Positions 1 to 64,000 of a stretch of DNA of 64,000 nucleotides are shown piece after piece. Source of the stretch: Chthonomonadales bacterium (GTDB lineage Bacteria; Armatimonadota; Chthonomonadetes; Chthonomonadales; CAJBBX01). Under the pieces are notes generated by a model. It made no database searches. It was not told where the DNA came from and was given only the letters and a program-made list of their open reading frames with translations. Made by a program: the position numbers and the translations under genes. Position 1 is the stretch's first letter; every line of letters begins with the position of its first letter. The stretch spans positions 1 to 64,000 of the forward strand of contig JADLGO010000053.1 of assembly GCA_020849275.1 (NCBI GenBank), given 5' to 3'.

Positions 1-66
1 AAGCTTGCCCAAAACCTCCAAACGCCGCTGTTGTCTGACGCTCAATGTGATTGTCCCCATACCCAT
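1..66 (-). CDS. IS transposase/integrase, N-terminal fragment (cut by window edge)
   Basis: Reading the minus strand from ATG at 66 (or in-frame ATG at 60) to the window edge gives about 20-22 codons, including MSVR-like LSVRQQRRLEVLGKL. This resembles the N-terminus of helix-turn-helix integrase-type transposases (IS21/ISNCY-like), which open with a similar Arg/Leu-rich helix. The rest lies outside the window. Two tandem 26-bp repeats lie just upstream, as expected for an IS terminus. No convincing Shine-Dalgarno sequence is visible. The assignment rests on a very short stretch plus the repeats, so the family is tentative. Confidence 0.45.
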   Translation of the reverse strand, partial: MGMGTITLSVRQQRRLEVLGKL

Positions 67-73
67 TAGCATG

Positions 74-125
74 CGGACAAAGTCCCTGAGCAATAACACC
101 GGACATATTCCCTGAGCAGTTACAC
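74..125. repeat. Two contiguous 26-bp tandem repeats, probable IS terminus
   Basis: Positions 74-99 and 100-125 are direct repeats matching at 22 of 26 positions; the core TCCCTGAGCA is identical. Read on the minus strand each copy starts GTGT and leads into the transposase fragment. IS21-family elements carry multiple internal repeats at their ends, so this is probably the left or right end of the element. The IS boundary would then fall near 124-126, only about 16 bp before the pil promoter -35 box. Confidence 0.55.
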
Positions 126-141
126 CCGCCCCCCGGATCGC

Positions 142-170
142 TTGACAGGCTCAGGCAAAGTTGCTACAAT
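142..170 (+). promoter_or_regulatory. Sigma70-type promoter of the pil operon
   Basis: TTGACA at 142-147 and TACAAT at 165-170 are separated by exactly 17 bp, a near-consensus housekeeping promoter. The pilM-like start codon is at 241, leaving a leader of about 65 nt. The promoter sits immediately beside the IS end and could in principle be altered by the insertion. Confidence 0.8.
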
Positions 171-240
171 GCATCCGCCTTGCTGGCTGTAGGGCCGGTC
201 TGGCGCCTGCACCCAACCAGAGACAGCGGGGAGGACCGGA

Positions 241-1566
241 ATGGCGAAGGGGGGAGGACCCACGGTCGGGCTGGACATCGGGTCACAGACCATCAAGGTG
301 GTCGAGGCGGTGCCCGGCCGGGACGGCGTGACCGTGCGAGCCATTGGCATGGCGCCGACGCCGCCGGGAGCGATGGAGAACAACGTAATCGTCGATCCCA
401 AGCTCCTCGGCGACGCCGTCAAGAAGGCCCTTCGCGAGGCCGGCGTCTCCACCAAAAGCTCGGTCAGTTCCGTGTCGGGACAGGGGGCACTGGTCGTGCG
501 CGTGATCGAGACCCCGCGCATGTCCGACTCCGAGCTGGGCGACCACATGCGCTGGGAGGTTGAGCGGCACGTGCCGTTTGCGGCCGACCAGGTGATCATG
601 GACTACCAGCCGATCGAGCGTCCCGACACCCCGCCGGACTCACAGAACATGGACGTGCTCCTGGCGGTCGCCCAGCAGGACATGATCGATCGCCACGTGG
701 AGATGCTCTTCGCCGCCGGCCTGAGTCCCTCCGCTATCGACGTCGAGCCTCTCGCCGCATCCCGCGCGTTGATCGAGCTCGGACCGGACCCCTACGGCGA
801 GCGCACGGTCGTCGTCATCAACGTCGGCGCCAGCAATACGGATCTCGGCATCTTCCGCAACGGGATCCTGGCGTTTCCTCGCACCATACCGTATGGCGGC
901 ACCAACCTGACCACCGCGATCGCCGCCGCGATGGGGATCGGCGTGGAGCAGGCGGAGGAGATGAAGGTGCGTCACGGCGAAGTGCTGCTGGGCCAGGCCG
1001 CTCCGGCCGCCGTGCCCGGCGCCGAGGACGAGGCCTTCCTCGATTTCTCCGTGGGCGCGCCCACCCCGGCGGAGGAGCCGGACCGCGCGCCGTTCGACCT
1101 CTCGAGCACCGAGGAGGGGGCGCAGGGCCCGCAGTTCGATCTTGACGAGCCCGCGGAGGCCGCCGTGGCGCCCGTGCCGATCCCCATTGCCGACGGCGAC
1201 CACGACGAGACCACCATGCAGGTCTTCTCGGCCATGGCCCCGATACTGGGCGACCTCCTGCAGGACATTCGCCGCTCCCTCGAATACTACCAGGGCCGCA
1301 CGTCCGATGCGCGGGTCGACGAGATCCTGCTGTGCGGCGGCTCGGCGAACCTCAAGAACCTGGACCAGTTCCTGGCCGCCGAACTGGGCATACCGACGCG
1401 CATGGCGGATGCGTTTGAGCACGCCAGGGTCGCCGCGCGCAACTACTCGGCCGAGCACGTCAGGCAAGTCGCCCCGTTCTTCGCCGTTGCCCTCGGCCTT
1501 GCCGCCCGCGACATGGTTGCTGTCCCTGCCAGGGCCGCCGCCGGCCGCAAGCGGGCCAAGAAGTAG
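241..1566 (+). CDS. pilM: Type IV pilus assembly ATPase-like protein PilM
   Basis: 441 aa, actin-like/FtsA-fold PilM of the T4P inner-membrane alignment complex. The N-terminus has the nucleotide-binding phosphate loop GLDIGSQTIKVVEA (residues 10-23); a second conserved stretch is VVINVGASNTDLGIF and a third is ILLCGGSANLKNLD near residue 362. PilM is cytoplasmic and binds the PilN N-terminus. It is longer than the usual ~350 aa because of an acidic Pro/Ala-rich insert at about residues 255-325. The ATG at 241 has GGGGAGG six bases upstream. First gene of the pilMNOP-secretin operon. Confidence 0.93.
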   Translation: MAKGGGPTVGLDIGSQTIKVVEAVPGRDGVTVRAIGMAPTPPGAMENNVIVDPKLLGDAVKKALREAGVSTKSSVSSVSGQGALVVRVIETPRMSDSELGDHMRWEVERHVPFAADQVIMDYQPIERPDTPPDSQNMDVLLAVAQQDMIDRHVEMLFAAGLSPSAIDVEPLAASRALIELGPDPYGERTVVVINVGASNTDLGIFRNGILAFPRTIPYGGTNLTTAIAAAMGIGVEQAEEMKVRHGEVLLGQAAPAAVPGAEDEAFLDFSVGAPTPAEEPDRAPFDLSSTEEGAQGPQFDLDEPAEAAVAPVPIPIADGDHDETTMQVFSAMAPILGDLLQDIRRSLEYYQGRTSDARVDEILLCGGSANLKNLDQFLAAELGIPTRMADAFEHARVAARNYSAEHVRQVAPFFAVALGLAARDMVAVPARAAAGRKRAKK

Positions 1567-1584
1567 CGAGAAGGAACAACCCTC

Positions 1585-2484
1585 ATGCTTCGCGTGAACC
1601 TCCTGCCGCCCTACATCTACGAGGGCGCCAAACGGCGCAACGTCTCCATCCTCTGGGCCGTGCTCGCGCTGATCGTCGTGGGCGGCTTCCTCTTCGCCAA
1701 GACGCGCATCGACTCACAGACCAACGCCATCAAGGAAGAGACCGAGGCGCGCAGGCCCGACAAGGAAGAGGCGGAGCGCAAGCAGGCCGAGGCGACGCGC
1801 ATCAACCAGGAGTCGGCGGCCGTCCGCGAGAAGCGTGACTTCGTGAAGCTTGCGAAGGAATACGACACCACGACTTACCCGCCCCTGGTCTACAACATCC
1901 GCAACTACACCATCCGCGACGTGCTCTACAGCTCGCTGCAGCCGGCGTCCAACACGGTGACGATGGACGCATGGGCGCCGAGCCTGGCGAAGGTCGGCCA
2001 GTACATGATGTGGATGGAGCGCAACCCGAAGATCAGCAACGTGTCGGTCGCGATGAGCAACATCCCCGGCTTCCCCAGGCAAGCGCAGCCTCGTCAGCCG
2101 GACTATGGCCAGTTGGGCTACGGCGCCCAGCAGCAGGCGGCATTCGGGCCGAACGGCATCACTGGCTATGACTTCCTGGTGACGCTCACGCTCCTGCAGC
2201 CCGTGCCGGGTGCGCCGGTCTACGGTGGCGCGGAGCAGGGTGGCGGTCCCGCCGGGCCAGGGATGGGCGGGCCGATGATGGGTGGCCCCATGATGGGTGG
2301 ACCCGGGATGGTGGGCCCGATGGGCCCCGGTGGTCCCGGCATGATGAGCCCCGGCATGCCCGGCCCGATGGGGCCCGGCGCCTCCGGCCCGATGATCGGC
2401 CCCGTTCCGGGCGGTGGGGGCGGCCCGATGCCGCGGGCGGGCGCAACGAGCGGCCGCGGCGGCAGCCGCAGGGGGGAGATGTAG
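1585..2484 (+). CDS. pilN: PilN-like T4P inner-membrane protein with Met/Gly/Pro tail
   Basis: 299 aa. The N-terminus MLRVNLLPPYIYEGAKRR is the PilN-type segment that contacts PilM; a single membrane helix follows at about residues 22-41, then a coiled-coil-like charged stretch (about 45-95) and a periplasmic ferredoxin-like region to about 205. From about residue 212 the protein becomes a low-complexity tail of Gly, Pro and Met (GGPMMGG and GPMGPG units), which ordinary PilN lacks. It begins 18 bp after the pilM stop. Function is by family and position; the role of the tail is unknown. Confidence 0.85.
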   Translation: MLRVNLLPPYIYEGAKRRNVSILWAVLALIVVGGFLFAKTRIDSQTNAIKEETEARRPDKEEAERKQAEATRINQESAAVREKRDFVKLAKEYDTTTYPPLVYNIRNYTIRDVLYSSLQPASNTVTMDAWAPSLAKVGQYMMWMERNPKISNVSVAMSNIPGFPRQAQPRQPDYGQLGYGAQQQAAFGPNGITGYDFLVTLTLLQPVPGAPVYGGAEQGGGPAGPGMGGPMMGGPMMGGPGMVGPMGPGGPGMMSPGMPGPMGPGASGPMIGPVPGGGGGPMPRAGATSGRGGSRRGEM

Positions 2485-2485
2485 G

Positions 2486-3457
2486 ATGTCGAGGCTCACC
2501 GTCCTTCACATCAACATCATCGGGCTCGTCGTGGTGATCCTCGTGGGTGTCGCCCTCTACTTCACGATGATCACCAGCGCGATGGAGCAGCAGCGCACGG
2601 CCAAGCAGGAGCATGACAGCGTTGTGCAGGTCGCGGACACGTTGCCCACCGCGCGGCGCGCGCTCGAGACGGCGAAGAAGGAGAAGGCGCTCGCCGACGC
2701 GCAGTACCGCGTCTATGAGGCGCAGTACATGCCGGTGCTCGGCTATACGGGCGACCGCCTGACCACGATGATCCGCGTCTTCTGGCCGAACAAGGGCCGC
2801 TCGTGGCCCGAGCGCTTCATCCGCACGCTGCGCGGCCACATGCGCACCGAGGCGAAGCGGCACGCCATCGTGTGGGAGAACCCCGCCGTGCTGCAGCTCG
2901 GGCCCTACGGACCCGACCCGAACTCCATCGACCTCGGTCCGGTGCTCAAGTACACCTTTCCGATGGCGGTGCGCGCCAGGAACCTGAGCTCGCTGATGGC
3001 GCATGTGACGAGTTGGCCAAGGATCAGCGGGGCGGGAGTCCCGGTGGTGGAGGGCCTGCAGATCTCCGGCAACAGCCCGAACCTGCGCGCAAGCTACAAC
3101 CTGACGCTGACGATCATCGTTCACGAGATGGTTCCGCCGACCGACCCGCGCGTGAGCGGCAGCGGCGGCGGCGGCCGGGGCGGTGGAGGCATGATGGGCG
3201 GCCCGCCCGGTCTGATGGGACCGGGTGGTCCGATGGGCCGCGGCTCCAGCGCGATGGGCCCGATGGGCGGCCCGCCGATGATGAGCGGTGGCATGGCGGG
3301 CCCCATGCCGGGCGGGCCCATGATGGTCGGTCCTCCCGGAATGGCCGGCGGCATGGGAGGTCCGGCCCGCGGGCCGCAGCGGGGGATCGCGCCGATGAGC
3401 GGCGCGCCGATGGGGGGCGGGATGGCCCAACCGTCCGGCCGCACACCCGAGGAATGA
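2486..3457 (+). CDS. pilO: PilO-like T4P inner-membrane protein with Met/Gly/Pro tail
   Basis: 323 aa. I take the start at ATG 2486, one base after the pilN stop, rather than an upstream in-frame GTG/ATG inside pilN, because it begins directly at a membrane helix (HINIIGLVVVILVGVALYF, about residues 8-26). A coiled coil follows (about 30-75), then an alpha/beta periplasmic domain to about 217. The C-terminal ~100 residues are Gly/Met/Pro-rich, like those of PilN and the next protein. Position after pilN and topology support a PilO role, pairing with PilN; sequence identity to classical PilO is weak. Confidence 0.75.
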   Translation: MSRLTVLHINIIGLVVVILVGVALYFTMITSAMEQQRTAKQEHDSVVQVADTLPTARRALETAKKEKALADAQYRVYEAQYMPVLGYTGDRLTTMIRVFWPNKGRSWPERFIRTLRGHMRTEAKRHAIVWENPAVLQLGPYGPDPNSIDLGPVLKYTFPMAVRARNLSSLMAHVTSWPRISGAGVPVVEGLQISGNSPNLRASYNLTLTIIVHEMVPPTDPRVSGSGGGGRGGGGMMGGPPGLMGPGGPMGRGSSAMGPMGGPPMMSGGMAGPMPGGPMMVGPPGMAGGMGGPARGPQRGIAPMSGAPMGGGMAQPSGRTPEE

Positions 3458-3464
3458 GGCGGGC

Positions 3465-4337
3465 ATGACACGAGGTGAGAGGACCTTGCGCGACGTGAGA
3501 GCTAAGCGGCGCGGCGCGCTCGCCGTGGGTGGCCTGGCGGCCCTGTGTCTGCTGCTGGCCGGCTGCGGGGGCGGCGGCGATTCGGACGCGGGCACGACCG
3601 TAACACCCGGAACCACGGGCGCCGCCCCGATGGGCGCGGCGCCGGCCGGGGGGCCGGGATCGATGGGAGGCCCGATGGGCCCAATGGGTCCCATGGGTCC
3701 GATGGGCGGCCCGATGGGCGGCCCGATGGGCACGGGCGGCCCGATGATGGGCGCGCCTCCGATGGGCGGCGGCTTCGGCGCCCCGCCCGGCGGTCAGCAG
3801 CAAGCGAGCGCGGGCGCTCCGCCGAAGAACACGGCGCCCCCGCCGGATCGGCGGCTCGACCCGTTCAAACCGTGGTGGGATAACCGACCCCCGCCGCCGC
3901 CCGCGGTCAGCCTCGTGCCGCCGCTGCGCATCGCGGTGCGCGGCTTGGAGCGCCCGCCCGAGGCCCGCGTCGAGATCGAGGAGGTCCCCAACCGGCGCGT
4001 CTCCGGGATCCTGACGGGAAGCGGCGTCTATGCTCTCGTGGAGGGCCCGGAGGGGCAGACGGTCGTCAAGCCGGGCGACATGATCGATGGCTACCGGGTG
4101 GACTCCATCAACGCGCGCTCGGTCACGCTCAAGCGGCAGGTGGGCAATCGAGTGTATACGCAGGTTGTGCCGCTGACAGACGCGGGCTCGATGCGCGGCC
4201 GGGTGGGCGCGGCGCCAGGCGCTCCCGGCGGACCGGGCGCCATGTTCCCAGGGCTCGGCGCCCCGGGCATCACCGCGCCGGGCCTCGGACCGGGCGCAGG
4301 CCGCCTTGGCGGCACCGGACGCGAGGCGGAGGAGTAG
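3465..4337 (+). CDS. pilP: PilP-like pilus lipoprotein with Met/Gly/Pro tract
   Basis: 290 aa. A signal peptide ends in the lipobox LLAGC, with the lipidated Cys at residue 34. A Gly/Pro/Met tract occupies about residues 48-110. A proline-rich linker and then a small beta domain (about 150-245: RVSGILTGSGVYALVEG, VKPGDMIDGYRVDSI) match the PilP/GspC homology-region fold, which links the inner-membrane complex to the secretin. Another Gly/Pro-rich stretch ends the protein. Starts 7 bp after pilO. The name rests on operon position, lipobox and the HR-like domain. Confidence 0.75.
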   Translation: MTRGERTLRDVRAKRRGALAVGGLAALCLLLAGCGGGGDSDAGTTVTPGTTGAAPMGAAPAGGPGSMGGPMGPMGPMGPMGGPMGGPMGTGGPMMGAPPMGGGFGAPPGGQQQASAGAPPKNTAPPPDRRLDPFKPWWDNRPPPPPAVSLVPPLRIAVRGLERPPEARVEIEEVPNRRVSGILTGSGVYALVEGPEGQTVVKPGDMIDGYRVDSINARSVTLKRQVGNRVYTQVVPLTDAGSMRGRVGAAPGAPGGPGAMFPGLGAPGITAPGLGPGAGRLGGTGREAEE

Positions 4338-4354
4338 AGGGCTGACCGGCGGCG

Positions 4355-4384
4355 GCGCTCTGCCACTGCCAGATGGCAGAGCGC
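4355..4384 (+). terminator. Hairpin between pilP-like gene and next gene, no U-tract
   Basis: Perfect 11-bp stem: 4355-4365 pairs with 4374-4384 around an 8-nt loop. No T-run follows, and the AGGAGG of the next gene starts 7 bp later, so it may attenuate, stabilise or process the operon mRNA rather than end it. Confidence 0.5.
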
Positions 4385-4406
4385 TGCCCTCCAGGAGGAT
4401 CGAAAA

Positions 4407-5180
<774 letters not shown>

Positions 5181-5302
5181 AGCGGCGGGCGCCCGGTTGA
5201 GGGGCCGCACGCTCCGCGTGCCGCCGCCCGACGGCGCGCGGGCGAGTGCCCGTTCCGGGCCTCTCGAACAGCAAAGGCGAGGCTCTAAGGAGGACATGCA
5301 CG

Positions 5303-7063
5303 ATGCGCTATTGCGGTCATTCCGCTAGCCTGATGGTCGCGGCGCTGACCCTGGCGCTGGGATTCGGCACGCTGTGCGCCGCTCCGTCGGCTGCGCGGGC
5401 CCAGGAACAGGCGAGCACCGACCTGATTGTTAATCGCGTCGACCTGGTGGACGCGGACCTGCAGGCGGCGATCCGTATGCTCACGCAGCAGACGGGCGCC
5501 GAGATCGTGATCGAGTCGAGTGACAAGCCGTATGGGCGCGTCAACCTGACGCTTGACCGGAAACCGCTGGACACCGTCCTCTCGCTCATCTGTCGCGCGG
5601 CTGGCGCCTCGCTCCGGCATGAGAACGGCGTCTATGTGATTGGCCCCCGGGACGCCGCGCCGGCCCACCCGCAGGTGGAGCCCACGCCTGCGCAGCCGGC
5701 GCCCGAGACGCCGCAGCCGACGCCCATGAAGCGCGCCACGCGCGTTGAGCGCATTCGGCTGCGCAACATCCGGCCCTCGGCGCTCCTGCAGCAGCTCGGC
5801 AGGGACTACGGCGACGCCGCGGGCATGGTCCGGCGCATGATGTTCGACGGCTTCCCGGACATGACCAACCCGTACCAGTCGACCGGCGGCCAGGGTTCCC
5901 GGCCGATCGTCGACCTCAACCGGTCGGCCGTGCCCCCGGCCGTGCCGACCGCCGCGGTGGCAGAGCCGCGGCAAGTGCCCGGTACCGAGGACAACCAGTT
6001 CCTGGGCGGCGGCGGCCAGTTCGGCGGGGGCCGAGGGGGCGGCTTCGGCGGCGGCGGCCTGGGCGGCGGCAGGGGCGGCCAGTTCGGCGGTGGCGGCCTC
6101 GGCGGCGGTCTGGGTGGCGGTCAGTTTGGCGGCGGCGGTCTGGGTGGCGGTCAGTTTGGCGGCGGCGGTATCGGGGGCGGGGGCAGCGGCGCCACCTCGC
6201 TGGTTCCCGAGGGGATCGAGGCCCTGATCGGGTTCGATCTGGACAACACGTTGATCGTGCGTGGCGACGATGAGTCGATCGCCGAACTGAAGCGGATCAT
6301 CGCGCTGTTCGACATCGCCCCGCGTCAGCTCATGATCAAGTCCGAGTTTGTGGAGGTGTCGCAGAACGACCTGCGCCAGTTCGGCATCGACTGGCAGCTC
6401 GCCCGCGGCAACCTGGTGGCCGGGGCCCCGGGCTTCGCGGCCGGCCAGGTCTTCGTCAACTACGCCTCGGGCAACATCGCGGCCCAGCTTCGCGCGAGCC
6501 TGACGCAGGGCAAGGGGCGGTTGGTCAGCTCGCCGATGGTGACCACGCTCAACAACGTGCCCGTTCAGCTCTACATCGGCCGGCAGATCCCGGTGTTCAT
6601 CACGAGCCCGGTGGCCGCGGGCAACGGCACGGTCGTTCTTCAGACGACGCTGCAGATCGTGTCGGCCTACTCGGGCATGGTGGTGCTGGCGCGGATCAAC
6701 GGCGACGACACCATCTCGCTGACGATCAACCCCTTTGTCCAGGACGTTTCCGGCCAGGTGACCGGCCCGGAGGGGACTACGGCGCCGATCATCAGCGTTC
6801 AGAGCATCGGGCCGATCAGCCGCATCATCGGTAACGGCGAGACGATGGTCATCGCCGGCCTGGTGACGAAGAACGACAGCGAGAGCATCAAGAAGGTGCC
6901 CCTGCTGGCTGACCTTCCGTTGATTGGATCGCTCTTCCAGTCTCGCGACGTGACCGTGTCCGACACCGAACTGCTGGTGTTCGTGACCCCGTCGATCATC
7001 CCGACACCGCAGTCGGCCGCTGGCACGACGACGGTGACCACGGGCGGCGCCATCAGCCCCTAG
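5303..7063 (+). CDS. pilQ: Secretin (PilQ/GspD family) with Gly-rich insert
   Basis: 586 aa. Start taken at ATG 5303 with AAGGAGGA upstream; an in-frame ATG at 5246 lies before that ribosome-binding site. A signal peptide ends near ARAQEQ. An STN domain follows at about residues 35-105, then a Pro-rich linker, a second N-type domain (VERIRLRNIRPSALLQQLG), a Gly-rich tract (about 232-298) and another N-domain. The C-terminal secretin pore (about 350-570) carries SSPMVTTLNNVPVQLYIG, the signature VPLLADLPLIGSLFQ and ELLVFVTPSII. It forms the outer-membrane channel for the pilus. PilQ is the likely role from the pilMNOP context. Confidence 0.9.
   Translation: MRYCGHSASLMVAALTLALGFGTLCAAPSAARAQEQASTDLIVNRVDLVDADLQAAIRMLTQQTGAEIVIESSDKPYGRVNLTLDRKPLDTVLSLICRAAGASLRHENGVYVIGPRDAAPAHPQVEPTPAQPAPETPQPTPMKRATRVERIRLRNIRPSALLQQLGRDYGDAAGMVRRMMFDGFPDMTNPYQSTGGQGSRPIVDLNRSAVPPAVPTAAVAEPRQVPGTEDNQFLGGGGQFGGGRGGGFGGGGLGGGRGGQFGGGGLGGGLGGGQFGGGGLGGGQFGGGGIGGGGSGATSLVPEGIEALIGFDLDNTLIVRGDDESIAELKRIIALFDIAPRQLMIKSEFVEVSQNDLRQFGIDWQLARGNLVAGAPGFAAGQVFVNYASGNIAAQLRASLTQGKGRLVSSPMVTTLNNVPVQLYIGRQIPVFITSPVAAGNGTVVLQTTLQIVSAYSGMVVLARINGDDTISLTINPFVQDVSGQVTGPEGTTAPIISVQSIGPISRIIGNGETMVIAGLVTKNDSESIKKVPLLADLPLIGSLFQSRDVTVSDTELLVFVTPSIIPTPQSAAGTTTVTTGGAISP
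5998..6187 (+). repeat. Gly-rich coding repeats inside the secretin
   Basis: Imperfect repeats encoding GGGQFGGGGLGG-type units. The composition resembles the tail of the preceding gene but with Gln-Phe and Leu in place of Phe/Tyr, suggesting related but independently expanded tracts. Confidence 0.75.
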
Positions 7064-7082
7064 GGCCGCTCGGATCGGAGCG

Positions 7083-7120
7083 AGGGGAGCGGCCGCCGGC
7101 ATGGGGCCGCTCCCCTTTTT
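7083..7120 (+). terminator. Rho-independent terminator of the pil operon
   Basis: A perfect 12-bp GC-rich stem (7083-7094 with 7105-7116), 10-nt loop and a TTTTT run to 7120, placed 20 bp after the secretin stop codon. Confidence 0.9.
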
Positions 7121-7179
7121 GCCCGCGCCTCGCGGGGTCGTGCGCGCCGGAGCGGCGCACACGCAGGAAAGGACGCATC

Positions 7180-8364
7180 GTGTTACGCTTCCTGACTGGC
7201 GGGGAGTCGCATGGCCCGGCGCTCTCGGCGGTGATTGAGGGCCTGCCCGCGGGGCTCGCGGTTGACATCGGCGAGGTCAACCGTCAGCTCAAGCGTCGCC
7301 AGGGCGGCTACGGCCGCGGAACGCGCCAGCAGATCGAGAGTGACGCGGTCGAGGTGCTCTCCGGCATCCGCTTCGGGCGGACCCTTGGCAGCCCCGTCAC
7401 GCTCGTTGTGCGCAACCGCGACTGGGAGAACTGGCGCGAACGCATGTCGATCGAGGCGGTGGCCGACGAGACCGCGCCGATCGTGGAGGCCCGGCCCGGT
7501 CACGCCGACTTCGCCGGAATGCTCAAGTACGCCACCAGCGATCTGCGCAACGTCCTCGAGCGCTCAAGCGCCCGAAACACGGCGACGCTCGTGGCCGTGG
7601 GCGCAATCTGCCGGGCCCTGTTGAGCGCGTGCGGCGCGCGCGTGATGAGCCACGTCGTGCTCCTCGGCGGCATCGCTGCCGAATTGCCCGCGCACCCCGA
7701 CTACGCCGCGGTGGAGCGCGCGGCCGAGGGCTCGCCCGTGCGCGTGGCCGACCCGATCGCCGAGGCACGGATCCTGACCGCCATCGACGAGGCGGGCGCG
7801 CGCGGCGACACGCTGGGCGGCTGTTTCGAGGTGGTGGCCGTGGGATGCCCGCCCGGGCTCGGGAGCCATACGCACTGGGACCGGCGGCTCGACAGTCGCA
7901 TCGCGGCGGCGCTTATGGGCATCCAGGCCATCAAGGGCGTGGAGCTCGGGATGGGTTTCGGAGTGGCACGGCGGCCCGGCAGCCAGGTGCACGACGAGAT
8001 CTTCCATGACCCGGCCACCGGCTTCGCGCGCTCCACGAACAACGCCGGCGGTGTGGAGGGCGGGATGACCAACGGGGAGCCGGTGGTGGCGCGCGCGGCG
8101 ATGAAGCCGCTGTCGACCCTCAAGGCTCCGCTTCGCTCCGTGAACATGGAGACACGGCAGGCCGTGACCGCGCACTTCGAGCGCTCCGACGTCTGCGCCG
8201 TCCCGGCGGCCGGGGTGATCGGCGAGGCGATGGTGGGCATCGTGCTGGCGGAGGCCGTACTCGAGAAGTTCGGCGGCGACAGCATGGAGGAGATGCTTCG
8301 CAACCTGGACGCCTACTACCAGACCATTCGTGCGCGCGGGTACGGCGCGGCGCAGGCCCCGTGA
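7180..8364 (+). CDS. aroC: Chorismate synthase
   Basis: 394 aa, cytoplasmic, last step of the shikimate pathway: EPSP to chorismate with reduced FMN. The N-terminal signature LRFLTGGESHGPALSAVIEG is typical, as are RRQGGYGRGTRQ, VEARPGHADFAGMLKY and RSSARNTATLVAVGAICR. The C-terminal region has NAGGVEGGMTNGEP and the catalytic-region stretch MKPLSTL. Length is normal. The start is GTG at 7180 with GGAAAGGA upstream. Its stop overlaps the aroK GTG, so aroC-aroK-aroB form a translationally coupled unit. Confidence 0.97.
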   Translation: MLRFLTGGESHGPALSAVIEGLPAGLAVDIGEVNRQLKRRQGGYGRGTRQQIESDAVEVLSGIRFGRTLGSPVTLVVRNRDWENWRERMSIEAVADETAPIVEARPGHADFAGMLKYATSDLRNVLERSSARNTATLVAVGAICRALLSACGARVMSHVVLLGGIAAELPAHPDYAAVERAAEGSPVRVADPIAEARILTAIDEAGARGDTLGGCFEVVAVGCPPGLGSHTHWDRRLDSRIAAALMGIQAIKGVELGMGFGVARRPGSQVHDEIFHDPATGFARSTNNAGGVEGGMTNGEPVVARAAMKPLSTLKAPLRSVNMETRQAVTAHFERSDVCAVPAAGVIGEAMVGIVLAEAVLEKFGGDSMEEMLRNLDAYYQTIRARGYGAAQAP

Positions 8365-8936
8365 GCCCCAATCTGGTGCTGATCGGTTTCATGGGCAGCG
8401 GCAAGTCCACGATAGGGCGCCGCTGCGCCGCCGCGCTGGCCTTCCGATTTCGGGACAGCGACTTCGTCGTGGAGCGTGCCGCCGGCATGTCGGTGCGCGC
8501 GGTGTTCGCCGAGCGCGGCGAGGCCGCCTTCCGCGCGCTCGAGTCCGAGGCGGTGCGTCGTCTGGCCTCCACGCTCGGGCTGGTGATCGCGACGGGGGGC
8601 GGGGCAGCGATGGACGCGGCGAACGCGGCGTGCCTGCGGCGCACGGGCGTGGTGGTGCATCTGCGCGTTGCGCCGGCCGAGGTCGTGGCGCGGGTCGGCT
8701 CCGCCCGCACGCGCCCGCTGCTGTCGGGCGTCGCCGATCCTCGCGCGCGCGTCGAGGAGCTGATGGCGGCGCGCGGCCCGCGCTACGAGGCCGCCGCCGA
8801 CGCGACCGTGGACGGCACCGGCCTCTTGCCCGAGGAGACCACGCGGCGCGTGCTGGCCGCCTACCGCGCGGCCGCCGTGGCCTGGACCTGGCCCCGCGAG
8901 CCCGTGCCGGTCACGGCCGGCGATGGGACGCCATGA
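8361..8936 (+). CDS. aroK: Shikimate kinase
   Basis: 191 aa. Phosphorylates shikimate with ATP. P-loop GFMGSGKST lies at about residues 8-16; the shikimate-binding Asp is in FRDSDFVVE, the Arg/Glu stretch is FRALESEAVRRL, and IATGGGAAM is the Walker-B-like glycine motif. LID-type Arg is in SARTRPLL. GTG start at 8361 overlaps the aroC stop by four bases (GTGA), and its own stop overlaps the aroB ATG (ATGA). Confidence 0.95.
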   Translation: MSPNLVLIGFMGSGKSTIGRRCAAALAFRFRDSDFVVERAAGMSVRAVFAERGEAAFRALESEAVRRLASTLGLVIATGGGAAMDAANAACLRRTGVVVHLRVAPAEVVARVGSARTRPLLSGVADPRARVEELMAARGPRYEAAADATVDGTGLLPEETTRRVLAAYRAAAVAWTWPREPVPVTAGDGTP

Positions 8937-10027
8937 GGACGCTGCGGGTCCATCTGGGCAGCCGCTCCTACGCGATCCACGTCGGCGCCGGCCTTCTGGC
9001 GAACGCCGCCGAGATGCTTTGCGCGGATCGCTGGTCATCTGCCGTCATCCTCACGCACCCCGGCCTGCTCGCGGCGTGCGCGGCGCCTGTGGCGGCCTCG
9101 CTGCGCGGCGCCGGCCTGCGAACGGCGTTGCTCTGCGTGCCGGCCGGCGAGCGCCAGAAGAGCCTGCGGACCGCGGCGCGGCTCTACGACTCCCTGCTGG
9201 ACGCGAGCGCCGATCGACGCTCGCTCCTGGTGAGCGTCGGCGGGGGCGTGCTTGGCGACCTGGGCGGCTTCGTCGCGGCCACCTATCTGCGCGGTATTGC
9301 CTTCGCCCAGATCCCGACGACTCTCCTGGCGCAGGTGGACGCGAGCGTGGGCGGCAAGACGGGCGTGGACTTGCGCCGTGGCAAGAACCTGGTGGGCGCC
9401 TTCCATCAGCCCCGGGCGGTCATCGCGGATGTGGCGACACTGCGAACGCTTCCCAGGCGCGAGCTTCGCGCCGGTCTGGCCGAGGTCATCAAGTATGGTA
9501 TAATCAGCGATGGAGCGCTCCTCGATCGCCTTCTTCTCGACATGCCGCGGCTCCTGAGCCGCGACCCGGAAGCGCTGGCGGCGGCCGTGCTGCGCTCTTG
9601 CGAGATCAAGGCCGACGTGGTCGCGCGGGACGAGACGGAGCAGGGTCCGCGCGCCATCCTCAACTTCGGCCACACCGTCGCCCACGCGCTCGAGTCGGAG
9701 ACGGGCTATCGGCGCTACCGGCACGGCGAGGCGGTGTCCATCGGGATGGTGTCGGCCGCACTGATCGGCGAGGAGGCCGGGGTGACGCCGGGCGCGGTCA
9801 CCGCGCGGATCCTGCAGGCCGTGCAGGCTGCGGGCTTGCCGTGCGGGCTTCCGCCGGACGTACGCATCGAGCGGATGCTCGAGGGCATGCGACGGGACAA
9901 GAAGGCCACGGGCGGCCGTCTGCGATTCGTCCTCGCGCTTCGACCGGGAGAGGTCACGCTCGTCGACGACGTGGCGCCGGAACTCGTGGCGCGCGCGCTG
10001 GAGCGGCATCGCCGCCTCGCGCGCTAG
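8933..10027 (+). CDS. aroB: 3-dehydroquinate synthase
   Basis: 364 aa. NAD- and metal-dependent conversion of DAHP to 3-dehydroquinate, the second step of the shikimate pathway. Diagnostic stretches are SVGGGVLGDLGGFVAATY, PTTLLAQVDASVGGKTGVD, KNLVGAFHQP, and the metal-binding region LNFGHTVAHALE followed by RHGEAVSIGMV. Start ATG 8933 lies inside the aroK stop; longer in-frame readings into aroK are not credible. Complete, normal length. Confidence 0.96.
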   Translation: MRTLRVHLGSRSYAIHVGAGLLANAAEMLCADRWSSAVILTHPGLLAACAAPVAASLRGAGLRTALLCVPAGERQKSLRTAARLYDSLLDASADRRSLLVSVGGGVLGDLGGFVAATYLRGIAFAQIPTTLLAQVDASVGGKTGVDLRRGKNLVGAFHQPRAVIADVATLRTLPRRELRAGLAEVIKYGIISDGALLDRLLLDMPRLLSRDPEALAAAVLRSCEIKADVVARDETEQGPRAILNFGHTVAHALESETGYRRYRHGEAVSIGMVSAALIGEEAGVTPGAVTARILQAVQAAGLPCGLPPDVRIERMLEGMRRDKKATGGRLRFVLALRPGEVTLVDDVAPELVARALERHRRLAR

Positions 10028-10040
10028 GAGCGATCGGCGC

Positions 10041-10331
10041 ATGACGAGGAGGCCCCAACGGCGCGCCGCGAGTGCCGACGCCACGCGCGTCGCGGGTGGA
10101 TCGATGCTCGACCGGGCGGCCCCGCTGGTTGCTCTTCTGTGGCTGTTCGTACCGTCCGTACAGTACGTCGCGGCCTTCGTCCGCGCGCGATGGCTCCTCT
10201 CCCCGACGGGCGATCTACCGCGCGCCGCGCTCATGGATCTTACTCCCCTGTACGTCGTCCTCCTGGTCGTCACCCTCCTGACCGCGGCGCTGCGGGCCCT
10301 GCGCGCCACACCCGGGGAAGCCGCTCGATGA
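10041..10331 (+). CDS. Small two-helix membrane protein
   Basis: 96 aa, not recognised as a named family. A basic N-terminus is followed by two predicted membrane helices, LDRAAPLVALLWLFVPSVQY (about 23-42) and TPLYVVLLVVTLLTAAL (about 68-84). It starts 13 bp after aroB and its stop overlaps the start of the PASTA kinase gene (ATGA). The coupling suggests it is made with the kinase and might sit beside it in the inner membrane; that is inference. Confidence 0.7.
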   Translation: MTRRPQRRAASADATRVAGGSMLDRAAPLVALLWLFVPSVQYVAAFVRARWLLSPTGDLPRAALMDLTPLYVVLLVVTLLTAALRALRATPGEAAR

Positions 10332-12172
10332 TCGGTCAGGTAGTGCACCTGCGTTACGAGGTGCTCGAGCGCGTCGGCGAGGGCACCCTGCTGCAGGCAT
10401 ACAAGGCTCGCGACAAGGTGATGGGCCGCATGGTGGCGCTCAAGGCGCTCCAACCGGCCTACGCGCGCGATCCGGCAGTCTGCGCGGCGCTGCGCTCCGT
10501 GGCCGGTGAGACGGCCGCCCTCACGCACCCGAACATCGCTCGCGTCTTCGAGATCGCCGAGGAGGACGGCGTCCCGTTCCTGGTGACGGAGTTCGTTCGC
10601 GGCATCAACCTCAAGGAGCGCATCCGTCGCATCGCGCCGTTCACGCTCTCGGTCGCCGTCGATTTCGGCATCGCCATCGGCGAGGCGCTGCAGCACGCGC
10701 ACGGCGCCGGCATTCTTCACGGAGACCTGCGCCCTCACAACGTGGCGGTGAGCCCGGAGGGCGTGGTGAAGGTGACCGACTTCGGAATGCTGCACGCCGC
10801 GGCCGCCTCTCCACGCGCCTTCCAGACGGCCGGCGCGCGCGCCGTCCACTATCAGGCTCCCGAGCTCTCCGAGGGGCGGCCGCCGTCGCCCTCGGCCGAC
10901 CTCTACGCGCTCGGAGTGATCCTCTTCGAGATGCTGACCGGCAGCCTGCCCTTTCCCGGCGAGAGCCCGCAGGCCATCGCCGCGCGGCACCAGCGCGACC
11001 CGGTGCCCTCGCCGCGCTCCCTGAACTCTGGCGTGCCACGCTCGCTGGAAGGCATCGTCATGAAGGCGCTACAGAAGCGGCCAGAGGATCGTTACGCCGC
11101 GGCGACCGATCTCTTGAGCGACCTGAGGTCGGTGCGCGACGCCCTGCGTTTCGGGCGATCGCTGTCGTGGACCCCGTTCGAGGCCGCCCCCGCGGCGGCC
11201 AACGCGCCGGCGGCGTCTGCCGTACACTCGCCGTCTCCGCCGAAGTCGGTGCCGCCGCCGCGGCCCGACCCGGCGCCCGCCGCGATGCCCGCCGCCCGCA
11301 TGTCGCCGACCGCCGCGGCCGACGAGTCGCTCTCGCCATGGCTCAAGCTCGCGCTTGGCACGGTGCTCGTCATTCTCCTCGGCTCTGCCATCGTCGGCCT
11401 GGCGCTCTGGTTCGCCACGTCCAGCAAGCCGCCCGCCGCGCGCTTCCCGAAGCTGGTGGGCATGAGGATCGAGGACGCTCGCGCCGTCGCGGACAAGGCG
11501 CACGTGAAGCTGGTGATCCGCCGCGACTATGACGAGAAGGCCGATGCCGGAATCATCTACCGCTCGGACCGGGAGGAGGGCGTGCCCGTGCGGCCCGGGC
11601 ACAGCATTCTGGTGTGGGTGAGCCGTGGCTCGCGGCGCGTCTGGGTGCCGGACGTCACCGGCATGGACAAGGACGCGGCAGTGCGGAAACTGGAGGACGC
11701 CGGGTTGACCCTGGGGCTGGTGAACCGCGAGTACAACGACACGGTTGCCTTCGACCAGGTGATCCGGCAAAACCCGCGCGCCGGCAAGCGCGTGCTGCGG
11801 GATACGCCAGCCAACCTGGCACTGAGCGACGGGCCCAACCTGGCCGAGACCCCGGCGGGGCCGCCGCCGGACGCGGCGTTTCCCGATGAGGCACAGGGCG
11901 GCGGAACCGGCGCCCTCCCGGACGCGTCCAACGAGGAGCCTCAGACCTACACGCTCACGGTGAAGGTGAAGGAGGACGGGCGCGGTCAGCGGCAGGTGCG
12001 CGTAGAGTACGATGACGCGCACGGCACGAACACGCCGATCGACGAGAGCCACGGCGAAGGAGACGTGATCACGCAGCAGGTGGAGGTCTTCGGCCCGCGC
12101 ATCACGATTCGCGTGTACTACGGTGACGACCCGGTGCCCGTGTCCGAGCGCACGCGAACGCTCAGGAGATGA
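10328..12172 (+). CDS. Transmembrane Ser/Thr protein kinase with PASTA domains (PknB/PrkC-like)
   Basis: 614 aa. Start ATG 10328 overlaps the preceding stop. The cytoplasmic kinase domain (about 8-270) has a shortened glycine loop GEGTLLQAY, ATP-binding Lys39 (VALKAL), catalytic loop HGDLRPHN (Asp133) and DFG at 151-153. The residue before the catalytic Asp is Gly instead of Arg, making it a non-RD kinase. A Pro/Ala linker precedes one membrane helix (about 340-362). Two extracytoplasmic PASTA repeats follow (about 374-440 and 440-507), then a tail of unknown fold. PASTA kinases sense cell-wall fragments. The stop overlaps rpe. Confidence 0.92.
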   Translation: MIGQVVHLRYEVLERVGEGTLLQAYKARDKVMGRMVALKALQPAYARDPAVCAALRSVAGETAALTHPNIARVFEIAEEDGVPFLVTEFVRGINLKERIRRIAPFTLSVAVDFGIAIGEALQHAHGAGILHGDLRPHNVAVSPEGVVKVTDFGMLHAAAASPRAFQTAGARAVHYQAPELSEGRPPSPSADLYALGVILFEMLTGSLPFPGESPQAIAARHQRDPVPSPRSLNSGVPRSLEGIVMKALQKRPEDRYAAATDLLSDLRSVRDALRFGRSLSWTPFEAAPAAANAPAASAVHSPSPPKSVPPPRPDPAPAAMPAARMSPTAAADESLSPWLKLALGTVLVILLGSAIVGLALWFATSSKPPAARFPKLVGMRIEDARAVADKAHVKLVIRRDYDEKADAGIIYRSDREEGVPVRPGHSILVWVSRGSRRVWVPDVTGMDKDAAVRKLEDAGLTLGLVNREYNDTVAFDQVIRQNPRAGKRVLRDTPANLALSDGPNLAETPAGPPPDAAFPDEAQGGGTGALPDASNEEPQTYTLTVKVKEDGRGQRQVRVEYDDAHGTNTPIDESHGEGDVITQQVEVFGPRITIRVYYGDDPVPVSERTRTLRR

Positions 12173-12840
12173 GCATGCACGTCCGGCTCTCGCCGTCGCT
12201 TCTTTCCGCGGACTTCGGTGCGCTGGCCGACGCGGCGGCGGCATGCGCTGCGGGCGGCGCCGACATGCTGCACTTTGACGTGATGGACGGCCAGTTCGTG
12301 CCGAACATCACCTTCGGCCCCCAGGTGCTTCGGGCGCTGCGCTCCCGCTCGCACCTGCCGTTCGACACGCACCTGATGATCGTCGATCCGGACCGCTTCA
12401 TCGACGAGTTCGCCGAGGCCGGCGCGACCGACATCACGGTGCAGGCCGAGGCCTGTGTGCACCTTCAGCGCACCCTGGCGCACATCCGGGCGGTTGGCGC
12501 CAGGGCGGGCCTCGCGCTCAACCCGGCCACGCCGCTCAGCGCGCTCGACTACGTGATGGACGACCTGGACCTGCTGCTCGTGATGAGCGTGAACCCCGGC
12601 TTTGGTGGTCAGACGTTCATCCCGGCGATGCTCTCCAAGATTGCCGGGGCCCGTCAGCGCATCGAGGGCTCCGGCCGCGACATCCTCCTCTCGGTGGACG
12701 GGGGCATCGGGACGAGCAACGCCGCGAAGGTCGTCGCGGCGGGCGCCGGGATGATCGTGGCTGGTTCGAGCGTGTTCGGCCACCCGGATGGGCCCGGCGC
12801 CGGTCTCCGCGCGCTGCGGGAGGCCGGCTCGCGCCTCTAG
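12169..12840 (+). CDS. rpe: Ribulose-phosphate 3-epimerase
   Basis: 223 aa TIM barrel that interconverts ribulose-5-P and xylulose-5-P. Motifs: LSPSLLSADF at the N-terminus, metal/catalytic region MLHFDVMDGQFVPNITFG, HLMIVDPDRF, VMSVNPGFGGQTFIP and the catalytic Asp in LSVDGGI. Start ATG 12169 overlaps the kinase stop; ATG 12175 is an in-frame alternative. Linkage of rpe to a PASTA kinase gene is common in Gram-positive bacteria, where the order is prkC-rsgA-rpe. Confidence 0.96.
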   Translation: MSMHVRLSPSLLSADFGALADAAAACAAGGADMLHFDVMDGQFVPNITFGPQVLRALRSRSHLPFDTHLMIVDPDRFIDEFAEAGATDITVQAEACVHLQRTLAHIRAVGARAGLALNPATPLSALDYVMDDLDLLLVMSVNPGFGGQTFIPAMLSKIAGARQRIEGSGRDILLSVDGGIGTSNAAKVVAAGAGMIVAGSSVFGHPDGPGAGLRALREAGSRL

Positions 12841-12852
12841 CCGAGAGATGCC

Positions 12853-13275
12853 ATGCCGGATATTCGTCCGCCCGACGACGCCGCCCGCTTCGCGCTGACC
12901 CCTCGCCAGCGCCGCCTGCGCGTGGTGACGCTGACGGTGCTGGTCCTCGTCGGCGCCATGGTTGCCGTTGGGGTGCGTGCCCCCTTCTTCCGCTCGGCCG
13001 GCTCGCCGGCCGTTCGGGCGCTCGCGCGCGAGGCGCTGGTCGCTCGGCGCGGGAATCGGTCGGTGCGACCGGCCGCCCTGCGCGCGAGCCGTGCCGTGCG
13101 CGTGCGCCTGATCGCCATCTATCTCTACTGGACGTGCTGCATTCTGCTGACCACCTCGCTGTTCGTGCTGGCCTGGCTCGATATGCGCGAGGTGCAGCGC
13201 AAGTTGGCTCGGGCCCGCCGCGACATCTGGCGGGGGATCGCCGAGGAGCAGCGGCGCCGGCGGCCCGAGTCGTGA
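12853..13275 (+). CDS. Two-helix membrane protein of unknown function
   Basis: 140 aa. Predicted helices at about 24-44 (VVTLTVLVLVGAMVAVGV) and about 88-113 (LIAIYLYWTCCILLTTSLFV), separated by a basic segment, with a highly basic C-terminal helix (REVQRKLARARRDIW). The stop overlaps the ribD GTG. No family recognised. Confidence 0.75.
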   Translation: MPDIRPPDDAARFALTPRQRRLRVVTLTVLVLVGAMVAVGVRAPFFRSAGSPAVRALAREALVARRGNRSVRPAALRASRAVRVRLIAIYLYWTCCILLTTSLFVLAWLDMREVQRKLARARRDIWRGIAEEQRRRRPES

Positions 13276-14384
13276 GGGCGATCGACACCTCCGCGGACGC
13301 GCGGCACATGCGCCGGGCGCTCTTGCTGTCGCGTCGGGGCTTCACTCCGCCGAACCCTCTCGTCGGCTGCGTGCTCGTGCGCGGCGGAGAGGTGGTCGGC
13401 GAGGGATGGCACCGCTTCGCGGGCGCGCCACACGCCGAGGCCGAGGCGCTGGCCGTCGCCGGCGAATTGGCTCGCGACGCCACGGCTTACGTCACGCTGG
13501 AGCCCTGCGCGCACTTCGGCCGCACGCCGCCCTGCGCCGACGCCTTGATCCGCGCCGGCGTGCGGCGGGTCGTCGCTGCCGTCTCGGACCCGGATCCGCG
13601 CACGGCGGGCGCCGGTCTGGAGCGCCTGCGGGCGGCCGGTCTCGACGTGGTCTGTGGCCCCCTCGAGCCCGAGGCGCGCGCCGCCAACGCCCCCTTCTTC
13701 CACTTCCATGCCACTGGGACGCCGCACGTCACCCTGAAGGCCGCCGTCACGCTGGACGGCAAGATCGCCACGGCTTCGGGCGATGCGCGCTGGGTGACCG
13801 GCGCGCCGGCCAGGCGGTTCGCGCATCGCCTGAGGGCACAGGCCGGCGCCGTGCTGTGCGGCATCGGCACCGTGCTGGCGGACGATCCGCTGCTGACGGC
13901 CCGCATCCGCGGCGTGCCGCGCCAACCGCTCCGGGTGATCCTGGACACGCGGCTTCGAACGCCCGCGGCCTCCCGACTCGCCCGGACGGCGGCCGAGACG
14001 CCCACCCTCATCGTTGCTGGCACGGACGCGCCCCCGAGTGCGGCACAAGAACTGAGAGCCGCCGGGATCGAGATCCTGGTGCTGGCAACCGATAACAAGA
14101 ACCGAATACCACTGGGCCCGCTCCTGGCCGAGCTCGCCCGCCGTCGCATCATCAGCGTGCTGGTGGAGGGAGGGGGCGAGGTGCACGCAGCCTTCCTGAA
14201 GGCCGGGTGTGTCCAGCGGCTTCTCTGGTTCGTGGCGCCGAAGATCGCCGGTGGGCGGCACGCGCCCACCTCGGTGGGGGGCGCCGGCGCGAAGCGGATG
14301 GCGAACGCCCTGCCACTCGCGCCTTTCCACGTTCGTCGCATGGGAGCCGATCTGCTCCTGGAAAGCAAGCCGGTACCGATGTGA
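13272..14384 (+). CDS. ribD: Bifunctional riboflavin deaminase/reductase
   Basis: 370 aa. The N-terminal CMP/dCMP-type deaminase domain (about 1-145) has the zinc motif HAEAEAL and the PCxxxGRTPPC motif in LEPCAHFGRTPPCADAL. The C-terminal reductase domain (about 147-370) begins VTLKAAVTLDGKIAT, followed by DARWVTG, ILDTRLRTP and VLVEGGGEVHAAFL. It catalyses steps two and three of riboflavin synthesis. GTG start at 13272 overlaps the previous stop (GTGA). No other rib gene is adjacent. Confidence 0.95.
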   Translation: MRAIDTSADARHMRRALLLSRRGFTPPNPLVGCVLVRGGEVVGEGWHRFAGAPHAEAEALAVAGELARDATAYVTLEPCAHFGRTPPCADALIRAGVRRVVAAVSDPDPRTAGAGLERLRAAGLDVVCGPLEPEARAANAPFFHFHATGTPHVTLKAAVTLDGKIATASGDARWVTGAPARRFAHRLRAQAGAVLCGIGTVLADDPLLTARIRGVPRQPLRVILDTRLRTPAASRLARTAAETPTLIVAGTDAPPSAAQELRAAGIEILVLATDNKNRIPLGPLLAELARRRIISVLVEGGGEVHAAFLKAGCVQRLLWFVAPKIAGGRHAPTSVGGAGAKRMANALPLAPFHVRRMGADLLLESKPVPM

Positions 14385-14962
14385 TCCTATCGATGCTCCG
14401 TCGCATCGTGATGATGCTGCTGACCGTGGCCGCCGTCACAGGCATGATGGGCTATGCGTCCGGCTACTTCACGGGCGAGGTTCGCAGGGAAGACTCGTGC
14501 GTGCTCTGCCGGGCCACACGCTACACCGGTGTGCAGTACGGCGTGGCCTACACGCGCATCGAGGACGGGCCCGTCACGCGGTGGTTTCGCGCTACCGTGG
14601 ACCCCTTGCACGGGCGCTCGCCCTCGCATCCGCACGAGTGGCACCAGAGCGCCTGCACCGTGGTGACGCGCCCGGGCTTCCAGGATGCCACCTACGGCTG
14701 CGTCGCCATCCCCTCCATCTTCCTTCTCCGACCGGAGATTGAGGTCGAGGTGCTCGACCGCATCCCCGACCTACCCACCAAGGTCGCCGTGCTCCGGTCA
14801 CTCAACTCTCCCGACCGCAGGGCGAACGCGCGCAGGGTGCGTCGCCTGATCGAGTACCACTACGTCGACCGGGAGGAGATGCCGTGGGGCACCTGGTGGG
14901 CCCGTAATGCGGCGCAGTTCGGCGTCGACCCGGCTTCGGGCGCCGGCGGCGGGCCAGCGTGA
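14381..14962 (+). CDS. Membrane-anchored CxxC protein of unknown function
   Basis: 193 aa. GTG 14381 overlaps the ribD stop; in-frame ATG 14393 is an alternative. An N-terminal hydrophobic helix (about 8-28, IVMMLLTVAAVTGMMGY) anchors a short exported domain carrying DSCVLCRATRY, a CxxC pair that could bind metal or haem or be redox-active. A C-terminal amphipathic part is rich in Trp and Arg. A single CxxC not followed by His argues against c-type haem. No family recognised. Confidence 0.7.
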   Translation: MILSMLRRIVMMLLTVAAVTGMMGYASGYFTGEVRREDSCVLCRATRYTGVQYGVAYTRIEDGPVTRWFRATVDPLHGRSPSHPHEWHQSACTVVTRPGFQDATYGCVAIPSIFLLRPEIEVEVLDRIPDLPTKVAVLRSLNSPDRRANARRVRRLIEYHYVDREEMPWGTWWARNAAQFGVDPASGAGGGPA

Positions 14963-15063
14963 CGAGGTCGCCGCAGGACGCTGAACCCGGCGGCCATGGC
15001 CACCGGGCCCTGCGGACGCCCGGGCGCCCTGCCGATAATGCCGGGTGAATGAGGAGTGCCGCC

Positions 15064-16254
15064 ATGAATGCCCACGTCACCGTGCCCGAGCACATCAATC
15101 TGCTCCAGGCGCTGCCCCGCGGCGCCTCTTCTGTCGGCTATCGCGCGTGCGACCGGCGCACCGGCGCCATGGTGGCAGCCAGGCTCTACAGGCGTCTCGA
15201 CTGGCTGACCGACGCCGAGGCCGCCGCGCGCGCCGCGTCGGTGACCGCGACTGCCCGCAGACTCGCCGACGTGAGGCATCCGGCCCTCTGTGGCGTGCTA
15301 TGCGCGCACGAGTGCGAGGAGGGCGTCTGGATCGTGCGGGAGTGGGCGGAGGGGCTGTCGCTGCGCGAGCACCTGGTGCGCCATGGCATGCTCTCTCGCG
15401 AGGAGGCAAGCCGCGTCACAGCCGAGGCGGCCGCCGCCCTGGCCGCCCTCCACGCGGCCGGGCTGAGCCACGGCGCGCTCGGCCCGACCAACGTGTTCAT
15501 CTCCCCAGACGGCGCCGTGCGGATCGCTGACCCGGCCCTTGGCCTGGCGGCGGGCGCGCTCGAGATCGCCGGAGTGCCCTGTCGCGCGGAGCGCCGCCGG
15601 ATCCCCGCGGACGACACGCGGGCGCTGGCCGCCATGCGCTCCAGGCTCTCCATCGGCGTACGGGCCGACGCCGGCGCGCGCCCGCGCGGGGTATACTCCG
15701 TGCCGGCCGTGGCCGCTCTGCCGCCGGCGCGCGCCGCGCGGACCGCCTGGCAACCACGCATGTCCCTGCGCCCGTCGGTGGCGATCGGGACCTTTGGCGC
15801 CTTTCTCACCTTGACGGCGGTCGCGCTTCCGGAGCAGGGAGCGCGACAGGCGGCGCGGAACTCCGTCGTGCGGTCCGCGACGCTCGCCGCCAGCGCCCCG
15901 CTGTCGGCGGAGCCGGCGCCCGTGCCGTTCACCGAGCAGGACCGGCGGTTCGCTCGCCTGGCCGTGCGGCGGCAGGGCGCCGTGGCGCTGGCGCACCCGA
16001 TGGTCGCCGAGATGCTGGCGCTCACCGAGGAGCAGCGCACCGAGGTCGCTGCCGCGGTGGCGGCGCAGCGCGATCGCGTGGAGCAGATGGTCGGCCGCTG
16101 CGCGCAGGGCGCCGCGGTCAACACCGTCGCCTCCATGCGCGCGATCCGAGAGGAGACGAGGGCCCGCGTCATGCTGGCGCTAGACGCGCGGCAGCGGGCC
16201 ACATGGGAGGCCTTCGAGCAGCAGCCGCTCGCTCCCGGCGAGCCCGTGCTGTAG
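15064..16254 (+). CDS. Membrane pseudokinase with C-terminal LTxxQ-like helical domain
   Basis: 396 aa. Start taken at ATG 15064 because GAGGAG lies seven bases upstream; ATG 15049 would overlap that site. Residues about 10-165 align with the PASTA/Pkn kinase fold (hinge IVREWAEGLSLREHL, ALAALHAAGLSHG), but every catalytic residue is replaced: VAIK-Lys is Arg (AARLYRR), the catalytic loop reads HGALGPTN, and DFG is ADP. After a linker and one membrane helix (about 240-258) comes a helical domain with ALTEEQRTEVAAAV and QRATWEAF, similar to the LTxxQ motifs of Spy/CpxP. Probably a scaffold or sensor. Confidence 0.8.
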   Translation: MNAHVTVPEHINLLQALPRGASSVGYRACDRRTGAMVAARLYRRLDWLTDAEAAARAASVTATARRLADVRHPALCGVLCAHECEEGVWIVREWAEGLSLREHLVRHGMLSREEASRVTAEAAAALAALHAAGLSHGALGPTNVFISPDGAVRIADPALGLAAGALEIAGVPCRAERRRIPADDTRALAAMRSRLSIGVRADAGARPRGVYSVPAVAALPPARAARTAWQPRMSLRPSVAIGTFGAFLTLTAVALPEQGARQAARNSVVRSATLAASAPLSAEPAPVPFTEQDRRFARLAVRRQGAVALAHPMVAEMLALTEEQRTEVAAAVAAQRDRVEQMVGRCAQGAAVNTVASMRAIREETRARVMLALDARQRATWEAFEQQPLAPGEPVL

Positions 16255-16335
16255 AGTCGCCCGCACCAACCGGGGCCGTCCGGCGAGCAGCGCCCCGCGC
16301 GTCGGCCACACGTTGCCCTGGGAAGGAGAGACCGC

Positions 16336-16917
16336 ATGTCGGCCGAGAGTACCCTGAGAGCCGAGTTCCCGCGCGCGCTGCGCGGCTATGCGCCGGAGGC
16401 CGTCGATCGCTTTGTGGAGGAGATCGGCAACCGGTTGGACGCGATGCAGAAGCTGCTGGACGAACAGGCGGAGCGGACCGCGGACCTGGCGCGTGCAACG
16501 GAGAGCGCCGGCGCGAAGCTCTCGGCGTACGTGGCGAAGGAGGAGGCCATCGCCAGCGCCCTTGTGTCCATCGAACAGCATCGCGCCTCCGTGGCGCATG
16601 AGAACGAACAGAGGGCCCAGGAGGCCCACGCTCTGGCCGAGAGCGTTCTGGAGCAGGCACGCCGTGAGGCCACCGCGATCGTCGTTGCAGCGCGCGGGGA
16701 GGCTGCGGGCCTGACGGCGGCAGCCGAGGCGGAGTGCGTCCGCCAGTCCGAGCGGCTCGAGTCGCTTCGCGTCGAGTACGAAGAGACAATCCGGCACATC
16801 CGGCGCGCCCTGGAGGCCCAACTCGCCCTTCTGCCCCGCCCGGGAGCCGCGACGGCGGAACTCGCCCTGACCGCGGCCGTCGCCGCGCCGCGCGAGGGCT
16901 GTGTCGAGGCGGCCTGA
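16336..16917 (+). CDS. DivIVA-like coiled-coil protein
   Basis: 193 aa, cytoplasmic. The N-terminus FPRALRGYAPEAVDRFVEEI (about 11-30) matches the DivIVA/GpsB membrane-curvature domain, in which FxxxxxGYxxxxVDxF is the hallmark. Residues about 30-160 are continuous charged coiled coil. DivIVA-family proteins bind negatively curved membrane and organise division or polar growth, and several are substrates of PASTA kinases; a kinase and a pseudokinase are encoded just upstream. Strong ribosome-binding site (GGAAGGAGAG). The specific role is not determined. Confidence 0.85.
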   Translation: MSAESTLRAEFPRALRGYAPEAVDRFVEEIGNRLDAMQKLLDEQAERTADLARATESAGAKLSAYVAKEEAIASALVSIEQHRASVAHENEQRAQEAHALAESVLEQARREATAIVVAARGEAAGLTAAAEAECVRQSERLESLRVEYEETIRHIRRALEAQLALLPRPGAATAELALTAAVAAPREGCVEAA

Positions 16918-16938
16918 CCGTCGGGCGACCCTGACGAT

Positions 16939-16970
16939 GTCGGCCCGGGCGCCTGTGTGCCCGGGCCGAC
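16939..16970. terminator. Bidirectional hairpin between convergent genes
   Basis: Perfect 12-bp stem (16939-16950 with 16959-16970), 8-nt loop, between the DivIVA-like gene (plus) and the PhyH gene (minus). No T-run on either side. Confidence 0.65.
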
Positions 16971-16993
16971 GGTGCGTCTGGCCGGCGCGGCGC

Positions 16994-17818
16994 CTACGCC
17001 AGCACGGGCACCCGCAGCGGACCACGGTCCCACACGGTGGGGAAGTACTCACCCTGGAGCACCTCGCCCGGGGCGACGGTGACCCGGCGCTCGACGATAT
17101 GGCCGGCCTGGCCTGGTTCGTAGCGCGTCCAGCCAGGCATGTAGTGGACCGCGATGGCCGGCCTGCCGCGCTCGGAGAGGTTGGGCGGGCTGCCGTGCCA
17201 GGTGAGGCAGTGGTGGAACATCACCTCGCCGGCGCGCACCTCGCATGGCACGATCTCGATGCGCTCTCCCGCGGGCACCAGCGACATGTCGGGCAGCGGC
17301 GCGAAGGTCTCGGGGTCCGTGCCGATGGTGCCGCCCTTGTGCGGCCCCCACAGGTGGCTGCGTGGCACCATGCGCATGCAGCCGTTCTCCACGGTGGCGT
17401 CCTCGATCGCCACCCAGGCGCTCACCAGGTCGGCCGGCTGGATGATCGGCCAGTAGGGGTGGTCCTGGTGCCAGGTCGTGGGTCCCCCGACGCGGGGCGG
17501 CTTGTACTGCACCTGGTCGTGCCAGACGCGGACCACGTCGGTCCCCATCAGCGCCGCGGCGATCTCGCAGATCGTCGGATTGAAGATGTGCTCGTGGAAC
17601 CGGTCGTCTGCTTCCCAGATGTTCACGACCTGCACGACGACTCGCTCGGAACCGTCGCCGAGCATGTTCCGTTTGGTCTCGGGCTCGGCGCGCGAACGCC
17701 CCTCCAGGACGTCGTCGAGGCGGGCGCGCAGCGCGCGGGTCTGGCCGGGCGTCAGAACCTGGCCGCACTGCAAGTATCCGTTCTCGCGAAAGAAGCGGAT
17801 CTGCTCTTCGGTCACCAT
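16994..17818 (-). CDS. PhyH-family Fe(II)/2-oxoglutarate dioxygenase
   Basis: 274 aa from ATG 17818, which has GGGGG eight bases upstream; ATG 17827 is an in-frame alternative. The opening VTEEQIRFFRENGYL is typical for phytanoyl-CoA dioxygenase-like proteins. The iron facial triad is visible: His117 and Asp119 in WHQDHPYW, and distal His208 in TWHGSPPN; the 2OG-binding Arg is in ERGRPAIAVHY. The substrate cannot be read from sequence; family members hydroxylate many small molecules. Monocistronic, convergent with the DivIVA-like gene. Confidence 0.88.
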   Translation of the reverse strand: MVTEEQIRFFRENGYLQCGQVLTPGQTRALRARLDDVLEGRSRAEPETKRNMLGDGSERVVVQVVNIWEADDRFHEHIFNPTICEIAAALMGTDVVRVWHDQVQYKPPRVGGPTTWHQDHPYWPIIQPADLVSAWVAIEDATVENGCMRMVPRSHLWGPHKGGTIGTDPETFAPLPDMSLVPAGERIEIVPCEVRAGEVMFHHCLTWHGSPPNLSERGRPAIAVHYMPGWTRYEPGQAGHIVERRVTVAPGEVLQGEYFPTVWDRGPLRVPVLA

Positions 17819-17827
17819 CGTGGGCAT

Positions 17828-18183
17828 CCCCCTTTGCCTGCGTATACTGGGCGCGGCCGGAACATCGAGGCCGCGCCGATCGATCTGTAGCTTAGCATAT
17901 ATGACTATTCCGGAGGAAGGAGGGACTGGGGAGCCTCGCTCGGATCGAGCGGGCGCCGAACGGAGCGCGCGGATACCCACGTTCGCCGCCCCGACGAAGC
18001 GAGCGAAAGGTGGTATAGTCTGGCCAGAGACGGGTGGCTCACCCGAATGGAGGTGACCGGTCGCCAACACGAGGCGAACGCCTTCCGTCTGCCAGCAACC
18101 TGTGAGAACAGCACCAACGCTGCCTGTGGGGTGCCCAGGGCCTTTGCTCTGTCCCCACCGCCGCACACAGACGAGGAGCTTCC
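17828..18183. other. 356-bp intergenic region with an extended -10 and hairpin-rich leader
   Basis: No credible ORF. It lies upstream of both the PhyH gene (minus) and the zinc-ribbon gene (plus). On the plus strand an extended -10 (TGGTATAGT, 18011-18019) would give a leader of about 155 nt containing several short inverted repeats: CGGGTG/CACCCG around 18030-18045, GGTGACC/GGTCGCC at about 18052-18065, and GTGGGG/CCCCAC near 18126-18159. I do not recognise a known riboswitch. Confidence 0.4.
18011..18019 (+). promoter_or_regulatory. Candidate extended -10 element
   Basis: TG-G-TATAGT matches the extended -10 form (TGnTATAAT) at five of six hexamer positions. No good -35 is visible, which extended -10 promoters do not require. 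It would drive the zinc-ribbon gene at 18184. Confidence 0.4.
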
Positions 18184-18468
18184 ATGAACTGCCCCGCGTG
18201 CAGTGCTCCCCTGCAGCTCACCGAGAGGCAGGGTGTCGAGATCGACTACTGCCCCCAGTGCCGTGGCATATGGCTGGATAGGGGCGAGCTAGACAAACTC
18301 ATCGACCGGTCGGAGAGCTACCGGGGCCGCCACGCGCCCTCCACCCCCGATCATCGTGATCGAGATGCCAACTGGCAACGCCACCACGATGATGACGATG
18401 ACGACGACTACCGACAGGGACGCAAGAAGCGCCGTTCTTTCCTGAGGGACCTCCTGGACTTCGACTAG
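18184..18468 (+). CDS. Small zinc-ribbon protein (zf-TFIIB family)
   Basis: 94 aa. Residues 1-40 have two CxxC pairs (NCPACSAPL and DYCPQCRGIWLDRGELDKL), the signature of the bacterial TFIIB-type zinc-ribbon family, whose C-terminal half always contains GxWxDxGE. A His/Asp-rich linker with seven consecutive Asp follows, then a basic patch (RKKRRSFLRDLL). Start ATG 18184 has GAGGAG upstream. Function of the family is unknown; the same ribbon type occurs in the carbonic anhydrase fusion at 55469-57175. Confidence 0.85.
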   Translation: MNCPACSAPLQLTERQGVEIDYCPQCRGIWLDRGELDKLIDRSESYRGRHAPSTPDHRDRDANWQRHHDDDDDDDYRQGRKKRRSFLRDLLDFD

Positions 18469-18674
18469 GGCGCATGCCGCTGGAGCGTACCCCGTTTACC
18501 AGGCGATGCGCTCCACTGCGCCCTCGTGATGCTGTCCGCGCTCGCTCCGACCCCGCAACCCATCGACGCCGGCCGCAACTGGCTGATAATGGCAGCGCCG
18601 ACCGTTGCCATGGCCCGCTTCGACCGGCGGCTCGCGTAGGCCGACTACCTACCAGCCGTCAGGCAGTGGCGCGC

Positions 18675-19898
18675 TCATGCTGGCTTCGCGTCCACGCGAA
18701 ACGAGCCGCACGTCGCGAGCAGGGCCGCCACCGCCAGCGCAGCGGCGCCGGCGCCGACGATGAAGGGCAGCGGCCTCGCGATGCCGTAGAGCCAGCCGGC
18801 CAGGATGCTGGCTGGCAGTGCCGCGAGCCCGATGAGCATGTGGTATGCGCCGATCTCGGTGGCGCGGCGCTCGGGATGCGAAAGATCGGCGGCCAACGCG
18901 CGCTGGACCCCGCCGGTCAGCGTGTAGTAGAGGCCGTAGAGTGGGAAGAGCAGCCAGACGGTCCACGTGGCGCTGGCCAGCGCGAAGCCGAGGTAGACGG
19001 CCGCGAACACACCGAATCCGGCCACCAGCAGCGGCTTGCGCCCGATGCGGTCCGAAAGAACGCCGACGGGGTAGCTGAGCGAGGCCTCGACCACGTTGAA
19101 CAGCGCGTACAGCAAGAGCAGGTGCAGCGTGGCGACGCCCATATCCTCGGCGCGCAGCAGTAGGAAGGCGTCGGAGGAGTTGCCGATGCTGAAAATTGCG
19201 AGCACCGCCAGATAGCGCCGGTACGTCGGCGACAGCGACCGCCAGGACGGCAACGCCACCGGGGGGGGCGCAGCCTGGTGGTCCAGCGGGGTAGCGCGCT
19301 CGCGCACCCAGCGCGAGAGCACGGCCACGCTGAGCACCCCAGGAACGAAGGCGAGCAGGTAGAGCCAGCGCAGCCGGCCGGGATTGAGGAGGAGGAAAGC
19401 ATAGCCCAGCAGCGGCCCGCCGACCGCGCCGGCCGTGTCCATGCCGCGGTGAAAGCCGAACGCTCGCCCGCGCTCCTCCGGCCGGCAGCTCTCCGCGATC
19501 AGCGCGTCGCGCGGAGCCGAACGCAGCCCTTTGCCGGTACGGTCCAGGAAGCGGGCGGCCAGCACATGCCACCATGCGCCAGAGACGGCGATCAGGGGCT
19601 TCGAGATAGCGCCCAGGCCGTAGCCGGCCATCGTGAGGGGCTTGCGGCGCCCGGCGCGGTCCGAGAGCCACCCCGACACGAGCTTCAGAAGGCTGGCGGT
19701 GCTCTCCGCCACGCCCTCGATGATGCCCACGGCCGCCGGCGCCGCCCCGAGCACCTGCGTGAGGAAGATGGGGTTGACCGGGTAGACCATCTCGCTCGAC
19801 ACGTCGGTGAGCAGGCTGACGACGCCGAGCGCGCGCACCGTGGGGGAGAGGCCCTTCGGCGGCCCTTGAAGCTCCGTGGGTGTCCGAGGCTCCGTCAT
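18675..19898 (-). CDS. MFS transporter
   Basis: 407 aa with about 12 hydrophobic helices. LTDVSSEMVYPV near the N-terminus identifies an MFS subgroup, and SDRAGRRKP between helices 2 and 3 is MFS motif A; a second copy (SDRIGRKPLL) occurs between helices 8 and 9. Inner-membrane secondary transporter; substrate unknown, and related proteins are annotated as drug efflux pumps. It lies 96 bp downstream of the phosphoesterase gene on the same strand and may be co-transcribed. Positions 18469-18674 hold nothing recognisable. Confidence 0.9.
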   Translation of the reverse strand: MTEPRTPTELQGPPKGLSPTVRALGVVSLLTDVSSEMVYPVNPIFLTQVLGAAPAAVGIIEGVAESTASLLKLVSGWLSDRAGRRKPLTMAGYGLGAISKPLIAVSGAWWHVLAARFLDRTGKGLRSAPRDALIAESCRPEERGRAFGFHRGMDTAGAVGGPLLGYAFLLLNPGRLRWLYLLAFVPGVLSVAVLSRWVRERATPLDHQAAPPPVALPSWRSLSPTYRRYLAVLAIFSIGNSSDAFLLLRAEDMGVATLHLLLLYALFNVVEASLSYPVGVLSDRIGRKPLLVAGFGVFAAVYLGFALASATWTVWLLFPLYGLYYTLTGGVQRALAADLSHPERRATEIGAYHMLIGLAALPASILAGWLYGIARPLPFIVGAGAAALAVAALLATCGSFRVDAKPA

Positions 19899-19994
19899 GC
19901 AAGTGTGTCTCGCCCGATCGGCCGCTGGCAGCGGTCGGGTTGGCGCCGCCAGCGGCCCGGCTGCATCGCTGGCGGTGATCGGGGGACTCAGGCG

Positions 19995-22751
19995 TCAGCG
20001 GGCCGGCCGGGAGCCCTCGGCGCCGAGCCGAAGCAGGAAATCCTCGTCCTCGCGGGCGTCGCGGGCAAGGTTCGGAGTGGAGCGCACGCTGAGGTAGTCC
20101 GGGTCTCCCGGGATCTTGGCCTTCTCGGGGTCGAAGATGCGCGGGTCGACCGGCTTGCAGACGTACGGCCGGAAGTCCGGCTTCGTCGTGAAGCAATCGG
20201 ACAGATCGTTGGCGAGCGCGTCGAACATGTTCAGCGGGGGCAGGCCGAACACCGAGTAGAGCGTGCGGTGCATGCTCACGATGGTGGTGTGACGGTGCGA
20301 TACGTAGCCCCGCTTCGCCCACGGGCTGATGACGAGCATCACGCTCCGCTGCGCGTCGACGTGGTCCGGCTCGCCGCCGGCGTCGTCCTCCGTCACGAAG
20401 ATCGCCATGTTGCGCCAGTAGGGCGTGTGCGAGAGGAACTCAACCATCCGCCCGAGCGCCAGGTCGTTGTCCGCCATCCACGAGGCCATGTAGGGGTAGC
20501 CGCGCTCGGGATCGGGCCGGGTGCCGTGGTCGTTGCAGATGGCGACGTTGAGGAAGCGCGGCATCGGGTGGCGGCCGCTGAGGAAGCGCTCGCGCACGTC
20601 CTGCTCAAACCAGTGCGCCCGGTACTGGTCCGGGATGTTCATGTTGAAGATGGGGAACTCGCGACAGGTGTTGTCGTACACCACCTTCGGCATGGGCAGG
20701 TTCACTACCTCGCGGGCGCCCGTGCGGTGTTCGCTCGCCCCTTCGTCGACTCCGGCGAACTCGAACCCCTCTCCGTAGTTGCGGAACGAAACGCCGTTGC
20801 GGGCCAGGTTCTCCCACATGGCCCCGGCCTCCAGGTAGTCCTCCGGCTGGATCGATCCATTGGACCCGAAGGATGCTCGTCGGCCAGGGGCCGTGCTGTG
20901 GAGCTTGAAATCCCAGCCCAGCGTGTAGAGCATCTGGCAGAAGTTGTTCGGCTGCACGCCGATCAGCCAGCGGTGGCCCACGCCCGAGGCCTCGGGCTCC
21001 ATGTAGAAGTTGTCGCTCAGCGCGAACTCGCGCGCCAGCGCGTTGTGGTTGACCATCACTGCCACGTCGTTGAGCGTGGGCTGGTTCGGGGCGCTGATGG
21101 TCTGGTGTAGCCCCCAGCGAAGAAGCGACGGGTCGTTCCGGGTCCCCGGCACGCGGTCGAAAACTGTGTCGAACGTGTGGTTCTCTTTCGTGATGAACAC
21201 CACGTAGCGGATCTGCTCCGACCTCACGCCGGAAAGGGTCGGTACCACGGGAGAGGAGAGCGCCTTGCGTTCGGCGGCACGGTCAACCATGCCGTTGCAG
21301 AGACGCACGGTATGCGAGTGGCGGGCCAACTCCGCGGCGCTCGGCACCGGGATCACGCTGAACACGCCGCGCATGCCAAGGTACGGGTTCTGGGGCCGAT
21401 TCGCGCCGGCGTTCGGCCCGTTGCCGAACCCCTTGAAGCAGATGGTGAGCAGCCGCTTGCCATCTTTCGATACCGCGACGCGATAGGGGTACCAGGCCGT
21501 CGGGATGTGGCCGAGCACGCGCAGCGTGGCCGCGTCCACCACGGCGATGGCGTTGATGCCGCACTCCGCCACATAGAGGCGGCGGCCGTCCGGCGCAAGC
21601 GCCATGCCCACGGGGCCCACCCCGCGCAGTCGGGCGGTGAGCGGAGAGGGCCGGATGCGCTCCGTGCGAACGATCCGGTTGGTGCGGGTGTCGACGCGCT
21701 CCAGCATGTCGTTGTTGTTGTTGGAGACCCAGAGGCGCTCGCCGCGCGCCATGACGAAGTTCGGAGCGCTACCGCCCACCGTCTTGCCGCGGTCGCTGGG
21801 CGCGCCGACGAGCAGGCCGGTCTTCAGCCTGGCCACCACACGGGGCCGCGCCGGGCTCGACACATCCAGCGTCCACACCGAGAAGGATTCGGGTACGTTG
21901 GGATCGCCCAGGCCGGGGATGTTGCGCCCCTCGCGGCGCACTCCCTCGCGGGCCTCGCGGCTGGGGAAACCATAGGGCGGGAAGGTCAGGCCGCGCGGGT
22001 CCGGCACCGGCAGGCGGCCCGGGCCCGTGGTCTTCGGCGAGTCGGGATCCGGCGGGGGAATTGGACTGTACTCGAACATACCGATGTTCGCCACGAAGAC
22101 GCGTCGGCCCACGACCGCGAGCGCGTAGGGGTAGCGCCCGACTCGCACGGACCCGACGACCGCCTGCCGTGCCGTGTCGATGACGGCCACGCGGAAGTTG
22201 GTCACATCCGCGCAGTAGACGCTGCGCCCGTCGGCGCTGGCCTGCAGGTCGATGGCGAAGCTGTCGGCGTAGGGCCGTCCGCCAACGGGCACGTTCAGGG
22301 CGACCTCGGCTAGCTTGGTGCGGGTGCGCGTGTCGAACACGTAGACGGTGCCACTGTCGCCCCCGCTCCAGTAGAGTCGAGCGCCGTCGGGCGAGAAGCA
22401 GGCGCCCCCCGCGTTCGCGCGCTTACCGGGCTGTGCGGCGGGCTCCGGAACCAGTTCCGCGACCGCGGGCGAGGGACCGTCCCAGTCGCTGATCAGTTGC
22501 CCGACGCCCTCGCTGGCGACGAAGGCCACGCGGCCGTCGGGGCTGAGCGCGAGGCCGTGCGGCCAGCGGGCGACGGGCAGGTGGCGGCCAGCCGGGCGCA
22601 GGAAGCGTCCGCTGGGGATGATGGTGGTGCCGGCGGGGTCGTGGCGGGCGTACTCGTTGACGGCCGGCGCGCGCAGGTAGGGCGTCGCGGGCGCGGCGCT
22701 CGCGGGCATGGACGGGACGGCGAGGACGAGGACGGCGAGCGACGCTCGCAT
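19995..22751 (-). CDS. Secreted YVTN beta-propeller / phosphoesterase fusion
   Basis: 918 aa with a signal peptide (about 1-19). Residues about 55-450 are YVTN/NHL-like propeller blades (HGLALSPDGRVAFVASEGVG, VYVFDTRTRTKLAEV, AVVDAATLRVLGHIPTAW). Residues about 500-880 belong to the phosphoesterase family of phospholipase C and acid phosphatases (PF04185): VFITKENHTFDTVF opens the active site, followed by LSDNFYMEPEASGVGHRW, NVAICNDHGTRPD and VTEDDAGGEPDHVDAQR. Exported, likely periplasmic or surface-located hydrolase. Propeller-phosphoesterase fusions are known; substrate unknown. Downstream of metG on the same strand. Confidence 0.88.
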   Translation of the reverse strand: MRASLAVLVLAVPSMPASAAPATPYLRAPAVNEYARHDPAGTTIIPSGRFLRPAGRHLPVARWPHGLALSPDGRVAFVASEGVGQLISDWDGPSPAVAELVPEPAAQPGKRANAGGACFSPDGARLYWSGGDSGTVYVFDTRTRTKLAEVALNVPVGGRPYADSFAIDLQASADGRSVYCADVTNFRVAVIDTARQAVVGSVRVGRYPYALAVVGRRVFVANIGMFEYSPIPPPDPDSPKTTGPGRLPVPDPRGLTFPPYGFPSREAREGVRREGRNIPGLGDPNVPESFSVWTLDVSSPARPRVVARLKTGLLVGAPSDRGKTVGGSAPNFVMARGERLWVSNNNNDMLERVDTRTNRIVRTERIRPSPLTARLRGVGPVGMALAPDGRRLYVAECGINAIAVVDAATLRVLGHIPTAWYPYRVAVSKDGKRLLTICFKGFGNGPNAGANRPQNPYLGMRGVFSVIPVPSAAELARHSHTVRLCNGMVDRAAERKALSSPVVPTLSGVRSEQIRYVVFITKENHTFDTVFDRVPGTRNDPSLLRWGLHQTISAPNQPTLNDVAVMVNHNALAREFALSDNFYMEPEASGVGHRWLIGVQPNNFCQMLYTLGWDFKLHSTAPGRRASFGSNGSIQPEDYLEAGAMWENLARNGVSFRNYGEGFEFAGVDEGASEHRTGAREVVNLPMPKVVYDNTCREFPIFNMNIPDQYRAHWFEQDVRERFLSGRHPMPRFLNVAICNDHGTRPDPERGYPYMASWMADNDLALGRMVEFLSHTPYWRNMAIFVTEDDAGGEPDHVDAQRSVMLVISPWAKRGYVSHRHTTIVSMHRTLYSVFGLPPLNMFDALANDLSDCFTTKPDFRPYVCKPVDPRIFDPEKAKIPGDPDYLSVRSTPNLARDAREDEDFLLRLGAEGSRPAR

Positions 22752-22838
22752 GGGCGTATCTCCCTTCGCGCGCCGCGGGGCGGCACGCGCGATGCGACCC
22801 GCGCTCGGCGCCCGGGGCGATCGGCGCGGACTGCCCCG

Positions 22839-24806
22839 CTATCGCACACGGACGCCGGACGGCACGCGGGTCTCGGGGCGAAGCAGGATGGCCTGACCCT
22901 GGTAGTCGGCGGCCAGGAGCATGCCCTGCGACTCCACTCCCCGCAGCTTGCGGGGCTGCAGGTTCGCGACAACGACGATCTGCTGGCCGACGAGCTCCTC
23001 GGGCCGGTACATCTCGGCGATGCCGGCCAGCAAGGTGCGCGTCTCCTCGCCCAACTCCACGGTCAGCTTCAGCAGCTTGTCGGCGTTGGGCACCGGATCG
23101 GCGGCCACGACGTTGGCAACGCGCAACTCCACCTTCATGAAGTCGTCGATGGTGATCTCGGGCGGGTGCGCTGGCGCGGCCCCGGGGGCCTGCGCGGGGG
23201 TCTCCTCGGCGATGATGGCGGCTCCTTTTGGCGGCTCGGCCGCCTGGATGCGCGGGAAGAGCGGCTGGGCCTCCGGCACCCGGGCGCCCGGAGGCAGGCC
23301 GCCCCATACGGTGTCGTCCCAGCGCGCCTCACCGATGCTCTTGTCGAAGCCAACCTGGCGCCAGAGCGCCTGCGCGGCCACCGGCATGTAGGGGCCGAGC
23401 AAGGCGCCGCACACGCGGATGGCCTCCAGGCAGGTGTAGAGCGTGGTCGATAGCTCGTCGGCCTCCTTGCGCTTCGCCAGCGACCAGGGCGCGCGCTCCT
23501 CGATGTAGCGGTTCATGCGCGCCACGAGGCGCCAGACGGCCTCGAGGGCTCCCTGGAAACGAAACTCGCGCAGCGCCTCGCGGTAGTCGTCGGCGACGGT
23601 AGCGGCGAACGCGACGATCTCTTCCTCAACCCGCGGCGGCGCGGGCGCAACGCCGCCGAAGTAGCGCGACACCATCGTCACGGCGCGGTTGCAGAGGTTG
23701 CCCAGGTCGTTCGCGAGGTCGGTGTTGTAGCGGCGGTAGAAGGCCTCCTCGGAGAACTCCGTGTCGCCAGGGAAAGCCATCTCGCGCGCGAGCAGGTAGC
23801 GCAGCGCGTCGACGGCGATCTCGGGGTCGGCGCCCGATCGGCGGGCGATCGCGCGCGCGAGCTCCACGGGGTGCGGGATGCCGCCGGTGCGCTTGCCCTC
23901 CTTGTGCCCGCCGGCGTTCACCCAGAAGCCGTGGGCGTAGACCTGCCGCGGGAGCGGCAGTCCGAGCGCCATCAGCATGGCTGGCCATAGGGTCGCGTGG
24001 AAGCGAACGAAGATCTCCTTGGCCATCAGGTGCACATCGGCGGGCCAGAGCTCGGCGTAGCGCTCCATGTCGTCGGGCCAGCCGGTGGCCGCCAGGTAGT
24101 TGATCAGCGCGTCGAACCAGACGTAGATGACCTTGTCGGGCTCGTCGGCCACCGGGATTCCCCAGCCGGTGTTGGCCCGCGTGATGCTCATGTCGCGCAG
24201 GCCCTGCTCGATGAAGCGGATCACCTCGTTGCGGCGGAAATCGGGCTGCAGGAAGTCCGGATTGGCCTGGACGTGCTCCAGCAGCCTGTCGCCGTAGGCC
24301 GAGAGGCGGAAGAAGTAGCTTTCCTCCTGCACCCAGCGCAGCGGCCCGCGGCACTCCGGGTTGGGGCAGAGGTGGTCCTCGCCCACATCGCTCTCGCGGA
24401 AAAAGGTCTCGTCGGCCACGCAGTACCAGCCCTCGTAGGTGCCGCGATAGGCGTCGCCGGAGTCGCGCAGGCGGCGGAACACCTCCTGCACGACGCGCAC
24501 GTGGCGGGGTTCGGTGGTGCGGATGAAGTCGTCGTAGGCGAAGTGCATGGCCTGCCAGGCGGCCTTGAACTCGGTCGCGAGGCGGTCGACGAACTCGCGC
24601 GGCGGCTCAGCGGCCTTCGCGGCGGCCTCCGCAACCTTGGTGGCCTGCTCGTCGGTGCCCGTGAGGAACCAGGTGCGGCGTCCGAGCAAGCGCTGGTAGC
24701 GGGTGAGCACATCGCAGCAGAGCGTGGTAACGGCCGAGCCGATGTGCGGGCTACCGTTAACATAGTAGATCGGCGTCGTGATGTACCAGATCTTCTCGGG
24801 GCTCAT
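22839..24806 (-). CDS. metG: Methionyl-tRNA synthetase with altered KMSKS loop
   Basis: 655 aa. Class I fold: YITTPIYYVNGSPHIGSAV holds the HIGH-equivalent (HIGS, residues 21-24), and DEPDKVIYVWFDALINYLAA and RYNTDLANDLGNLCNR are typical. One Cys pair (CPNPEC) is present in the connective-peptide region. Where KMSKS is expected, after YAHGFWVNAGG, the sequence reads KEGKR (residues 302-306): both Lys are kept but M, S and the last S are lost. The C-terminal ~105 residues form the EMAPII-like tRNA-binding OB domain (DFMKVELRVANVVAADPVPN). Otherwise complete. Confidence 0.95.
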   Translation of the reverse strand: MSPEKIWYITTPIYYVNGSPHIGSAVTTLCCDVLTRYQRLLGRRTWFLTGTDEQATKVAEAAAKAAEPPREFVDRLATEFKAAWQAMHFAYDDFIRTTEPRHVRVVQEVFRRLRDSGDAYRGTYEGWYCVADETFFRESDVGEDHLCPNPECRGPLRWVQEESYFFRLSAYGDRLLEHVQANPDFLQPDFRRNEVIRFIEQGLRDMSITRANTGWGIPVADEPDKVIYVWFDALINYLAATGWPDDMERYAELWPADVHLMAKEIFVRFHATLWPAMLMALGLPLPRQVYAHGFWVNAGGHKEGKRTGGIPHPVELARAIARRSGADPEIAVDALRYLLAREMAFPGDTEFSEEAFYRRYNTDLANDLGNLCNRAVTMVSRYFGGVAPAPPRVEEEIVAFAATVADDYREALREFRFQGALEAVWRLVARMNRYIEERAPWSLAKRKEADELSTTLYTCLEAIRVCGALLGPYMPVAAQALWRQVGFDKSIGEARWDDTVWGGLPPGARVPEAQPLFPRIQAAEPPKGAAIIAEETPAQAPGAAPAHPPEITIDDFMKVELRVANVVAADPVPNADKLLKLTVELGEETRTLLAGIAEMYRPEELVGQQIVVVANLQPRKLRGVESQGMLLAADYQGQAILLRPETRVPSGVRVR

Positions 24807-24880
24807 GTCGCTTTGTACCGCTCGGGGCGCAGCCGTGGCGCCGGATGGGTATCAGTATACCCGCCGGGCCGGACGCGCGC

Positions 24881-24916
24881 GGAGCGCCGCGGCCCGTTCG
24901 CGGGTCGCGGCGCTCC
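24881..24916 (-). terminator. Strong UUCG-capped hairpin upstream of metG
   Basis: A 16-bp stem with one G-T pair (24881-24896 with 24901-24916) capped by TTCG. It lies after the stop of the minus-strand gene at 24944-25354 and before metG. No T-run follows, so it may be a weak terminator or an mRNA-protecting hairpin. Confidence 0.6.
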
Positions 24917-24943
24917 GAACGGCCGAGGGGTGGCGGGCCCGCG

Positions 24944-25354
24944 CTACCTGGGGACCGGGCGGCCCATCTGTTTGTAGACGCCCACGATGAGGTCCTTGTC
25001 GGAGAGGGCCCTGCGGTGGTGCGGGTCGAGTTGCAGGGTGCGCCGGAAGAGGCGCAGCGCGCCCCGGTACTTCACGCGCGAGCCGAGCTTCGGTGACACC
25101 ATCATGGCGTGGCCGGCCGCGTAGGTGGCGTCCGCCGTCTTCTGTCGCAGCGCCTTGTCTCCGGGGTGTGCTTTGAGCTTCTTCTCGAGCGCCTGCGCGT
25201 GCTTCAGGAGCCTGGCGACGGCCGGATCCGCCGCGAGGGCGGCGGCGCTCGCGCGCTTCTCCGTTGGCACGGGTGGCGTGGGGCGCCGCTGCGCGGCGGC
25301 GCCGGCGGCGAAGAGCAGGAACGCGAGGGCGGCCGCGCTCAGCAGTCGGGACAT
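24944..25354 (-). CDS. Small secreted protein with TPR-like motif
   Basis: 136 aa. Signal peptide about 1-21 (MSRLLSAAALAFLLFAAGAAA, cut near AAAQ). The mature part is helical and basic. YRGALRLFRRTLQLDPHHRR (about 96-115) reads like one tetratricopeptide repeat, and an earlier helix pair could be a degenerate one. Predicted periplasmic. It is 58 bp downstream of the SecD-head-like gene. No named family. Confidence 0.7.
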   Translation of the reverse strand: MSRLLSAAALAFLLFAAGAAAQRRPTPPVPTEKRASAAALAADPAVARLLKHAQALEKKLKAHPGDKALRQKTADATYAAGHAMMVSPKLGSRVKYRGALRLFRRTLQLDPHHRRALSDKDLIVGVYKQMGRPVPR

Positions 25355-25411
25355 CGGGGTGTTCGCTCCTTTCCAGCGTGGGATCCGCCGGCATGGGCGG
25401 CGAGGAGTGGG

Positions 25412-26122
25412 CTAGCGACGGCGTTGCGCGTTGATGTAGTCCGCCAGGCGCTGCGCGTCCGCCTTCACCCAGATCGGCTCGATGCTCAGCGCGCTGGTGT
25501 CCATGTGCTCCATGATCGGGCAGGTGATCGCCTCGCCCTTGAGCACGAAGACGAGCCGCTCCTTCGCGTGCTTGAGCGAGTACTGCCAGTAGCGGGAGCG
25601 ACCCTCGGGCGTGAGCGTCACGTGCACCAGCCAGTACTGGCGGTCGAACAGCGGTTCGAACCGCTGCTCCAGGCGCGCGCCGGCGAACTGCGCGCCCGTC
25701 AGGACGACCGGGCAGTTGGCCACGATCGTCTCGGCCGAGACGATCTGCCCGCCCGAGGTGCGGTTCACGACCGCCGGCACGGACGCGCGCTCCGGCGCGT
25801 CCTCGTCGCCGCGGTCGGCGGGCGCGTAGTCGCTGGGCGCGTCCGCGTCGTCACGCGTGCGGAACTGCCAGGCGTGGTTGGCCTCGATGGCGACGAAGTC
25901 CTTCGTGAGCCCCACCACGGTCAGGCCGTCCGGAACGGCGTGCAGAGGCGGCCATTGGACGCTCTGTAGCCGCACCGTGCGTACGAACCCATAGAGGTAG
26001 TAGGCGGCGCCGACCACGATGGCGAGGGCGAGCAGGCGCAGCGTGCCGCGTTCGCGGATGAAGCGACCGTAGGGGCTCCGGGCGGGCACGGCGATGCCGG
26101 TGTCCGGGGTGTTGGCGGTCAT
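25412..26122 (-). CDS. Single-TM protein with SecD P1-head-like domain
   Basis: 236 aa from ATG 26122; the longer reading from 26242 starts inside the upstream gap in a poorly supported segment. One membrane helix (about 27-46, LRLLALAIVVGAAYYLYGF) is followed by an exported domain. Residues about 120-232 match the SecD periplasmic head: VVLTGAQFAGARLEQRF, then VTLTPEGRSRYWQYS, LVFVLKGEAITCPIM, and the closing VKADAQRLADYIN. In SecD this head contacts emerging preproteins. The SecD transmembrane bundle is missing, so this is a stand-alone head of unknown role. Confidence 0.7.
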   Translation of the reverse strand: MTANTPDTGIAVPARSPYGRFIRERGTLRLLALAIVVGAAYYLYGFVRTVRLQSVQWPPLHAVPDGLTVVGLTKDFVAIEANHAWQFRTRDDADAPSDYAPADRGDEDAPERASVPAVVNRTSGGQIVSAETIVANCPVVLTGAQFAGARLEQRFEPLFDRQYWLVHVTLTPEGRSRYWQYSLKHAKERLVFVLKGEAITCPIMEHMDTSALSIEPIWVKADAQRLADYINAQRRR

Positions 26123-26157
26123 GTCGGGTACGGTGTCCTCTCCGGGGCGCGCCGGCC

Positions 26158-27270
26158 TCAGGCGAGCACGCGTCCGAGCGCGCCGAGCAGCATCTCCACG
26201 TTGCGCGGCGTGGCGGACTCGCCCATCGTGCCGATCCGCCACACGCGCCCCTTCAACTCGCCCAGCCCGCCCCCGATCTCGATGCCGTAGTCCACGAGCA
26301 GTCGGCGCCGCACGGCGGCGTCGTCGAGGCCCTCGGGCAGCGCCATCGCGTTGAGCGTGGGTAGCCGGTACCCCTCGCGCGCGAAGGGGTGGATGTCGAG
26401 CGCGGCCAGGCCTTCCAGCAGGCGGTCGCTCACGGCCTGGTGCCGCCCGTACCGCTCCGGAAGCCCCTCCTCTCGCATCCGGCGCAGCGCCTCGCGCAGC
26501 GCGGCGAGCAGGTTGCCGGGGACCGTATGATGGTAGGCGTGCTCGGCCGACCAGTAGCGGCGCAGGAGTTGCCAGTCATAGTACCAGCAGGTCACCTTCG
26601 TCCGCCGGCCCTCGACGACACGCCAGGCGCGCTCCGAGACCGAGATGGGCGCGAGGCCCGCGGGGCACCCCATGCACTTCTGCGAAGCGGAGTAGCAGGC
26701 GTCGATCCCGATCTCGTCTACTTGTACGGGGAGGCCCCCGAGCGACGTTACCGCGTCGACCACGAGCAGCGCGCCGTGCGCGCGCGCCACGCGCGCCACC
26801 GGTTCTAGTGGTTGGCGGACGCCCGTTGAGGTCTCGGCGTGAACGCAGGCGACGATGCGCGGAGTGCCGGCCGCCGCCGCGGCCCGGTCCAGGCGCTCGG
26901 GGTCCAGTGGCTCGCCCCACGGCGCATCGACGCAGGTGACCCGTGCTCCGTAGCGCGCGGCGATCTCGGCCATGCGCTCCCCGAAGAAGCCGTTCACGCC
27001 GATCACCGCGGCGTCGCCGGGCTCCAGGAGGTTCGCGAAGCAGGACTCCATGGCGGCCATGCCCGTGCCCGTCAGCGCGAGGGTGAACGGGTTGGCGGTA
27101 CCGAAGAGGGTGCGGAGGCCGGCCTGGATGTCGGCGAGCGCCTCGAAGAGCTCGGGGTCGAGATAGCCGACCGGGGCGCGCCCGAGCGCCTCGAGCACGG
27201 ACGTGGCCACGGCGGAGGGGCCGGGGCCGAGCAGCACCCGCGGCGTGGGCAGCGGTTGTGCGGTCACCAT
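26158..27270 (-). CDS. PLP aminotransferase, alanine-glyoxylate/serine-pyruvate type
   Basis: 370 aa, class V aminotransferase. Start ATG 27270 has GGAGG upstream; the in-frame extension to 27342 is unlikely. Features: LLGPGPSAVATSVLEAL at the N-terminus, LTGTGMAAMESCFANL, the PLP-binding Asp in LVVDAVTSLGG, and the Schiff-base Lys198 in SASQKCMGCPAGL. It converts alanine or serine plus glyoxylate to pyruvate or hydroxypyruvate plus glycine. Which donor is used cannot be read from the sequence. Stand-alone, 36 bp upstream of the SecD-head-like gene on the same strand. Confidence 0.92.
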   Translation of the reverse strand: MVTAQPLPTPRVLLGPGPSAVATSVLEALGRAPVGYLDPELFEALADIQAGLRTLFGTANPFTLALTGTGMAAMESCFANLLEPGDAAVIGVNGFFGERMAEIAARYGARVTCVDAPWGEPLDPERLDRAAAAAGTPRIVACVHAETSTGVRQPLEPVARVARAHGALLVVDAVTSLGGLPVQVDEIGIDACYSASQKCMGCPAGLAPISVSERAWRVVEGRRTKVTCWYYDWQLLRRYWSAEHAYHHTVPGNLLAALREALRRMREEGLPERYGRHQAVSDRLLEGLAALDIHPFAREGYRLPTLNAMALPEGLDDAAVRRRLLVDYGIEIGGGLGELKGRVWRIGTMGESATPRNVEMLLGALGRVLA

Positions 27271-27346
27271 GTGCCTCCATCGGCGGCGCGCACCAGTTCG
27301 GCGGCCGAATCCGCGCGGAAGGATAGCGCGCCAGCGTCCCATATAG

Positions 27347-27352
27347 TATAAT
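27347..27352 (+). promoter_or_regulatory. -10 box upstream of rpsU
   Basis: Consensus TATAAT at 27347-27352, 53 bp before the rpsU start. The -35 region at the expected distance is poor, and the surrounding AT-rich stretch (CATATAGTATAATGG) is unusual in this GC-rich window. Confidence 0.55.
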
Positions 27353-27404
27353 GGATCGGCAATCCGTTCGGATAATCGGCTCCAGGAAAGGGTGATACAA
27401 GACC

Positions 27405-27614
27405 TTGGTACAGGTGGTCCTGAAGCCCGGCGAGGGCATCGACGGGGCTCTGAAGCGCTTCAAGAAGGCCGTCATGAACAGCGGCATCACCAAGGAAGCG
27501 CGCATGCACGAGCGCTATGAGAAGCCCAGCGACCGAAGACGCCGCGAGTTGAAGGCGAGTCTGCGCAAGATTCAGCGCGCCCAGAAGAAGGCGGCCGACA
27601 AAGAGCGCGACTGA
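27405..27614 (+). CDS. rpsU: 30S ribosomal protein S21
   Basis: 69 aa. LKPGEGIDGALKRFKKAV matches the S21 N-terminal helix region, and the basic C-terminus (RRRRELKASLRKIQRAQKK) is typical. The start is TTG 27405, which gives the usual 4-5 residues before the conserved KPGE; GTG 27414 is an alternative. The only purine-rich site (GGAAAGG, 27384-27390) is rather far from either. Flanked by a -10 box and a UUCG terminator, so probably transcribed alone. Confidence 0.93.
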   Translation: MVQVVLKPGEGIDGALKRFKKAVMNSGITKEARMHERYEKPSDRRRRELKASLRKIQRAQKKAADKERD

Positions 27615-27661
27615 CCGGCGCGGGCGGTGCGCCGCGTGGCGTCGCGCTACCGCAGTGCCGG

Positions 27662-27692
27662 ACGGGCGAGTCCTTCGGGGCTCGCCCGTTTT
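27662..27692 (+). terminator. UUCG-tetraloop intrinsic terminator after rpsU
   Basis: Stem 27662-27673 with 27678-27689 (12 bp including one T-G pair), loop TTCG, then TTTT at 27689-27692. Lies 48 bp past the rpsU stop. Confidence 0.88.
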
Positions 27693-27719
27693 GGCGTGCG
27701 GCTCGAACGGAGGAGTGCG

Positions 27720-27977
27720 GTGGAGAACGAGACGCTGTGGTACGCGCTGGCCGCCCTCTTCGGGGCGGCGGGTCTGGCGAACCTGGCCCGGAGCCGCCGA
27801 CGCTCGCTGCGCGTGGCGCGGGCGCGGGTGGCGCTGGGGCTCGCCTCCTTCGTGTGGGGCGCCGCGGCGCTGCTCTACCGGCTCGCGGGGCCCGGGCCCG
27901 GCTACGCGGCAGCGGCAGTGGCGGCGGCGATCATGCTCGCAGGAGCCTACGCGAGCGCGCGAAGCCCGGACGCCTGA
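27720..27977 (+). CDS. Small hydrophobic membrane protein
   Basis: 85 aa from GTG 27720, preceded by GGAGGAG. Three hydrophobic segments: LWYALAALFGAAGLANLA, VALGLASFVWGAAALLY and YAAAAVAAAIMLAGAYA. A longer in-frame reading from 27627 would run through the rpsU terminator and is not supported. No family recognised; coding character is supported by the ribosome-binding site and membrane-helix pattern only. Confidence 0.6.
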   Translation: MENETLWYALAALFGAAGLANLARSRRRSLRVARARVALGLASFVWGAAALLYRLAGPGPGYAAAAVAAAIMLAGAYASARSPDA

Positions 27978-27988
27978 CGGCGTCCGGG
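27965..27988. terminator. Hairpin overlapping a stop codon
   Basis: Perfect 10-bp stem (27965-27974 with 27979-27988) around TGAC, which contains most of the upstream gene's stop. Ten bp further on the tRNA-Leu gene ends on the opposite strand, so it may stop both transcripts. No T-run. Confidence 0.55.
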
Positions 27989-27997
27989 CCCGATGGG

Positions 27998-28080
27998 TGC
28001 CGGAGAAGGGACTCGAACCCCCACGCGGTCGCCCGCAGGTGATTTTGAGTCACCCGTGTCTGCCATTCCACCACTCCGGC
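27998..28080 (-). tRNA. tRNA-Leu (anticodon CAA)
   Basis: Reading the minus strand, acceptor arms GCCGGAG (28080-28074) and CTCCGGC pair perfectly. The anticodon stem GGTGA/TCACC encloses loop CTCAAAA, giving CAA, which decodes UUG. A long variable arm (GCGGGCGACCGC) marks it as class II, and the T-loop TTCGAGT is present. Discriminator is A; CCA is not encoded (CCC follows). Length 83 nt. Confidence 0.95.
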
Positions 28081-28167
28081 GCGCCATCGGCATTATGGGG
28101 CGGGCCGGCTCGGCTTGTCAAGGCGGGGGAGGCGTCGTCGGCCTGAGGGGTTGATCGTTGGGAGCGC

Positions 28168-28208
28168 AAAAAACGCCCCCGTGCAGGCAGGAGATGCACG
28201 CTCGGGCG
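28168..28208 (-). terminator. Orphan minus-strand intrinsic terminator
   Basis: On the minus strand CGCCC...GGGCG (28208-28204 with 28078+: 28178-28174) encloses CGTGCA/TGCACG (28200-28195 with 28085+: 28185-28180), with a small internal loop and then TTTTTT at 28173-28168. No minus-strand gene is known upstream of it, so its transcript is unidentified. Confidence 0.5.
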
Positions 28209-28338
28209 CAGAAACCAGCGCAATAGCAGGCCGTGAGTGTGTGCTTCGGAAGGGCGTGCCGGGCGGTCCGCCGGCCGAGGGCGGCCCGAATACTGTGCGG
28301 GCGCAGCCGCGCGCTGTGCTCCCGACTGTTACAACTGA

Positions 28339-28364
28339 CGCAGACCGGGCTCGCATGGTCTGCG
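28339..28364 (+). promoter_or_regulatory. Leader hairpin upstream of rpsA
   Basis: Perfect 8-bp inverted repeat CGCAGACC/GGTCTGCG with a 10-nt loop, ending 23 bp before the ATG and just before AGAGGAG. In Escherichia coli S1 represses its own translation by binding a structured leader; a similar use here is inference. Confidence 0.4.
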
Positions 28365-28387
28365 CCGCGAGAGGAGCTTGTCCAACG

Positions 28388-29920
28388 ATGACGGACGAAA
28401 TGCACAACGACAATGTGGTGACCGCTGGCGGCGTCCCGGACGATGCCGGGGCTACCATGGCGGCGCTGCCGGAGGGGGACGCCGGGCCGACCGCCGCGGA
28501 CGAGACGCCGCGGGCGGCGCCAGCGGAGGAGCCCGCGGCCGTCGTCGCTTCGTCCGAAGGGCCGACGGAGATGGAGGCCGCGGCCGACGCCGCCCCGGAG
28601 GAGGCTGCCGTGCCGGAGGAGTCCGCCGTGGAGGCCGAAGCCCCCGTGGCGGAGAAGCCGACGCCGGCCCCCGAGCCCGCTCTCGCCGTCGCCGCGGAGG
28701 AGTCGGCTGCCGGCATGGACCTCGACACGGAAGCCGAGCGCACGCGCGCCGACTATGAGCGCAGCTTCCCCACGCTCTCCGAAGGCGACGTGGTGCCGGG
28801 CGTCGTGGTGCACATCGACCGTGAGGGCGTCCTGGTCGACGTCGGTGCGAAGTCGGAGGGCCTCATCCGCCTGAACGAGCTTTCGCGTGAGGGGAACCTG
28901 CAGGCCGAAGAGGTGGTGAGCGTCGGCGAGCGGATCGATGTCTACGTGATGGAGGCGGGTAGCCAGGACGGGCGCCTGATCCTGAGCAAGAAGCGCGCCG
29001 ACTTCGAGAAGGCCTGGGAGCGCGTGCTGGAGGCCAAGGACCAGAGCAAGACCATTACCGCCATGGTGACGGATCGCGTGAAGGGCGGCCTGGTGGTCGA
29101 CCTGGGGATCCGCGGCTTTGTGCCGGCCTCGCACGTGGGCAACGGCTCTCTGAAGACCAATCTCGACCGCTACGTCGGCCAGTCGATCCCGCTCAAGGTC
29201 ATCGAGGTGGACAAGGATCGCCGCAAGGTGGTCCTCTCCAACAAGCTGGCGGTGGAGGAGGAGCGGCAGACGCGGAAGGCGGAGACCGTTTCCAGCCTTC
29301 AAGTAGGCCAGATTCGCCGGGGCATCGTGCGACGCCTCACCAACTACGGCGCTTTCATCGACCTGGGCGGCATCGACGGCCTGCTGCACATCTCCGAGAT
29401 GTCCTGGACGCGCATCAACCATCCCCAGGAGGTCCTGAAGGAGGCGCAGGAGGTCGACGTTCTGATCCTGAAGATGGACCTCGGCGCCGGGCGCGTGAGC
29501 CTTGGCCTGCGCCAGATTCTACCGGACCCGTGGAGCGAGATCGAGCAGTACTACCGTGTCGGCGACGTGATCACCGGGACGGTGACGCGCATCGTGCCGT
29601 TCGGCGCCTTCGTGCAGGTGGAGGGCGGCATCGAGGGCATTATCCCCAACTCGGAGATGGCCGGCCGCAAGGGTGGCCGCACCATCGAGGGCATTCGCCA
29701 GGGATCCGAAGTCGAGGTGAAGGTCATCGACCTTCGCCCCGAGGAGCGCAAGATGACGCTCTCGCTCCGGCAGGCACGCCAGGAGGAGGAGACGCGGCGC
29801 GAGCGCCGGACCGTGGAGGAGTACCACGCCCGGCCCGAACGCGAGGAGCCCCGCTTCACCATCGGCGACGCGCTCCGCGCCAAGGAAGAGGCCGCGGAGG
29901 AGGAGAGCGAGGAGGCGTAG
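28388..29920 (+). CDS. rpsA: 30S ribosomal protein S1, four S1 domains
   Basis: 510 aa from ATG 28388 (AGAGGAG upstream); a longer in-frame reading into the leader is unlikely. Residues 1-120 are an acidic Ala/Glu/Pro-rich extension without known domain. Four S1 OB-folds follow: GVVVHIDREGVLVDVG (about 135-205), MVTDRVKGGLVVDLG (about 220-290), GIVRRLTNYGAFIDLG (about 305-380) and GTVTRIVPFGAFVQVE (about 390-465). The third carries DGLLHISEMSW. S1 brings mRNA to the 30S subunit. Four domains is typical outside Proteobacteria. Confidence 0.92.
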   Translation: MTDEMHNDNVVTAGGVPDDAGATMAALPEGDAGPTAADETPRAAPAEEPAAVVASSEGPTEMEAAADAAPEEAAVPEESAVEAEAPVAEKPTPAPEPALAVAAEESAAGMDLDTEAERTRADYERSFPTLSEGDVVPGVVVHIDREGVLVDVGAKSEGLIRLNELSREGNLQAEEVVSVGERIDVYVMEAGSQDGRLILSKKRADFEKAWERVLEAKDQSKTITAMVTDRVKGGLVVDLGIRGFVPASHVGNGSLKTNLDRYVGQSIPLKVIEVDKDRRKVVLSNKLAVEEERQTRKAETVSSLQVGQIRRGIVRRLTNYGAFIDLGGIDGLLHISEMSWTRINHPQEVLKEAQEVDVLILKMDLGAGRVSLGLRQILPDPWSEIEQYYRVGDVITGTVTRIVPFGAFVQVEGGIEGIIPNSEMAGRKGGRTIEGIRQGSEVEVKVIDLRPEERKMTLSLRQARQEEETRRERRTVEEYHARPEREEPRFTIGDALRAKEEAAEEESEEA

Positions 29921-29962
29921 CGTGGCGCGAGCTCCCATGCGGGCGCGATCGGCCGCGCTCGC

Positions 29963-30619
29963 ATGGGGCGGTCGCCGGAGCCACGTGTGCGTGTGATCGG
30001 CATCACCGGTGGCCCGGCCACCGGAAAGAGCACGGTGACCGGGCTCTTCCGTCATTACGGCGCCGTGACTTTCAGCGCGGACGAGGCGTCGCGCGCGGTC
30101 ACCGGGCCGGGTTCCCCCGCCCTCCGGTGCATCGCCGCCGAGTTCGGCGGTGAGTACTTCCGGCCGGATGGCAGCCTGGACAGGCATCGTCTCGGCGCGC
30201 TCGTGTTCGGCGACGCTGGGGCGCGCCGACGCCTGGAGGCTCTCACACACCCGTACATCCTGCGCCTGCTGCGCAGCCAGATCGAGGCGGTCCGCGAGGA
30301 CTACCCACACGACACCACCGTCGCCGTCGAGATGCCCCTTCTGTTTGAGGCCGGCCTGGAGGGCTGGTTCGACTCCGTGGTGGTTGTGGCCGCTTCGGAG
30401 GAGACGCAGGTGCGCAGGCTTCAGGAGCGCGACGGGTTGGACGAGACGGACGCGCGGCGTCGGTTGGCGGCCCAGATGCCCCTGCAGGCCAAGACGGCCC
30501 GCGCCAACCATGTGATCTGGAATGACGGGAGACCTGCGGAGGCGGCTTCACAGGTCCGGCAGATCCTCGGCAAGTCAGGGCCGGATCCGCGGAATCCGGG
30601 TCCGTACGATGCGCTCTGA
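29963..30619 (+). CDS. coaE: Dephospho-CoA kinase
   Basis: 218 aa. ATP-dependent last step of coenzyme A synthesis. P-loop GITGGPATGKST (about residues 13-24), the DxxxR-type substrate site in FSADEASRAV, LGALVFGD, THPYILRLL and the VEMPLLFEAG motif are all present, followed by LID-type RRLQERDGLDETDARRRL. Starts 42 bp after rpsA on the same strand and may be co-transcribed. Confidence 0.95.
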   Translation: MGRSPEPRVRVIGITGGPATGKSTVTGLFRHYGAVTFSADEASRAVTGPGSPALRCIAAEFGGEYFRPDGSLDRHRLGALVFGDAGARRRLEALTHPYILRLLRSQIEAVREDYPHDTTVAVEMPLLFEAGLEGWFDSVVVVAASEETQVRRLQERDGLDETDARRRLAAQMPLQAKTARANHVIWNDGRPAEAASQVRQILGKSGPDPRNPGPYDAL

Positions 30620-30659
30620 TCGCGCGGATTCCGCCACGCGCGCACGGCGATAATGACTC

Positions 30660-30688
30660 TTGCACAATGAGGGGGCGTGTGCTATAAT
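30660..30688 (+). promoter_or_regulatory. Sigma70-type promoter of the giant surface-protein cluster
   Basis: TTGCAC at 30660-30665 and TATAAT at 30683-30688, 17 bp apart. The first start codon is at 30790, giving a leader of about 95 nt. This is the only convincing consensus promoter I see between 30.6 and 55.4 kb on the plus strand. Confidence 0.8.
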
Positions 30689-30789
30689 CCGGCTCGGCAG
30701 GGCAAGGCGCTAGTTAGGAGTCCGTCTGTTTCCTTCCCCGCCCGTTCCCCCCGACCGGAAGCGTGCTCTCTTAGGAGGTAAGACCCGTC

Positions 30790-33700
30790 TTGAAAAGAGT
30801 GAGACTGCTACACGTCTGCCTTAGCACGCTGGTCTCCCCACTGCTTCTAGTCACTTGCCTCGCCTCTGGTGCTCTCGCTCAGAACGTCGGGCTTCCCATG
30901 GGGGCGCGACAGCCGCGCGGCAAGCCGTTTGTCGACTCCCGCGCTCCCCTTCCCAGGGCCGTCACCCGGAAGGAGATGCGGAGGACCCGACAGGGGGAGA
31001 CCACGCCGCAGACTCTCGATCTGACGCCCAACACCCCGGCCGTCAACGATAGTAGTCCGTTCTGGACCCGGGACGAGCGCTTCATCATCTTCCAGTCGAA
31101 CCGACGTGACCTGCCGGGCACCCAGGCCGGCACGCTCACGCACATCTACCGCATGAGGCCCGACGGCGGCGGCGTCTCGGCCATCACCGGCCCACTGGCG
31201 ACGCCCGCCACCGGCGCGAGCATCTCGCAGACGCAGCCCTCGCTCAGCTCGAGTGGCGCTCTGCTTCTCTACGTCGAGACCGATGCCTCCGGCGGCGTCG
31301 ACATCATCGAGCATAACCTCAACACGAACACCACGCGCTCCCTGGTGAAGAACAACCCGAACTTCCGGTTCGTGGACCTCAACCATCCCGAGTACGCGCC
31401 GTGGCCCGGCGTCAACATCGCGGTCATCTTCGCCGGCCGCGTCCAGGGCTCGCAGGCGTTCAAGCTGTTCGTGGTGGACACGCAGCGCGGCACCGTCACG
31501 TCGGCGTATCCGGACGTAGCAGACTACCTCACGAACGCGGTGGACGACCGCAACCCGACGGTCAGCCCCGAGCCGCCCGTTGCCGCCGGCCAGCAGGTGA
31601 TCGCCTTCGACAGCAACCGCGCCGACCCTGGCGGGACGGGGGTGAAGGGCAACCGCGACGTCTGGGTGATCCCGACGGCGCCGAACATCCCCGCCAAGCA
31701 GGTCACCAGTTTCGGCCTGGCGGCGGTCGACAACGTCGAGCCGGCGTGGAGCACCAACAAGCAGGACCAGAATGGCGGTGGCCAGCAGTTCGTCAACGGC
31801 CAGCAGCTCCTCGCGTTCGCCTCCACCCGCTACGACCCGGACAACGACGGCAACGCGACGGGCCTTAACCCCAACGGCACGACCGACATCTACTGGCTGA
31901 AGGCCGAGGTGGCGCGCGACCCCGACGACCCGGCCAACCGGTTCTACACGGTGACCACGCCGGAGTCTCGGACGAACGCCGCCCTGAAGCTGCCCACCGG
32001 CGACCCGAACCACCTCTACAGCGACCGCCACCCGACGTGGCCGCAGTTCATCTCAACCTACCGGGTTGCCTTCCACTCGAACCGCACCACTTACAACCCG
32101 GTGACGCAAGAGTCCGGGCCGCCCACCGCCAACATAAACGACATCTTCACGTCGACGCTGATCGACCTCAACGCGCCGACACTGGTGCGCTACGACGAGA
32201 CCTCCGGCGAGATCGTGCATGTGGAGCCGCGCCTGGCCTCACCCGGCGCGCCCGTGCGCATCTCCGTGAAGCTGGCGGACTTCGAGACGGGCGTGCGCGA
32301 CGTCTGGGTGCAGATCAAGAACCCCAACAGCAAGTACCAGTCCTCCGACGGCCTGGAGCACAAGGTCTTCCAGTTCGCCAACCTCGCGCTTGACGCCAGC
32401 AACACGGCCCTTCGCGTCCCGATCGAGTACGAGTCGCAGCGCATCTTCATCGGCAGCGACCCGGGCGATGGGCGCGTGAACAGCTATGATGACCCGAAGT
32501 ACCTGGCGAGCGTCGACGACTTCTACGCCTTCACCGGCGGCGCCAACCCGCCTGAGGAAGGCTGGCTGCAGTTGCAGTTCGAGAGTCGCGACGCGGCTAC
32601 GGGCGTCAGCACGTACTCGGCGACGTGGGTGACCGACACGTACCCGAGCGACTACTACGTCGACGTGATCGCCTACGACAACGCGATCGACCCCTTCACC
32701 AGTTCCGTCGCCAACTGGAAGATCTACGACAACGTGTGGGGTTTCACCACCCAGCCCTTCCAGCCCGGCAAGGGGATCCTCTTCGTCAGCGACTACTCCG
32801 CCGGGCAGAAGTTTTTCGGGTCGCGCTTCGGCAGCACGAGCCTGGTGAACGTGACGCACACGTTCTGGGGCTCCGAGAGCTGGATGACGGACATCGACGT
32901 CAACCTGCTCCCGCGTGCCTACATCAGCGGAACGACCGCCGGCACGCTCATCGACGTGCGCAACACGCTCGGCGTGGGCTCCTACGTTGACGTGTTCGCT
33001 TCGGACGGCACCGTGGTCGACGGAGCCCCGCTCGCCGCAACGCAGAAGTACGACCTCTGGCGCATCCTCTGCCGTGGCCCCGTGCCGGATGCGGTGCTGC
33101 AGCAGTACGCTCCGCACGTGGAGCAGCAGCCGGCCGACGTGCTTGCGGGCGAGACCACCCCGCGCGACGTGCTGGTGGTGCCGCGCTGTGTAGTCTGGAG
33201 CGCCCCGTATACGGGCAACGTGTTCACCGGGCCCGGCACCCTGGTCGACCTTCCGGTGCAGAGCCAGCTCGCCTCCTTCGTGCGGGCCGGCGGCCGCCTG
33301 TTGGTCAACGGCCAGGACATCGGCTGGGCGCTCACTCTCGACGGCAGCGCGCCGAACCCGTTCATGACGGAGGTGCTTCGCGCCACCTACCTGCGCGATG
33401 ACGCCGGCTTCACCTTCTTCCGACTGCCCGCCGTCGGCTTCCCGTTCCTGGCATACGGGATCACGGCCGCCTATCAGCTCACCGGCGCGGGGGCGTACAA
33501 CCCGATCTCCCATGACCCGTGGGTAGCCACTCCCGGCAAGACCATCCCGAGCTCGCACCACGTCTACCCTGGTCCGCCGTTTCCGGACGGCATCTCCAAC
33601 TTCATTTCAACGGGCGACAACTGGCTGGTAGGTGGCAGCGACGTTAACACGCCGCGCCTCTACGGCTCCCCCGGCAACCAGTACCCGGACCTGGTGAGCA

Positions 33701-36402
33701 GCCCCACGGGCGTCGTGGCCGATCTGACCTACGGCGGCGGCGGCACCGCGGTGCATCACTATGTCGACGCCACGACGGCCGGGCGCGTCGTCTATGCGCC
33801 AATGGGCCTGGAGGGCTACTTCCCTGCCTTCTTCGCCCCGCCCAACACGCAGAACATCCTGCAGGCGAAGAACCGCCGCACCGAGCTGGTGCATAACGCC
33901 GTGTGCTGGCTGCGCACGGGGACGGTGACGGGAAGCGTCCTCGACCTGCAGGGCGCCGGGCAGCCGCTCGCCAACGTGCTGGTCCGGCTCACCAACCGGC
34001 AGACGGGGGCCGGCGTCCCGATCACCGCTTACACCGCGCTCACCGCCGAGGACGGCACGTTCCTCATCAACGGTGTCGAGCCGGACGACTACGAGATCAG
34101 CGCCTTCAAGGCCGGGTTCATTATCCAGAAGCGCACGGTCGTCACCACCCACGGCGGCTATCGCGACGACATCAGCTTCCGGATGACGGCGGCCGAGCCC
34201 GCGGTCGTCAAGGGCAAGGTGACCCGCACCGACGGCACCACCCCGGTGGTGGGCGCCACGGTGACCCTCACCGACAACCTGGCGCCTCACGAGACCTTCA
34301 CGGCGACGACGGACGCCAACGGCGAGTACGTGATCTCTCGCGTGCCGTCGCAGACGACCTACACCCTGACGGTCACCGCGGACAGCTTCGGCGAGAGCAT
34401 CCCGCCGAGCTACCAGGTGCCCAACCCGAACGACCCCATCGCCACTCAGCGCGACACCGTGGTGCAGCCGGCCAAGACCTACGAGGGCTTCGACTTCAGG
34501 CTCAAGCCCGAGCAGGGATCGGTGACCGGCAAGGTGCTCAAGGCGGCGGACGGCACGCCCATCTCCGGCGCGACTGTCACGGCGACTCAGGGCACCCAGA
34601 AGGTGACGGCCGTCACCAACGACCAGGGCGTCTACACCTTCAGCAAGGACAACACGCCGCCCAACGGCCTGGATCCGGGGGTGTGGTCCGTGGTGGCGAC
34701 GGCGCCCGGCTACAAGCCCAACGACGCCATCACCGTGACGGTGGTCTCCAAGCAGTCCGTGACCGCCGAGGACATCCGCCTGGAGACGACGCCGCCGGGT
34801 CTGGTTTCCGGCCTGGTCACCCGTACGAGCGACGGCGCGCCGATCAAGGGCGTGACCATCGAGCTTCGCGACGCGGCGGGCAACCTGGTGGCGAGCGGCA
34901 AGACGGTCGACCCCGTAACCGACGGCGACGACTACCGCTACAACTACCGCCTGACCGACGTTCCGGCCGGTGTAACGTACACGGTGACCGCCACGCTGGA
35001 GGGCTTCACCGCGAGGCCGGCGTCACGGGAGGCCGCGGTCCAGAGCCAGCAGGAGACCAAGAGCGTCGACTTCCAGCTCGAGCCGCTGCACACGTTCTCG
35101 GGTGCGCTCTCGCTGATCTCGTCGCCATACGACTACGCGCAGAACGTTGCCGACCTGCTCGGGATCCCGTCGGCCGACCGGACCAACGGCTCCTTCCTGT
35201 ATGCGACGTGGGACCTGCGCAAGTATGTGTACTTCCCGCAGCCGCCGGCCAGCACGCTGCGCCTGGGCCGCGGCTACTTCCTCGGCTACAAGAGCAACAT
35301 CGCCCTGAGCAAGCTCGGCACGCTGGCCGACCCGAACCGCCCGTTCGACATCCCGCTCAACGCCGGGTGGAACCTGGTGGGCGATCCGTTCACGTTCGAC
35401 ATTGACTGGACGAAGGTCTCCGTGGTGGACGGCGGCTCGGTCCTCGACTTCGGCCAGGCCGTCGCGGCAGGCGCCATCGGCTCCGCGCTCTACGGCTATG
35501 TGAGCGGCAGCTACGTGCTCGACTATCGCATGTTGCCGTGGCGCGGCTACTGGGTGCGGGCCTACCGCAACGTGACGCTTCGCATCGACCCGGTGAACGA
35601 CGCCTTCGGGCGGGCCGCGCCGGCCGCCAGGAGCCGCGCAGTGCTGCGCGGCGGGGATGGCTGGAGTGTCAACCTTCGCGCCGCGTCCGGCGGCCTGCGC
35701 GACGACGACAGCCACCTTGGTGTCACGGGCCGCGCCGTCGACGGCTTCGACGGCTACAAGGTGGAGAAGCCTCCCGCCTTCGGCGAGCACTACGTCCGGC
35801 TGACCTTCGATCACGACAACTGGGGTGACAAGTCGGGCGGGTACGGCGTGGACGTACGCTCCAGCGCGGCGGGCTCCAAGTCGTGGGAGTTCACCGTGAA
35901 CGCGACCGAGCCCAACGCGGCGGTTACGCTGACATGGCCGGACGCGGGCACCGTGAAGCGGGGCGTGACGCTGACGCTGACCGATCTGGCCACGGGCGCC
36001 GTGCGCAGCCTGCGGACCAACAGCAGCTATACCTGGAGCACGGGCAGTACGCCGGTCGCGCGGCGGTTCCGGGTAGACGCGGCCGAGGCCACGCGCTCCG
36101 CCCTGCGGATAACGAGCCTGGCTTCCCGAAAGATCGGCAAGGCCGCCGGCGTGGGCATCACGTTCAACCTCTCGGCCGCGGCCAACGTGGAGATCCGGGT
36201 GCTGAGCGCCTCCGGAGGCGTCGTTCGGACGCTTGCCGGGCGCTCCACCCGGGCGGCCGGGATCCAGGAAGCTGTGTGGGACCAGAAGAGCGATCGCGGC
36301 ATTGCGCTGCCGGCAGGCTCCTACCTCGTGGAGGTGCGGGCGCAGTCAGCAAGCGGCGCCGAGACGGTCCGCGCGATCACGCCCATCATCGTAACCCGAT
36401 AG
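30790..36402 (+). CDS. Giant secreted protein A: TolB-like propeller, carboxypeptidase-regulatory repeats, shared FlgD-type tail
   Basis: 1870 aa. TTG start at 30790 with TAGGAGGT upstream; GTG 30799 is an alternative. Signal peptide about 1-30 (cut near ALAQ). Residues about 80-460 contain at least four PD40 propeller motifs (RFIIFQSNRRD, QVIAFDSNRADPG, QLLAFASTRYDPD, RVAFHSNRT). A GATase/ThuA-like stretch (FVRAGGRLLVNGQDIGW) is near 840. Four carboxypeptidase-regulatory Ig folds span about 1041-1430 (GSVLDLQGAGQPLANVLVRL and relatives). From about 1435 comes the shared tail: WNLVGDPF module, HLGVTGRAVDGFD/EKPP module, then FlgD-like Ig ending ITPIIVTR. Probably surface-exposed; ligand unknown. 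Confidence 0.85.
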   Translation: MKRVRLLHVCLSTLVSPLLLVTCLASGALAQNVGLPMGARQPRGKPFVDSRAPLPRAVTRKEMRRTRQGETTPQTLDLTPNTPAVNDSSPFWTRDERFIIFQSNRRDLPGTQAGTLTHIYRMRPDGGGVSAITGPLATPATGASISQTQPSLSSSGALLLYVETDASGGVDIIEHNLNTNTTRSLVKNNPNFRFVDLNHPEYAPWPGVNIAVIFAGRVQGSQAFKLFVVDTQRGTVTSAYPDVADYLTNAVDDRNPTVSPEPPVAAGQQVIAFDSNRADPGGTGVKGNRDVWVIPTAPNIPAKQVTSFGLAAVDNVEPAWSTNKQDQNGGGQQFVNGQQLLAFASTRYDPDNDGNATGLNPNGTTDIYWLKAEVARDPDDPANRFYTVTTPESRTNAALKLPTGDPNHLYSDRHPTWPQFISTYRVAFHSNRTTYNPVTQESGPPTANINDIFTSTLIDLNAPTLVRYDETSGEIVHVEPRLASPGAPVRISVKLADFETGVRDVWVQIKNPNSKYQSSDGLEHKVFQFANLALDASNTALRVPIEYESQRIFIGSDPGDGRVNSYDDPKYLASVDDFYAFTGGANPPEEGWLQLQFESRDAATGVSTYSATWVTDTYPSDYYVDVIAYDNAIDPFTSSVANWKIYDNVWGFTTQPFQPGKGILFVSDYSAGQKFFGSRFGSTSLVNVTHTFWGSESWMTDIDVNLLPRAYISGTTAGTLIDVRNTLGVGSYVDVFASDGTVVDGAPLAATQKYDLWRILCRGPVPDAVLQQYAPHVEQQPADVLAGETTPRDVLVVPRCVVWSAPYTGNVFTGPGTLVDLPVQSQLASFVRAGGRLLVNGQDIGWALTLDGSAPNPFMTEVLRATYLRDDAGFTFFRLPAVGFPFLAYGITAAYQLTGAGAYNPISHDPWVATPGKTIPSSHHVYPGPPFPDGISNFISTGDNWLVGGSDVNTPRLYGSPGNQYPDLVSSPTGVVADLTYGGGGTAVHHYVDATTAGRVVYAPMGLEGYFPAFFAPPNTQNILQAKNRRTELVHNAVCWLRTGTVTGSVLDLQGAGQPLANVLVRLTNRQTGAGVPITAYTALTAEDGTFLINGVEPDDYEISAFKAGFIIQKRTVVTTHGGYRDDISFRMTAAEPAVVKGKVTRTDGTTPVVGATVTLTDNLAPHETFTATTDANGEYVISRVPSQTTYTLTVTADSFGESIPPSYQVPNPNDPIATQRDTVVQPAKTYEGFDFRLKPEQGSVTGKVLKAADGTPISGATVTATQGTQKVTAVTNDQGVYTFSKDNTPPNGLDPGVWSVVATAPGYKPNDAITVTVVSKQSVTAEDIRLETTPPGLVSGLVTRTSDGAPIKGVTIELRDAAGNLVASGKTVDPVTDGDDYRYNYRLTDVPAGVTYTVTATLEGFTARPASREAAVQSQQETKSVDFQLEPLHTFSGALSLISSPYDYAQNVADLLGIPSADRTNGSFLYATWDLRKYVYFPQPPASTLRLGRGYFLGYKSNIALSKLGTLADPNRPFDIPLNAGWNLVGDPFTFDIDWTKVSVVDGGSVLDFGQAVAAGAIGSALYGYVSGSYVLDYRMLPWRGYWVRAYRNVTLRIDPVNDAFGRAAPAARSRAVLRGGDGWSVNLRAASGGLRDDDSHLGVTGRAVDGFDGYKVEKPPAFGEHYVRLTFDHDNWGDKSGGYGVDVRSSAAGSKSWEFTVNATEPNAAVTLTWPDAGTVKRGVTLTLTDLATGAVRSLRTNSSYTWSTGSTPVARRFRVDAAEATRSALRITSLASRKIGKAAGVGITFNLSAAANVEIRVLSASGGVVRTLAGRSTRAAGIQEAVWDQKSDRGIALPAGSYLVEVRAQSASGAETVRAITPIIVTR

Positions 36403-36410
36403 GCGGCCGC

Positions 36411-36450
36411 GCCGCGCCGGGCCTTCCCCTCTCGGGGCCCCCGGCGCGGC
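36411..36450 (+). terminator. GC hairpin after protein A gene
   Basis: Perfect 11-bp stem (36411-36421 with 36440-36450), 18-nt loop that can form a small inner stem, starting 8 bp past the stop codon. No T-run, so it may allow readthrough to the next gene. Confidence 0.5.
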
Positions 36451-36631
36451 GTCCGGGCCGCCTGGAGGTCCGCGCCGATCTCGACGAATACCGTGTGGCG
36501 GTCTCCGACCTTGCAGGAGGGCATGCGCTCCGTCTCCCTGCGGAAGCCCGCCTCAAGCAGCATCGCCTTCCCCGCGTCGGCGCGTCAGGGGTCCGCGCGG
36601 GTCGAAACGCCACTAGGGAGGAACCCTCAGA

Positions 36632-38545
36632 GTGAAACGGATCAGGAAAAGCAGGGCTGCCCGGATCCTGAGCTGGGTGTTGACCGTTGTGATGGTCGTT
36701 CCGCTGCTGTGCGACGCCTTCCGCCCGATGGCGGCGCACGCGCAGACGCCCGCCCAGACAGGCACCGTCCAGACCGTCATCGTGATCGACTTCGCCAACC
36801 GGTCTGGCACGCTCGGCGAGAGCCTTGCCCGACGCGCCACGGATGACGTCGCGGTGGCACTGGCGGAATCCGGGCGCTTTGACGTCCTCGGGCGTGAGGA
36901 GGTGGCGCGGCAGGCGGCCGACATGGGCCTGCGTAAGCCCTACGACCGGGTCGCGCTCAGCAAGCTCGCCTCGGCCCTCGGAGCCAGCGCGATCGTGTCC
37001 GGCGAGGTCTCCTACGTGCATGTCGACACCAAGGCGACTCCCAAGGCCGTTACGGCGGGCCTCAAGGTGCGCATCGAGGAGGCGACCGCCGGGGACCTGA
37101 TCGCCGGGGCTGCCCAGATCGGCGAGGCTCGCGCCCGCCCGGGCGGCGGCGACAACGAGGCGCTGGCCGGCGAGGCCGTGGACAACGCGGCCACCCTGGC
37201 CGTGCGACAGATTGTCAACTCCAGCCTCCCTGAGGGAACCGTGATCAGCACGGTCGGCGGGGGAGCGGCCGCCAGCAGGCTCGACGTCCTGATCAACCGC
37301 GGCTCCCGCGACGGCGTGAAGGAAGGCATGGAGATGATCGTGCTCCGCGACAAGCAGCGCGTGGGCAAGATCCAGGTAACCTCCGTCTATCCTGCCGACT
37401 CGCAGGCTCGCGTCGTCGACAATATCCTGGGCATCCGCCCCGAGGACAAGGTCCGCGCGGTCTTCCCGATGCCCGACTTCGCCAAGGACGGCAGCGTCAA
37501 GGCGCCGCGCCGCAACGGCCGCAATAGCATGCGCGGGCTCGGCCAGATCCTCCTCGCGGTCGTCGTGGGCGTCGCCATCGTGGCCGCCGTGGCCGGGGGA
37601 AGCAGCAGCACGGTGACCGGCGTCGTCGCCGAGGCCGACATTCAGAACGCTCAGCCGGTGGTGCGGATCACCTGGCGTGACAACATCTGGGGGGCCAGCA
37701 CCCGCGAGTACCACATCTGGCGTCAACCGGACGCTCCCTACAACTTCCAGGGCACGCCGGTGGCTGCCGTCGCGAGCCAGCGCCAGTACTTCGACCAGCC
37801 GGCGCCGTACTCGTTCTGGGATGGCACGCGCGGCTTCCTTCAGGCGCCGCTCCCCCAGGGAGGCGGCGGGACCGGGTCCACGCAGGAGGCCGAGGTGGTG
37901 ACGCCGGCGGCCGGCATCGTGCCGGGCTTCACCGTCGGGCGCAGCTACAACTACGTGCTCAACGCCGTCATACGCCGACTGCTCGGCACCGCCAACACCG
38001 GCGGAGGCGGTGGCGGTGGCACCGACCAGGCCTTCGAGGATGTGGACACTGGCACCGTACGCTCCGGGCAGGTCACGCCCATCAACCAGCCATTGCTCGG
38101 GCCCAATCCGGCCGACCAGGCGCAGAACGTGAACCTGACCGCGTTCAACCCGACCTGGCTGAGCCGACAGGGCGCGGACCAGTTCGTGGTGGAGGTGTCG
38201 ACCGACCGCGCGTTCATGAACCGCAACCTGATCCTCCAGTTCCCGCTCGTCTTCTCGACGGCGCCCAACGCCGATGGGGTTACCCAGACGCTGCCCTCGC
38301 CGGCGAACCTGACGAGCAGCGAGGTGCTGTTACGCGACCCGGTCTTCGCCAACTTCGTCAACCAGCAGCCCGGCGCCATTCGGCCGACGCTGTTCTGGCG
38401 GGTTGGCGCGCGCAACAGCCAGGACAGCCCGGGCCCGGTGGACTGGCTGACGAAGGATCCGAAGTCCGGCAACCGCGCATTCCGGTACGTGTATTCCCAG
38501 GCACGCAGCTTCACCCCGGCGGACATGCCGCCCCCACCCCCCTAG
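36632..38545 (+). CDS. CsgG-like secreted/anchored protein with poly-Pro C-terminus
   Basis: 637 aa. GTG start at 36632 with AGGGAGG upstream. Signal peptide ends near AHAQTP (about 38). Residues about 45-230 match the CsgG/TolB-N-like fold: VIVIDFANRSGTLGESLARR, FDVLGREEVARQAADMGL, ALGASAIVSGEVSYV. A second beta domain (about 210-290, RGSRDGVKEGMEMIVLRD) precedes a hydrophobic segment (about 305-325) and fibronectin-like beta regions. It ends in five Pro. CsgG itself is the curli export channel; this protein lacks the usual lipobox Cys, so a channel role is only a possibility. Confidence 0.75.
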   Translation: MKRIRKSRAARILSWVLTVVMVVPLLCDAFRPMAAHAQTPAQTGTVQTVIVIDFANRSGTLGESLARRATDDVAVALAESGRFDVLGREEVARQAADMGLRKPYDRVALSKLASALGASAIVSGEVSYVHVDTKATPKAVTAGLKVRIEEATAGDLIAGAAQIGEARARPGGGDNEALAGEAVDNAATLAVRQIVNSSLPEGTVISTVGGGAAASRLDVLINRGSRDGVKEGMEMIVLRDKQRVGKIQVTSVYPADSQARVVDNILGIRPEDKVRAVFPMPDFAKDGSVKAPRRNGRNSMRGLGQILLAVVVGVAIVAAVAGGSSSTVTGVVAEADIQNAQPVVRITWRDNIWGASTREYHIWRQPDAPYNFQGTPVAAVASQRQYFDQPAPYSFWDGTRGFLQAPLPQGGGGTGSTQEAEVVTPAAGIVPGFTVGRSYNYVLNAVIRRLLGTANTGGGGGGGTDQAFEDVDTGTVRSGQVTPINQPLLGPNPADQAQNVNLTAFNPTWLSRQGADQFVVEVSTDRAFMNRNLILQFPLVFSTAPNADGVTQTLPSPANLTSSEVLLRDPVFANFVNQQPGAIRPTLFWRVGARNSQDSPGPVDWLTKDPKSGNRAFRYVYSQARSFTPADMPPPPP

Positions 38546-38627
38546 GGGTTCGCAGTCCGCTGAGATACGAGGAGGGCGCCGTCCGCGAGGTCGGCGCCCC
38601 CTCACCGGCCGGGGTGAGAGGAGTCAT

Positions 38628-41600
38628 ATGAAGATGACGCAATGGATACGGGCATCTCTTCGGGCCGGCCTCGTCGCGCTCGTCCTGGTAGCCTTCGTCT
38701 CCATGGCAGCGTTTGCTCAGGGCGACCGGGCCGCAAACCGGGCCTTCGTTGCTGGCGAGGTCCTGATCACCGTGCCCCACGGCACTCCGCTCGCCGACGT
38801 GCAGACGGCAGCGGCGGCGGCGCAAGCCACGGTCGCGCGCTCCTGGTTGGCGATCGATTTCGAGCGCACCACCGACGCCTATCTGCTGCGGCTGTCGCGT
38901 GATCTCGCTACCGAGCAGGGCACGCTTGACGCGGTGCAGGCCCTCAAGGCGCGTGCCCTGGTTCGCTACGCCGCTCCCAACTACCGCTACTTCCGGCTCC
39001 AGGGACTGCCCGGGATCACGCCAAACGACCCGCGCTTCCGCGAGCAGTGGGACAAGCAGCTCATCCGGATGCCCCAGGCCTGGGCGGTGGAGAAGGGCAA
39101 AGACAACGTCATCGTCGCGATCATCGATGACGCCGTCGACATCGACCATCCCGAGTTCAAGAACCGCTACGTTACCGGGTACAACGGCATCGACCAGGGG
39201 ACGGATCCCCGGCCGCCGGCCGCCAACGTGGCGAACATGTCGCACGGGACGCACGTGACGGGCATCGCGATCGCCACGCCCAACAACTCGATCGGCGTGG
39301 CCGGCAACGTCTGGGAAGGCGCGATGCTCATGCCCATGCGCTCCGGCGCGGATGACGGTACGCTTTCGAGCGCCGGCGTGATGAACTGCTACGCCGAGTT
39401 GCTCAAGCGCCGGCTCGCCATGCCGGATAAGCAGTTCGTGCTGAACCTGAGCCTGGGCCGCGCGGCCGCGGCGGATGCCCCCGACCCGAACAACCTGGCC
39501 CCGGACGAGCAGGCCGTGATGAACCTGGCCAAGAACGGCGTGGTCGTGTGCGCAGGCGCGGGCAACGATTTCGAGAACGGGAACCCGCCTTTCACGCCGG
39601 CCAACCTCTGCCAGATCTCGCCGAATATCATCTCGGTCGCCGCGGTTGGTCCGCAGGGGACGCATGCGTCGTACTCCACCGCCCGGCCGTACACCACCAT
39701 CGCCGCGCCGGGCGGTGACGTGGCACAGGGCAAGCAGATACTGAGCACCTTCCCGGTGGCCAACGGCAGCTATGGTGAGCTAGAGGGCACCTCGATGGCG
39801 TCGCCGCAGGTTGCGGGCGCCGTGGCGCTGCTTCTCTCGGTGCCCGGCGTCAAGCCGGAGGACGTGAAGGGCATCGTGACGTCGACGGCCAGGCCCGTGC
39901 CGGGCGCCACCATCCCGAGCCCCGAGTACGGGTATGGCGTGCTGGACGTGGCCGCCGCGCTCCTCAAGGTCTCGGTCGCGGTCACGGTCGTCGAGCCGGA
40001 CGGTGCGGGCGGCAAGGCCAGCCAGGGAGGCCTGGACCGCCAGCCGGACCCCGTGGAGACGCTGCGGCCGACGGTGCGCATCCAGGTGAGCCAGATCACC
40101 CCGGACAACCTGACCATCAAGCTCAACGAAAGCGTGTTCACCGACTACGTGATCGAGAACATCGTTCGCGAGACCACCGACGACGCCGGGGGCCAGGTGC
40201 CCTACAGCTACGACGTCGTGATCAAGGATCGCGACTTCTCGCCGGGACAGAACCGTGTCGACGTGACCGGCACGAACCCCGGCCCGCCAGAGCGGACGGT
40301 GAGCGACACGCGCACCTTCATCATCAAGCCGCACGAGATCCTGCCGGGCCGCTCGCTGATCTCCATCCCCTACTTCCAGGATGGGGCGACGCCCGAGACC
40401 TACTTCGGCAGCGACTTTCGACTCGCTCGCTGGGTGCCGACGGATGCCGTCTACGCGCCGTACTTCCCCGGCGGCATGACGGATCCGCGCGCCTCGTTCG
40501 CGCCGCCCGGCGTGGCGCCGCGCGTGGACGGCGGAGCGGTCCGCCCGCCCGTCGGCCTGGCCTACTGGATCGACACGGACAGCACCAAGCCCGTGCTGAC
40601 CCGCGGCCAGGCGGTGTCCAACCGCACCTTCGTCGTGCCGCTGAAAGGCACGGCGGGCAATCGCAACATCAGTTGGAACATGGTGGGCGATCCGTTCCCG
40701 TTCGATGTCCCGTTCAACGCGGTGCTCGTCGACACTCCGGAGGGCCGCCTTACCATCGGCGACGCGGTGGCCAGCAACTACCTGCTGCCGAACATCTATA
40801 GCTACGATGGCGCCAGCGGCTATACGTTCCGCACGCTGCCGGACGGCGCGCTGCGTGCCTGGGCAGGCCACTGGATCGGCGTCACGTCCAAGTCCGACAT
40901 CGCGCTCGTGGTGCCCCCGGCCAAGACGACCCGGGCCGCGTCCCGCGCGGGGGCGACCGGCGCCGGCGGCACCGTGTGGACGCTTCAGCTTGCTGCCTCC
41001 ACCGGCGCCCTGAACGACGCACACAACTACATCGGCGTCTCCTCGCGCTCGGCGGACGGCTTCGACCTGGCCGACGTGCCGAAGCCGCCGATGCTGGCCC
41101 CCTACGTCTCCCTCTCGCTGAACAACGAGAGCTGGGGCGGGCGGGCCGGCCAGTATGCACGCGATCTGCGTGGGCCAGGGGGCGTGCACGTGTGGAGCGC
41201 CCTGGTCAACACGGATCAGGCCGATTCCGACGTAACCGTCCGCTGGAGCGGGGTAGGCAGCTACCCGCGCGGCGTGAAGCTGACGCTCAAGGACGAGGCG
41301 ACCGGCCAGGTCTACGACATGCGTACGCGCAGCTCGATGACCTTCCACACCGGCTCCGACCTCGCGCCGCGGCGGCTGACGATCACGGCCCGGCCCGGCA
41401 CCGACGGGGTCATCCGGATCAGCAACCTCACGGTGCGCTCGGCCGGCGGTCGCTCGGCGGGTACCACCCGAATCGCCTTCACGCTCTCGTCGGATGCGAC
41501 CTACGACGTGAAGGTTCTGGGCGCCGACGGCAGGCCCATCGGCACGGTCGCCAGCCGCGCCGCCACCGCCGGCGACGTGAGCCTCGTCTGGAACGGCAAG

Positions 41601-41711
41601 GATGCGGCGGGGCGCTCGGTTCCGGCCGGCACCTACCTGGTGCAGATCCGCGCGCTCGGCTCCGATGGCGAGGTGGTCCGGGCCATTCAGCCGTTCGCGC
41701 TCGTACGCTAG
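38628..41711 (+). CDS. Secreted subtilase (S8) with shared FlgD-type tail (protein B)
   Basis: 1027 aa. Signal peptide about 1-30 (cut near AFAQ). A propeptide-like region (about 38-115, GEVLITVPHGTPLADVQ) precedes the S8 catalytic domain (about 140-445). Catalytic Asp167 is in IIDDAVDIDHPE, His206 in SHGTHVTG and Ser389 in GTSMASPQVAG, so it should be active. An Ig-like linker follows, then the shared tail from about 575: two WNMVGDPFPF-type modules, YIGVSSRSADGFD/VPKPP, and the FlgD-like Ig ending IQPFALVR. Likely processes or degrades surface proteins; may mature the neighbouring tailed proteins (inference). Confidence 0.92.
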   Translation: MKMTQWIRASLRAGLVALVLVAFVSMAAFAQGDRAANRAFVAGEVLITVPHGTPLADVQTAAAAAQATVARSWLAIDFERTTDAYLLRLSRDLATEQGTLDAVQALKARALVRYAAPNYRYFRLQGLPGITPNDPRFREQWDKQLIRMPQAWAVEKGKDNVIVAIIDDAVDIDHPEFKNRYVTGYNGIDQGTDPRPPAANVANMSHGTHVTGIAIATPNNSIGVAGNVWEGAMLMPMRSGADDGTLSSAGVMNCYAELLKRRLAMPDKQFVLNLSLGRAAAADAPDPNNLAPDEQAVMNLAKNGVVVCAGAGNDFENGNPPFTPANLCQISPNIISVAAVGPQGTHASYSTARPYTTIAAPGGDVAQGKQILSTFPVANGSYGELEGTSMASPQVAGAVALLLSVPGVKPEDVKGIVTSTARPVPGATIPSPEYGYGVLDVAAALLKVSVAVTVVEPDGAGGKASQGGLDRQPDPVETLRPTVRIQVSQITPDNLTIKLNESVFTDYVIENIVRETTDDAGGQVPYSYDVVIKDRDFSPGQNRVDVTGTNPGPPERTVSDTRTFIIKPHEILPGRSLISIPYFQDGATPETYFGSDFRLARWVPTDAVYAPYFPGGMTDPRASFAPPGVAPRVDGGAVRPPVGLAYWIDTDSTKPVLTRGQAVSNRTFVVPLKGTAGNRNISWNMVGDPFPFDVPFNAVLVDTPEGRLTIGDAVASNYLLPNIYSYDGASGYTFRTLPDGALRAWAGHWIGVTSKSDIALVVPPAKTTRAASRAGATGAGGTVWTLQLAASTGALNDAHNYIGVSSRSADGFDLADVPKPPMLAPYVSLSLNNESWGGRAGQYARDLRGPGGVHVWSALVNTDQADSDVTVRWSGVGSYPRGVKLTLKDEATGQVYDMRTRSSMTFHTGSDLAPRRLTITARPGTDGVIRISNLTVRSAGGRSAGTTRIAFTLSSDATYDVKVLGADGRPIGTVASRAATAGDVSLVWNGKDAAGRSVPAGTYLVQIRALGSDGEVVRAIQPFALVR

Positions 41712-41763
41712 ACGCACTCGAGGCCGGCAGGAATGTCGGCGTGAGGCGCAGAAGGTAGGCGCG

Positions 41764-41785
41764 GGGAGCGGGCTCTCCCGCTCCC
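41764..41785 (+). terminator. Short hairpin after subtilase gene
   Basis: Perfect 9-bp stem (41764-41772 with 41777-41785), CTCT loop, 53 bp past the stop codon; no T-run. Confidence 0.4.
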
Positions 41786-41943
41786 TCGCCCGCACCGAGC
41801 GCTGACCAGCTGACCCTCATGCCGGCGGCCCTCTGGTCTGCCGCACGGGCCCGCCGCAGGCGAGCTCGCCCTGGCCCTTGTCGCCCCCTGGCGGGGGAGA
41901 CGCCGGCCCCTGACCGCAGGGACCACCAAGGAGGAACCGTTTG

Positions 41944-44715
41944 ATGGGGTGGAAACGAGTACTCAGCTCCGGTTGCAGGGCCGCCGCGGGGGCACTCATC
42001 CTGGCAGCTCTCTCGGGAGCGGCCGCTCGCAGCCAGACCCTTACCTCCATCTCCAACAGCTTCATCACCGCCACGGTCGGCGTCAAGGACCAGCTTAATA
42101 GCGTCAACGTCGCCGGGCGGTTTGGCGTCTTCGAGTCCGGCACCGCCGGGCGCGTGCTGATGCAGTTACCGAGGTCCAACGACCTTGGCCTGTTGGGCAG
42201 CTTCGTCACGCTACGCGTCAACGGTGGCACCACAGAGGACACCGGGGACGGCGATGGCGGGGGCAACGGCGGAGGGACCGGCGGCGGCACGGGCGGCGGA
42301 ACCGGGGGCGGCACGGGAGGCGGCATCGGAGGCGGGCTTGGCCGCGCGGCCGCCGTCAAGGGCTTCGACATGATCTTCGGCGATACGGCGACGACGGGCA
42401 CCGACGTCACCGGCGCGTGGATCCAGGAGCCCGTGGCCATCGACGCCAGCACCGTCGTCGCCCGGTGGCACACCGTGCCCGACCCGGCCGCGACGCCACC
42501 GATCCCCGAGATCGAGGTCGACCTGCGGATGATGCTGATCCACGACCTGGTCGCCTACCAGTTCACGGTCATTAACCGCGACACCACGACGCACCGAATC
42601 GGGCTGCGGTTCGCGCAGGACTACAACGTGCCGGACGGCACGGACGCGCCGATCCTCACTCCGACCGTCCCGCAGATCACCAACGAGATCGAGCTCTTCA
42701 GCACACTCGTTCCGCCATGGTGGCGCGGCGTGCCGGAGAGCGGCACCGGCAGCGTGGGGGCGGCCCTCTACAACGGCCTCTCGCCGCTAGAGCCCGGCGA
42801 GGCCTCGCCGATCCCGAGCAAGCCGGCGCGCCTGGCGTTCGGGCAGACGCCGCGCGTGGTGGTGCCCGTGTGGGACTTCACTCCCGACCCGGGGCTGGGC
42901 CTGACGGCGCTCGGCGCCGACGGTGCCGCGGCGGCCTACTGGGCAGAGACCGAGTACGGTCCTGGCCAGCAGCGCACCATCACCACCTACTTCGGCGCGT
43001 ATGGCGCGAGCTACGACTTCGGCCGGCGCCTGGTGGCCGGGCTGCAGGGGCCGCCGTCGCTGAGCTACGACGCGGGGCAGCCGCAGGGGCAGCAGCTCAC
43101 GCCGAACCCGATGGTCGTCTCCGCGTTCGTGCACAACCTCAACACCATCGCCCTCACGAACGTTCGCGCCGTGCTCTCGCTGCCCGCCGGCTTCGAGCTG
43201 GAGGCCGGCGAATCCGGGACGAAGACCACGCCCGCGGTGGCGGCGAACGGCGAGGCGACGTTCAACTGGAGCGTGGTGCCCAACGGGGAGGCGAGCGGCA
43301 AACTGACCTACTCGGTCACTTTCAGCGCCGACCCCGGGCAGCAGGGCGTCACCGTCACGCGGGACATCGACGTACCAGCCCTGCCGAACCAGACTCTGCC
43401 CGGCGGCCTGCAGATGGTCTCGCTCCCCTACACGTTCGCCAATCCCGAGCCGGCCGCGGCGCTCGGACTCCAGGCGGGGTTCTTCGACCTGGTCCGCTGG
43501 AGCTCGCAGGTGGGCGTCTACCAGGCCGTGCAGTTCATCCAGCCGGGCCAGGGATACTGGCTGCGGCTGGATTCGCAGACGGCCATCGCCCTGAACGACG
43601 CGACGCCCATCACCACCTCCTCGGGCCAGTTCGAGCTGCGGCTTGCTCAGGGATGGAACCAGATCGGCAACCCCTACCTGCTACCGGTCCTCTGGGGCGA
43701 CGTGAAGGTGATCACCTCGGACGTGGGCGATCCAGACTATCTGGTGCCGCTGAGCGTGCAGGCGGCGGCCGCGCCGCAGCGCCAGTGGATCTCGCCGACG
43801 CTGTTCCGCTACGACACGATCGACCAGATGTACAAGTTCGACGAGGGCTTCGGCACCGAGATGCGCCCGTTCGAGGGCTACTGGGTGAAGGCGCTCAAGC
43901 CGAGCATCTCGCTGCTCTTCATGCAGCCCACGGGTCGGGCGGCGCGGACGCGCGCGGCGGACGCGTCGGCACCGGACGGGTGGCGGCTGCGGCTGGTTGC
44001 TACGACGAGCGGCCAGCGCGACGGCTGGAACTTCCTTGGCCTCTCGTCGACGGCGCGGGATGGGTTGGACGCCGCGGACGTCGAGAAGCCGCCGGCGATC
44101 TCCGATCGCGCGTCGATCGCGTTCACCCGGCCGGATGCCGGCGGACGAGCCGCGCTCTTGGCGCGGGACCTGCAGTCGGCGGCTCCCGGGCGTAAGCGTT
44201 GGGACGTGATAGTGACGACGCCGAAGCCGGAGGCGGAGGTCACGGTGACCTGGCCGGAGATCGCCGCGGTGCCGCGCGGGTACGAGCTGTACCTGACGGA
44301 TAACGCGACGGGTCAGCGCTACGCGATGCGCGCCACCAGCCAGCTCCGGCTGAGCATGGGCACGGCCACGAGCCGCGGGCTCACCGTTACCGCCGAGCCA
44401 CGCACGGCGGCGGGCGCCTTCCGCATCACCAACTGGCGCGTGACGCCCTCCCGCTCGCGGGGAAGCGCCACGGTGACCTTCTCCGGCACGCAGAACGCCT
44501 CGTACACGGTGCGCGTCACGGGGGCCGCCGGCCGGCCGATCCGTACGCTGGTGTCGCGGGCCGCCACGGCGGGCGCCACTACCAACCTGACCTGGGACTA
44601 CCGGGACAGCGCGGGGGTGGCGGTCCCGGCGGGCGCCTACAACATCGAGGTTCGGGGAACGACGCCCGACGGTCAGAGCGCGCGGGTCATTATCCCGCAC
44701 ATCCTGACCCGGTAA
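41944..44715 (+). CDS. Secreted protein C with Gly-linker and shared FlgD-type tail
   Basis: 923 aa. ATG 41944 chosen (AAGGAGG nine bases upstream); TTG 41941 is in frame. Signal peptide about 1-30. The N-terminal beta region (about 30-460) is not recognised; it is split by a Gly/Thr linker (GGGTGGG units, about 98-135). It contains a DUF11-like Ig stretch (NLNTIALTNVRAVLSLPAGF, about 395-415). The shared tail begins near 480: WNQIGNPYLLPV-type module, FLGLSSTARDGLD/VEKPP, and a FlgD-like Ig ending IIPHILTR. Likely exported to the surface; function unknown. Confidence 0.8.
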   Translation: MGWKRVLSSGCRAAAGALILAALSGAAARSQTLTSISNSFITATVGVKDQLNSVNVAGRFGVFESGTAGRVLMQLPRSNDLGLLGSFVTLRVNGGTTEDTGDGDGGGNGGGTGGGTGGGTGGGTGGGIGGGLGRAAAVKGFDMIFGDTATTGTDVTGAWIQEPVAIDASTVVARWHTVPDPAATPPIPEIEVDLRMMLIHDLVAYQFTVINRDTTTHRIGLRFAQDYNVPDGTDAPILTPTVPQITNEIELFSTLVPPWWRGVPESGTGSVGAALYNGLSPLEPGEASPIPSKPARLAFGQTPRVVVPVWDFTPDPGLGLTALGADGAAAAYWAETEYGPGQQRTITTYFGAYGASYDFGRRLVAGLQGPPSLSYDAGQPQGQQLTPNPMVVSAFVHNLNTIALTNVRAVLSLPAGFELEAGESGTKTTPAVAANGEATFNWSVVPNGEASGKLTYSVTFSADPGQQGVTVTRDIDVPALPNQTLPGGLQMVSLPYTFANPEPAAALGLQAGFFDLVRWSSQVGVYQAVQFIQPGQGYWLRLDSQTAIALNDATPITTSSGQFELRLAQGWNQIGNPYLLPVLWGDVKVITSDVGDPDYLVPLSVQAAAAPQRQWISPTLFRYDTIDQMYKFDEGFGTEMRPFEGYWVKALKPSISLLFMQPTGRAARTRAADASAPDGWRLRLVATTSGQRDGWNFLGLSSTARDGLDAADVEKPPAISDRASIAFTRPDAGGRAALLARDLQSAAPGRKRWDVIVTTPKPEAEVTVTWPEIAAVPRGYELYLTDNATGQRYAMRATSQLRLSMGTATSRGLTVTAEPRTAAGAFRITNWRVTPSRSRGSATVTFSGTQNASYTVRVTGAAGRPIRTLVSRAATAGATTNLTWDYRDSAGVAVPAGAYNIEVRGTTPDGQSARVIIPHILTR

Positions 44716-44723
44716 GCGCGCGC

Positions 44724-44758
44724 GCAGGCCCGGGGATCTCGGCCCTCCCCGGGCCTGC
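44724..44758 (+). terminator. GC hairpin after protein C gene
   Basis: Perfect 13-bp stem (44724-44736 with 44746-44758) and 9-nt loop, 8 bp after the stop. No T-run. Confidence 0.55.
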
Positions 44759-44955
44759 CAGGCGCGCCGGGAGCCAATAGAAGAGGACGGTATTCCCCCC
44801 GGGGCGTCGGGCGCCTTGCAGTGACCCGTCGTGTGGCGCCCGGTTGCGGCCCCAGGGCACGAGGTGGAGGATTTGCGCGCCCCCTCAGGCCCGCGACTTT
44901 CAGAAACAGTACAGTCCCCATAGCTCTACAACGTGGGATTGAAGGGGAGAGACGT

Positions 44956-47900
44956 ATGCTACCTCTACGCAGCGCCGTGAGATACTCGCTGGCATTCGTC
45001 TTACTGCTGGCGCTGATCGCATCGCGCGCGCAGGCGGCTCCTACCATCGACGCTCCCGAGGTCTACGCCATGCGGGACCCGGGCGGCGTCGAGTCCGGCA
45101 CGGAGAAGACGGTCTTCGTGTTTCGCGCGATCGTCACACCCTCGGCCAACAACGTCCTTACGGGCCCTCCGTCGGTCGTGATCGGCCCCGTGTTCGTCGA
45201 CAACGAGTTGTTCGGCGGCTGGCTGATCGTCGACATGCAGCCCGACGGGAGCCCGGGCCGACCCCAGAACGCCTACATCGGCTTCGTAACGGGCGCGCAG
45301 ATGAACGCCGCGCGCGGCTATGAGACGAACGGCGTCGGGCGTCCGCGAGAGCACGAGTGGGTGATCGCCGGCCTCGACACCGACGCGAACGATCCGATCG
45401 GCTACGGCCCCGGCACGCCGGGCCTCGTGCACGTCTACCCTTCAACCACGGACCTACAGACCGGTTCGCCGCGGCCCGTGTTCCGCATCCGCCCGGTCGG
45501 GCCGAACGGCCAGGACGACAAAGCGCCAGGCCCCGGCCAGCTCGGCAACGGTCTGCGTGTCGACCCGCAGGACCCGACGGCGCCCAACGACGGGGGCGGC
45601 GCGCACACCTACACATGGCGCGTGCGAGTCAGCAACCTCTACGGCCTGCCGATGGCCTTTTACCGGCCCTACTTTGAATGGAACCGCGGCCAGCAGGGCC
45701 CGGTGGTGCTCACGCTGATCGGGCCGGACAACGCGCACTACTGGTGCCCGATGGAGATCGACGACAGCTTCCATCCGGGCCTGACGGCGAGTGCCTATCC
45801 GGCCGATGGGCCGAACGGACTGGTGCACCCGGCAGGGAGCCAGGTCTGGATCGACGGCGTGGTCGCGCGCTATCGGATGATGCCGACGCAGTACTCAGCA
45901 ACTCCCTTCGGAGGGGACCTGCAGGGCTCTCCCCCTGCCTACACCGCTCCCGACGGCCTTCCCACCGAGTTCGTGGCGCTTGACTACCCCGGCGCCGAGC
46001 CGATCCGTGAGCGGCTGCGCCTCCATGTGTTCGGAAGGCCGCACGGGAACGACTATGCCGCGTTCGCGGCGCTCGATCCCATCCTCAAGTACCTGGGCAC
46101 GCCGTTCTGGACGCCGCCACGCTATCCAACCTACAGCGGCATCCCGAACCGCGACGATCCGCAGCAGCGCGTAGGGCAATGGAAGTACTACTACTCGGCG
46201 AGCGTCGACTTCCGCATCGACATGGGGGGCGACCCGAGTCACAACTTCATCGTGCAGGGCGCGGGGCGAGTCACCGGTCTCGCCGACAACTTCGGGGCGA
46301 ACCTCAGCCTCTACCAGACCTTCTCCGAGTCCGACGATCCGATGGGCTACCCGAGCGGCGACCCGGAGGGGACCGCCTATCGCCACCCCTGGGTGACGCC
46401 GATCGTGGCGGACGGCGGCTGGACGGACGACCTCGCGGCGAACCAGGCGCTCCTCCCCGAGGTGCCCTACGCCGGCACCTCCAACAACGCCCGGCGCTCC
46501 CGCGTCACCACGAAGACCGCCGTGCGCTACCTGTGCCGGGTCGCGAGCCTGCCTCAGCGCTTCACCGGGCAGCCGGTGCTGGTGCGCGTCTTCGTTCCGG
46601 ACGCCAGCGGGGCGCTCCAGCCACACGCCATGCAGCCGCTGCCCATCCCCGGCAACAACGACCACACGAAGGGCGTGATCTACTACTACGACACGGCCTT
46701 CCCGGTCGGCCAGGAGGGCCGCAAGGCGGTCTACTTCGAGGCGGACGATGGCGAGCACAAGGCCATCTGGCCGCGTCGGCCCGACGACGACACCATGGGC
46801 ACAAATCTGCCCACGCGCGGCGAGCCGGTGAACTTCGGCACGGGAACGGTCGGCCGCAACTACGTGATGGAGCCGTGGGTGAACAACCGGCCCACGCTGA
46901 GCAATCCCACCGTCAACCCCTCGTCCGGCGCCGAGAAGCAGGCATACACCTACGAGGTGACCTACTCTGACCGCGACGGCGACGAGCCGCTCGAGGGCTA
47001 CGTGGTGGTGGACGGCGTGGAGTACCGCATGACCCCGGTGGACAATGCCTCCGTGGTCACCGGGCGCCGTTACCGCTTCGTGATCACTCAGCTTGAGGCC
47101 ATCGTCGGTAAGCACACCTACTACTTCAAGTTCCGCGACAACTGGGCGCCCGGAGCCCCCATCCGGCGCGAGTTCGGCGAGTGGGTGAACCTCCCGTCTG
47201 GCGACGATCTTGGCAACCCGTCCGGAGTCATCGAGGGCCCGGTCATCGTCGGCAACACGCCGCCAGAGCTCGTCGAGCCCTACTTCGCCTACAGCCCGGC
47301 CACCCAGGCGCAGACACCCGCCACGCTCTACGACTTCGTGGTGCGCTACCGGGACGGCGACAACGACAAGCCGGCGACCGTGAAGTTCTACATCAGCGCG
47401 GACGGGGGCGTCTCCTACGACAGCGGCCAGGAGTTGGTGCCCGCCGAGGCCGGCACCAACTACGTGAGCGGCGTGCAGTACCACCTGCCCAACCGCATCA
47501 CGCTCCCCGTCGGCAGCAACTACCGGGTGAAGTTCTCGGCCTCCGATGGGAAGGCCGAGACGACCGTCATCCATGTGGGCACGGGCGCCAACGCGGCCAG
47601 CGACGGCTCGGCGCGCGAGCTGAGGCATCTGGCCGGCCGCGACTACGTCGACCCGCAGGGGACGCGCAACTGGCTACCGCAAGGGCTCTACGTCTACGAG
47701 ATGACGACGCCCGATCCCCGGCTGCTCACGCTCGGCACGCAGTACACCCTGGATGCGGCCGCCGGCAAGATCACGCTGATGTTTGACGCGACCGCGCCGA
47801 TCGTCGCGTCGTTCTACTGCCTGGACGCCGCCGGCCCCGTCGTCGGCCCCAACCACCTGCCGCGGCTGACGCCCACCGACCTGGCCGACAGCCCGAACTT

Positions 47901-50900
47901 CAAGACGGTGGCCCCGCTCTCTGGCAGCCCGGAGACCGAGTTCACCTTTACCATCATCTACAGCGACGAGGACAACCAGCCGCCTGTCGACGACAACGGC
48001 AACGAGGGCGTCTACGTCGTCATCGACAACAGCCAGCGTCTGCTGCTGCAGCGCGACCCGGCCGCCCAGCCCCCGCTGGACTACGTGAAGGGCATCGCGT
48101 ACTCCGCCAAGACGACGCTGAGCGTTGGCGAGCACAACTACTTCTTCGAGGCCAACGACCTGCCGCTCGGCGCCACGAACCGCTCCGGCGACAAAGTTGT
48201 GTTCCCGGAGATCACGGCGAGCCCGAACCGCCTGCCGGGTCCGGTGGTCGTGAACCTGGGTACGCTCTCGGAGGCGCCGGACCCGAAGTACATCCTGCCG
48301 TTCCCGAAGGGCGGCAGCACGCAGTCCTACCTGTTCACGGTGCTCTACACGAACACCGACGGCATCGGGCCGAAGAACAACATCGTGGAGTTGCGTGTCC
48401 GCTCCAAGATCACGGGAGAGACCTCCATCCTCGAGATGAAGGCGATCGACCCGATCGGGCCCGACCAGTACAAGGCCGGCGTTCGCTACCAGCTCCAGAT
48501 CGCGGCGCCCAACGCGCCCCTGGCGCCAGGCGACTACGAGATCTCGTTCGGCTTCCATGACCTGCCGGCCTCGGCGCCCGCCGAGCCGCTCGTGCTGGCC
48601 GTCAACGGCCCGCCGGTGCTCAGCAACGGGGCGCTCGTGGCGGACCACGGGACTCCGATCAGCCGCAGCGACAAGCTGACCTTCTCGGTCACCTACACGG
48701 ACATCAACGGCGACCCGCCGGTTGGTCAGGATGGCAAGGCCGCGATCAGGCTGTTCGTCGACGACGTGGAGGTGACCACCGCGACGCTAGCGCCGGATCC
48801 CACCGACGCCGCGCAGTTCCCGCGCTTCCCCGCGGTCACCAGCCAGCAGATTCGCGACGGCCAGGTGTTCACGTGGAAGGTCGCCGTGAAGGACCTGCCG
48901 GGCGGCGGCCTTCCGGGCCAGCACACCTATCAGTTCAGGTCCGCGGACGACTTCGGCGAGGCGTCGAACGACTTCCCGCCGGCCCCCGCGAGCTTCGAGG
49001 TGGTGGGCAGCGTGCCGCCCGAGCTCATTGAGCCCGGCCCGGCCAGCGCGGACACCAACAACGGCACCATCGATGCGAAGGCAGGCGCGGAGAAGCGCGC
49101 GTACCTCTTCAGCGTCATCTACAAGCACCTGCAGGGCATCGAGCCCACGCGCATCGAGTTGGTGCTGGACCCGGGGTCGGCCAACGAGAAGCGGGTCACG
49201 ATGCAGCCGAAGGCCGGCCAGCCCAGTCCGCTGCCCTACAAGACGGGTGTCACCTACCAGTACCTGACGGCGCCCGGCGAACTGAGCCCCGGCCAGCACA
49301 CCTACCGGTTCGAGGCCGCCGACACGCTCGAGTCCGCGGAGCTGCCCAAGGCGCCAGCCACCTATCAGGGCCCTCTGGTCAACCACACGCCGGTGCTTTC
49401 CGCCGGGACGGTGTTCATCCAGGGCAGCCAGGTCGTCCCGTCGGTGGACCAGCTCAACCAGCTCAACCCGCCGATCACCGCGACCGTGCTGGACAAGGTC
49501 ATCTTCCGCGTGACCTATGCCGACGCGGACGCGGCGGCCACGCCGGTCCAGGCCGTCAAGGTGTGGCTCAACGACCAGGCGAACACATCCATCACCCTGC
49601 ACCCGGTGAGCCCGGAACCCCGCGACTACGCGGCAGGCGTCGTCTACGAGAGCGACCCGACGCCGCTGGCCGCGCGAGCCTGGGAGTTCCACTTCACCGG
49701 TGAGGACACGCTCGACACGGGCTTCTTCCCGGCCTCCGGCGACATCGTCGGTCTGGACGTGAAGAACGTGCCCCAACTCCTGGAGCCAACGCCGGGCGAG
49801 GCCGCGACGAACAACGGTACGCTGGACCCGGTGCGCGGCGCGCTCAACGGCCAGTACACGTTCAAGGTGATCTACAAGCACCTGGACGGCACGCAGCCCA
49901 CGAGCATCCGCCTGCTCATCGATCCCGGCCAGTCCGGCCAGCGCAGCATCGACCTGCAGCCCTCCGGGTCCGGCAGCCCGGTCGATGGCGTCGAGTACGC
50001 CTACACGACCCAGCCGGGCGAGATCGCCTCCGGCCAGCACCACTACCGCTTCGAGGCGTCGGACGGCATGACGACGACGTCGCTGCCGGCCGGTGAGGAC
50101 ACCTACACCGGGCCGACGATTAACAACCCGCCGACCCTGTCGGCCATTGAGGTCCAGGTGACGGGCAACGAGGCGGCCTCGACGGTCGATGACAACGCCC
50201 AGATGGCTCCGCCCATCTCGGTGTCGGCGCAGACGACCATGGTCTTCCGCGTGAAGTACGCCGACGCGGACGGCGTGGCGCCGACCCAGGCCGGCCGCGT
50301 GACGGCGGTGGTCGACGACGGCACGGTCGTGCCGCTGCAACCGAAGGCTGGCGACCCGTTGAGCTGGACCGAGGGCGTGGTATACGAGAGCGCCGCGGTT
50401 ACGCTCAGCGCCGGCCAGCGCACGTTCCACATCGAGGTCAGCGACGGCTACGAGGACGTGAGGCTGCCGGACGCGGCCGAGGTCGGCGGTATCACGATCC
50501 GCCGTCTGGCCACGCTCACGGCGCCGGCCGAGGGGACCCTCGCTCCGGCCGTCGGGCCACCGTCCACCGAGTTCGCCTACCGCGTGACCTACAGCCATCC
50601 GGACGGGACGGCGCCGGGCGTGGTCCGCGTGTTCATCGATGGTGTGTCGCACGACATGACGCGGGCGACGAGCAGCACCGACTACACGAACGGCGTGGTG
50701 TACGAGTTCAAGTACCGGTTCGCCGCCGACACGCAGCGGACGCACACCTACCGCTTCGAGGCGACGGACTCGGCGCTGCCCGGCTACACCGCGCAGCTTC
50801 CCACGGGCGGCGGCGCCACGGCCGGGCCGACGGTGAACACGGCGTTCTTCACGACGCCGACCTTCACCCAGCCGGGCGCGCAGACCCCGCCATACCTGGT

Positions 50901-52458
50901 GGGTAAGACCATCACCGTGCAGGGCAGGCTCGACACCAACGCGCCCGTCGCCAACGCAACGGTGAACGTCCAACTCGTAAAGCCCGATGGCAGCGGCGCG
51001 ACGGGGTCAGCCACGCCCTCCGCTGACGGCGGCTTCACCTTCACCTCGGCCGACGAGCTCGATCAGACCGGCGAGTGGAAGGTGCGGCTGACGTGGAACG
51101 GGGCCGCCGGTCAGTACGACCCGACATCGGCCGAGTTCACGTTCAAGGTGACCGGCGTGACGATGCAGCTCACGTCGGGCAAGCTGGACATGATCGCTCT
51201 GCCACTGATCCCGGTGACTCCCGACCTGACCACGACGTTCGGACCCGCCAGGGCGGACCAGACGCCGCTCGCGGTGACGGTCCTCGACCTGATCAAGTGG
51301 ATGCCGCTCGCCGGCACCAACGGCCGCTACGTGTCGCTCAACCGCGACACCAACTTCCCCGGCGCCGCCGCCGGTCAGGCGTACTGGACCAGGCCGACCG
51401 AGAGCGTGGTCCTGGCGCCTCGCGGCAAGCTCTGGGACAAGACGCAGCCCTACTCGATCACGCTGCCCGCCGGTTGGAGCATGATCGGCTCCGTCTACCT
51501 GGAGGACATCAACTGGGGCGCCGCCGAAGTGCGCTTCCAGGGGCAGTCCCTCCCGGTGGCCAGTGCCGGCCAGGTCCTGCGGCCGTTCGCCTGGGGCTAC
51601 AACCCGGCGACGGGCAGCTACGAGGTGGTCCAGCCCGGGCAGGTGCTCAAGTCCGGCCGCGGCTACTGGGTGCGGGCTCTGCAGCCCTGTGAGCTCGTGC
51701 TCCCGCCGCCCGGGCGCACGGCCCAACTGAGCCGGGCATCGGATGTGCGCACCGACGCTCTCCAGATCGTCGCTCGCATCCCGGGCATGATGGACACCGA
51801 CAACTACCTGCCGACCACCGGCGCGACGGCCAGCAGGCTGGCGATGGCCGAGAAGCCGCCGTACCTGGGCGACTTCGTCTCGGTGAGCCTGCTGCCCGCG
51901 GAGTCCCTGCCGGCGGAGAGCCGGGCGGCCGGCGCGACGACGATGGGCTTCGAGGTGACCTCGAACCGGGCGAACACGGACGTGACGTTGCAGTTCCCGA
52001 ACGTGTCCGCACTGAGCCGGCGCTTCGAGATCAGCGTGGTCGACCTGGGCACGAAGACGACCCGCGCGCTGGGGACCTCCTCCAGCTACGTCTACAACAC
52101 CGGCGAGAACGGCGCACCGCGGCGCTTCGCCGTGCTCGTCAAGCCTGTCACGGTGAGCGGCCGGCTCGTGATCACCGGCATGCGGGCGAGCGCCCGCTCC
52201 GCCGGCTCGCTGAGCTTCGCCTACACGCTGTCCGGGTCCGCCACGGTCCGGGCGCAGGTGGTGGGGGTCGGCGGCCGCGTGTTCCGCACGCTCGGGCAGG
52301 GCCGTGCCGCCTCGCAGGGTGTGAACACGCTGCTGTGGGACGGCCGGGACGAGCGCGGCATCGCGGTGCCGGCGGGCGCCTACCTGCTGAAGGTGACCGC
52401 CGCCGACGACCAGGGACGGGCAGCGACCGCTGTGCTGCCGGTCACGCTGGTCCGCTAA
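44956..52458 (+). CDS. Giant secreted repeat protein D with shared FlgD-type tail
   Basis: 2500 aa. Start ATG 44956 (GGGGAGAG upstream, directly before a signal peptide cut near AQAAP); the in-frame reading from 44821 adds an implausible leader. Residues about 25-640 are a beta-rich region of unknown family. Residues about 642-1960 hold about ten degenerate ~120-aa repeats, each with a VxYxDxDG-type strand, a DYxxGVxY turn and GxHxYxFxAxD. A separate Ig-like domain (about 1965-2065) follows. The shared tail runs from about 2070 to the end: WSMIGSVYL module, DNYLPTTG/AEKPP, FlgD-like Ig ending VLPVTLVR. Adhesin-like design; function inferred only. Confidence 0.82.
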   Translation: MLPLRSAVRYSLAFVLLLALIASRAQAAPTIDAPEVYAMRDPGGVESGTEKTVFVFRAIVTPSANNVLTGPPSVVIGPVFVDNELFGGWLIVDMQPDGSPGRPQNAYIGFVTGAQMNAARGYETNGVGRPREHEWVIAGLDTDANDPIGYGPGTPGLVHVYPSTTDLQTGSPRPVFRIRPVGPNGQDDKAPGPGQLGNGLRVDPQDPTAPNDGGGAHTYTWRVRVSNLYGLPMAFYRPYFEWNRGQQGPVVLTLIGPDNAHYWCPMEIDDSFHPGLTASAYPADGPNGLVHPAGSQVWIDGVVARYRMMPTQYSATPFGGDLQGSPPAYTAPDGLPTEFVALDYPGAEPIRERLRLHVFGRPHGNDYAAFAALDPILKYLGTPFWTPPRYPTYSGIPNRDDPQQRVGQWKYYYSASVDFRIDMGGDPSHNFIVQGAGRVTGLADNFGANLSLYQTFSESDDPMGYPSGDPEGTAYRHPWVTPIVADGGWTDDLAANQALLPEVPYAGTSNNARRSRVTTKTAVRYLCRVASLPQRFTGQPVLVRVFVPDASGALQPHAMQPLPIPGNNDHTKGVIYYYDTAFPVGQEGRKAVYFEADDGEHKAIWPRRPDDDTMGTNLPTRGEPVNFGTGTVGRNYVMEPWVNNRPTLSNPTVNPSSGAEKQAYTYEVTYSDRDGDEPLEGYVVVDGVEYRMTPVDNASVVTGRRYRFVITQLEAIVGKHTYYFKFRDNWAPGAPIRREFGEWVNLPSGDDLGNPSGVIEGPVIVGNTPPELVEPYFAYSPATQAQTPATLYDFVVRYRDGDNDKPATVKFYISADGGVSYDSGQELVPAEAGTNYVSGVQYHLPNRITLPVGSNYRVKFSASDGKAETTVIHVGTGANAASDGSARELRHLAGRDYVDPQGTRNWLPQGLYVYEMTTPDPRLLTLGTQYTLDAAAGKITLMFDATAPIVASFYCLDAAGPVVGPNHLPRLTPTDLADSPNFKTVAPLSGSPETEFTFTIIYSDEDNQPPVDDNGNEGVYVVIDNSQRLLLQRDPAAQPPLDYVKGIAYSAKTTLSVGEHNYFFEANDLPLGATNRSGDKVVFPEITASPNRLPGPVVVNLGTLSEAPDPKYILPFPKGGSTQSYLFTVLYTNTDGIGPKNNIVELRVRSKITGETSILEMKAIDPIGPDQYKAGVRYQLQIAAPNAPLAPGDYEISFGFHDLPASAPAEPLVLAVNGPPVLSNGALVADHGTPISRSDKLTFSVTYTDINGDPPVGQDGKAAIRLFVDDVEVTTATLAPDPTDAAQFPRFPAVTSQQIRDGQVFTWKVAVKDLPGGGLPGQHTYQFRSADDFGEASNDFPPAPASFEVVGSVPPELIEPGPASADTNNGTIDAKAGAEKRAYLFSVIYKHLQGIEPTRIELVLDPGSANEKRVTMQPKAGQPSPLPYKTGVTYQYLTAPGELSPGQHTYRFEAADTLESAELPKAPATYQGPLVNHTPVLSAGTVFIQGSQVVPSVDQLNQLNPPITATVLDKVIFRVTYADADAAATPVQAVKVWLNDQANTSITLHPVSPEPRDYAAGVVYESDPTPLAARAWEFHFTGEDTLDTGFFPASGDIVGLDVKNVPQLLEPTPGEAATNNGTLDPVRGALNGQYTFKVIYKHLDGTQPTSIRLLIDPGQSGQRSIDLQPSGSGSPVDGVEYAYTTQPGEIASGQHHYRFEASDGMTTTSLPAGEDTYTGPTINNPPTLSAIEVQVTGNEAASTVDDNAQMAPPISVSAQTTMVFRVKYADADGVAPTQAGRVTAVVDDGTVVPLQPKAGDPLSWTEGVVYESAAVTLSAGQRTFHIEVSDGYEDVRLPDAAEVGGITIRRLATLTAPAEGTLAPAVGPPSTEFAYRVTYSHPDGTAPGVVRVFIDGVSHDMTRATSSTDYTNGVVYEFKYRFAADTQRTHTYRFEATDSALPGYTAQLPTGGGATAGPTVNTAFFTTPTFTQPGAQTPPYLVGKTITVQGRLDTNAPVANATVNVQLVKPDGSGATGSATPSADGGFTFTSADELDQTGEWKVRLTWNGAAGQYDPTSAEFTFKVTGVTMQLTSGKLDMIALPLIPVTPDLTTTFGPARADQTPLAVTVLDLIKWMPLAGTNGRYVSLNRDTNFPGAAAGQAYWTRPTESVVLAPRGKLWDKTQPYSITLPAGWSMIGSVYLEDINWGAAEVRFQGQSLPVASAGQVLRPFAWGYNPATGSYEVVQPGQVLKSGRGYWVRALQPCELVLPPPGRTAQLSRASDVRTDALQIVARIPGMMDTDNYLPTTGATASRLAMAEKPPYLGDFVSVSLLPAESLPAESRAAGATTMGFEVTSNRANTDVTLQFPNVSALSRRFEISVVDLGTKTTRALGTSSSYVYNTGENGAPRRFAVLVKPVTVSGRLVITGMRASARSAGSLSFAYTLSGSATVRAQVVGVGGRVFRTLGQGRAASQGVNTLLWDGRDERGIAVPAGAYLLKVTAADDQGRAATAVLPVTLVR
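46882..50838 (+). repeat. About ten ~120-aa coding repeats in protein D
   Basis: Units begin near PxLxxG/xVxPxxG, continue through a charged YxDxDG strand and an xYxxGVxY turn, and end at HxYxFxAxDxxxxxxLP. Successive starts fall at about residues 642, 772, 890-970, and then every 110-135 aa to 1851. Nucleotide identity is low, so the repeats are old at the protein level. Confidence 0.7.
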
Positions 52459-52473
52459 CCCGGACGAACCTGT

Positions 52474-52503
52474 GAGGGGCCGCACGGCGCGGTGCGGCCC
52501 CTC
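52474..52503 (+). terminator. GC hairpin after protein D gene
   Basis: Perfect 12-bp stem (52474-52485 with 52492-52503), 6-nt loop, 15 bp after the stop codon and 23 bp before the next start. No T-run. Confidence 0.6.
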
Positions 52504-52526
52504 CACGGAGGAGGAACCTTACCCGA

Positions 52527-53336
52527 ATGAACACTCTCCGGATGCAGCCCGCCGCAGCGCGAACCCTCGCCGTCCTGGTGGCGGCCTGCGCGGCGCTGTG
52601 GCTGCCCGCGCGAGCCACCGCGGCCCATGAACGGGAGAGCAGGGGCAACCTGGCGCAGGCGCTCAAGAAGACCCTGCTGGTCTTCCCGTTCGACATGCCC
52701 GGCGCCGGCGCGCCCAACGTTGCCGACGTGCAGGGCCTGCTGAACGACATCGCGCAGGCGCGGCTCACCGCCACCGGGCGCTACGTTGTCACCCCGTTCT
52801 ATCGCACCCTCGGCCCGGTGGCCCGCCTGCACAGCGAGCAGCAACTCACCGATGCCGACGTGGCGCCGCCGTTCGCGGAGGACACCCGCAAGGCCCTCAA
52901 GATCGCCCGACTCGTGGGCTACGAGACCGTGTTCGTCGGCTCCTTCGACGACTACCAGTATGACGAGAGCGCTCACAAGGCGAGCGTTACGCTCAGCGGC
53001 CGGCTTGTTGACGTGGAGAGCGGCAAGGTTGCCAAGAGCGTCACGCTCAGCGGAACGAGCGCGAGCGGCGGGACCGCCAAGGAGGATGAGCGGACGCTGG
53101 ACGCGGCACGCCAGACGGCTGAGAAGCTGATGACCCAGCTGGCGCCGGGCGGTACGGCCGTGATCGAGCCGGTCACGCCGACGCCGGCGAGCGAGCCCGC
53201 CCGGAAGCGCCGCAACACCGACTGGATCTGGGGCCTGCTGGCCATCGGCCTCGGCCTGGGCATCGGCCTCTCCAGCGGCGGCGGCGGAGGGGGAGGGGGA
53301 GGCGGCTCCGACAATCCGCCGCCGCCGCCCTCCTAG
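52527..53336 (+). CDS. Second CsgG-like exported protein, Gly/Pro C-terminus
   Basis: 269 aa. ATG 52527 with GGAGGAGG upstream. Signal peptide about 1-33. Residues about 45-210 have the CsgG/TolB-N-like pattern seen in the gene at 36632: KKTLLVFPFDMPGAG, ATGRYVVTPFYR, ALKIARLVGYETVFVGS, VTLSGRLVDVESGKV. A C-terminal hydrophobic helix (about 231-248, IWGLLAIGLGLGIGL) is followed by ten Gly and a PPPPPS end. The two such proteins bracket three tailed proteins. No lipobox is seen. Role unknown; export-channel or assembly factor is a guess. Confidence 0.7.
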   Translation: MNTLRMQPAAARTLAVLVAACAALWLPARATAAHERESRGNLAQALKKTLLVFPFDMPGAGAPNVADVQGLLNDIAQARLTATGRYVVTPFYRTLGPVARLHSEQQLTDADVAPPFAEDTRKALKIARLVGYETVFVGSFDDYQYDESAHKASVTLSGRLVDVESGKVAKSVTLSGTSASGGTAKEDERTLDAARQTAEKLMTQLAPGGTAVIEPVTPTPASEPARKRRNTDWIWGLLAIGLGLGIGLSSGGGGGGGGGGSDNPPPPPS

Positions 53337-53349
53337 GCTGGCGCCACGC

Positions 53350-53377
53350 GAGGGCCCGCCGCACCGGGCGGGCCCTC
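53350..53377 (+). terminator. GC hairpin after second CsgG-like gene
   Basis: Perfect 11-bp stem (53350-53360 with 53367-53377), 6-nt loop, 13 bp after the stop codon. No T-run. Confidence 0.55.
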
Positions 53378-53428
53378 CACTTCCGGCGCGGGCGCCTACC
53401 CGCCCCGGCCGCACCACAGGCAGGACGC

Positions 53429-55414
53429 ATGCGCTTCATCGCCAACCTGCTCGCTGTCGCCCTCGTCCTCACTCTGTTCCCCGTCGTTGGGCGCTGCGGC
53501 GTCCCCACGCTGTCGCTCCGCTCCTCTCGCGGCGCCGCGCTCAACGATGGCCGCGACACTGTGGAGGTGATCGCGGAGGTCCGCGACAGCGCCGGGCGGT
53601 ACGTGCCGGACGGCACCTCGGTCACGTTCACCACCAACCTGGGTACCTTTGCGCAGGCCGGCGTCTCCCAGACCGTCCAGACGCGCGCGGGGACGGCCCG
53701 AGCGCGGATCAGCGCGCAGGTGAAGGGCACCGCCACGGTCACCGCCGTGGTCGATGGCGGCGGCTTCGCGCGCTACGACCTGATCTTCACGGACGACCCC
53801 GAGGACACGTTCGAGGGGAACGCCTATCTGGCGGCGAGTGGCGCGGGCTCTCTGCTTTACAGCGCCACGGACCGCGTGATTGAGGCCCTTGGCGAGCCAC
53901 AGACCGAGGACGGCGCCGCCAGGCCTGGCGCTCACATCACCTATCGCAATATCGAGGTGACCGCCGACTCGCTGCAGGTCGACTGCGGGGCGAACGTCGT
54001 GCGCGCGTCGGGTCGCGTGAAGTACCGGCGCGGCGCACGGCATCTGGACTGTGCGCGGCTCTTCGTGAACCTGCAGACGGGCGATGGCTTCGCGGTTGCC
54101 GGGCTGGGCGGCCGGCTGGTGCCCGGCAAGGTGAACGGGCGGACGCTCGAGCTCACGCCGACGCCCGGCGGCCTCTCACCGGCGGTCTTCGAGATGGTCG
54201 AAATGGCGGATGCGTCGCTCGTGGTCTCGGCGCAGCAGATCCTGCTCTTCCCGGGCGAGAAGCTTCAGTTCAAGCGGCCCCACTTCTACCAGGAGGGGCA
54301 GCACCTGCTCTCGCTGTCCTTCTATTCGCTCAGTCTCTATTCGAACCAGCTCTTCACCGACCAGTTCCTCAGCGTGGGAACGCAGGGGCTCGGCGTCGAC
54401 GTGCCGCTTTACTACGATATGACGCCGGCCTCCGTGGGGCTGCTGCGGGTGCGCTACGGGGAGCATGCCGGCCGGAGCATCTATGCGCGCCGCCCGGGAT
54501 GGGCGCTCGACCTGACGCAGGCCTACAACTCGCTGGGCACGAGCCGCCGGTTCACCGGTGAGTTCGGTCTGACGGGGATCAACCGCTCCGACTGGGGATT
54601 TCGCTGGAGCCATAACCAGGAGTTCGGCTACGACACGCGCACCTCGTTCTACGTGGACATGCCGCAGCACCGAGGCATCTACGCGTCAAGCAATCTCAAT
54701 CGGAGGCTGGGCCCGCTGAACCTGGGCCTCAACCTCTCGGCCAACCGCAGCTTCTCCGGCATACACACCGAAGGCGCCGAGGGCGACCTCTATCTGGAGA
54801 CGACTCCGCGCAAGGTGGGGCGCACGGGCTACATGATGGCGGTCGGCGCCAACGGCAGCGTGAGCCGCACACGCGCCGGCGACTACCGCTCCAATGCCGT
54901 GACGCAAGGGATACAGGCGCGCTTCTACAGCCAGCCGTTCAAGCTGGACCGCAGCACCACGCTGACCAACTACGTGACGGTCGGCAACGTGTGGACGAAC
55001 CTGGGACGCGGCGGGCGCTCGCTGGTGGCCTCGCTAACCGCGGCGCGCTCCATGCCCGGCGGCGCCAGCCTGCGCGCCACCTACGACTTCGCCCGACAGC
55101 CCACGGTCCTCACCGACGGCGGCAGCCACCGGGTCAGCCTCAGCTACTACGCGGGCGACCGCCGCTGGAACGTCTACGTCTACAGCAGCGTCATGCTGGA
55201 CGCTCCGCTCTCCAGCACCATGGCCGACCTCGGCTTCGTCTTCGCGCCGCGCTGGCGCCTCTCCCTCACCGCCACGCTCCAGCGCTTCTCCGGCTCCAGC
55301 TTCCGCGATTTCGAGCTCGGTATCGCGCGCACGATCGGCGGACGCGACCTGCTGCTGTCCTACTCCACGCTCAGCCACCGCATCTTCTTCGATATCCAGG
55401 CGAGCCGCTTTTGA
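53429..55414 (+). CDS. Outer-membrane beta-barrel with Big_1-type Ig and OstA-like domains
   Basis: 661 aa. Signal peptide about 1-24. Residues about 26-115 form a bacterial Ig-like domain of the invasin type (VIAEVRDSAGRYVPDGTSV, FTTNLGTFAQ). Residues about 165-235 look like the OstA/LptA jellyroll (ITYRNIEVTADSLQVDCG, VVRASGRVKYRRGARHLDC). From about 270 alternating beta strands run to the end, closing with DIQASRF; a terminal Phe is the recognition signal for the BAM barrel-assembly machine. It resembles LptD in order (OstA then barrel) but carries an extra Ig domain. Last gene of the tailed-protein cluster. Confidence 0.78.
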   Translation: MRFIANLLAVALVLTLFPVVGRCGVPTLSLRSSRGAALNDGRDTVEVIAEVRDSAGRYVPDGTSVTFTTNLGTFAQAGVSQTVQTRAGTARARISAQVKGTATVTAVVDGGGFARYDLIFTDDPEDTFEGNAYLAASGAGSLLYSATDRVIEALGEPQTEDGAARPGAHITYRNIEVTADSLQVDCGANVVRASGRVKYRRGARHLDCARLFVNLQTGDGFAVAGLGGRLVPGKVNGRTLELTPTPGGLSPAVFEMVEMADASLVVSAQQILLFPGEKLQFKRPHFYQEGQHLLSLSFYSLSLYSNQLFTDQFLSVGTQGLGVDVPLYYDMTPASVGLLRVRYGEHAGRSIYARRPGWALDLTQAYNSLGTSRRFTGEFGLTGINRSDWGFRWSHNQEFGYDTRTSFYVDMPQHRGIYASSNLNRRLGPLNLGLNLSANRSFSGIHTEGAEGDLYLETTPRKVGRTGYMMAVGANGSVSRTRAGDYRSNAVTQGIQARFYSQPFKLDRSTTLTNYVTVGNVWTNLGRGGRSLVASLTAARSMPGGASLRATYDFARQPTVLTDGGSHRVSLSYYAGDRRWNVYVYSSVMLDAPLSSTMADLGFVFAPRWRLSLTATLQRFSGSSFRDFELGIARTIGGRDLLLSYSTLSHRIFFDIQASRF

Positions 55415-55468
55415 AGGGGCCGGTCCCCGCGATCGGGGAGTCTGGGCGCTCCGAGTAGCCAGCCCCGT

Positions 55469-57175
55469 TCAGCGCGCGAGGGCTCCCCCGATGGCCACGG
55501 CCACCAGAGCCCACGCGGCCAGCGCGGCAAGAACCGTTCCCGCACAGCCGCTGGCGCTCGTCGTGCTGGACCCGCGCCGGGTCCGAAGCATGCGCACGAG
55601 CGAGTCCAGGTCCGGCGGCGCGCCCGCGGCGCTCTCCAGCACGCCGGGGTGTAGGTCCGTGCCGCACGCCTCGCATCGCGGCGCCTCGATGCGGTTGCGA
55701 CGCCGGCAACGCGAGCACTGCACCAGGAACCAGGGCTGCACGAGGGCCACGCCGCACTGGTTGCAGAACGTGAGCTCTGGTCCATACCCTCGGCGGCACC
55801 GCGGGCACCAGCGGGCCGGCCCCTCGGCCTCCGGGCTCCCGGCGATCTCTGCCTCCTGCCGGTCTGCCGCGGCGTCGAAGGGCTCCGTCAGCACGCGCCG
55901 CGTAACGTTCGTGATCCAGATGTGCTCGGTGGACTCGTGCTCCTCATCGACGGGGCCCGGGTTGACCGGGATGCTCACCGTCTCGTCGACATGGGCGCTT
56001 GCGGGCGCATCCTCGTCGTCCAGCAACTGGACCCGCCCGGTGTCAAGGTCGTAGTAGGCGCCGACAACGGTGACGCTCCCCTCCGCGGCCTTCGGCGCCA
56101 CGACCGGCTGGAGCCCGCGCACCGCCGCCGCCGTGCGGCGCACGTGCGCCTGGACCGTTCCCGCAACCCGATCGCCCCCGACGCCGCACGCGTCGCGCAC
56201 GGCGGGCTCGAGCGCGCGAAGGATGGGCAGCGCCCACGATGCCTGGCCTTCGTTCGCCACGGCGGCGGTCACCGCCGCGCAGCGCTCGTGCCCCAGCACG
56301 ACGACCAGCGGCACCGCGAGGCCATGAATCGCGAGCTGGATGCTCGCCTCCGCCGCGTCGTCCAGGATCGCGCCGGCGGTGCGGATGACGAACAGGTCGC
56401 CGACACCCTGGTCGAAGAGGATCTCGGGAGGCACCCGCGAGTCGGAGCAGCCGAGCACGACGGCCATCGGTTGCTGGCGACGAGCCACCTGCGCCCGCCG
56501 ATCGGGTGTCTGGTTCGGGCGAGTCATCCTGCCCTCGGCGAATCGGCCGTTGCCCTCCAGCAGCCAGCGCAGCGCCTGCGGCGGCGCTGGGCGCGCGGAG
56601 GGGGCCGAGGGTGCGGAGGGTGTTGCGGACGCGGGCGCGGGCAGAGCGATGCCGATGGGACCCGACGAGGGCGGGGCATCCACGGGCCACGGAGGCGGAG
56701 CGAGGGTTACCGGACCGGGCGCGGCCTCCGGCTGCTGGAGCGCGGCTTCGGCCGGCGCGACGGGCGGCTCGGGCTCCGCAGCGAGCTGCGCTGGCGGCTC
56801 GGGCTCCGCAGCGAGCTGCGCTGGCGGCTCGCGCTCCGCGACGAGCGGCGCGGCCGCCCTCCGCACGGACACCGATAGCCACGACCCCGCGCATCTCGGG
56901 CACCGCAGGGCGCCCGTGGGAGCGGACACATCGGGCGCCGGCTCCAGCACCACCGTCGCGCACTCCGGGCAGGGCAGGGGAAGCCCCTCAAACGCCCCGG
57001 CGGACGCGTGCCCCGGGAAATCGGCGTTCAAGGCGCGGAGCGAGCCCGCACCAATCGCGGGCGCCAGGTGGCCGGCCGAAAACCACGAGCCGCCGCAGCT
57101 TCGGCAGCACCAGGCGCTGCCGGCGGCCAGGTCGACGCGCTCCAGCCAGAGGTGGCACTGTGGACACGACTTCAT
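55469..57175 (-). CDS. Zinc-ribbon / beta-carbonic anhydrase / zinc-ribbon / TM fusion
   Basis: 568 aa from ATG 57175 (GAGGAGT upstream). Two N-terminal ribbons: SCPQCHLW with CCRSCGGSW, and PCPECATV with RCPRCAGSW. A Pro/Ala/Glu linker (about 135-215) includes a 10-aa repeat. The carbonic anhydrase core (about 220-415) has the beta-class ligands Cys243, His296 and Cys299 with Asp245-Arg247 (GCSDSRVPPE, LGHERCAAV), so it should hydrate CO2. Two more ribbons (WCPRCRRGYG with CNQCG; QCSRCRRR with CEACG) precede a C-terminal helix (about 547-566). Probably membrane-tethered with the enzyme in the cytoplasm. Confidence 0.88.
   Translation of the reverse strand: MKSCPQCHLWLERVDLAAGSAWCCRSCGGSWFSAGHLAPAIGAGSLRALNADFPGHASAGAFEGLPLPCPECATVVLEPAPDVSAPTGALRCPRCAGSWLSVSVRRAAAPLVAEREPPAQLAAEPEPPAQLAAEPEPPVAPAEAALQQPEAAPGPVTLAPPPWPVDAPPSSGPIGIALPAPASATPSAPSAPSARPAPPQALRWLLEGNGRFAEGRMTRPNQTPDRRAQVARRQQPMAVVLGCSDSRVPPEILFDQGVGDLFVIRTAGAILDDAAEASIQLAIHGLAVPLVVVLGHERCAAVTAAVANEGQASWALPILRALEPAVRDACGVGGDRVAGTVQAHVRRTAAAVRGLQPVVAPKAAEGSVTVVGAYYDLDTGRVQLLDDEDAPASAHVDETVSIPVNPGPVDEEHESTEHIWITNVTRRVLTEPFDAAADRQEAEIAGSPEAEGPARWCPRCRRGYGPELTFCNQCGVALVQPWFLVQCSRCRRRNRIEAPRCEACGTDLHPGVLESAAGAPPDLDSLVRMLRTRRGSSTTSASGCAGTVLAALAAWALVAVAIGGALAR
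56763..56852 (-). repeat. 30-bp coding repeat in the carbonic anhydrase linker
   Basis: Two identical 30-bp units (56763-56792, 56793-56822) and a third diverged copy, encoding EPPAQLAAEP-type decapeptides. Replication slippage could alter linker length. Confidence 0.8.
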
Positions 57176-57206
57176 GGCGGGACTCCTCAGCCGTTCCGAG
57201 CGCCGG

Positions 57207-58187
57207 CTACGGCCGGTAGGCCTCCACGAGGGAGTCCATGCTCGAGCCGTCGTGAACCTGCCTGACCCGGCCAAAGCCCCCGGCAAGCAGGTCATCGCGG
57301 ATCTCGTCGAGGGTGTAGGTGCCGCCTTCTGGCGTCGCCACCAGCATGTTCACGGCGAAGAGGGCGCCGGCGGGCGGATGGATGCGGTCCGCGCTCATCA
57401 CGTGGTCGCGAATCACGAGGCGGCCGCCGGGAACCAGCGCGCCATGCACCTTTTGGTAGAGCGCCACGTTCTGCTCGCGCGAGTTCTGGTGGATGATCGC
57501 CGAGAGGAAGGCCAGGTCATGGCCGGGCGGGAGGGGGTCCACATAGAAGTCTCCCGCCGCCAGGTTGACCCGGTGCAGCAGGCCGGCCTCCTCGATGTGC
57601 TCGCGCGCCATCTCGACGACCGGCGGGCGGTCGAAGAGCGTGGCGCGCATCCCGGGGACGGCGCGGAGGAACGCGACGGTGTAGGTGCCGGATGCCCCGC
57701 CGATGTCGATGAGGTTGGTCGCGCCCTGCGCGTCCACGGCTGCCACAATGCGCTCGGCCAGCGGCGCGCCGACCACGTGCATGGCGCCGATGAAGGCGGT
57801 GAGGTCTGGCGACGGGCCGGTGGGCGCCCCGTCCGCCGCTCCGCGCGCGAGGTCGGTCAGCCGCGCCCACCGGTGCCACAGCCCGGCGGCATGCAGCACC
57901 ATCGGTAGCACGGAGTCGGGCCGGCCGTTCGCCAGGATGGTGGCCGCCTCCCGTGGCGTCTGGTAGCGCCCGCCGGATTTGGCGAGCAGCCCCATCGCGG
58001 CCAGGGCGTCCAGAAGGATGACGATCGGCCGCCGCTCGACCCCCAGCCGGGCGCACACGGCGTCCGCGTCCAGGTCATCGTCCGCGAGCAACGTGAACAG
58101 GTCCAACTCGGCCGCGGTCAGCAGGATGCGCGACTCCATGAAGCCGCGGGCCATCCGGAGAACCGCTTCGGGCGACGGCGACGACAT
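57207..58187 (-). CDS. SAM-dependent O-methyltransferase
   Basis: 326 aa from ATG 58187 (AAAGGAG upstream); longer readings enter the intergenic region. An N-terminal winged-helix dimerisation domain (about 8-95: RILLTAAELDLFTLL, GRYQTPREAATIL) precedes a Rossmann methyltransferase domain with the SAM motif LIDIGGASGTYTVAFL (about 172-187) and VIRDHVMS. It resembles plant-type/hydroxyindole O-methyltransferases acting on aromatic hydroxyls. Acceptor unknown. Lies 31 bp upstream of the carbonic anhydrase fusion on the same strand. Confidence 0.88.
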   Translation of the reverse strand: MSSPSPEAVLRMARGFMESRILLTAAELDLFTLLADDDLDADAVCARLGVERRPIVILLDALAAMGLLAKSGGRYQTPREAATILANGRPDSVLPMVLHAAGLWHRWARLTDLARGAADGAPTGPSPDLTAFIGAMHVVGAPLAERIVAAVDAQGATNLIDIGGASGTYTVAFLRAVPGMRATLFDRPPVVEMAREHIEEAGLLHRVNLAAGDFYVDPLPPGHDLAFLSAIIHQNSREQNVALYQKVHGALVPGGRLVIRDHVMSADRIHPPAGALFAVNMLVATPEGGTYTLDEIRDDLLAGGFGRVRQVHDGSSMDSLVEAYRP

Positions 58188-58381
58188 GACGGCATTCTCC
58201 TTTCCCAGGGGCCTCCCCGCCCGGCATTTCGACGGCGCCTCCCGCTCCTTCCTCCTCGCTGCCAGGGTCACGTCCACGGGCCTGGCGAGCAGATCCTGTC
58301 CGCGCGGCACTGACCAGATCCCCGTAACCTGGCGGGGCGCGCACCGTCTACTGTTGTGTGAACCCGAGGACGGTGACCGAC

Positions 58382-58603
58382 ATGTACGCCTTTGAGCAGC
58401 AGATCCGCGTTCGGCTGGCGTTTCCCGCGATGACGGAGCCCGTTGAGGTGTCCGTGCCGTGGGGCGCGCTTCGCTACCTCGACTTGCATGGCGACCGCGC
58501 GTTCGACCTGGACGGGTGCGTCGTCTACGTGCAGCGCGCAAGAGCCCCGCGCATCGACGAGCGCACGCCCGGGCTCGCCGAGTTGGTCCTCGCGGGCGCC
58601 TGA
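58382..58603 (+). CDS. Small protein of unknown function
   Basis: 73 aa from ATG 58382; GTG 58358 in frame adds eight residues but has no ribosome-binding site. GAGG lies 12 bases before the ATG. The sequence is beta-rich, with paired hydrophobic strands (IRVRLAFPAM, VEVSVPWGALRYLDL, FDLDGCVVYVQRA). No family recognised. Reported because strand pattern and codon use look coding; a spurious ORF remains possible. Confidence 0.45.
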   Translation: MYAFEQQIRVRLAFPAMTEPVEVSVPWGALRYLDLHGDRAFDLDGCVVYVQRARAPRIDERTPGLAELVLAGA

Positions 58604-58778
58604 CAGGGGAGGAACACGCGGCGAGCGGCGAAGGCGCCCGCCGCGGGGGCGACCGGAGCGCCGCCAACGCAGCCCTGACGGCGCCCATCCCTCAGCGCTC
58701 CGTGCGCCCGCGCCGGGACGAGCCACGGTGGCATCGGATGCGCTTCTCGGCGCGCGACGGCGGGCTGGGGCAGGCGCA

Positions 58779-59879
58779 CTAAGCGGCCAGCAGGAGGCGG
58801 AGGACCTCGGGGCGCATCGGCTCGGGCGGCGAGGCCGGCCGGGCGATCAGGTAGCCCTGCAGATAGTCGGCGCGGCACTCCATGGCGGCGTGCATCTGGT
58901 CGAAGTCCTCCACGCCGGACGCCACGACGCGCACGCCGAGTCGGCGCGCCAGTTCCGCCACCGCTTCCAGTCGCCGCCGCCCGCCGCGGCTCGTCGCCGC
59001 CGCCGACGTGAGGGTTTGGTCGATCTTGACGTAGTCCGGCAGGAGCTCGGCCAGGTACTCGAGGGACGAGAGGCTCCCGTCGACGTGGTCGAGCGCGATG
59101 CCCGCGCCCTTCCCCCGATAGTGGTCCAGCACACAGCACAACCGCTCGCGGCTCTCAACCTGGTCGAGGTCCTGCACCTCGAAGACCAGTTGCCCCATGC
59201 TCACGCCGTGCTGCTCTGCTGCCGCCATGGTGCCGCGGAGACAGACGGCGGGATCGTAGATGGCGCGGGGCGAGAAGTTAACGAAGAGCCGCGTCTCGCC
59301 GAGCGCCAGTGCCGCCGCACTGCGGATCGCCGTCACGCGAGCGCGCTGATCGAGCTGATGGTAGAGGTTCAGGCGCTGGCAGGCGTGGATGAGCTGCCCG
59401 GCGCCAATCACGTCGTCGGTGCCGGGTGGCTGCGCCCGAATGAGGGACTCGTAGGCAAAGATCGACCCGGTTCGCGCCTCGACGATCGGCTGGAACACGC
59501 TGAAGAGCCAGCCATCCTCGAGCGCCGCGCGAGCCCAGGCCACCTCGACCTGCTCGAAGAAGACGGGTAGCGGCTCGGCGCGCAACAGCGCGGCCGACAG
59601 GTCGGCGTCGGCCTCCGCGGCCGAGGCCATCGTGCCCTTCACGCGCGACTGCAGGGCCGGCGGGATGCGGCCGGTGAGCAGCGCGCTCAGCGCCGGCAGC
59701 GACTGGTCGACGCACCCCAGGTCCATCAGCGGCCCGCGTCGCTCGAACTCGAAGCCGCCGGCGTCGAGGGCGCGGGTGAGGGCGGTGTCGGCGTCATCAT
59801 CCATGGGCGCCAGGAGGAGAAGCTCCTCGGCGGCCAGGGTCCGCCCGCGGGTTCCCGGGTGCGGTCTGAGCAGTTGCAT
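58779..59879 (-). CDS. Degenerate EAL-domain protein, probably inactive
   Basis: 366 aa from ATG 59879 (GAGGG nine bases upstream); in-frame ATGs at 59906 and 59951 are alternatives. Residues 1-120 form an unrecognised N-terminal domain. The EAL fold (about 125-360) starts VFQPIVEARTGSIFAYESL, so EAL reads ESL. LFVNFSPRA keeps the Asn and VFEVQD the Glu, and VKID keeps the Lys, but ALDDFG is ALDHVD and VAEGVE is VASGVE. Loss of one metal-binding Asp and the Glu predicts no cyclic-di-GMP hydrolysis; it could still bind c-di-GMP as an effector. Confidence 0.85.
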   Translation of the reverse strand: MQLLRPHPGTRGRTLAAEELLLLAPMDDDADTALTRALDAGGFEFERRGPLMDLGCVDQSLPALSALLTGRIPPALQSRVKGTMASAAEADADLSAALLRAEPLPVFFEQVEVAWARAALEDGWLFSVFQPIVEARTGSIFAYESLIRAQPPGTDDVIGAGQLIHACQRLNLYHQLDQRARVTAIRSAAALALGETRLFVNFSPRAIYDPAVCLRGTMAAAEQHGVSMGQLVFEVQDLDQVESRERLCCVLDHYRGKGAGIALDHVDGSLSSLEYLAELLPDYVKIDQTLTSAAATSRGGRRRLEAVAELARRLGVRVVASGVEDFDQMHAAMECRADYLQGYLIARPASPPEPMRPEVLRLLLAA

Positions 59880-60159
59880 GCGGTCGATCCCTCGGGCCCG
59901 GCACATCGGGACCTGCTGGCCGGCCTCATCGGTCTTCGGTGGTCCCCGCACACATTATCGGCGGAGCGTGAGCGCAACTTGACGGACCGCGGCCCGGCGC
60001 GGTGCGCGGTAGCCGACGCCCACGCCGTCGTTGGGGACCTCGGAACTGGCGAGTGTGGCGCGCCGTATGTGCACCATGTCAGGAGCGCGGCTATACGCGG
60101 CGAGTCGCATGGCTGTCCGGCGGCCGGCCGGGCCCCGTGGCGCCGGGAGGAGTGGGGCG

Positions 60160-60381
60160 ATGGATCGCGTCGAGGTGGCGGTCGGAACGCGACAGTGCTC
60201 GCTGTGCGGCACATGGTTCACCTCCGATGTGCAGTGGCGGTGGCACCTTCGCCGGCACCTCGGCGCGGGGTGCGCGACCGTCTGTGTGTGCGCGGACTGC
60301 GGCATGGCCTTCGCCGATCGGGAGCAGCGCGACGCCCACCAGGCCGCCCATGCGGCCAGCGGCCGCGTTGGAAGCGCGTAG
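60160..60381 (+). CDS. Two-finger C2H2 zinc-finger protein
   Basis: 73 aa from ATG 60160 with GGGAGGAG upstream. Two stretches fit C-x2-C-x12-H-x3-H exactly: CSLCGTWFTSD...HLRRH and CADCGMAFADR...HQAAH, separated by about ten residues. Aromatic residues sit at the expected core positions (Phe after the Cys pair). This is the classical eukaryotic-type finger, uncommon in bacteria outside the Ros/MucR family, which has a single different finger. Nucleic-acid or protein binding is the likely role. Single short gene, no close partner. Confidence 0.72.
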   Translation: MDRVEVAVGTRQCSLCGTWFTSDVQWRWHLRRHLGAGCATVCVCADCGMAFADREQRDAHQAAHAASGRVGSA

Positions 60382-60423
60382 GGCTGGTGAAGCAGACGAG
60401 GGACGGGAAGGACGGGAAGCTCG

Positions 60424-61329
60424 ATGGACGCCGAGGCAGTCGCCGACCTGGTCGATCGGCAGGAGTGGACCGGTTCGCTGGCGGACGCCGTCGCGGCACT
60501 GGTGCACCAGGCCTATGCCGCCGCCGGCGCGACCGGCAAGCGCGTCGAGGACATCCTGCACGGCGTGTGGTTGGGCCACCCGCTCTATCCGGTCCTCACG
60601 GATCTTCCCCTCGGCGCCTAGTCGTTGGCGGCCGTGCTCGACGGGATCGAGGCGGCCACGGGCCGGCGTGACCTGTTGGCCGGAGCGGACGCAGCCGTGG
60701 CCCTCGGTCTCGTCGGCGCGCTCGGAGCGGCGGTCACCGGAACCACGGACTTTCACAAGAGCACCTCGCGGGCGCGCCGCATCGGTGTGGTCCACGGTCT
60801 GGCGAATCTGGGAGCCACCGGGCTCTACGCGGCCTCCTGGCTGCTGCGGCGCTCGGGCCGACGTGGCTCCGCGCGCGGGTTGGCATGGATGGGCTGTGCC
60901 GCCACGGCGGCCTCCGCCTACCTCGGGGGAATCCTCGTGTACAACGAGAAGGTTGGCGTTGACCACACCGACCGCGCTGAGCTCCCGGACGACTTCGTGA
61001 CGGTGCTTCCGTTGGAGGACCTGCCCAACGAGCGGCCGGTCCGCGTGATGGCGAGCGGGAAGAAGGTGATGCTCGTGCGCCATGAGGGGCGCATCTACGC
61101 GCTGGCGGAGACCTGCGCGCACCTGGGCGGCCCGCTCGCAGAAGGGAAGCTGGAGGGCGGGAGCATCCGCTGCCCCTGGCATGGCTCGCGCTACTCGCTG
61201 GCGGATGGGCGAGTCATCGAGGGGCCGAGCGCCTACCCGCAGCCCTGCTTCGAGGTGCGTGTTCGAGGCGGGCAGATCGAGGTGAGGGCCGCCAGGTCGT
61301 CGCTGGAGCCTGCACCGAAGGAGGCATGA
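60424..61329 (+). pseudogene. DUF2231-Rieske fusion gene interrupted by an in-frame TAG
   Basis: Reading from ATG 60424, residues 1-65 lead into HPLYPVLTDLPLGA, then TAG at 60619-60621, then the same frame continues SLAAVLDGIEAATGRR to a stop at 61329. In DUF2231 membrane proteins the motif is HPxxxDxPxGxW, so the stop sits where a Trp (TGG) is expected: a one-base change. The rest has membrane helices (about 80-170) and a C-terminal Rieske domain with CAHLGGPL and CPWHGSRYSL, the 2Fe-2S ligands (Cys/His pairs). The product would be about 301 aa. Either a recent nonsense mutation or a sequence error; TTG 60625 could restart translation. Confidence 0.8.
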
Positions 61330-61348
61330 GCCGGCCGCCCGCGCCTTC

Positions 61349-62674
61349 TCACTCCGTCAGGCACTGTCCTGCCTTGCCCAGGCCGTCGGTCTGGCCCTCG
61401 TCCAGCGCCTGCTGTTGCCATTCCTCGCCCCAGTGCCCGACCAGGGTGAGCGGCCCGTTCTGCAGGAGCGGGATGTGGCGCCACTGCTCGATGAGCTTCT
61501 TGTATGCCCTGCCCACGGCGCGGATGTCCGGCCGAGGTCATAGTGGCCGAGTGGGTTCACACTGCCCCGGTCCTTGAGCAGGGCAACGTCCCAGTCGACC
61601 TGGTCGGTCAGGCTGTACCAGGTCATGCCGCACACCGGGACGCCGTCGGCGCGCAGGCGCTGCACGTTGGTCTTCCAGAGCCATCGTTCGGCGTCGGGTT
61701 CGCCCCTGTTGGTCTCCGTGTGCATCACCGGGAGGTTGTAGCGGTCGTAGTAGTCGCGCGTCACCACGTGTTGCCGAACACCTCGCCCGCGTAGACGGTA
61801 TCCCGGTCACCCACCAGCAGGTGCTCGTTGGCGGCATAGTAGTCGTTGCCGAAGATGCAGTGCTCTCGCAGGTTCTGGGAGAGGAAGAAGTCGTACTCCC
61901 TCTCCGTCATGCCATTGTCGAGCAGGTACTTGTCCATGCTCGAGCCGACGCGGTTGGCGTAGTTGAGGTCGAGCGAGAGGACCGGCGGTCGTTGAGCATC
62001 TGCGCGAGGTCCAGCACGCCGGGCTCGCTGGCGTGCGTGTACTCCGAGGATTCGCTCTCAATGAACCGGGCATCGGGCGGGGCCTTCAGGATGGAGGTCA
62101 TCGCCTCCACATTGGCGCGTACGATGTGCTTCAGGGCGGGCACGAAGGCGCGGTGGGTCTTCATCGCCTCATTCCACCACCCGTAGTAGGCGCTGAACTG
62201 GGCCGCAATGTGCATTTCGTTGATGGGTGTGTAGAGCCAGACCCACGGGCAGCGGCGGGCGAAGGCTCCGGCGTACCCCGCGAACAGGCGCGGCGGATCG
62301 GGGTTCTGGAAGTTGCCGATCCAGTCGGGCACGCCGAAGTGACACAGATCCATGATGGGCACCAGTCCGGCTCGGCGCAGTTCGGGCAGCACCATGTCGG
62401 TTCAGTCCCAGTCGTAGCGCCGCGCGCCGATGTGATTGCGGTAGTAGGGCGGGCCGTAGCGCAGGTAGCGGATGCCGAGGTCACGCGTTAGCTGGAGGTC
62501 CTCTCGCCAGTGCTTGTAGTGCCCGGCTTTGGCGAGCTCGTCGATGCGCTTGTTCCCGTGCTCGGTGGGGACGGTTGGGTAGCTGCACTCGATCCCGGTG
62601 GCGAAAATGAAGCGCTGGGTGGTCGGGTTGGGCCTGGCGGTTGCCCCGTACAGCTTCATGTAGCCGGTCTGCAT
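61349..62674 (-). pseudogene. Broken GH1-like beta-glycosidase gene
   Basis: Pieces in three frames together spell a clan GH-A, GH1-like glycosidase of about 440 aa. The first piece (62674-62402) has FIFATGIECSYPTV and ends at an in-frame TGA (62402-62404). The same frame continues with IMDLCHFGVPDW and the acid/base Glu motif TPINEMHI. Frameshifts are needed near 61982-61990, 61765-61775 and 61529-61536. Between them are CIFGNDYYAANEHLL, the likely nucleophile motif VMHTETN, MTWYSLTDQVDWD, and the final GEEWQQQALDEG to the stop at 61349. Four lesions imply decay or poor local sequence. Confidence 0.78.
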
Positions 62675-62782
62675 CGTGGTCCGCTCCTCTGGTCCGCCGG
62701 CGCGCGGACCCCTCCCCGGGCCACCGGCGACTCCGGCGGCGCTGGCCGAACCGCGCCGTGCGCCGCCGGTGCGGCCCCCTTC

Positions 62783-64000
62783 TCAGTGTCCGTCGTGGTG
62801 GTGCCCGTTGCCGGTATGGGCGGAGCGGCGCATCAGCCCGCCAACGGCGACCGCGGCCAGCACCGCGGCGCCCACGGTCGCCACCGGCCGCGCGACCGTG
62901 ATCACCTTGCGCGCCAGTGTGCCGTAGCTCAGGTTGTGCATCCCAGCCCCACGGAACTGCTGCCACTCCATGATCGCCTTGCCCGGCATCGAGACGCCGA
63001 GGCCCTCGAACAGCCTGGGCATCGCAGTGCGCAGCACCGGGTGGCCGGAGACGAACGTCACGCGCGGGTCGGTCCTGTACTCGGGGCGCGCGGAGTCGTC
63101 GAAGACGATGTAGGGCCCCTCCTTAAGGTGCTCCTCGAAGTGCGGGTCCTCCACGTCGCCGATCATGATGGTGGGCGTGCCCTTGAGCCAGATAACCTCG
63201 TTGAGTTCGCCGCGGCGGAGCATGCTATCGAGCACGCTCTTGACGTGCCCGACGGTGCCCTCCAGCGTCACGCCGTCGCCCACGAGGAAGTTGATGGGCA
63301 GGTAGCGGAAGCCCTCATGCCCTGGCCAGGCCTGCAACGCGACGTGCTCGAGCGGCACCCCGACGTAGCGGATCGGCTCCCGAAGGCCCAGCCCGCGTTC
63401 CTCGGCGGCCTTCGCGAAGCCGAGCTTGCGCCAGTCGCGCCCGAGCAGCCGCGCGATCGAGACGTCCGTGGCGACCGGGTCGGTCGACGCCATGATCACC
63501 CCGCACCAGCGCGGCAGGTTAGCGATCGGGCCGTCGCCCTCGCCCGCGATGAGCGCGTCCACGACGCACAGGTCCGGAGGCCGGGCCAGCATGATGTCCA
63601 TGAAGCGGCCGATCATCTCGGAGTCGCCGTGGTTGTGCTCGCGCCAGCCCTGGTTGACGACGCCCACCCAGTTCTTCAGGGCGCCGCTGATCGGCTCGAT
63701 GTGGTGGTTCTTGGCTTTGGGCACGTCGATAACGGTGTCGGCGTCGAGCAGAGGGGCCGGCAGCGGCACGTCCTGGATCACGCGGCCGTCCGGGATGTGC
63801 ACGGTGCGGTTGGGCGTCTCGCTCGATCCCAGATCCACGACGTCGGCACCCTCGCGCTCGGCGATCGCGGCCACGCCGGTGACACGCATGCACTCGAGTG
63901 ACGAGAGGAACCCTCCGCTGGACTCACCGACGATCACCTTGCGCGCGCCCGCCTGCCTGGCGAGGCGCGCCAGCGCGCCGACGACGATCGGGTCGGTCGT
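62783..64000 (-). CDS. DUF362 protein with C-terminal membrane helix (5' end beyond window)
   Basis: At least 406 codons; the frame is open to the right edge (TTDPIVVGALARLARQAG just before the GTG at 63937), so the start is outside the window. Core DUF362 motifs: VIVGESSGG, DVPKAKNHHIEPISGALKN and VVDALIAGEGDGP. Families with this domain are uncharacterised and often carry ferredoxin clusters, which are not seen here. Residues near the C-terminus form a hydrophobic helix (VATVGAAVLAAVAVGGL), then a His-rich end (HTGNGHHHDGH) that may bind metal. Function unknown. Confidence 0.85.
   Translation of the reverse strand, partial: TTDPIVVGALARLARQAGARKVIVGESSGGFLSSLECMRVTGVAAIAEREGADVVDLGSSETPNRTVHIPDGRVIQDVPLPAPLLDADTVIDVPKAKNHHIEPISGALKNWVGVVNQGWREHNHGDSEMIGRFMDIMLARPPDLCVVDALIAGEGDGPIANLPRWCGVIMASTDPVATDVSIARLLGRDWRKLGFAKAAEERGLGLREPIRYVGVPLEHVALQAWPGHEGFRYLPINFLVGDGVTLEGTVGHVKSVLDSMLRRGELNEVIWLKGTPTIMIGDVEDPHFEEHLKEGPYIVFDDSARPEYRTDPRVTFVSGHPVLRTAMPRLFEGLGVSMPGKAIMEWQQFRGAGMHNLSYGTLARKVITVARPVATVGAAVLAAVAVGGLMRRSAHTGNGHHHDGH

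Follow-up and report, generated by a model that had tools for sequence, protein, structure and literature searches.

The gene at 15064-16254 of the window (the whole 64,000-nucleotide stretch analysed, which is contig C53; the genome measures 4.8 Mb) encodes a degraded kinase domain followed by a putative membrane helix and an all-helical, probably exported LTxxQ-type domain, and it forms a conserved pair with a DivIVA-like gene. We refer to the two genes as psK (15064-16254) and dvL (the DivIVA-like gene downstream). The reading that we prefer, and hold with moderate confidence, is that psK acts as a transmembrane adaptor without catalytic activity, joining an exported LTxxQ-type domain to a scaffold of the DivIVA family. 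Under this reading, psK would be a single-pass inner-membrane adaptor whose cytosolic pseudokinase acts as a protein-binding platform, and the partner of that platform would be the coiled-coil protein dvL, encoded directly downstream. The outer domain, of the type found in Spy, CpxP, ZraP, and CnrX, would sense or bind an envelope ligand, for example unfolded protein. A change outside would be passed through the small-residue membrane helix, probably via altered self-association such as dimerisation. How the DivIVA-like scaffold is recruited would then change, with consequences for envelope growth or division. If this is true, psK would link the state of the periplasm to a cell-pole or division scaffold without phosphotransfer. 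To our knowledge, growth control in Armatimonadota has been little studied; the fusion to a Spy-like outer domain, together with the gene order with DivIVA, makes psK and dvL a testable pair. The features of psK are:

15064-16254, forward strand: psK, pseudokinase-TM-LTxxQ-type fusion gene, 396 aa (single open frame, Pfam, orthologs)
15091-15558, forward strand: degraded kinase domain, residues 10-165 (PF00069, alignment, AF2, VIA)
15559-15771, forward strand: eroded C-lobe and linker, residues 166-236, the region of an aF-like helix in orthologs (alignment; AF2 pLDDT <50)
15775-15831, forward strand: residues 238-256, a putative membrane helix of weak hydrophobicity and no charge, with a GxxxA pattern
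15925-16233, forward strand: all-helical LTxxQ-type domain, probably exported, residues 288-390 (AF2 of the domain alone, VIA, profile links)
16021-16038, forward strand: LTEEQR motif, residues 320-325, whose L320 and Q324 do not vary among the four orthologs

The psK gene and its kinase part

psK is a real, conserved gene. It starts at the ATG at 15064, with a ribosome site (GAGGAG) 7 nt before it; a promoter and terminator scan was uninformative. The fusion is also present in three other Chthonomonadales-type genomes of the Armatimonadota (G002, G005, and G008), giving four orthologs, including the window's, from three genera of one family. A search with the four-row psK alignment returned the three orthologs and a single match to an ordinary kinase from Frankiaceae, and a single-protein psK search of the genome contig set gave no match. 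With psK alone as the query, 59 of 61 phylum genomes matched at E<=1e-3, most of the listed matches being via the kinase part.

The preliminary description took the N-terminal part for a complete pseudokinase. PF00069 matches residues 14-156 (49.9 bits, cut-off 31.7), and the catalytic Asp is absent in all four orthologs (HGAL, HGAL, FTRI, FTRI), so the pseudokinase claim is borne out. Completeness is not well supported: the Pfam match covers profile positions 4-141 of 263 only, and the AF2 model from the four-row alignment is confident over approximately residues 10-160, including the N-lobe and aE, with pLDDT <50 for residues 166-287. What remains is thus the N-lobe and the first half of the C-lobe, not a complete domain. 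Divergence of the kinase part is large across the four orthologs, and the C-lobe of the window protein is the most eroded: an aF-like stretch is kept in G002, G005, and G008 and eroded in the window. The activation segment is deleted in all four by alignment.

We set the motif register by alignment to the PASTA kinases of the window genome, G002, and G005. As described, the VAIK Lys is replaced in the window (R40, in VAAR; the closest ortholog, G002, has Lys), and the catalytic Asp is replaced by A138 (H136-G137-A138). The description of DFG as replaced by "ADP" is right in that the Phe and Gly are lost, but it is one residue out of register: VRIADPA aligns with VKVTDFG of the PASTA kinases, and the Asp is therefore kept, as D156 in "DPA". 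The catalytic-loop Asn (N143) is also kept.

These residues bear on another reading, that psK keeps nucleotide binding through N143, D156, and R40 and works as an ATP-occupancy signal or a non-standard transferase, as SelO and SidJ do. We consider this very unlikely. It would fit the catalytic-loop Asn and DFG Asp of the window protein and the intact VAIK Lys, Asn, and DFG Asp of G002, and the available part of PMC12599244 indicates that Lys-to-Arg pseudokinases may still bind ATP. However, G005 and G008 are without the glycine-loop region and have Asp in place of the catalytic-loop Asn, and G005 also has Asn in place of the DFG Asp; nucleotide-binding residues are thus not conserved across the psK family.

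The best VIA match of the kinase model is Stk1 (9ymt; Z 19.0, rmsd 2.2, 159 residues), and the 50 Foldseek matches listed for it are kinase entries. EssB is absent among the 50 VIA matches listed. The PASTA kinase model NF033483 scores 56.6 bits on psK, against a cut-off of 450 and over the kinase part only, and the Pfam scan found no PASTA domain in psK. As to a possible derivation of psK from the neighboring PASTA kinase, a 38-row tree places the psKs outside the PASTA clade, but on very long branches and with long-branch warnings.

Putative membrane helix and LTxxQ-type domain

The membrane helix noted earlier corresponds to an uncharged segment, and six of its residues (A240, G242, G245, A246, T249, and A254) are invariant in all four orthologs. 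Its hydrophobicity, however, is weak and inside the range of cytosolic controls: the window helix has a hydropathy of 1.67, and the four orthologs span 1.23-1.67, overlapping controls that reach 2.06. On a rough insertion scale, the psK helices lie at 1.13-2.24, TM and signal controls at -1.92 to 1.30, and cytosolic controls at 2.17-6.85. The weak hydrophobicity of the helix does not alone prove a membrane pass; the family of the C-terminal domain is the better argument for export of the C-terminus. Altogether, a single membrane pass is probable, and we infer the topology of psK with moderate confidence.

The C-terminal domain contains both motifs of the preliminary description, LTEEQR (320-325) and QRATWE (377-382). 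Modeled alone by AF2, it forms five helices with a pLDDT of 89.5. Foldseek found no match for it at E<=0.001 (best E 2.6). The top VIA match is STV (5io8; Z 7.6, rmsd 3.5, 77 residues), followed by Spy (3o39; Z 7.1, rmsd 2.8, 73 residues) and, at slightly lower scores, chains of CnrX and ZraP. Of the 11 top rows, 10 are Spy, STV, CnrX, or ZraP chains, including the Spy entry 6bie; Z scores of 6-7.6 are middling and within the chance range for helical bundles.

Profile searches connect the domain to secreted proteins. PF07813 (LTXXQ) gave no match on psK up to E=1. A profile of the helix plus outer domain was searched over 291 phylum genomes, where, with at most 12 candidates scored in each genome, 72 matched at E<=1e-5. 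Only four rows cover the whole profile, and these are the psKs; the other matches examined are mostly secreted LTxxQ-type proteins. On a rough scale, 34 of 38 distinct relatives have a hydrophobic signal-like segment upstream, and some of the remaining four are cut ORFs. In the reverse direction, a profile of these 38 relatives, which were picked with the psK profile and so are not an independent selection, found all four psKs (E at Z=1 of 1.6e-22 to 5.5e-16) and none of 1000 shuffled or four reversed tails. Among eight relatives scanned with PF07813, three pass (L056, L057, and L091), three fall below the cut-off (L086, L087, and L089), and two (L038 and L039) have no LTXXQ match at E<=0.1.

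The earlier proposal of a Spy/CpxP-like exported domain is therefore supported, in that related secreted proteins pass LTXXQ and the model is closest to the Spy family, with middling scores; the outer domain likely belongs to this fold class. psK shares with Spy, CpxP, ZraP, and CnrX the LTxxQ motifs and, probably, the all-helical hairpin fold and export, but differs in lying below Pfam detection, in being fused to a pseudokinase, and in having no conserved His or Cys. CnrX and ZraP are metal sensors. We considered metal sensing by the outer domain and put it aside: no His or Cys is conserved in the four domains, and psK thus gives no hint of a metal site like those of CnrX and ZraP.

One of the relatives below the cut-off, L086 (2304-3965 of G003:C614), combines a CotH-kinase domain (PF08757, 183 bits) with an LTxxQ-type tail (19.5 bits), a second fusion of such a tail in the same family.

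The dvL pair and the PASTA kinase cluster

Three neighboring genes enter the argument:

10328-12172, forward strand: PASTA Ser/Thr kinase, possible psK partner (PF00069 127 bits, PF03793 81.6 bits)
14393-14962, forward strand: small protein with an N-terminal membrane segment and an EDSCVLC motif, beside ribD in G002, G003, G005, and G008
16336-16917, forward strand: dvL, DivIVA-like gene, 193 aa, 81 nt downstream of psK (PF05103, alignment)

The DivIVA-like protein reported downstream is confirmed by PF05103 (41.2 bits, cut-off 28), and the NCBIfam DivI1A_domain model also matches. psK lies directly upstream of dvL in all four genomes, with gaps of 81 nt in the window, 106 nt in G002, and 31 nt in G005 and G008. 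Homologs of dvL at E<=1e-40 occur in five of 291 phylum genomes, namely the four psK genomes plus G003, where the gene is cut by the contig start; a dvL profile at E<=1e-10 finds six of 291, the sixth being G086 (8.4e-12). dvL has the N-terminal domain of the DivIVA/GpsB/Wag31 group. The canonical DivIVA of the window genome is encoded at C73:5257 (E 3.6e-32), beside a gene read as YggT-like, and dvL is a divergent second copy.

The PASTA kinase gene is indeed located upstream of psK, within a gene order (aroC-aroK-aroB-PASTA kinase-rpe-small protein-ribD-small CxxC protein) common to the window, G002, G005, G008, and G003, allowing for small gaps in the stretches compared and for an aroB that rests on the reading of ORFs; part of the order is kept in G004, G006, and G010. 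In the window and G002, psK and dvL come after this cluster. G005 and G008 carry the intact cluster on one contig and psK with dvL on a different one, so that the pair is kept together in two different chromosomal contexts. As neighbors, psK and the PASTA kinase thus co-occur in two genomes and not in the other two, and mere co-occurrence is uninformative, since 59 of 61 phylum genomes have kinase matches. The proposed kinase-pseudokinase module is therefore not well supported: the firm partner link of psK is the DivIVA-like gene, and the link to the PASTA kinase is weak.

Within the cluster, the catalytic loop of the PASTA kinase reads HGDL, not HRDL, and likewise in G002 and G005. The small protein at 14393-14962 carries an EDSCxLCRATRY motif, has no Pfam family above cut-off, and belongs with the aro-PASTA-rpe-ribD cluster, not with the psK-dvL pair. 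G003 is a candidate fifth psK genome that is not counted here: the start of its dvL coincides with a contig edge, and its PASTA contig ends in a repeat-like tail without psK. This tail (L104, 9644-10102 of G003:C233) is intergenic and comes immediately after the small CxxC protein, the place that psK has in the window.

The gene order in the window (G000) and G002 raises the possibility of a phospho-switch like that of MviN, in which the PASTA kinase at 10328 would phosphorylate psK, dvL, or both, with the pseudokinase as substrate and docking platform. In M. tuberculosis, according to the available part of PMC12599244, MviN (Rv3910) is a membrane pseudokinase with a deleted activation loop that serves envelope growth together with PknB and FhaA, and PknB phosphorylates the pseudokinase tail. 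psK resembles MviN (ActPs3) as described there in its dead kinase, its shortened activation segment (the ActPs3 activation-loop deletion is present in psK when set against the family description), its probable membrane association with the putative TM C-terminal to the pseudokinase, and a PASTA kinase gene nearby in two of four genomes. The psK linker (166-236) has very low model confidence, as expected of a disordered tail, and 3oun_B, the MviN domain, appears among the VIA matches with Z 14.7. However, this score is below those of many unrelated kinases, no FHA gene was recognized beside psK, and the pair is away from the PASTA cluster in half of the genomes. psK also differs from MviN in being without a lipid-flippase part, in its outer domain, and in having a DivIVA-like rather than an FHA partner gene. 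We think a phospho-switch of this kind unlikely.

Selection was assessed by Nei-Gojobori dN/dS for a single genome pair, G005 versus G008. The ratio is 0.175 for the whole of psK, 0.225 for the kinase part (95% bootstrap 0.136-0.360), 0.024 for the membrane helix, and 0.144 for the outer domain; dvL has a ratio of 0.200 and the PASTA kinase one of 0.131. psK is thus under purifying selection between these two genomes. The kinase part is its least constrained region and, in the window protein, shows strong erosion, as would be expected if psK were simply an exported LTxxQ-type chaperone or sensor at the membrane, with a decaying kinase part as cytosolic anchor and an incidental DivIVA neighbor. 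Yet a ratio of 0.225 is still well below 1, the psK-dvL pair persists across both genomic contexts, and the N-lobe and aE are confidently modeled by AF2. We regard this explanation as improbable and favor the adaptor reading.

Known systems and a second pseudokinase near DivIVA

The layout of psK has precedents. EssB/YukC of type VIIb secretion and TraF of pIP501 type IV secretion have an N-terminal cytosolic pseudokinase, one TM, and an all-helical domain outside, and act as adaptor or hub, as set out in the available parts of PMC3694306 and PMC13037476. psK probably shares this layout, its putative membrane helix being weak, but differs in that no sequence match was seen, its outer domain is LTxxQ-type, its partner gene is DivIVA-like, and its host is an armatimonadote. 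Pfam assigned none of seven window proteins (psK and six neighbors) to a secretion-system family; the other three loci were read by eye. The literature searched contained no paper that combines an LTxxQ domain (or CpxP) with a pseudokinase, and among the papers listed none was apparent that links a pseudokinase with DivIVA; what combined LTXXQ, kinase, and fusion concerned Pseudomonas Cpx. The earlier statement that no example of this fusion has been described thus fits the exact fusion and not the general plan, which is already described in EssB/YukC and TraF.

dvL profile searches also led, through G086, to a second family, the MshEN-pseudokinases (L105, 3267-6140 of G086:C4, and L106-L111), which we use as a lead only. 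Eight members were aligned, seven of them close (G086, G087, G088, G091, G092, G093, and G195). The seven have a VCPxN-like catalytic loop without Asp, a replaced DFG (APL, VPF, etc.), and no activation loop; the G086 protein has a kinase score of 20.3, below the Pfam cut-off of 31.7. A ParA/MinD-like gene is next to the pseudokinase, downstream, in five of the seven (G086, G087, G091, G092, and G195), and a convergent DivIVA-domain gene lies just beyond in four (G086, G091, G093, and G195). For the remaining three, the DivIVA-domain match is on another contig (G087 and G088) or none was found (G092). It is conceivable, though we put it forward tentatively, that dead kinases recur as DivIVA-scaffold partners in Armatimonadota, in at least two unrelated architectures (psK and MshEN-pseudokinase); psK would then be a phosphorylation-free receptor that reports envelope state to a polar or septal scaffold. 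Further along in G086 are genes that read as MreC/MreB-like.

Follow-up and report, generated by a model that had tools for sequence, protein, structure and literature searches.

Four large exported proteins encoded side by side in a Chthonomonadales genome (Armatimonadota) raise the question of why proteins with unrelated N-termini should end in one and the same C-terminal tail. The window is a stretch of 64,000 nucleotides of this genome, and the genes of the locus all lie on its forward strand. Translation showed that the four proteins (P0001 to P0004) are open frames with signal-peptide-like N-termini. A signal-peptide heuristic was positive for 94 of 110 tail proteins but also for 74 of 101 controls, and does not discriminate between them. 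Tail protein 1 (30790..36402, 1870 amino acids) consists of a signal peptide, a TolB/PD40-like region, three to four carboxypeptidase-regulatory domains and the tail, as read from its translation and Pfam. Tail protein 2 (38628..41711, 1027 amino acids) is a subtilase of family S8 (Pfam Peptidase_S8, E 1.5e-42) followed by the tail, and a motif check found its HGTH and GTSMASP motifs intact. Tail protein 3 (41944..44715, about 923 amino acids) has a signal peptide and an unassigned N-terminal region with a weak Pfam match to NEW3; its reading frame opens at 41941, with an ATG at 41944. Tail protein 4 (44956..52458, about 2500 amino acids) carries long beta-rich repeats ahead of the tail. Its open reading frame spans 44821-52458, and the probable start at 44956 was chosen by the signal peptide MLPLRSAVRYSLAFVLLLALIASRAQAA. 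The non-tail parts of the four proteins fell into four separate clusters (BLAST E<1e-8), and that of a further tail protein, encoded on contig C63 of the same genome, formed a fifth at the same threshold. Judged by this clustering, at least five unrelated cargo families carry one tail type.

The tails occupy 35095..36399 (435 residues), 40341..41708 (456 residues), 43396..44712 (439 residues) and 51169..52455 (429 residues) in proteins 1 to 4, as delimited by alignment and by profile searches of the genome. They align end-to-end, the other three being 30-36% identical to that of protein 1, and the four-way alignment holds about 50 invariant columns with a mean column identity of 52%. The alignment indicates that the four tails form one homologous module family, whose shared ending reflects common descent and conservation and not four independent coincidences. 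The initial annotation had described four large exported proteins with unrelated N-termini and one C-terminal tail, which the cargo clusters and the end-to-end alignment bear out, and the final eight residues that it gave (ITPIIVTR, IQPFALVR, IIPHILTR and VLPVTLVR) were confirmed in the translations. Of the features that it ascribed to all four, two need correction for protein 4, in which the WN module deviates (WSMIGSV) and the GVSSRSADGFD-like text is missing except for EKPP.

The sole domain that Pfam recognised in the tails is FlgD_ig, which lies at their C-terminal end (E 2.5e-7 to 9.5e-10). This match, the AlphaFold model of the tail of protein 2 (pLDDT 88.6) and the conserved ending describe a terminal Ig-like beta-sandwich with a conserved last strand and a basic end. 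The pattern of a terminal Arg with Pro at -6 proved to be phylum-wide for the Arg, which is the last residue in 99 of 108 dissimilar representatives (92%); the Pro is present in most of them (67 of 108). With an identity of only about 30% between the tails, the terminal Arg still ranks 35th in conservation among 410 occupied columns. An Arg-rich cleavage linker was considered and rejected, since the flexible linker that precedes the final two domains shows no enrichment of Arg (8.0% vs 7.0%).

The profile search that had been suggested for the tail found exactly five copies in this 4.8-Mb genome, four at this locus and the fifth on contig C63, all of them C-terminal. The position is strict beyond this genome: in the fetched loci the tail was C-terminal in 166 of 166 non-redundant complete open reading frames and internal in none. 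Profile searches detected the tail in 60 of 61 Armatimonadota genomes, at 1 to 21 copies each. Close homologs belong to Armatimonadota according to the named genome records (Chthonomonadales, Fimbriimonadales and unclassified members). Weaker homologs, most of them spanning nearly the whole tail, occur in WOR-3, Salinibacter, Marinimicrobia, KSB1, Caldithrix, Eisenbacteria and Latescibacterota.

These weaker homologs connect the tail with type IX secretion, to whose C-terminal domains (CTDs) it had been likened in the initial annotation; the homology supports that likeness. The homologous tails of FCB-type phyla end in a QNYPNPFN...RKMVLIK domain, and the curated type IX type A sorting domain TIGR04183 matches 17 of 18 of them. 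An hhalign comparison of the window's Ig domain with the terminal domain of these tails gave E 7e-13. As in type A CTDs (TIGR04183/PF18962; Bacteroidota and the FCB group), an Ig-like domain with a conserved last strand and a basic final residue stands at the C-terminus of unrelated exported cargo, and the cargo proteins of the FCB group have homologous upstream modules of about 330 residues. The tails of this genome differ from type A CTDs in matching none of the curated CTD models. PF18962 (Por_Secre_tail) was absent from the genome, and TIGR04183 matched only one of 27 Armatimonadota tails (E 0.0018). Moreover, the last strand of the CTD has a Lys where the Armatimonadota tails mostly have Pro. 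Type B CTDs, which work with PorP/SprF, are similar in that cargo genes cluster with a cognate outer-membrane barrel and conservation reaches beyond the last 100 residues, but they belong to another domain family and their barrels to another barrel family than those found here.

In profile comparisons, flagellar FlgD is no worse a match to the terminal domain than the type IX CTDs are. Because the PorU CTD model matches 13 of 27 Armatimonadota tails (best 1.5e-8) and FlgD matches all 27, the Ig domain alone cannot decide between FlgD and CTD ancestry. A fold search with the whole tail gave weak multi-domain matches, with PorU in eighth place (E 8e-5), and was not decisive. The tails of FCB surface proteins are favoured as kin because the upstream modules are common to both and FlgD is without them. 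The tail's terminal Ig shares the FlgD_ig family with the hook-capping protein FlgD, but the tail proteins are giant, exported and encoded outside a flagellar operon, and they lack the FlgD N-terminal domain, so that the Ig part alone matches.

The genes around the tails provide a candidate partner. The locus had been delimited as 30790-52458; the four tail proteins do lie there, but the operon runs on to 55414. Its order is tail 1, a CsgG/LpoB-like gene, tail 2 (the subtilase), tail 3, tail 4, a second CsgG-like gene and an outer-membrane barrel. The same gene order recurs across Armatimonadota classes, many groups being without protein 4, and the tail-encoding gene cluster is ancient within the phylum. 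A scan for promoters and terminators gave no useful signal. The CsgG/LpoB-like exported protein (36632..38545, 637 amino acids) is a conserved second gene with same-position homologs in dozens of loci, and matches LpoB alone, and that weakly (E 0.007). The second CsgG-like exported protein (52527..53336, 269 amino acids), which also has same-position homologs, ends in a C-terminal hydrophobic stretch and matches Pfam CsgG at E 0.0016, its 18.2 bits falling below the curated cut-off of 20.8. Downstream of the barrel, on the reverse strand (55469-57295), the window encodes a 608-residue protein that, to judge from its sequence text, may unite a zinc ribbon with a beta-carbonic-anhydrase-like stretch (containing GHERCAA), which would be an unusual combination.

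The barrel (53429..55414, 661 amino acids) has a signal peptide, an invasin/intimin-type Ig domain (Pfam Big_1), an LptA/LptD-like taco and a large barrel. Its profile matched invasin (1.2e-17), LptD (7omm, 5.6e-6) and also intimin Ig domains in the PDB. The AlphaFold model (pLDDT 81.8) retrieved LptD in all of the top 12 Foldseek matches (E 6e-14), ushers coming after LptD. The profile and the fold thus agree on an N-terminal taco followed by a large barrel, as in LptD; the difference from LptD lies in the extra N-terminal invasin-type Ig and in the tie to the tail operon. This protein is not simply the genome's only LptD-like protein, as the genome also encodes LptF/G and another protein, about 604 amino acids long, with a weak likeness to LptD. 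Two-partner and usher-type secretion likewise encode an exported protein beside its own barrel, but the operon is without a recognised POTRA domain or chaperone-usher proteins. About 55 of the 61 genomes gave a long or full-length match to the barrel. Counting the listed tails, barrel and tail lie within 6 kb on one contig in 34 genomes, and without exception the tail gene is then upstream and on the barrel's strand; most of the remaining genomes have fragmented contigs or unlisted tails, and in one (G056) the closest listed tail is 13 kb from the barrel. This linkage makes the barrel the best candidate for a partner of the tails. Invasin-type Big_1 repeats also occur by the dozen in a 6946-codon open frame of a relative (G039:C82:92499-108254), on a contig that encodes a tail protein as well.

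The search for type IX genes that the initial annotation had called for did not recover the canonical set. Neither SprA/Sov (TIGR04189) nor GldL (TIGR03513) scored above cut-off in any of the 61 genomes, SprA/Sov giving only local matches of about 90 residues, and neither a motor, for which GldL stood in the search, nor a sortase was identified. The type IX pathway differs in this respect from the locus studied here, where SprA, GldL and a CTD-bearing PorU were not found and an LptD-like barrel adjoins the tails instead. A C25 peptidase as sortase was rejected, since no more than 16 of 61 genomes encode a member of the family and the one C25 protein of this genome (L173:2175-5012 on contig C17, 945 amino acids, gingipain family) has no tail. 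The tail-bearing subtilase was also considered as a PorU-like sortase; many of its orthologs are without HGTH/GTSxxxP, so it cannot be a general processing enzyme. In three of these orthologs (L059, L066 and L070) both HGTH and GTSxxxP are absent and the enzymes look inactive.

A type IX component with a likely counterpart in some Armatimonadota lineages is PorV. An initial family-level search gave only weak matches, and neither it nor a refined profile found a PorV-like gene in this genome. The refined profile gave nine strong hits in 9 of 61 genomes; six of these nine proteins had been used to build it, which by itself makes their scores high but has no bearing on their adjacency to the barrel. 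Eight of the nine are encoded no more than 3 kb from the barrel gene, in several families, and the PorV-like family matches the PorV of the solved SprA-PorV complex (E 1.6e-9). Examples of PorV-family outer-membrane proteins near the LptD-like barrel gene were seen at L136-L140 and L142, again in several Armatimonadota families. The dedicated machine proposed earlier is made plausible by the conserved barrel downstream and by this PorV-family neighbour in some lineages, but the canonical type IX genes that were searched for and a sortase were not found. Membership in the type IX secretion system is not established, and the tail system may still work like one.

In type IX secretion the signal sits within the last 22 residues of the CTD (PMC4804311), the loss of the final residues stops export, the terminal motif touches PorV (PMC4804311, PMC11285876, PMC10202324) and PorV carries cargo via the CTD (PMC10202324). 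Because the signal of type IX CTDs is carried by those residues (PMC4804311), the conserved ending of the Armatimonadota tail is where a recognition site would be expected. We put the chances at about even that the tail of about 430 residues acts as a type-IX-like C-terminal sorting or anchoring module, handled by a machine that is reduced or of another kind, with the LptD-like barrel as its likely partner. Cargo would enter the periplasm through Sec, as the signal peptides suggest. The folded tail would then be read at the outer membrane, chiefly through the last strand of the terminal FlgD-like Ig and the C-terminal Arg, and the cargo would be handed over to the cell surface or retained there. 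The likeliest partner in recognition or translocation would be the barrel that closes the operon; the pair of CsgG-like periplasmic proteins may assist it, as may the PorV-family barrel in those lineages that have one. We infer export, recognition by the barrel and the order of these steps; the homology of the tails with each other and with CTD tails, their strict C-terminal position, the conserved terminus and the phylum-wide operon with its barrel are what can be read from the DNA. The barrel's fold is that of LptD, whose known cargo is LPS and not protein, which counts against a role in protein transport.

The main rival takes the tail for a docking or assembly module: the large proteins would be subunits of a surface complex or an S-layer-like coat, exported by another route, and the tails would bind the barrel or each other afterwards. 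The fixed gene order, in which three to four tail proteins are conserved together with the barrel and both CsgG-like genes, fits such a complex, as do the small number of tails in this genome and the invasin-type Ig of the barrel. However, tails also occur outside the operon (contig C63 here), some relatives have as many as 21 of them in one genome, conservation of the extreme C-terminus is not required of docking domains, and the homologs outside the phylum are export signals of type IX secretion. We regard docking as rather unlikely, while noting that it and the export-signal reading predict identical genomics. We consider it clearly improbable that the tail amounts to a FlgD-like Ig of the usual sort with beta modules, duplicated within a surface-protein operon and devoid of a sorting role. 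FlgD does provide the best curated matches, four of the five copies do sit in one operon, and folding could by itself account for a last strand that keeps its ending; but such duplication sits poorly with unrelated N-terminal parts, the lack of internal copies and so conserved a terminal Arg.

The least probable of the readings is a genuine type IX system whose machinery is too diverged for the profiles, with SprA-domain barrels near CsaB/DUF5693-like genes as the translocon. SprA-model matches were present in 44 of 61 genomes, reaching 75 bits in one protein. In this genome and in relatives they mark predicted barrels of about 870-1200 amino acids with one or two SprA-like domains (L044:7529-10648 on C46 and L045:4226-7522 on C65; L046-L049 in relatives). 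The genes beside the L044, L047 and L048 barrels we take to be a CsaB-type pyruvyl transferase and a DUF5693-like membrane protein. In the four relatives L046-L049 a tail gene is found within two genes of the barrel, which would suit a translocon, as would the PorV family of some lineages. Against this, the matches cover only a repeated domain of about 90 residues of the 2319-position model, a profile of these barrels found no match in the PDB, the SprA structure included, GldL is absent, and in this genome the barrels and the tails are on different contigs. The similarity to SprA is real but local; an identification as SprA was rejected and the barrels are kept as a rival only. They may be translocons or polysaccharide-related.

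Returning to the sorting or anchoring module, reviews restrict type IX CTDs to Bacteroidota or the FCB group (PMC10202324, PMC8754138), and we did not find a description of type IX-like sorting in Armatimonadota in the open-licence literature. The undescribed system that the initial annotation saw here is possible, but it is safer to describe it as a variant of type IX-type sorting. We can put forward only tentatively that Armatimonadota possess an undescribed, phylum-wide outer-membrane export or anchoring pathway, made of a type IX-derived tail and an LptD-like invasin-Ig barrel, with or without a PorV partner, and operating without the motor and translocon. A homologous tail with its own operon in a distant and barely studied phylum, without motor or translocon, would bear on the origin of type IX sorting and on its minimal machine. 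If true, the pathway would represent a relative of type IX secretion that is either minimal or ancestral, a testable role would fall to a new type of LptD-like barrel, and the tail would become a predictor of the surface proteins of Armatimonadota.
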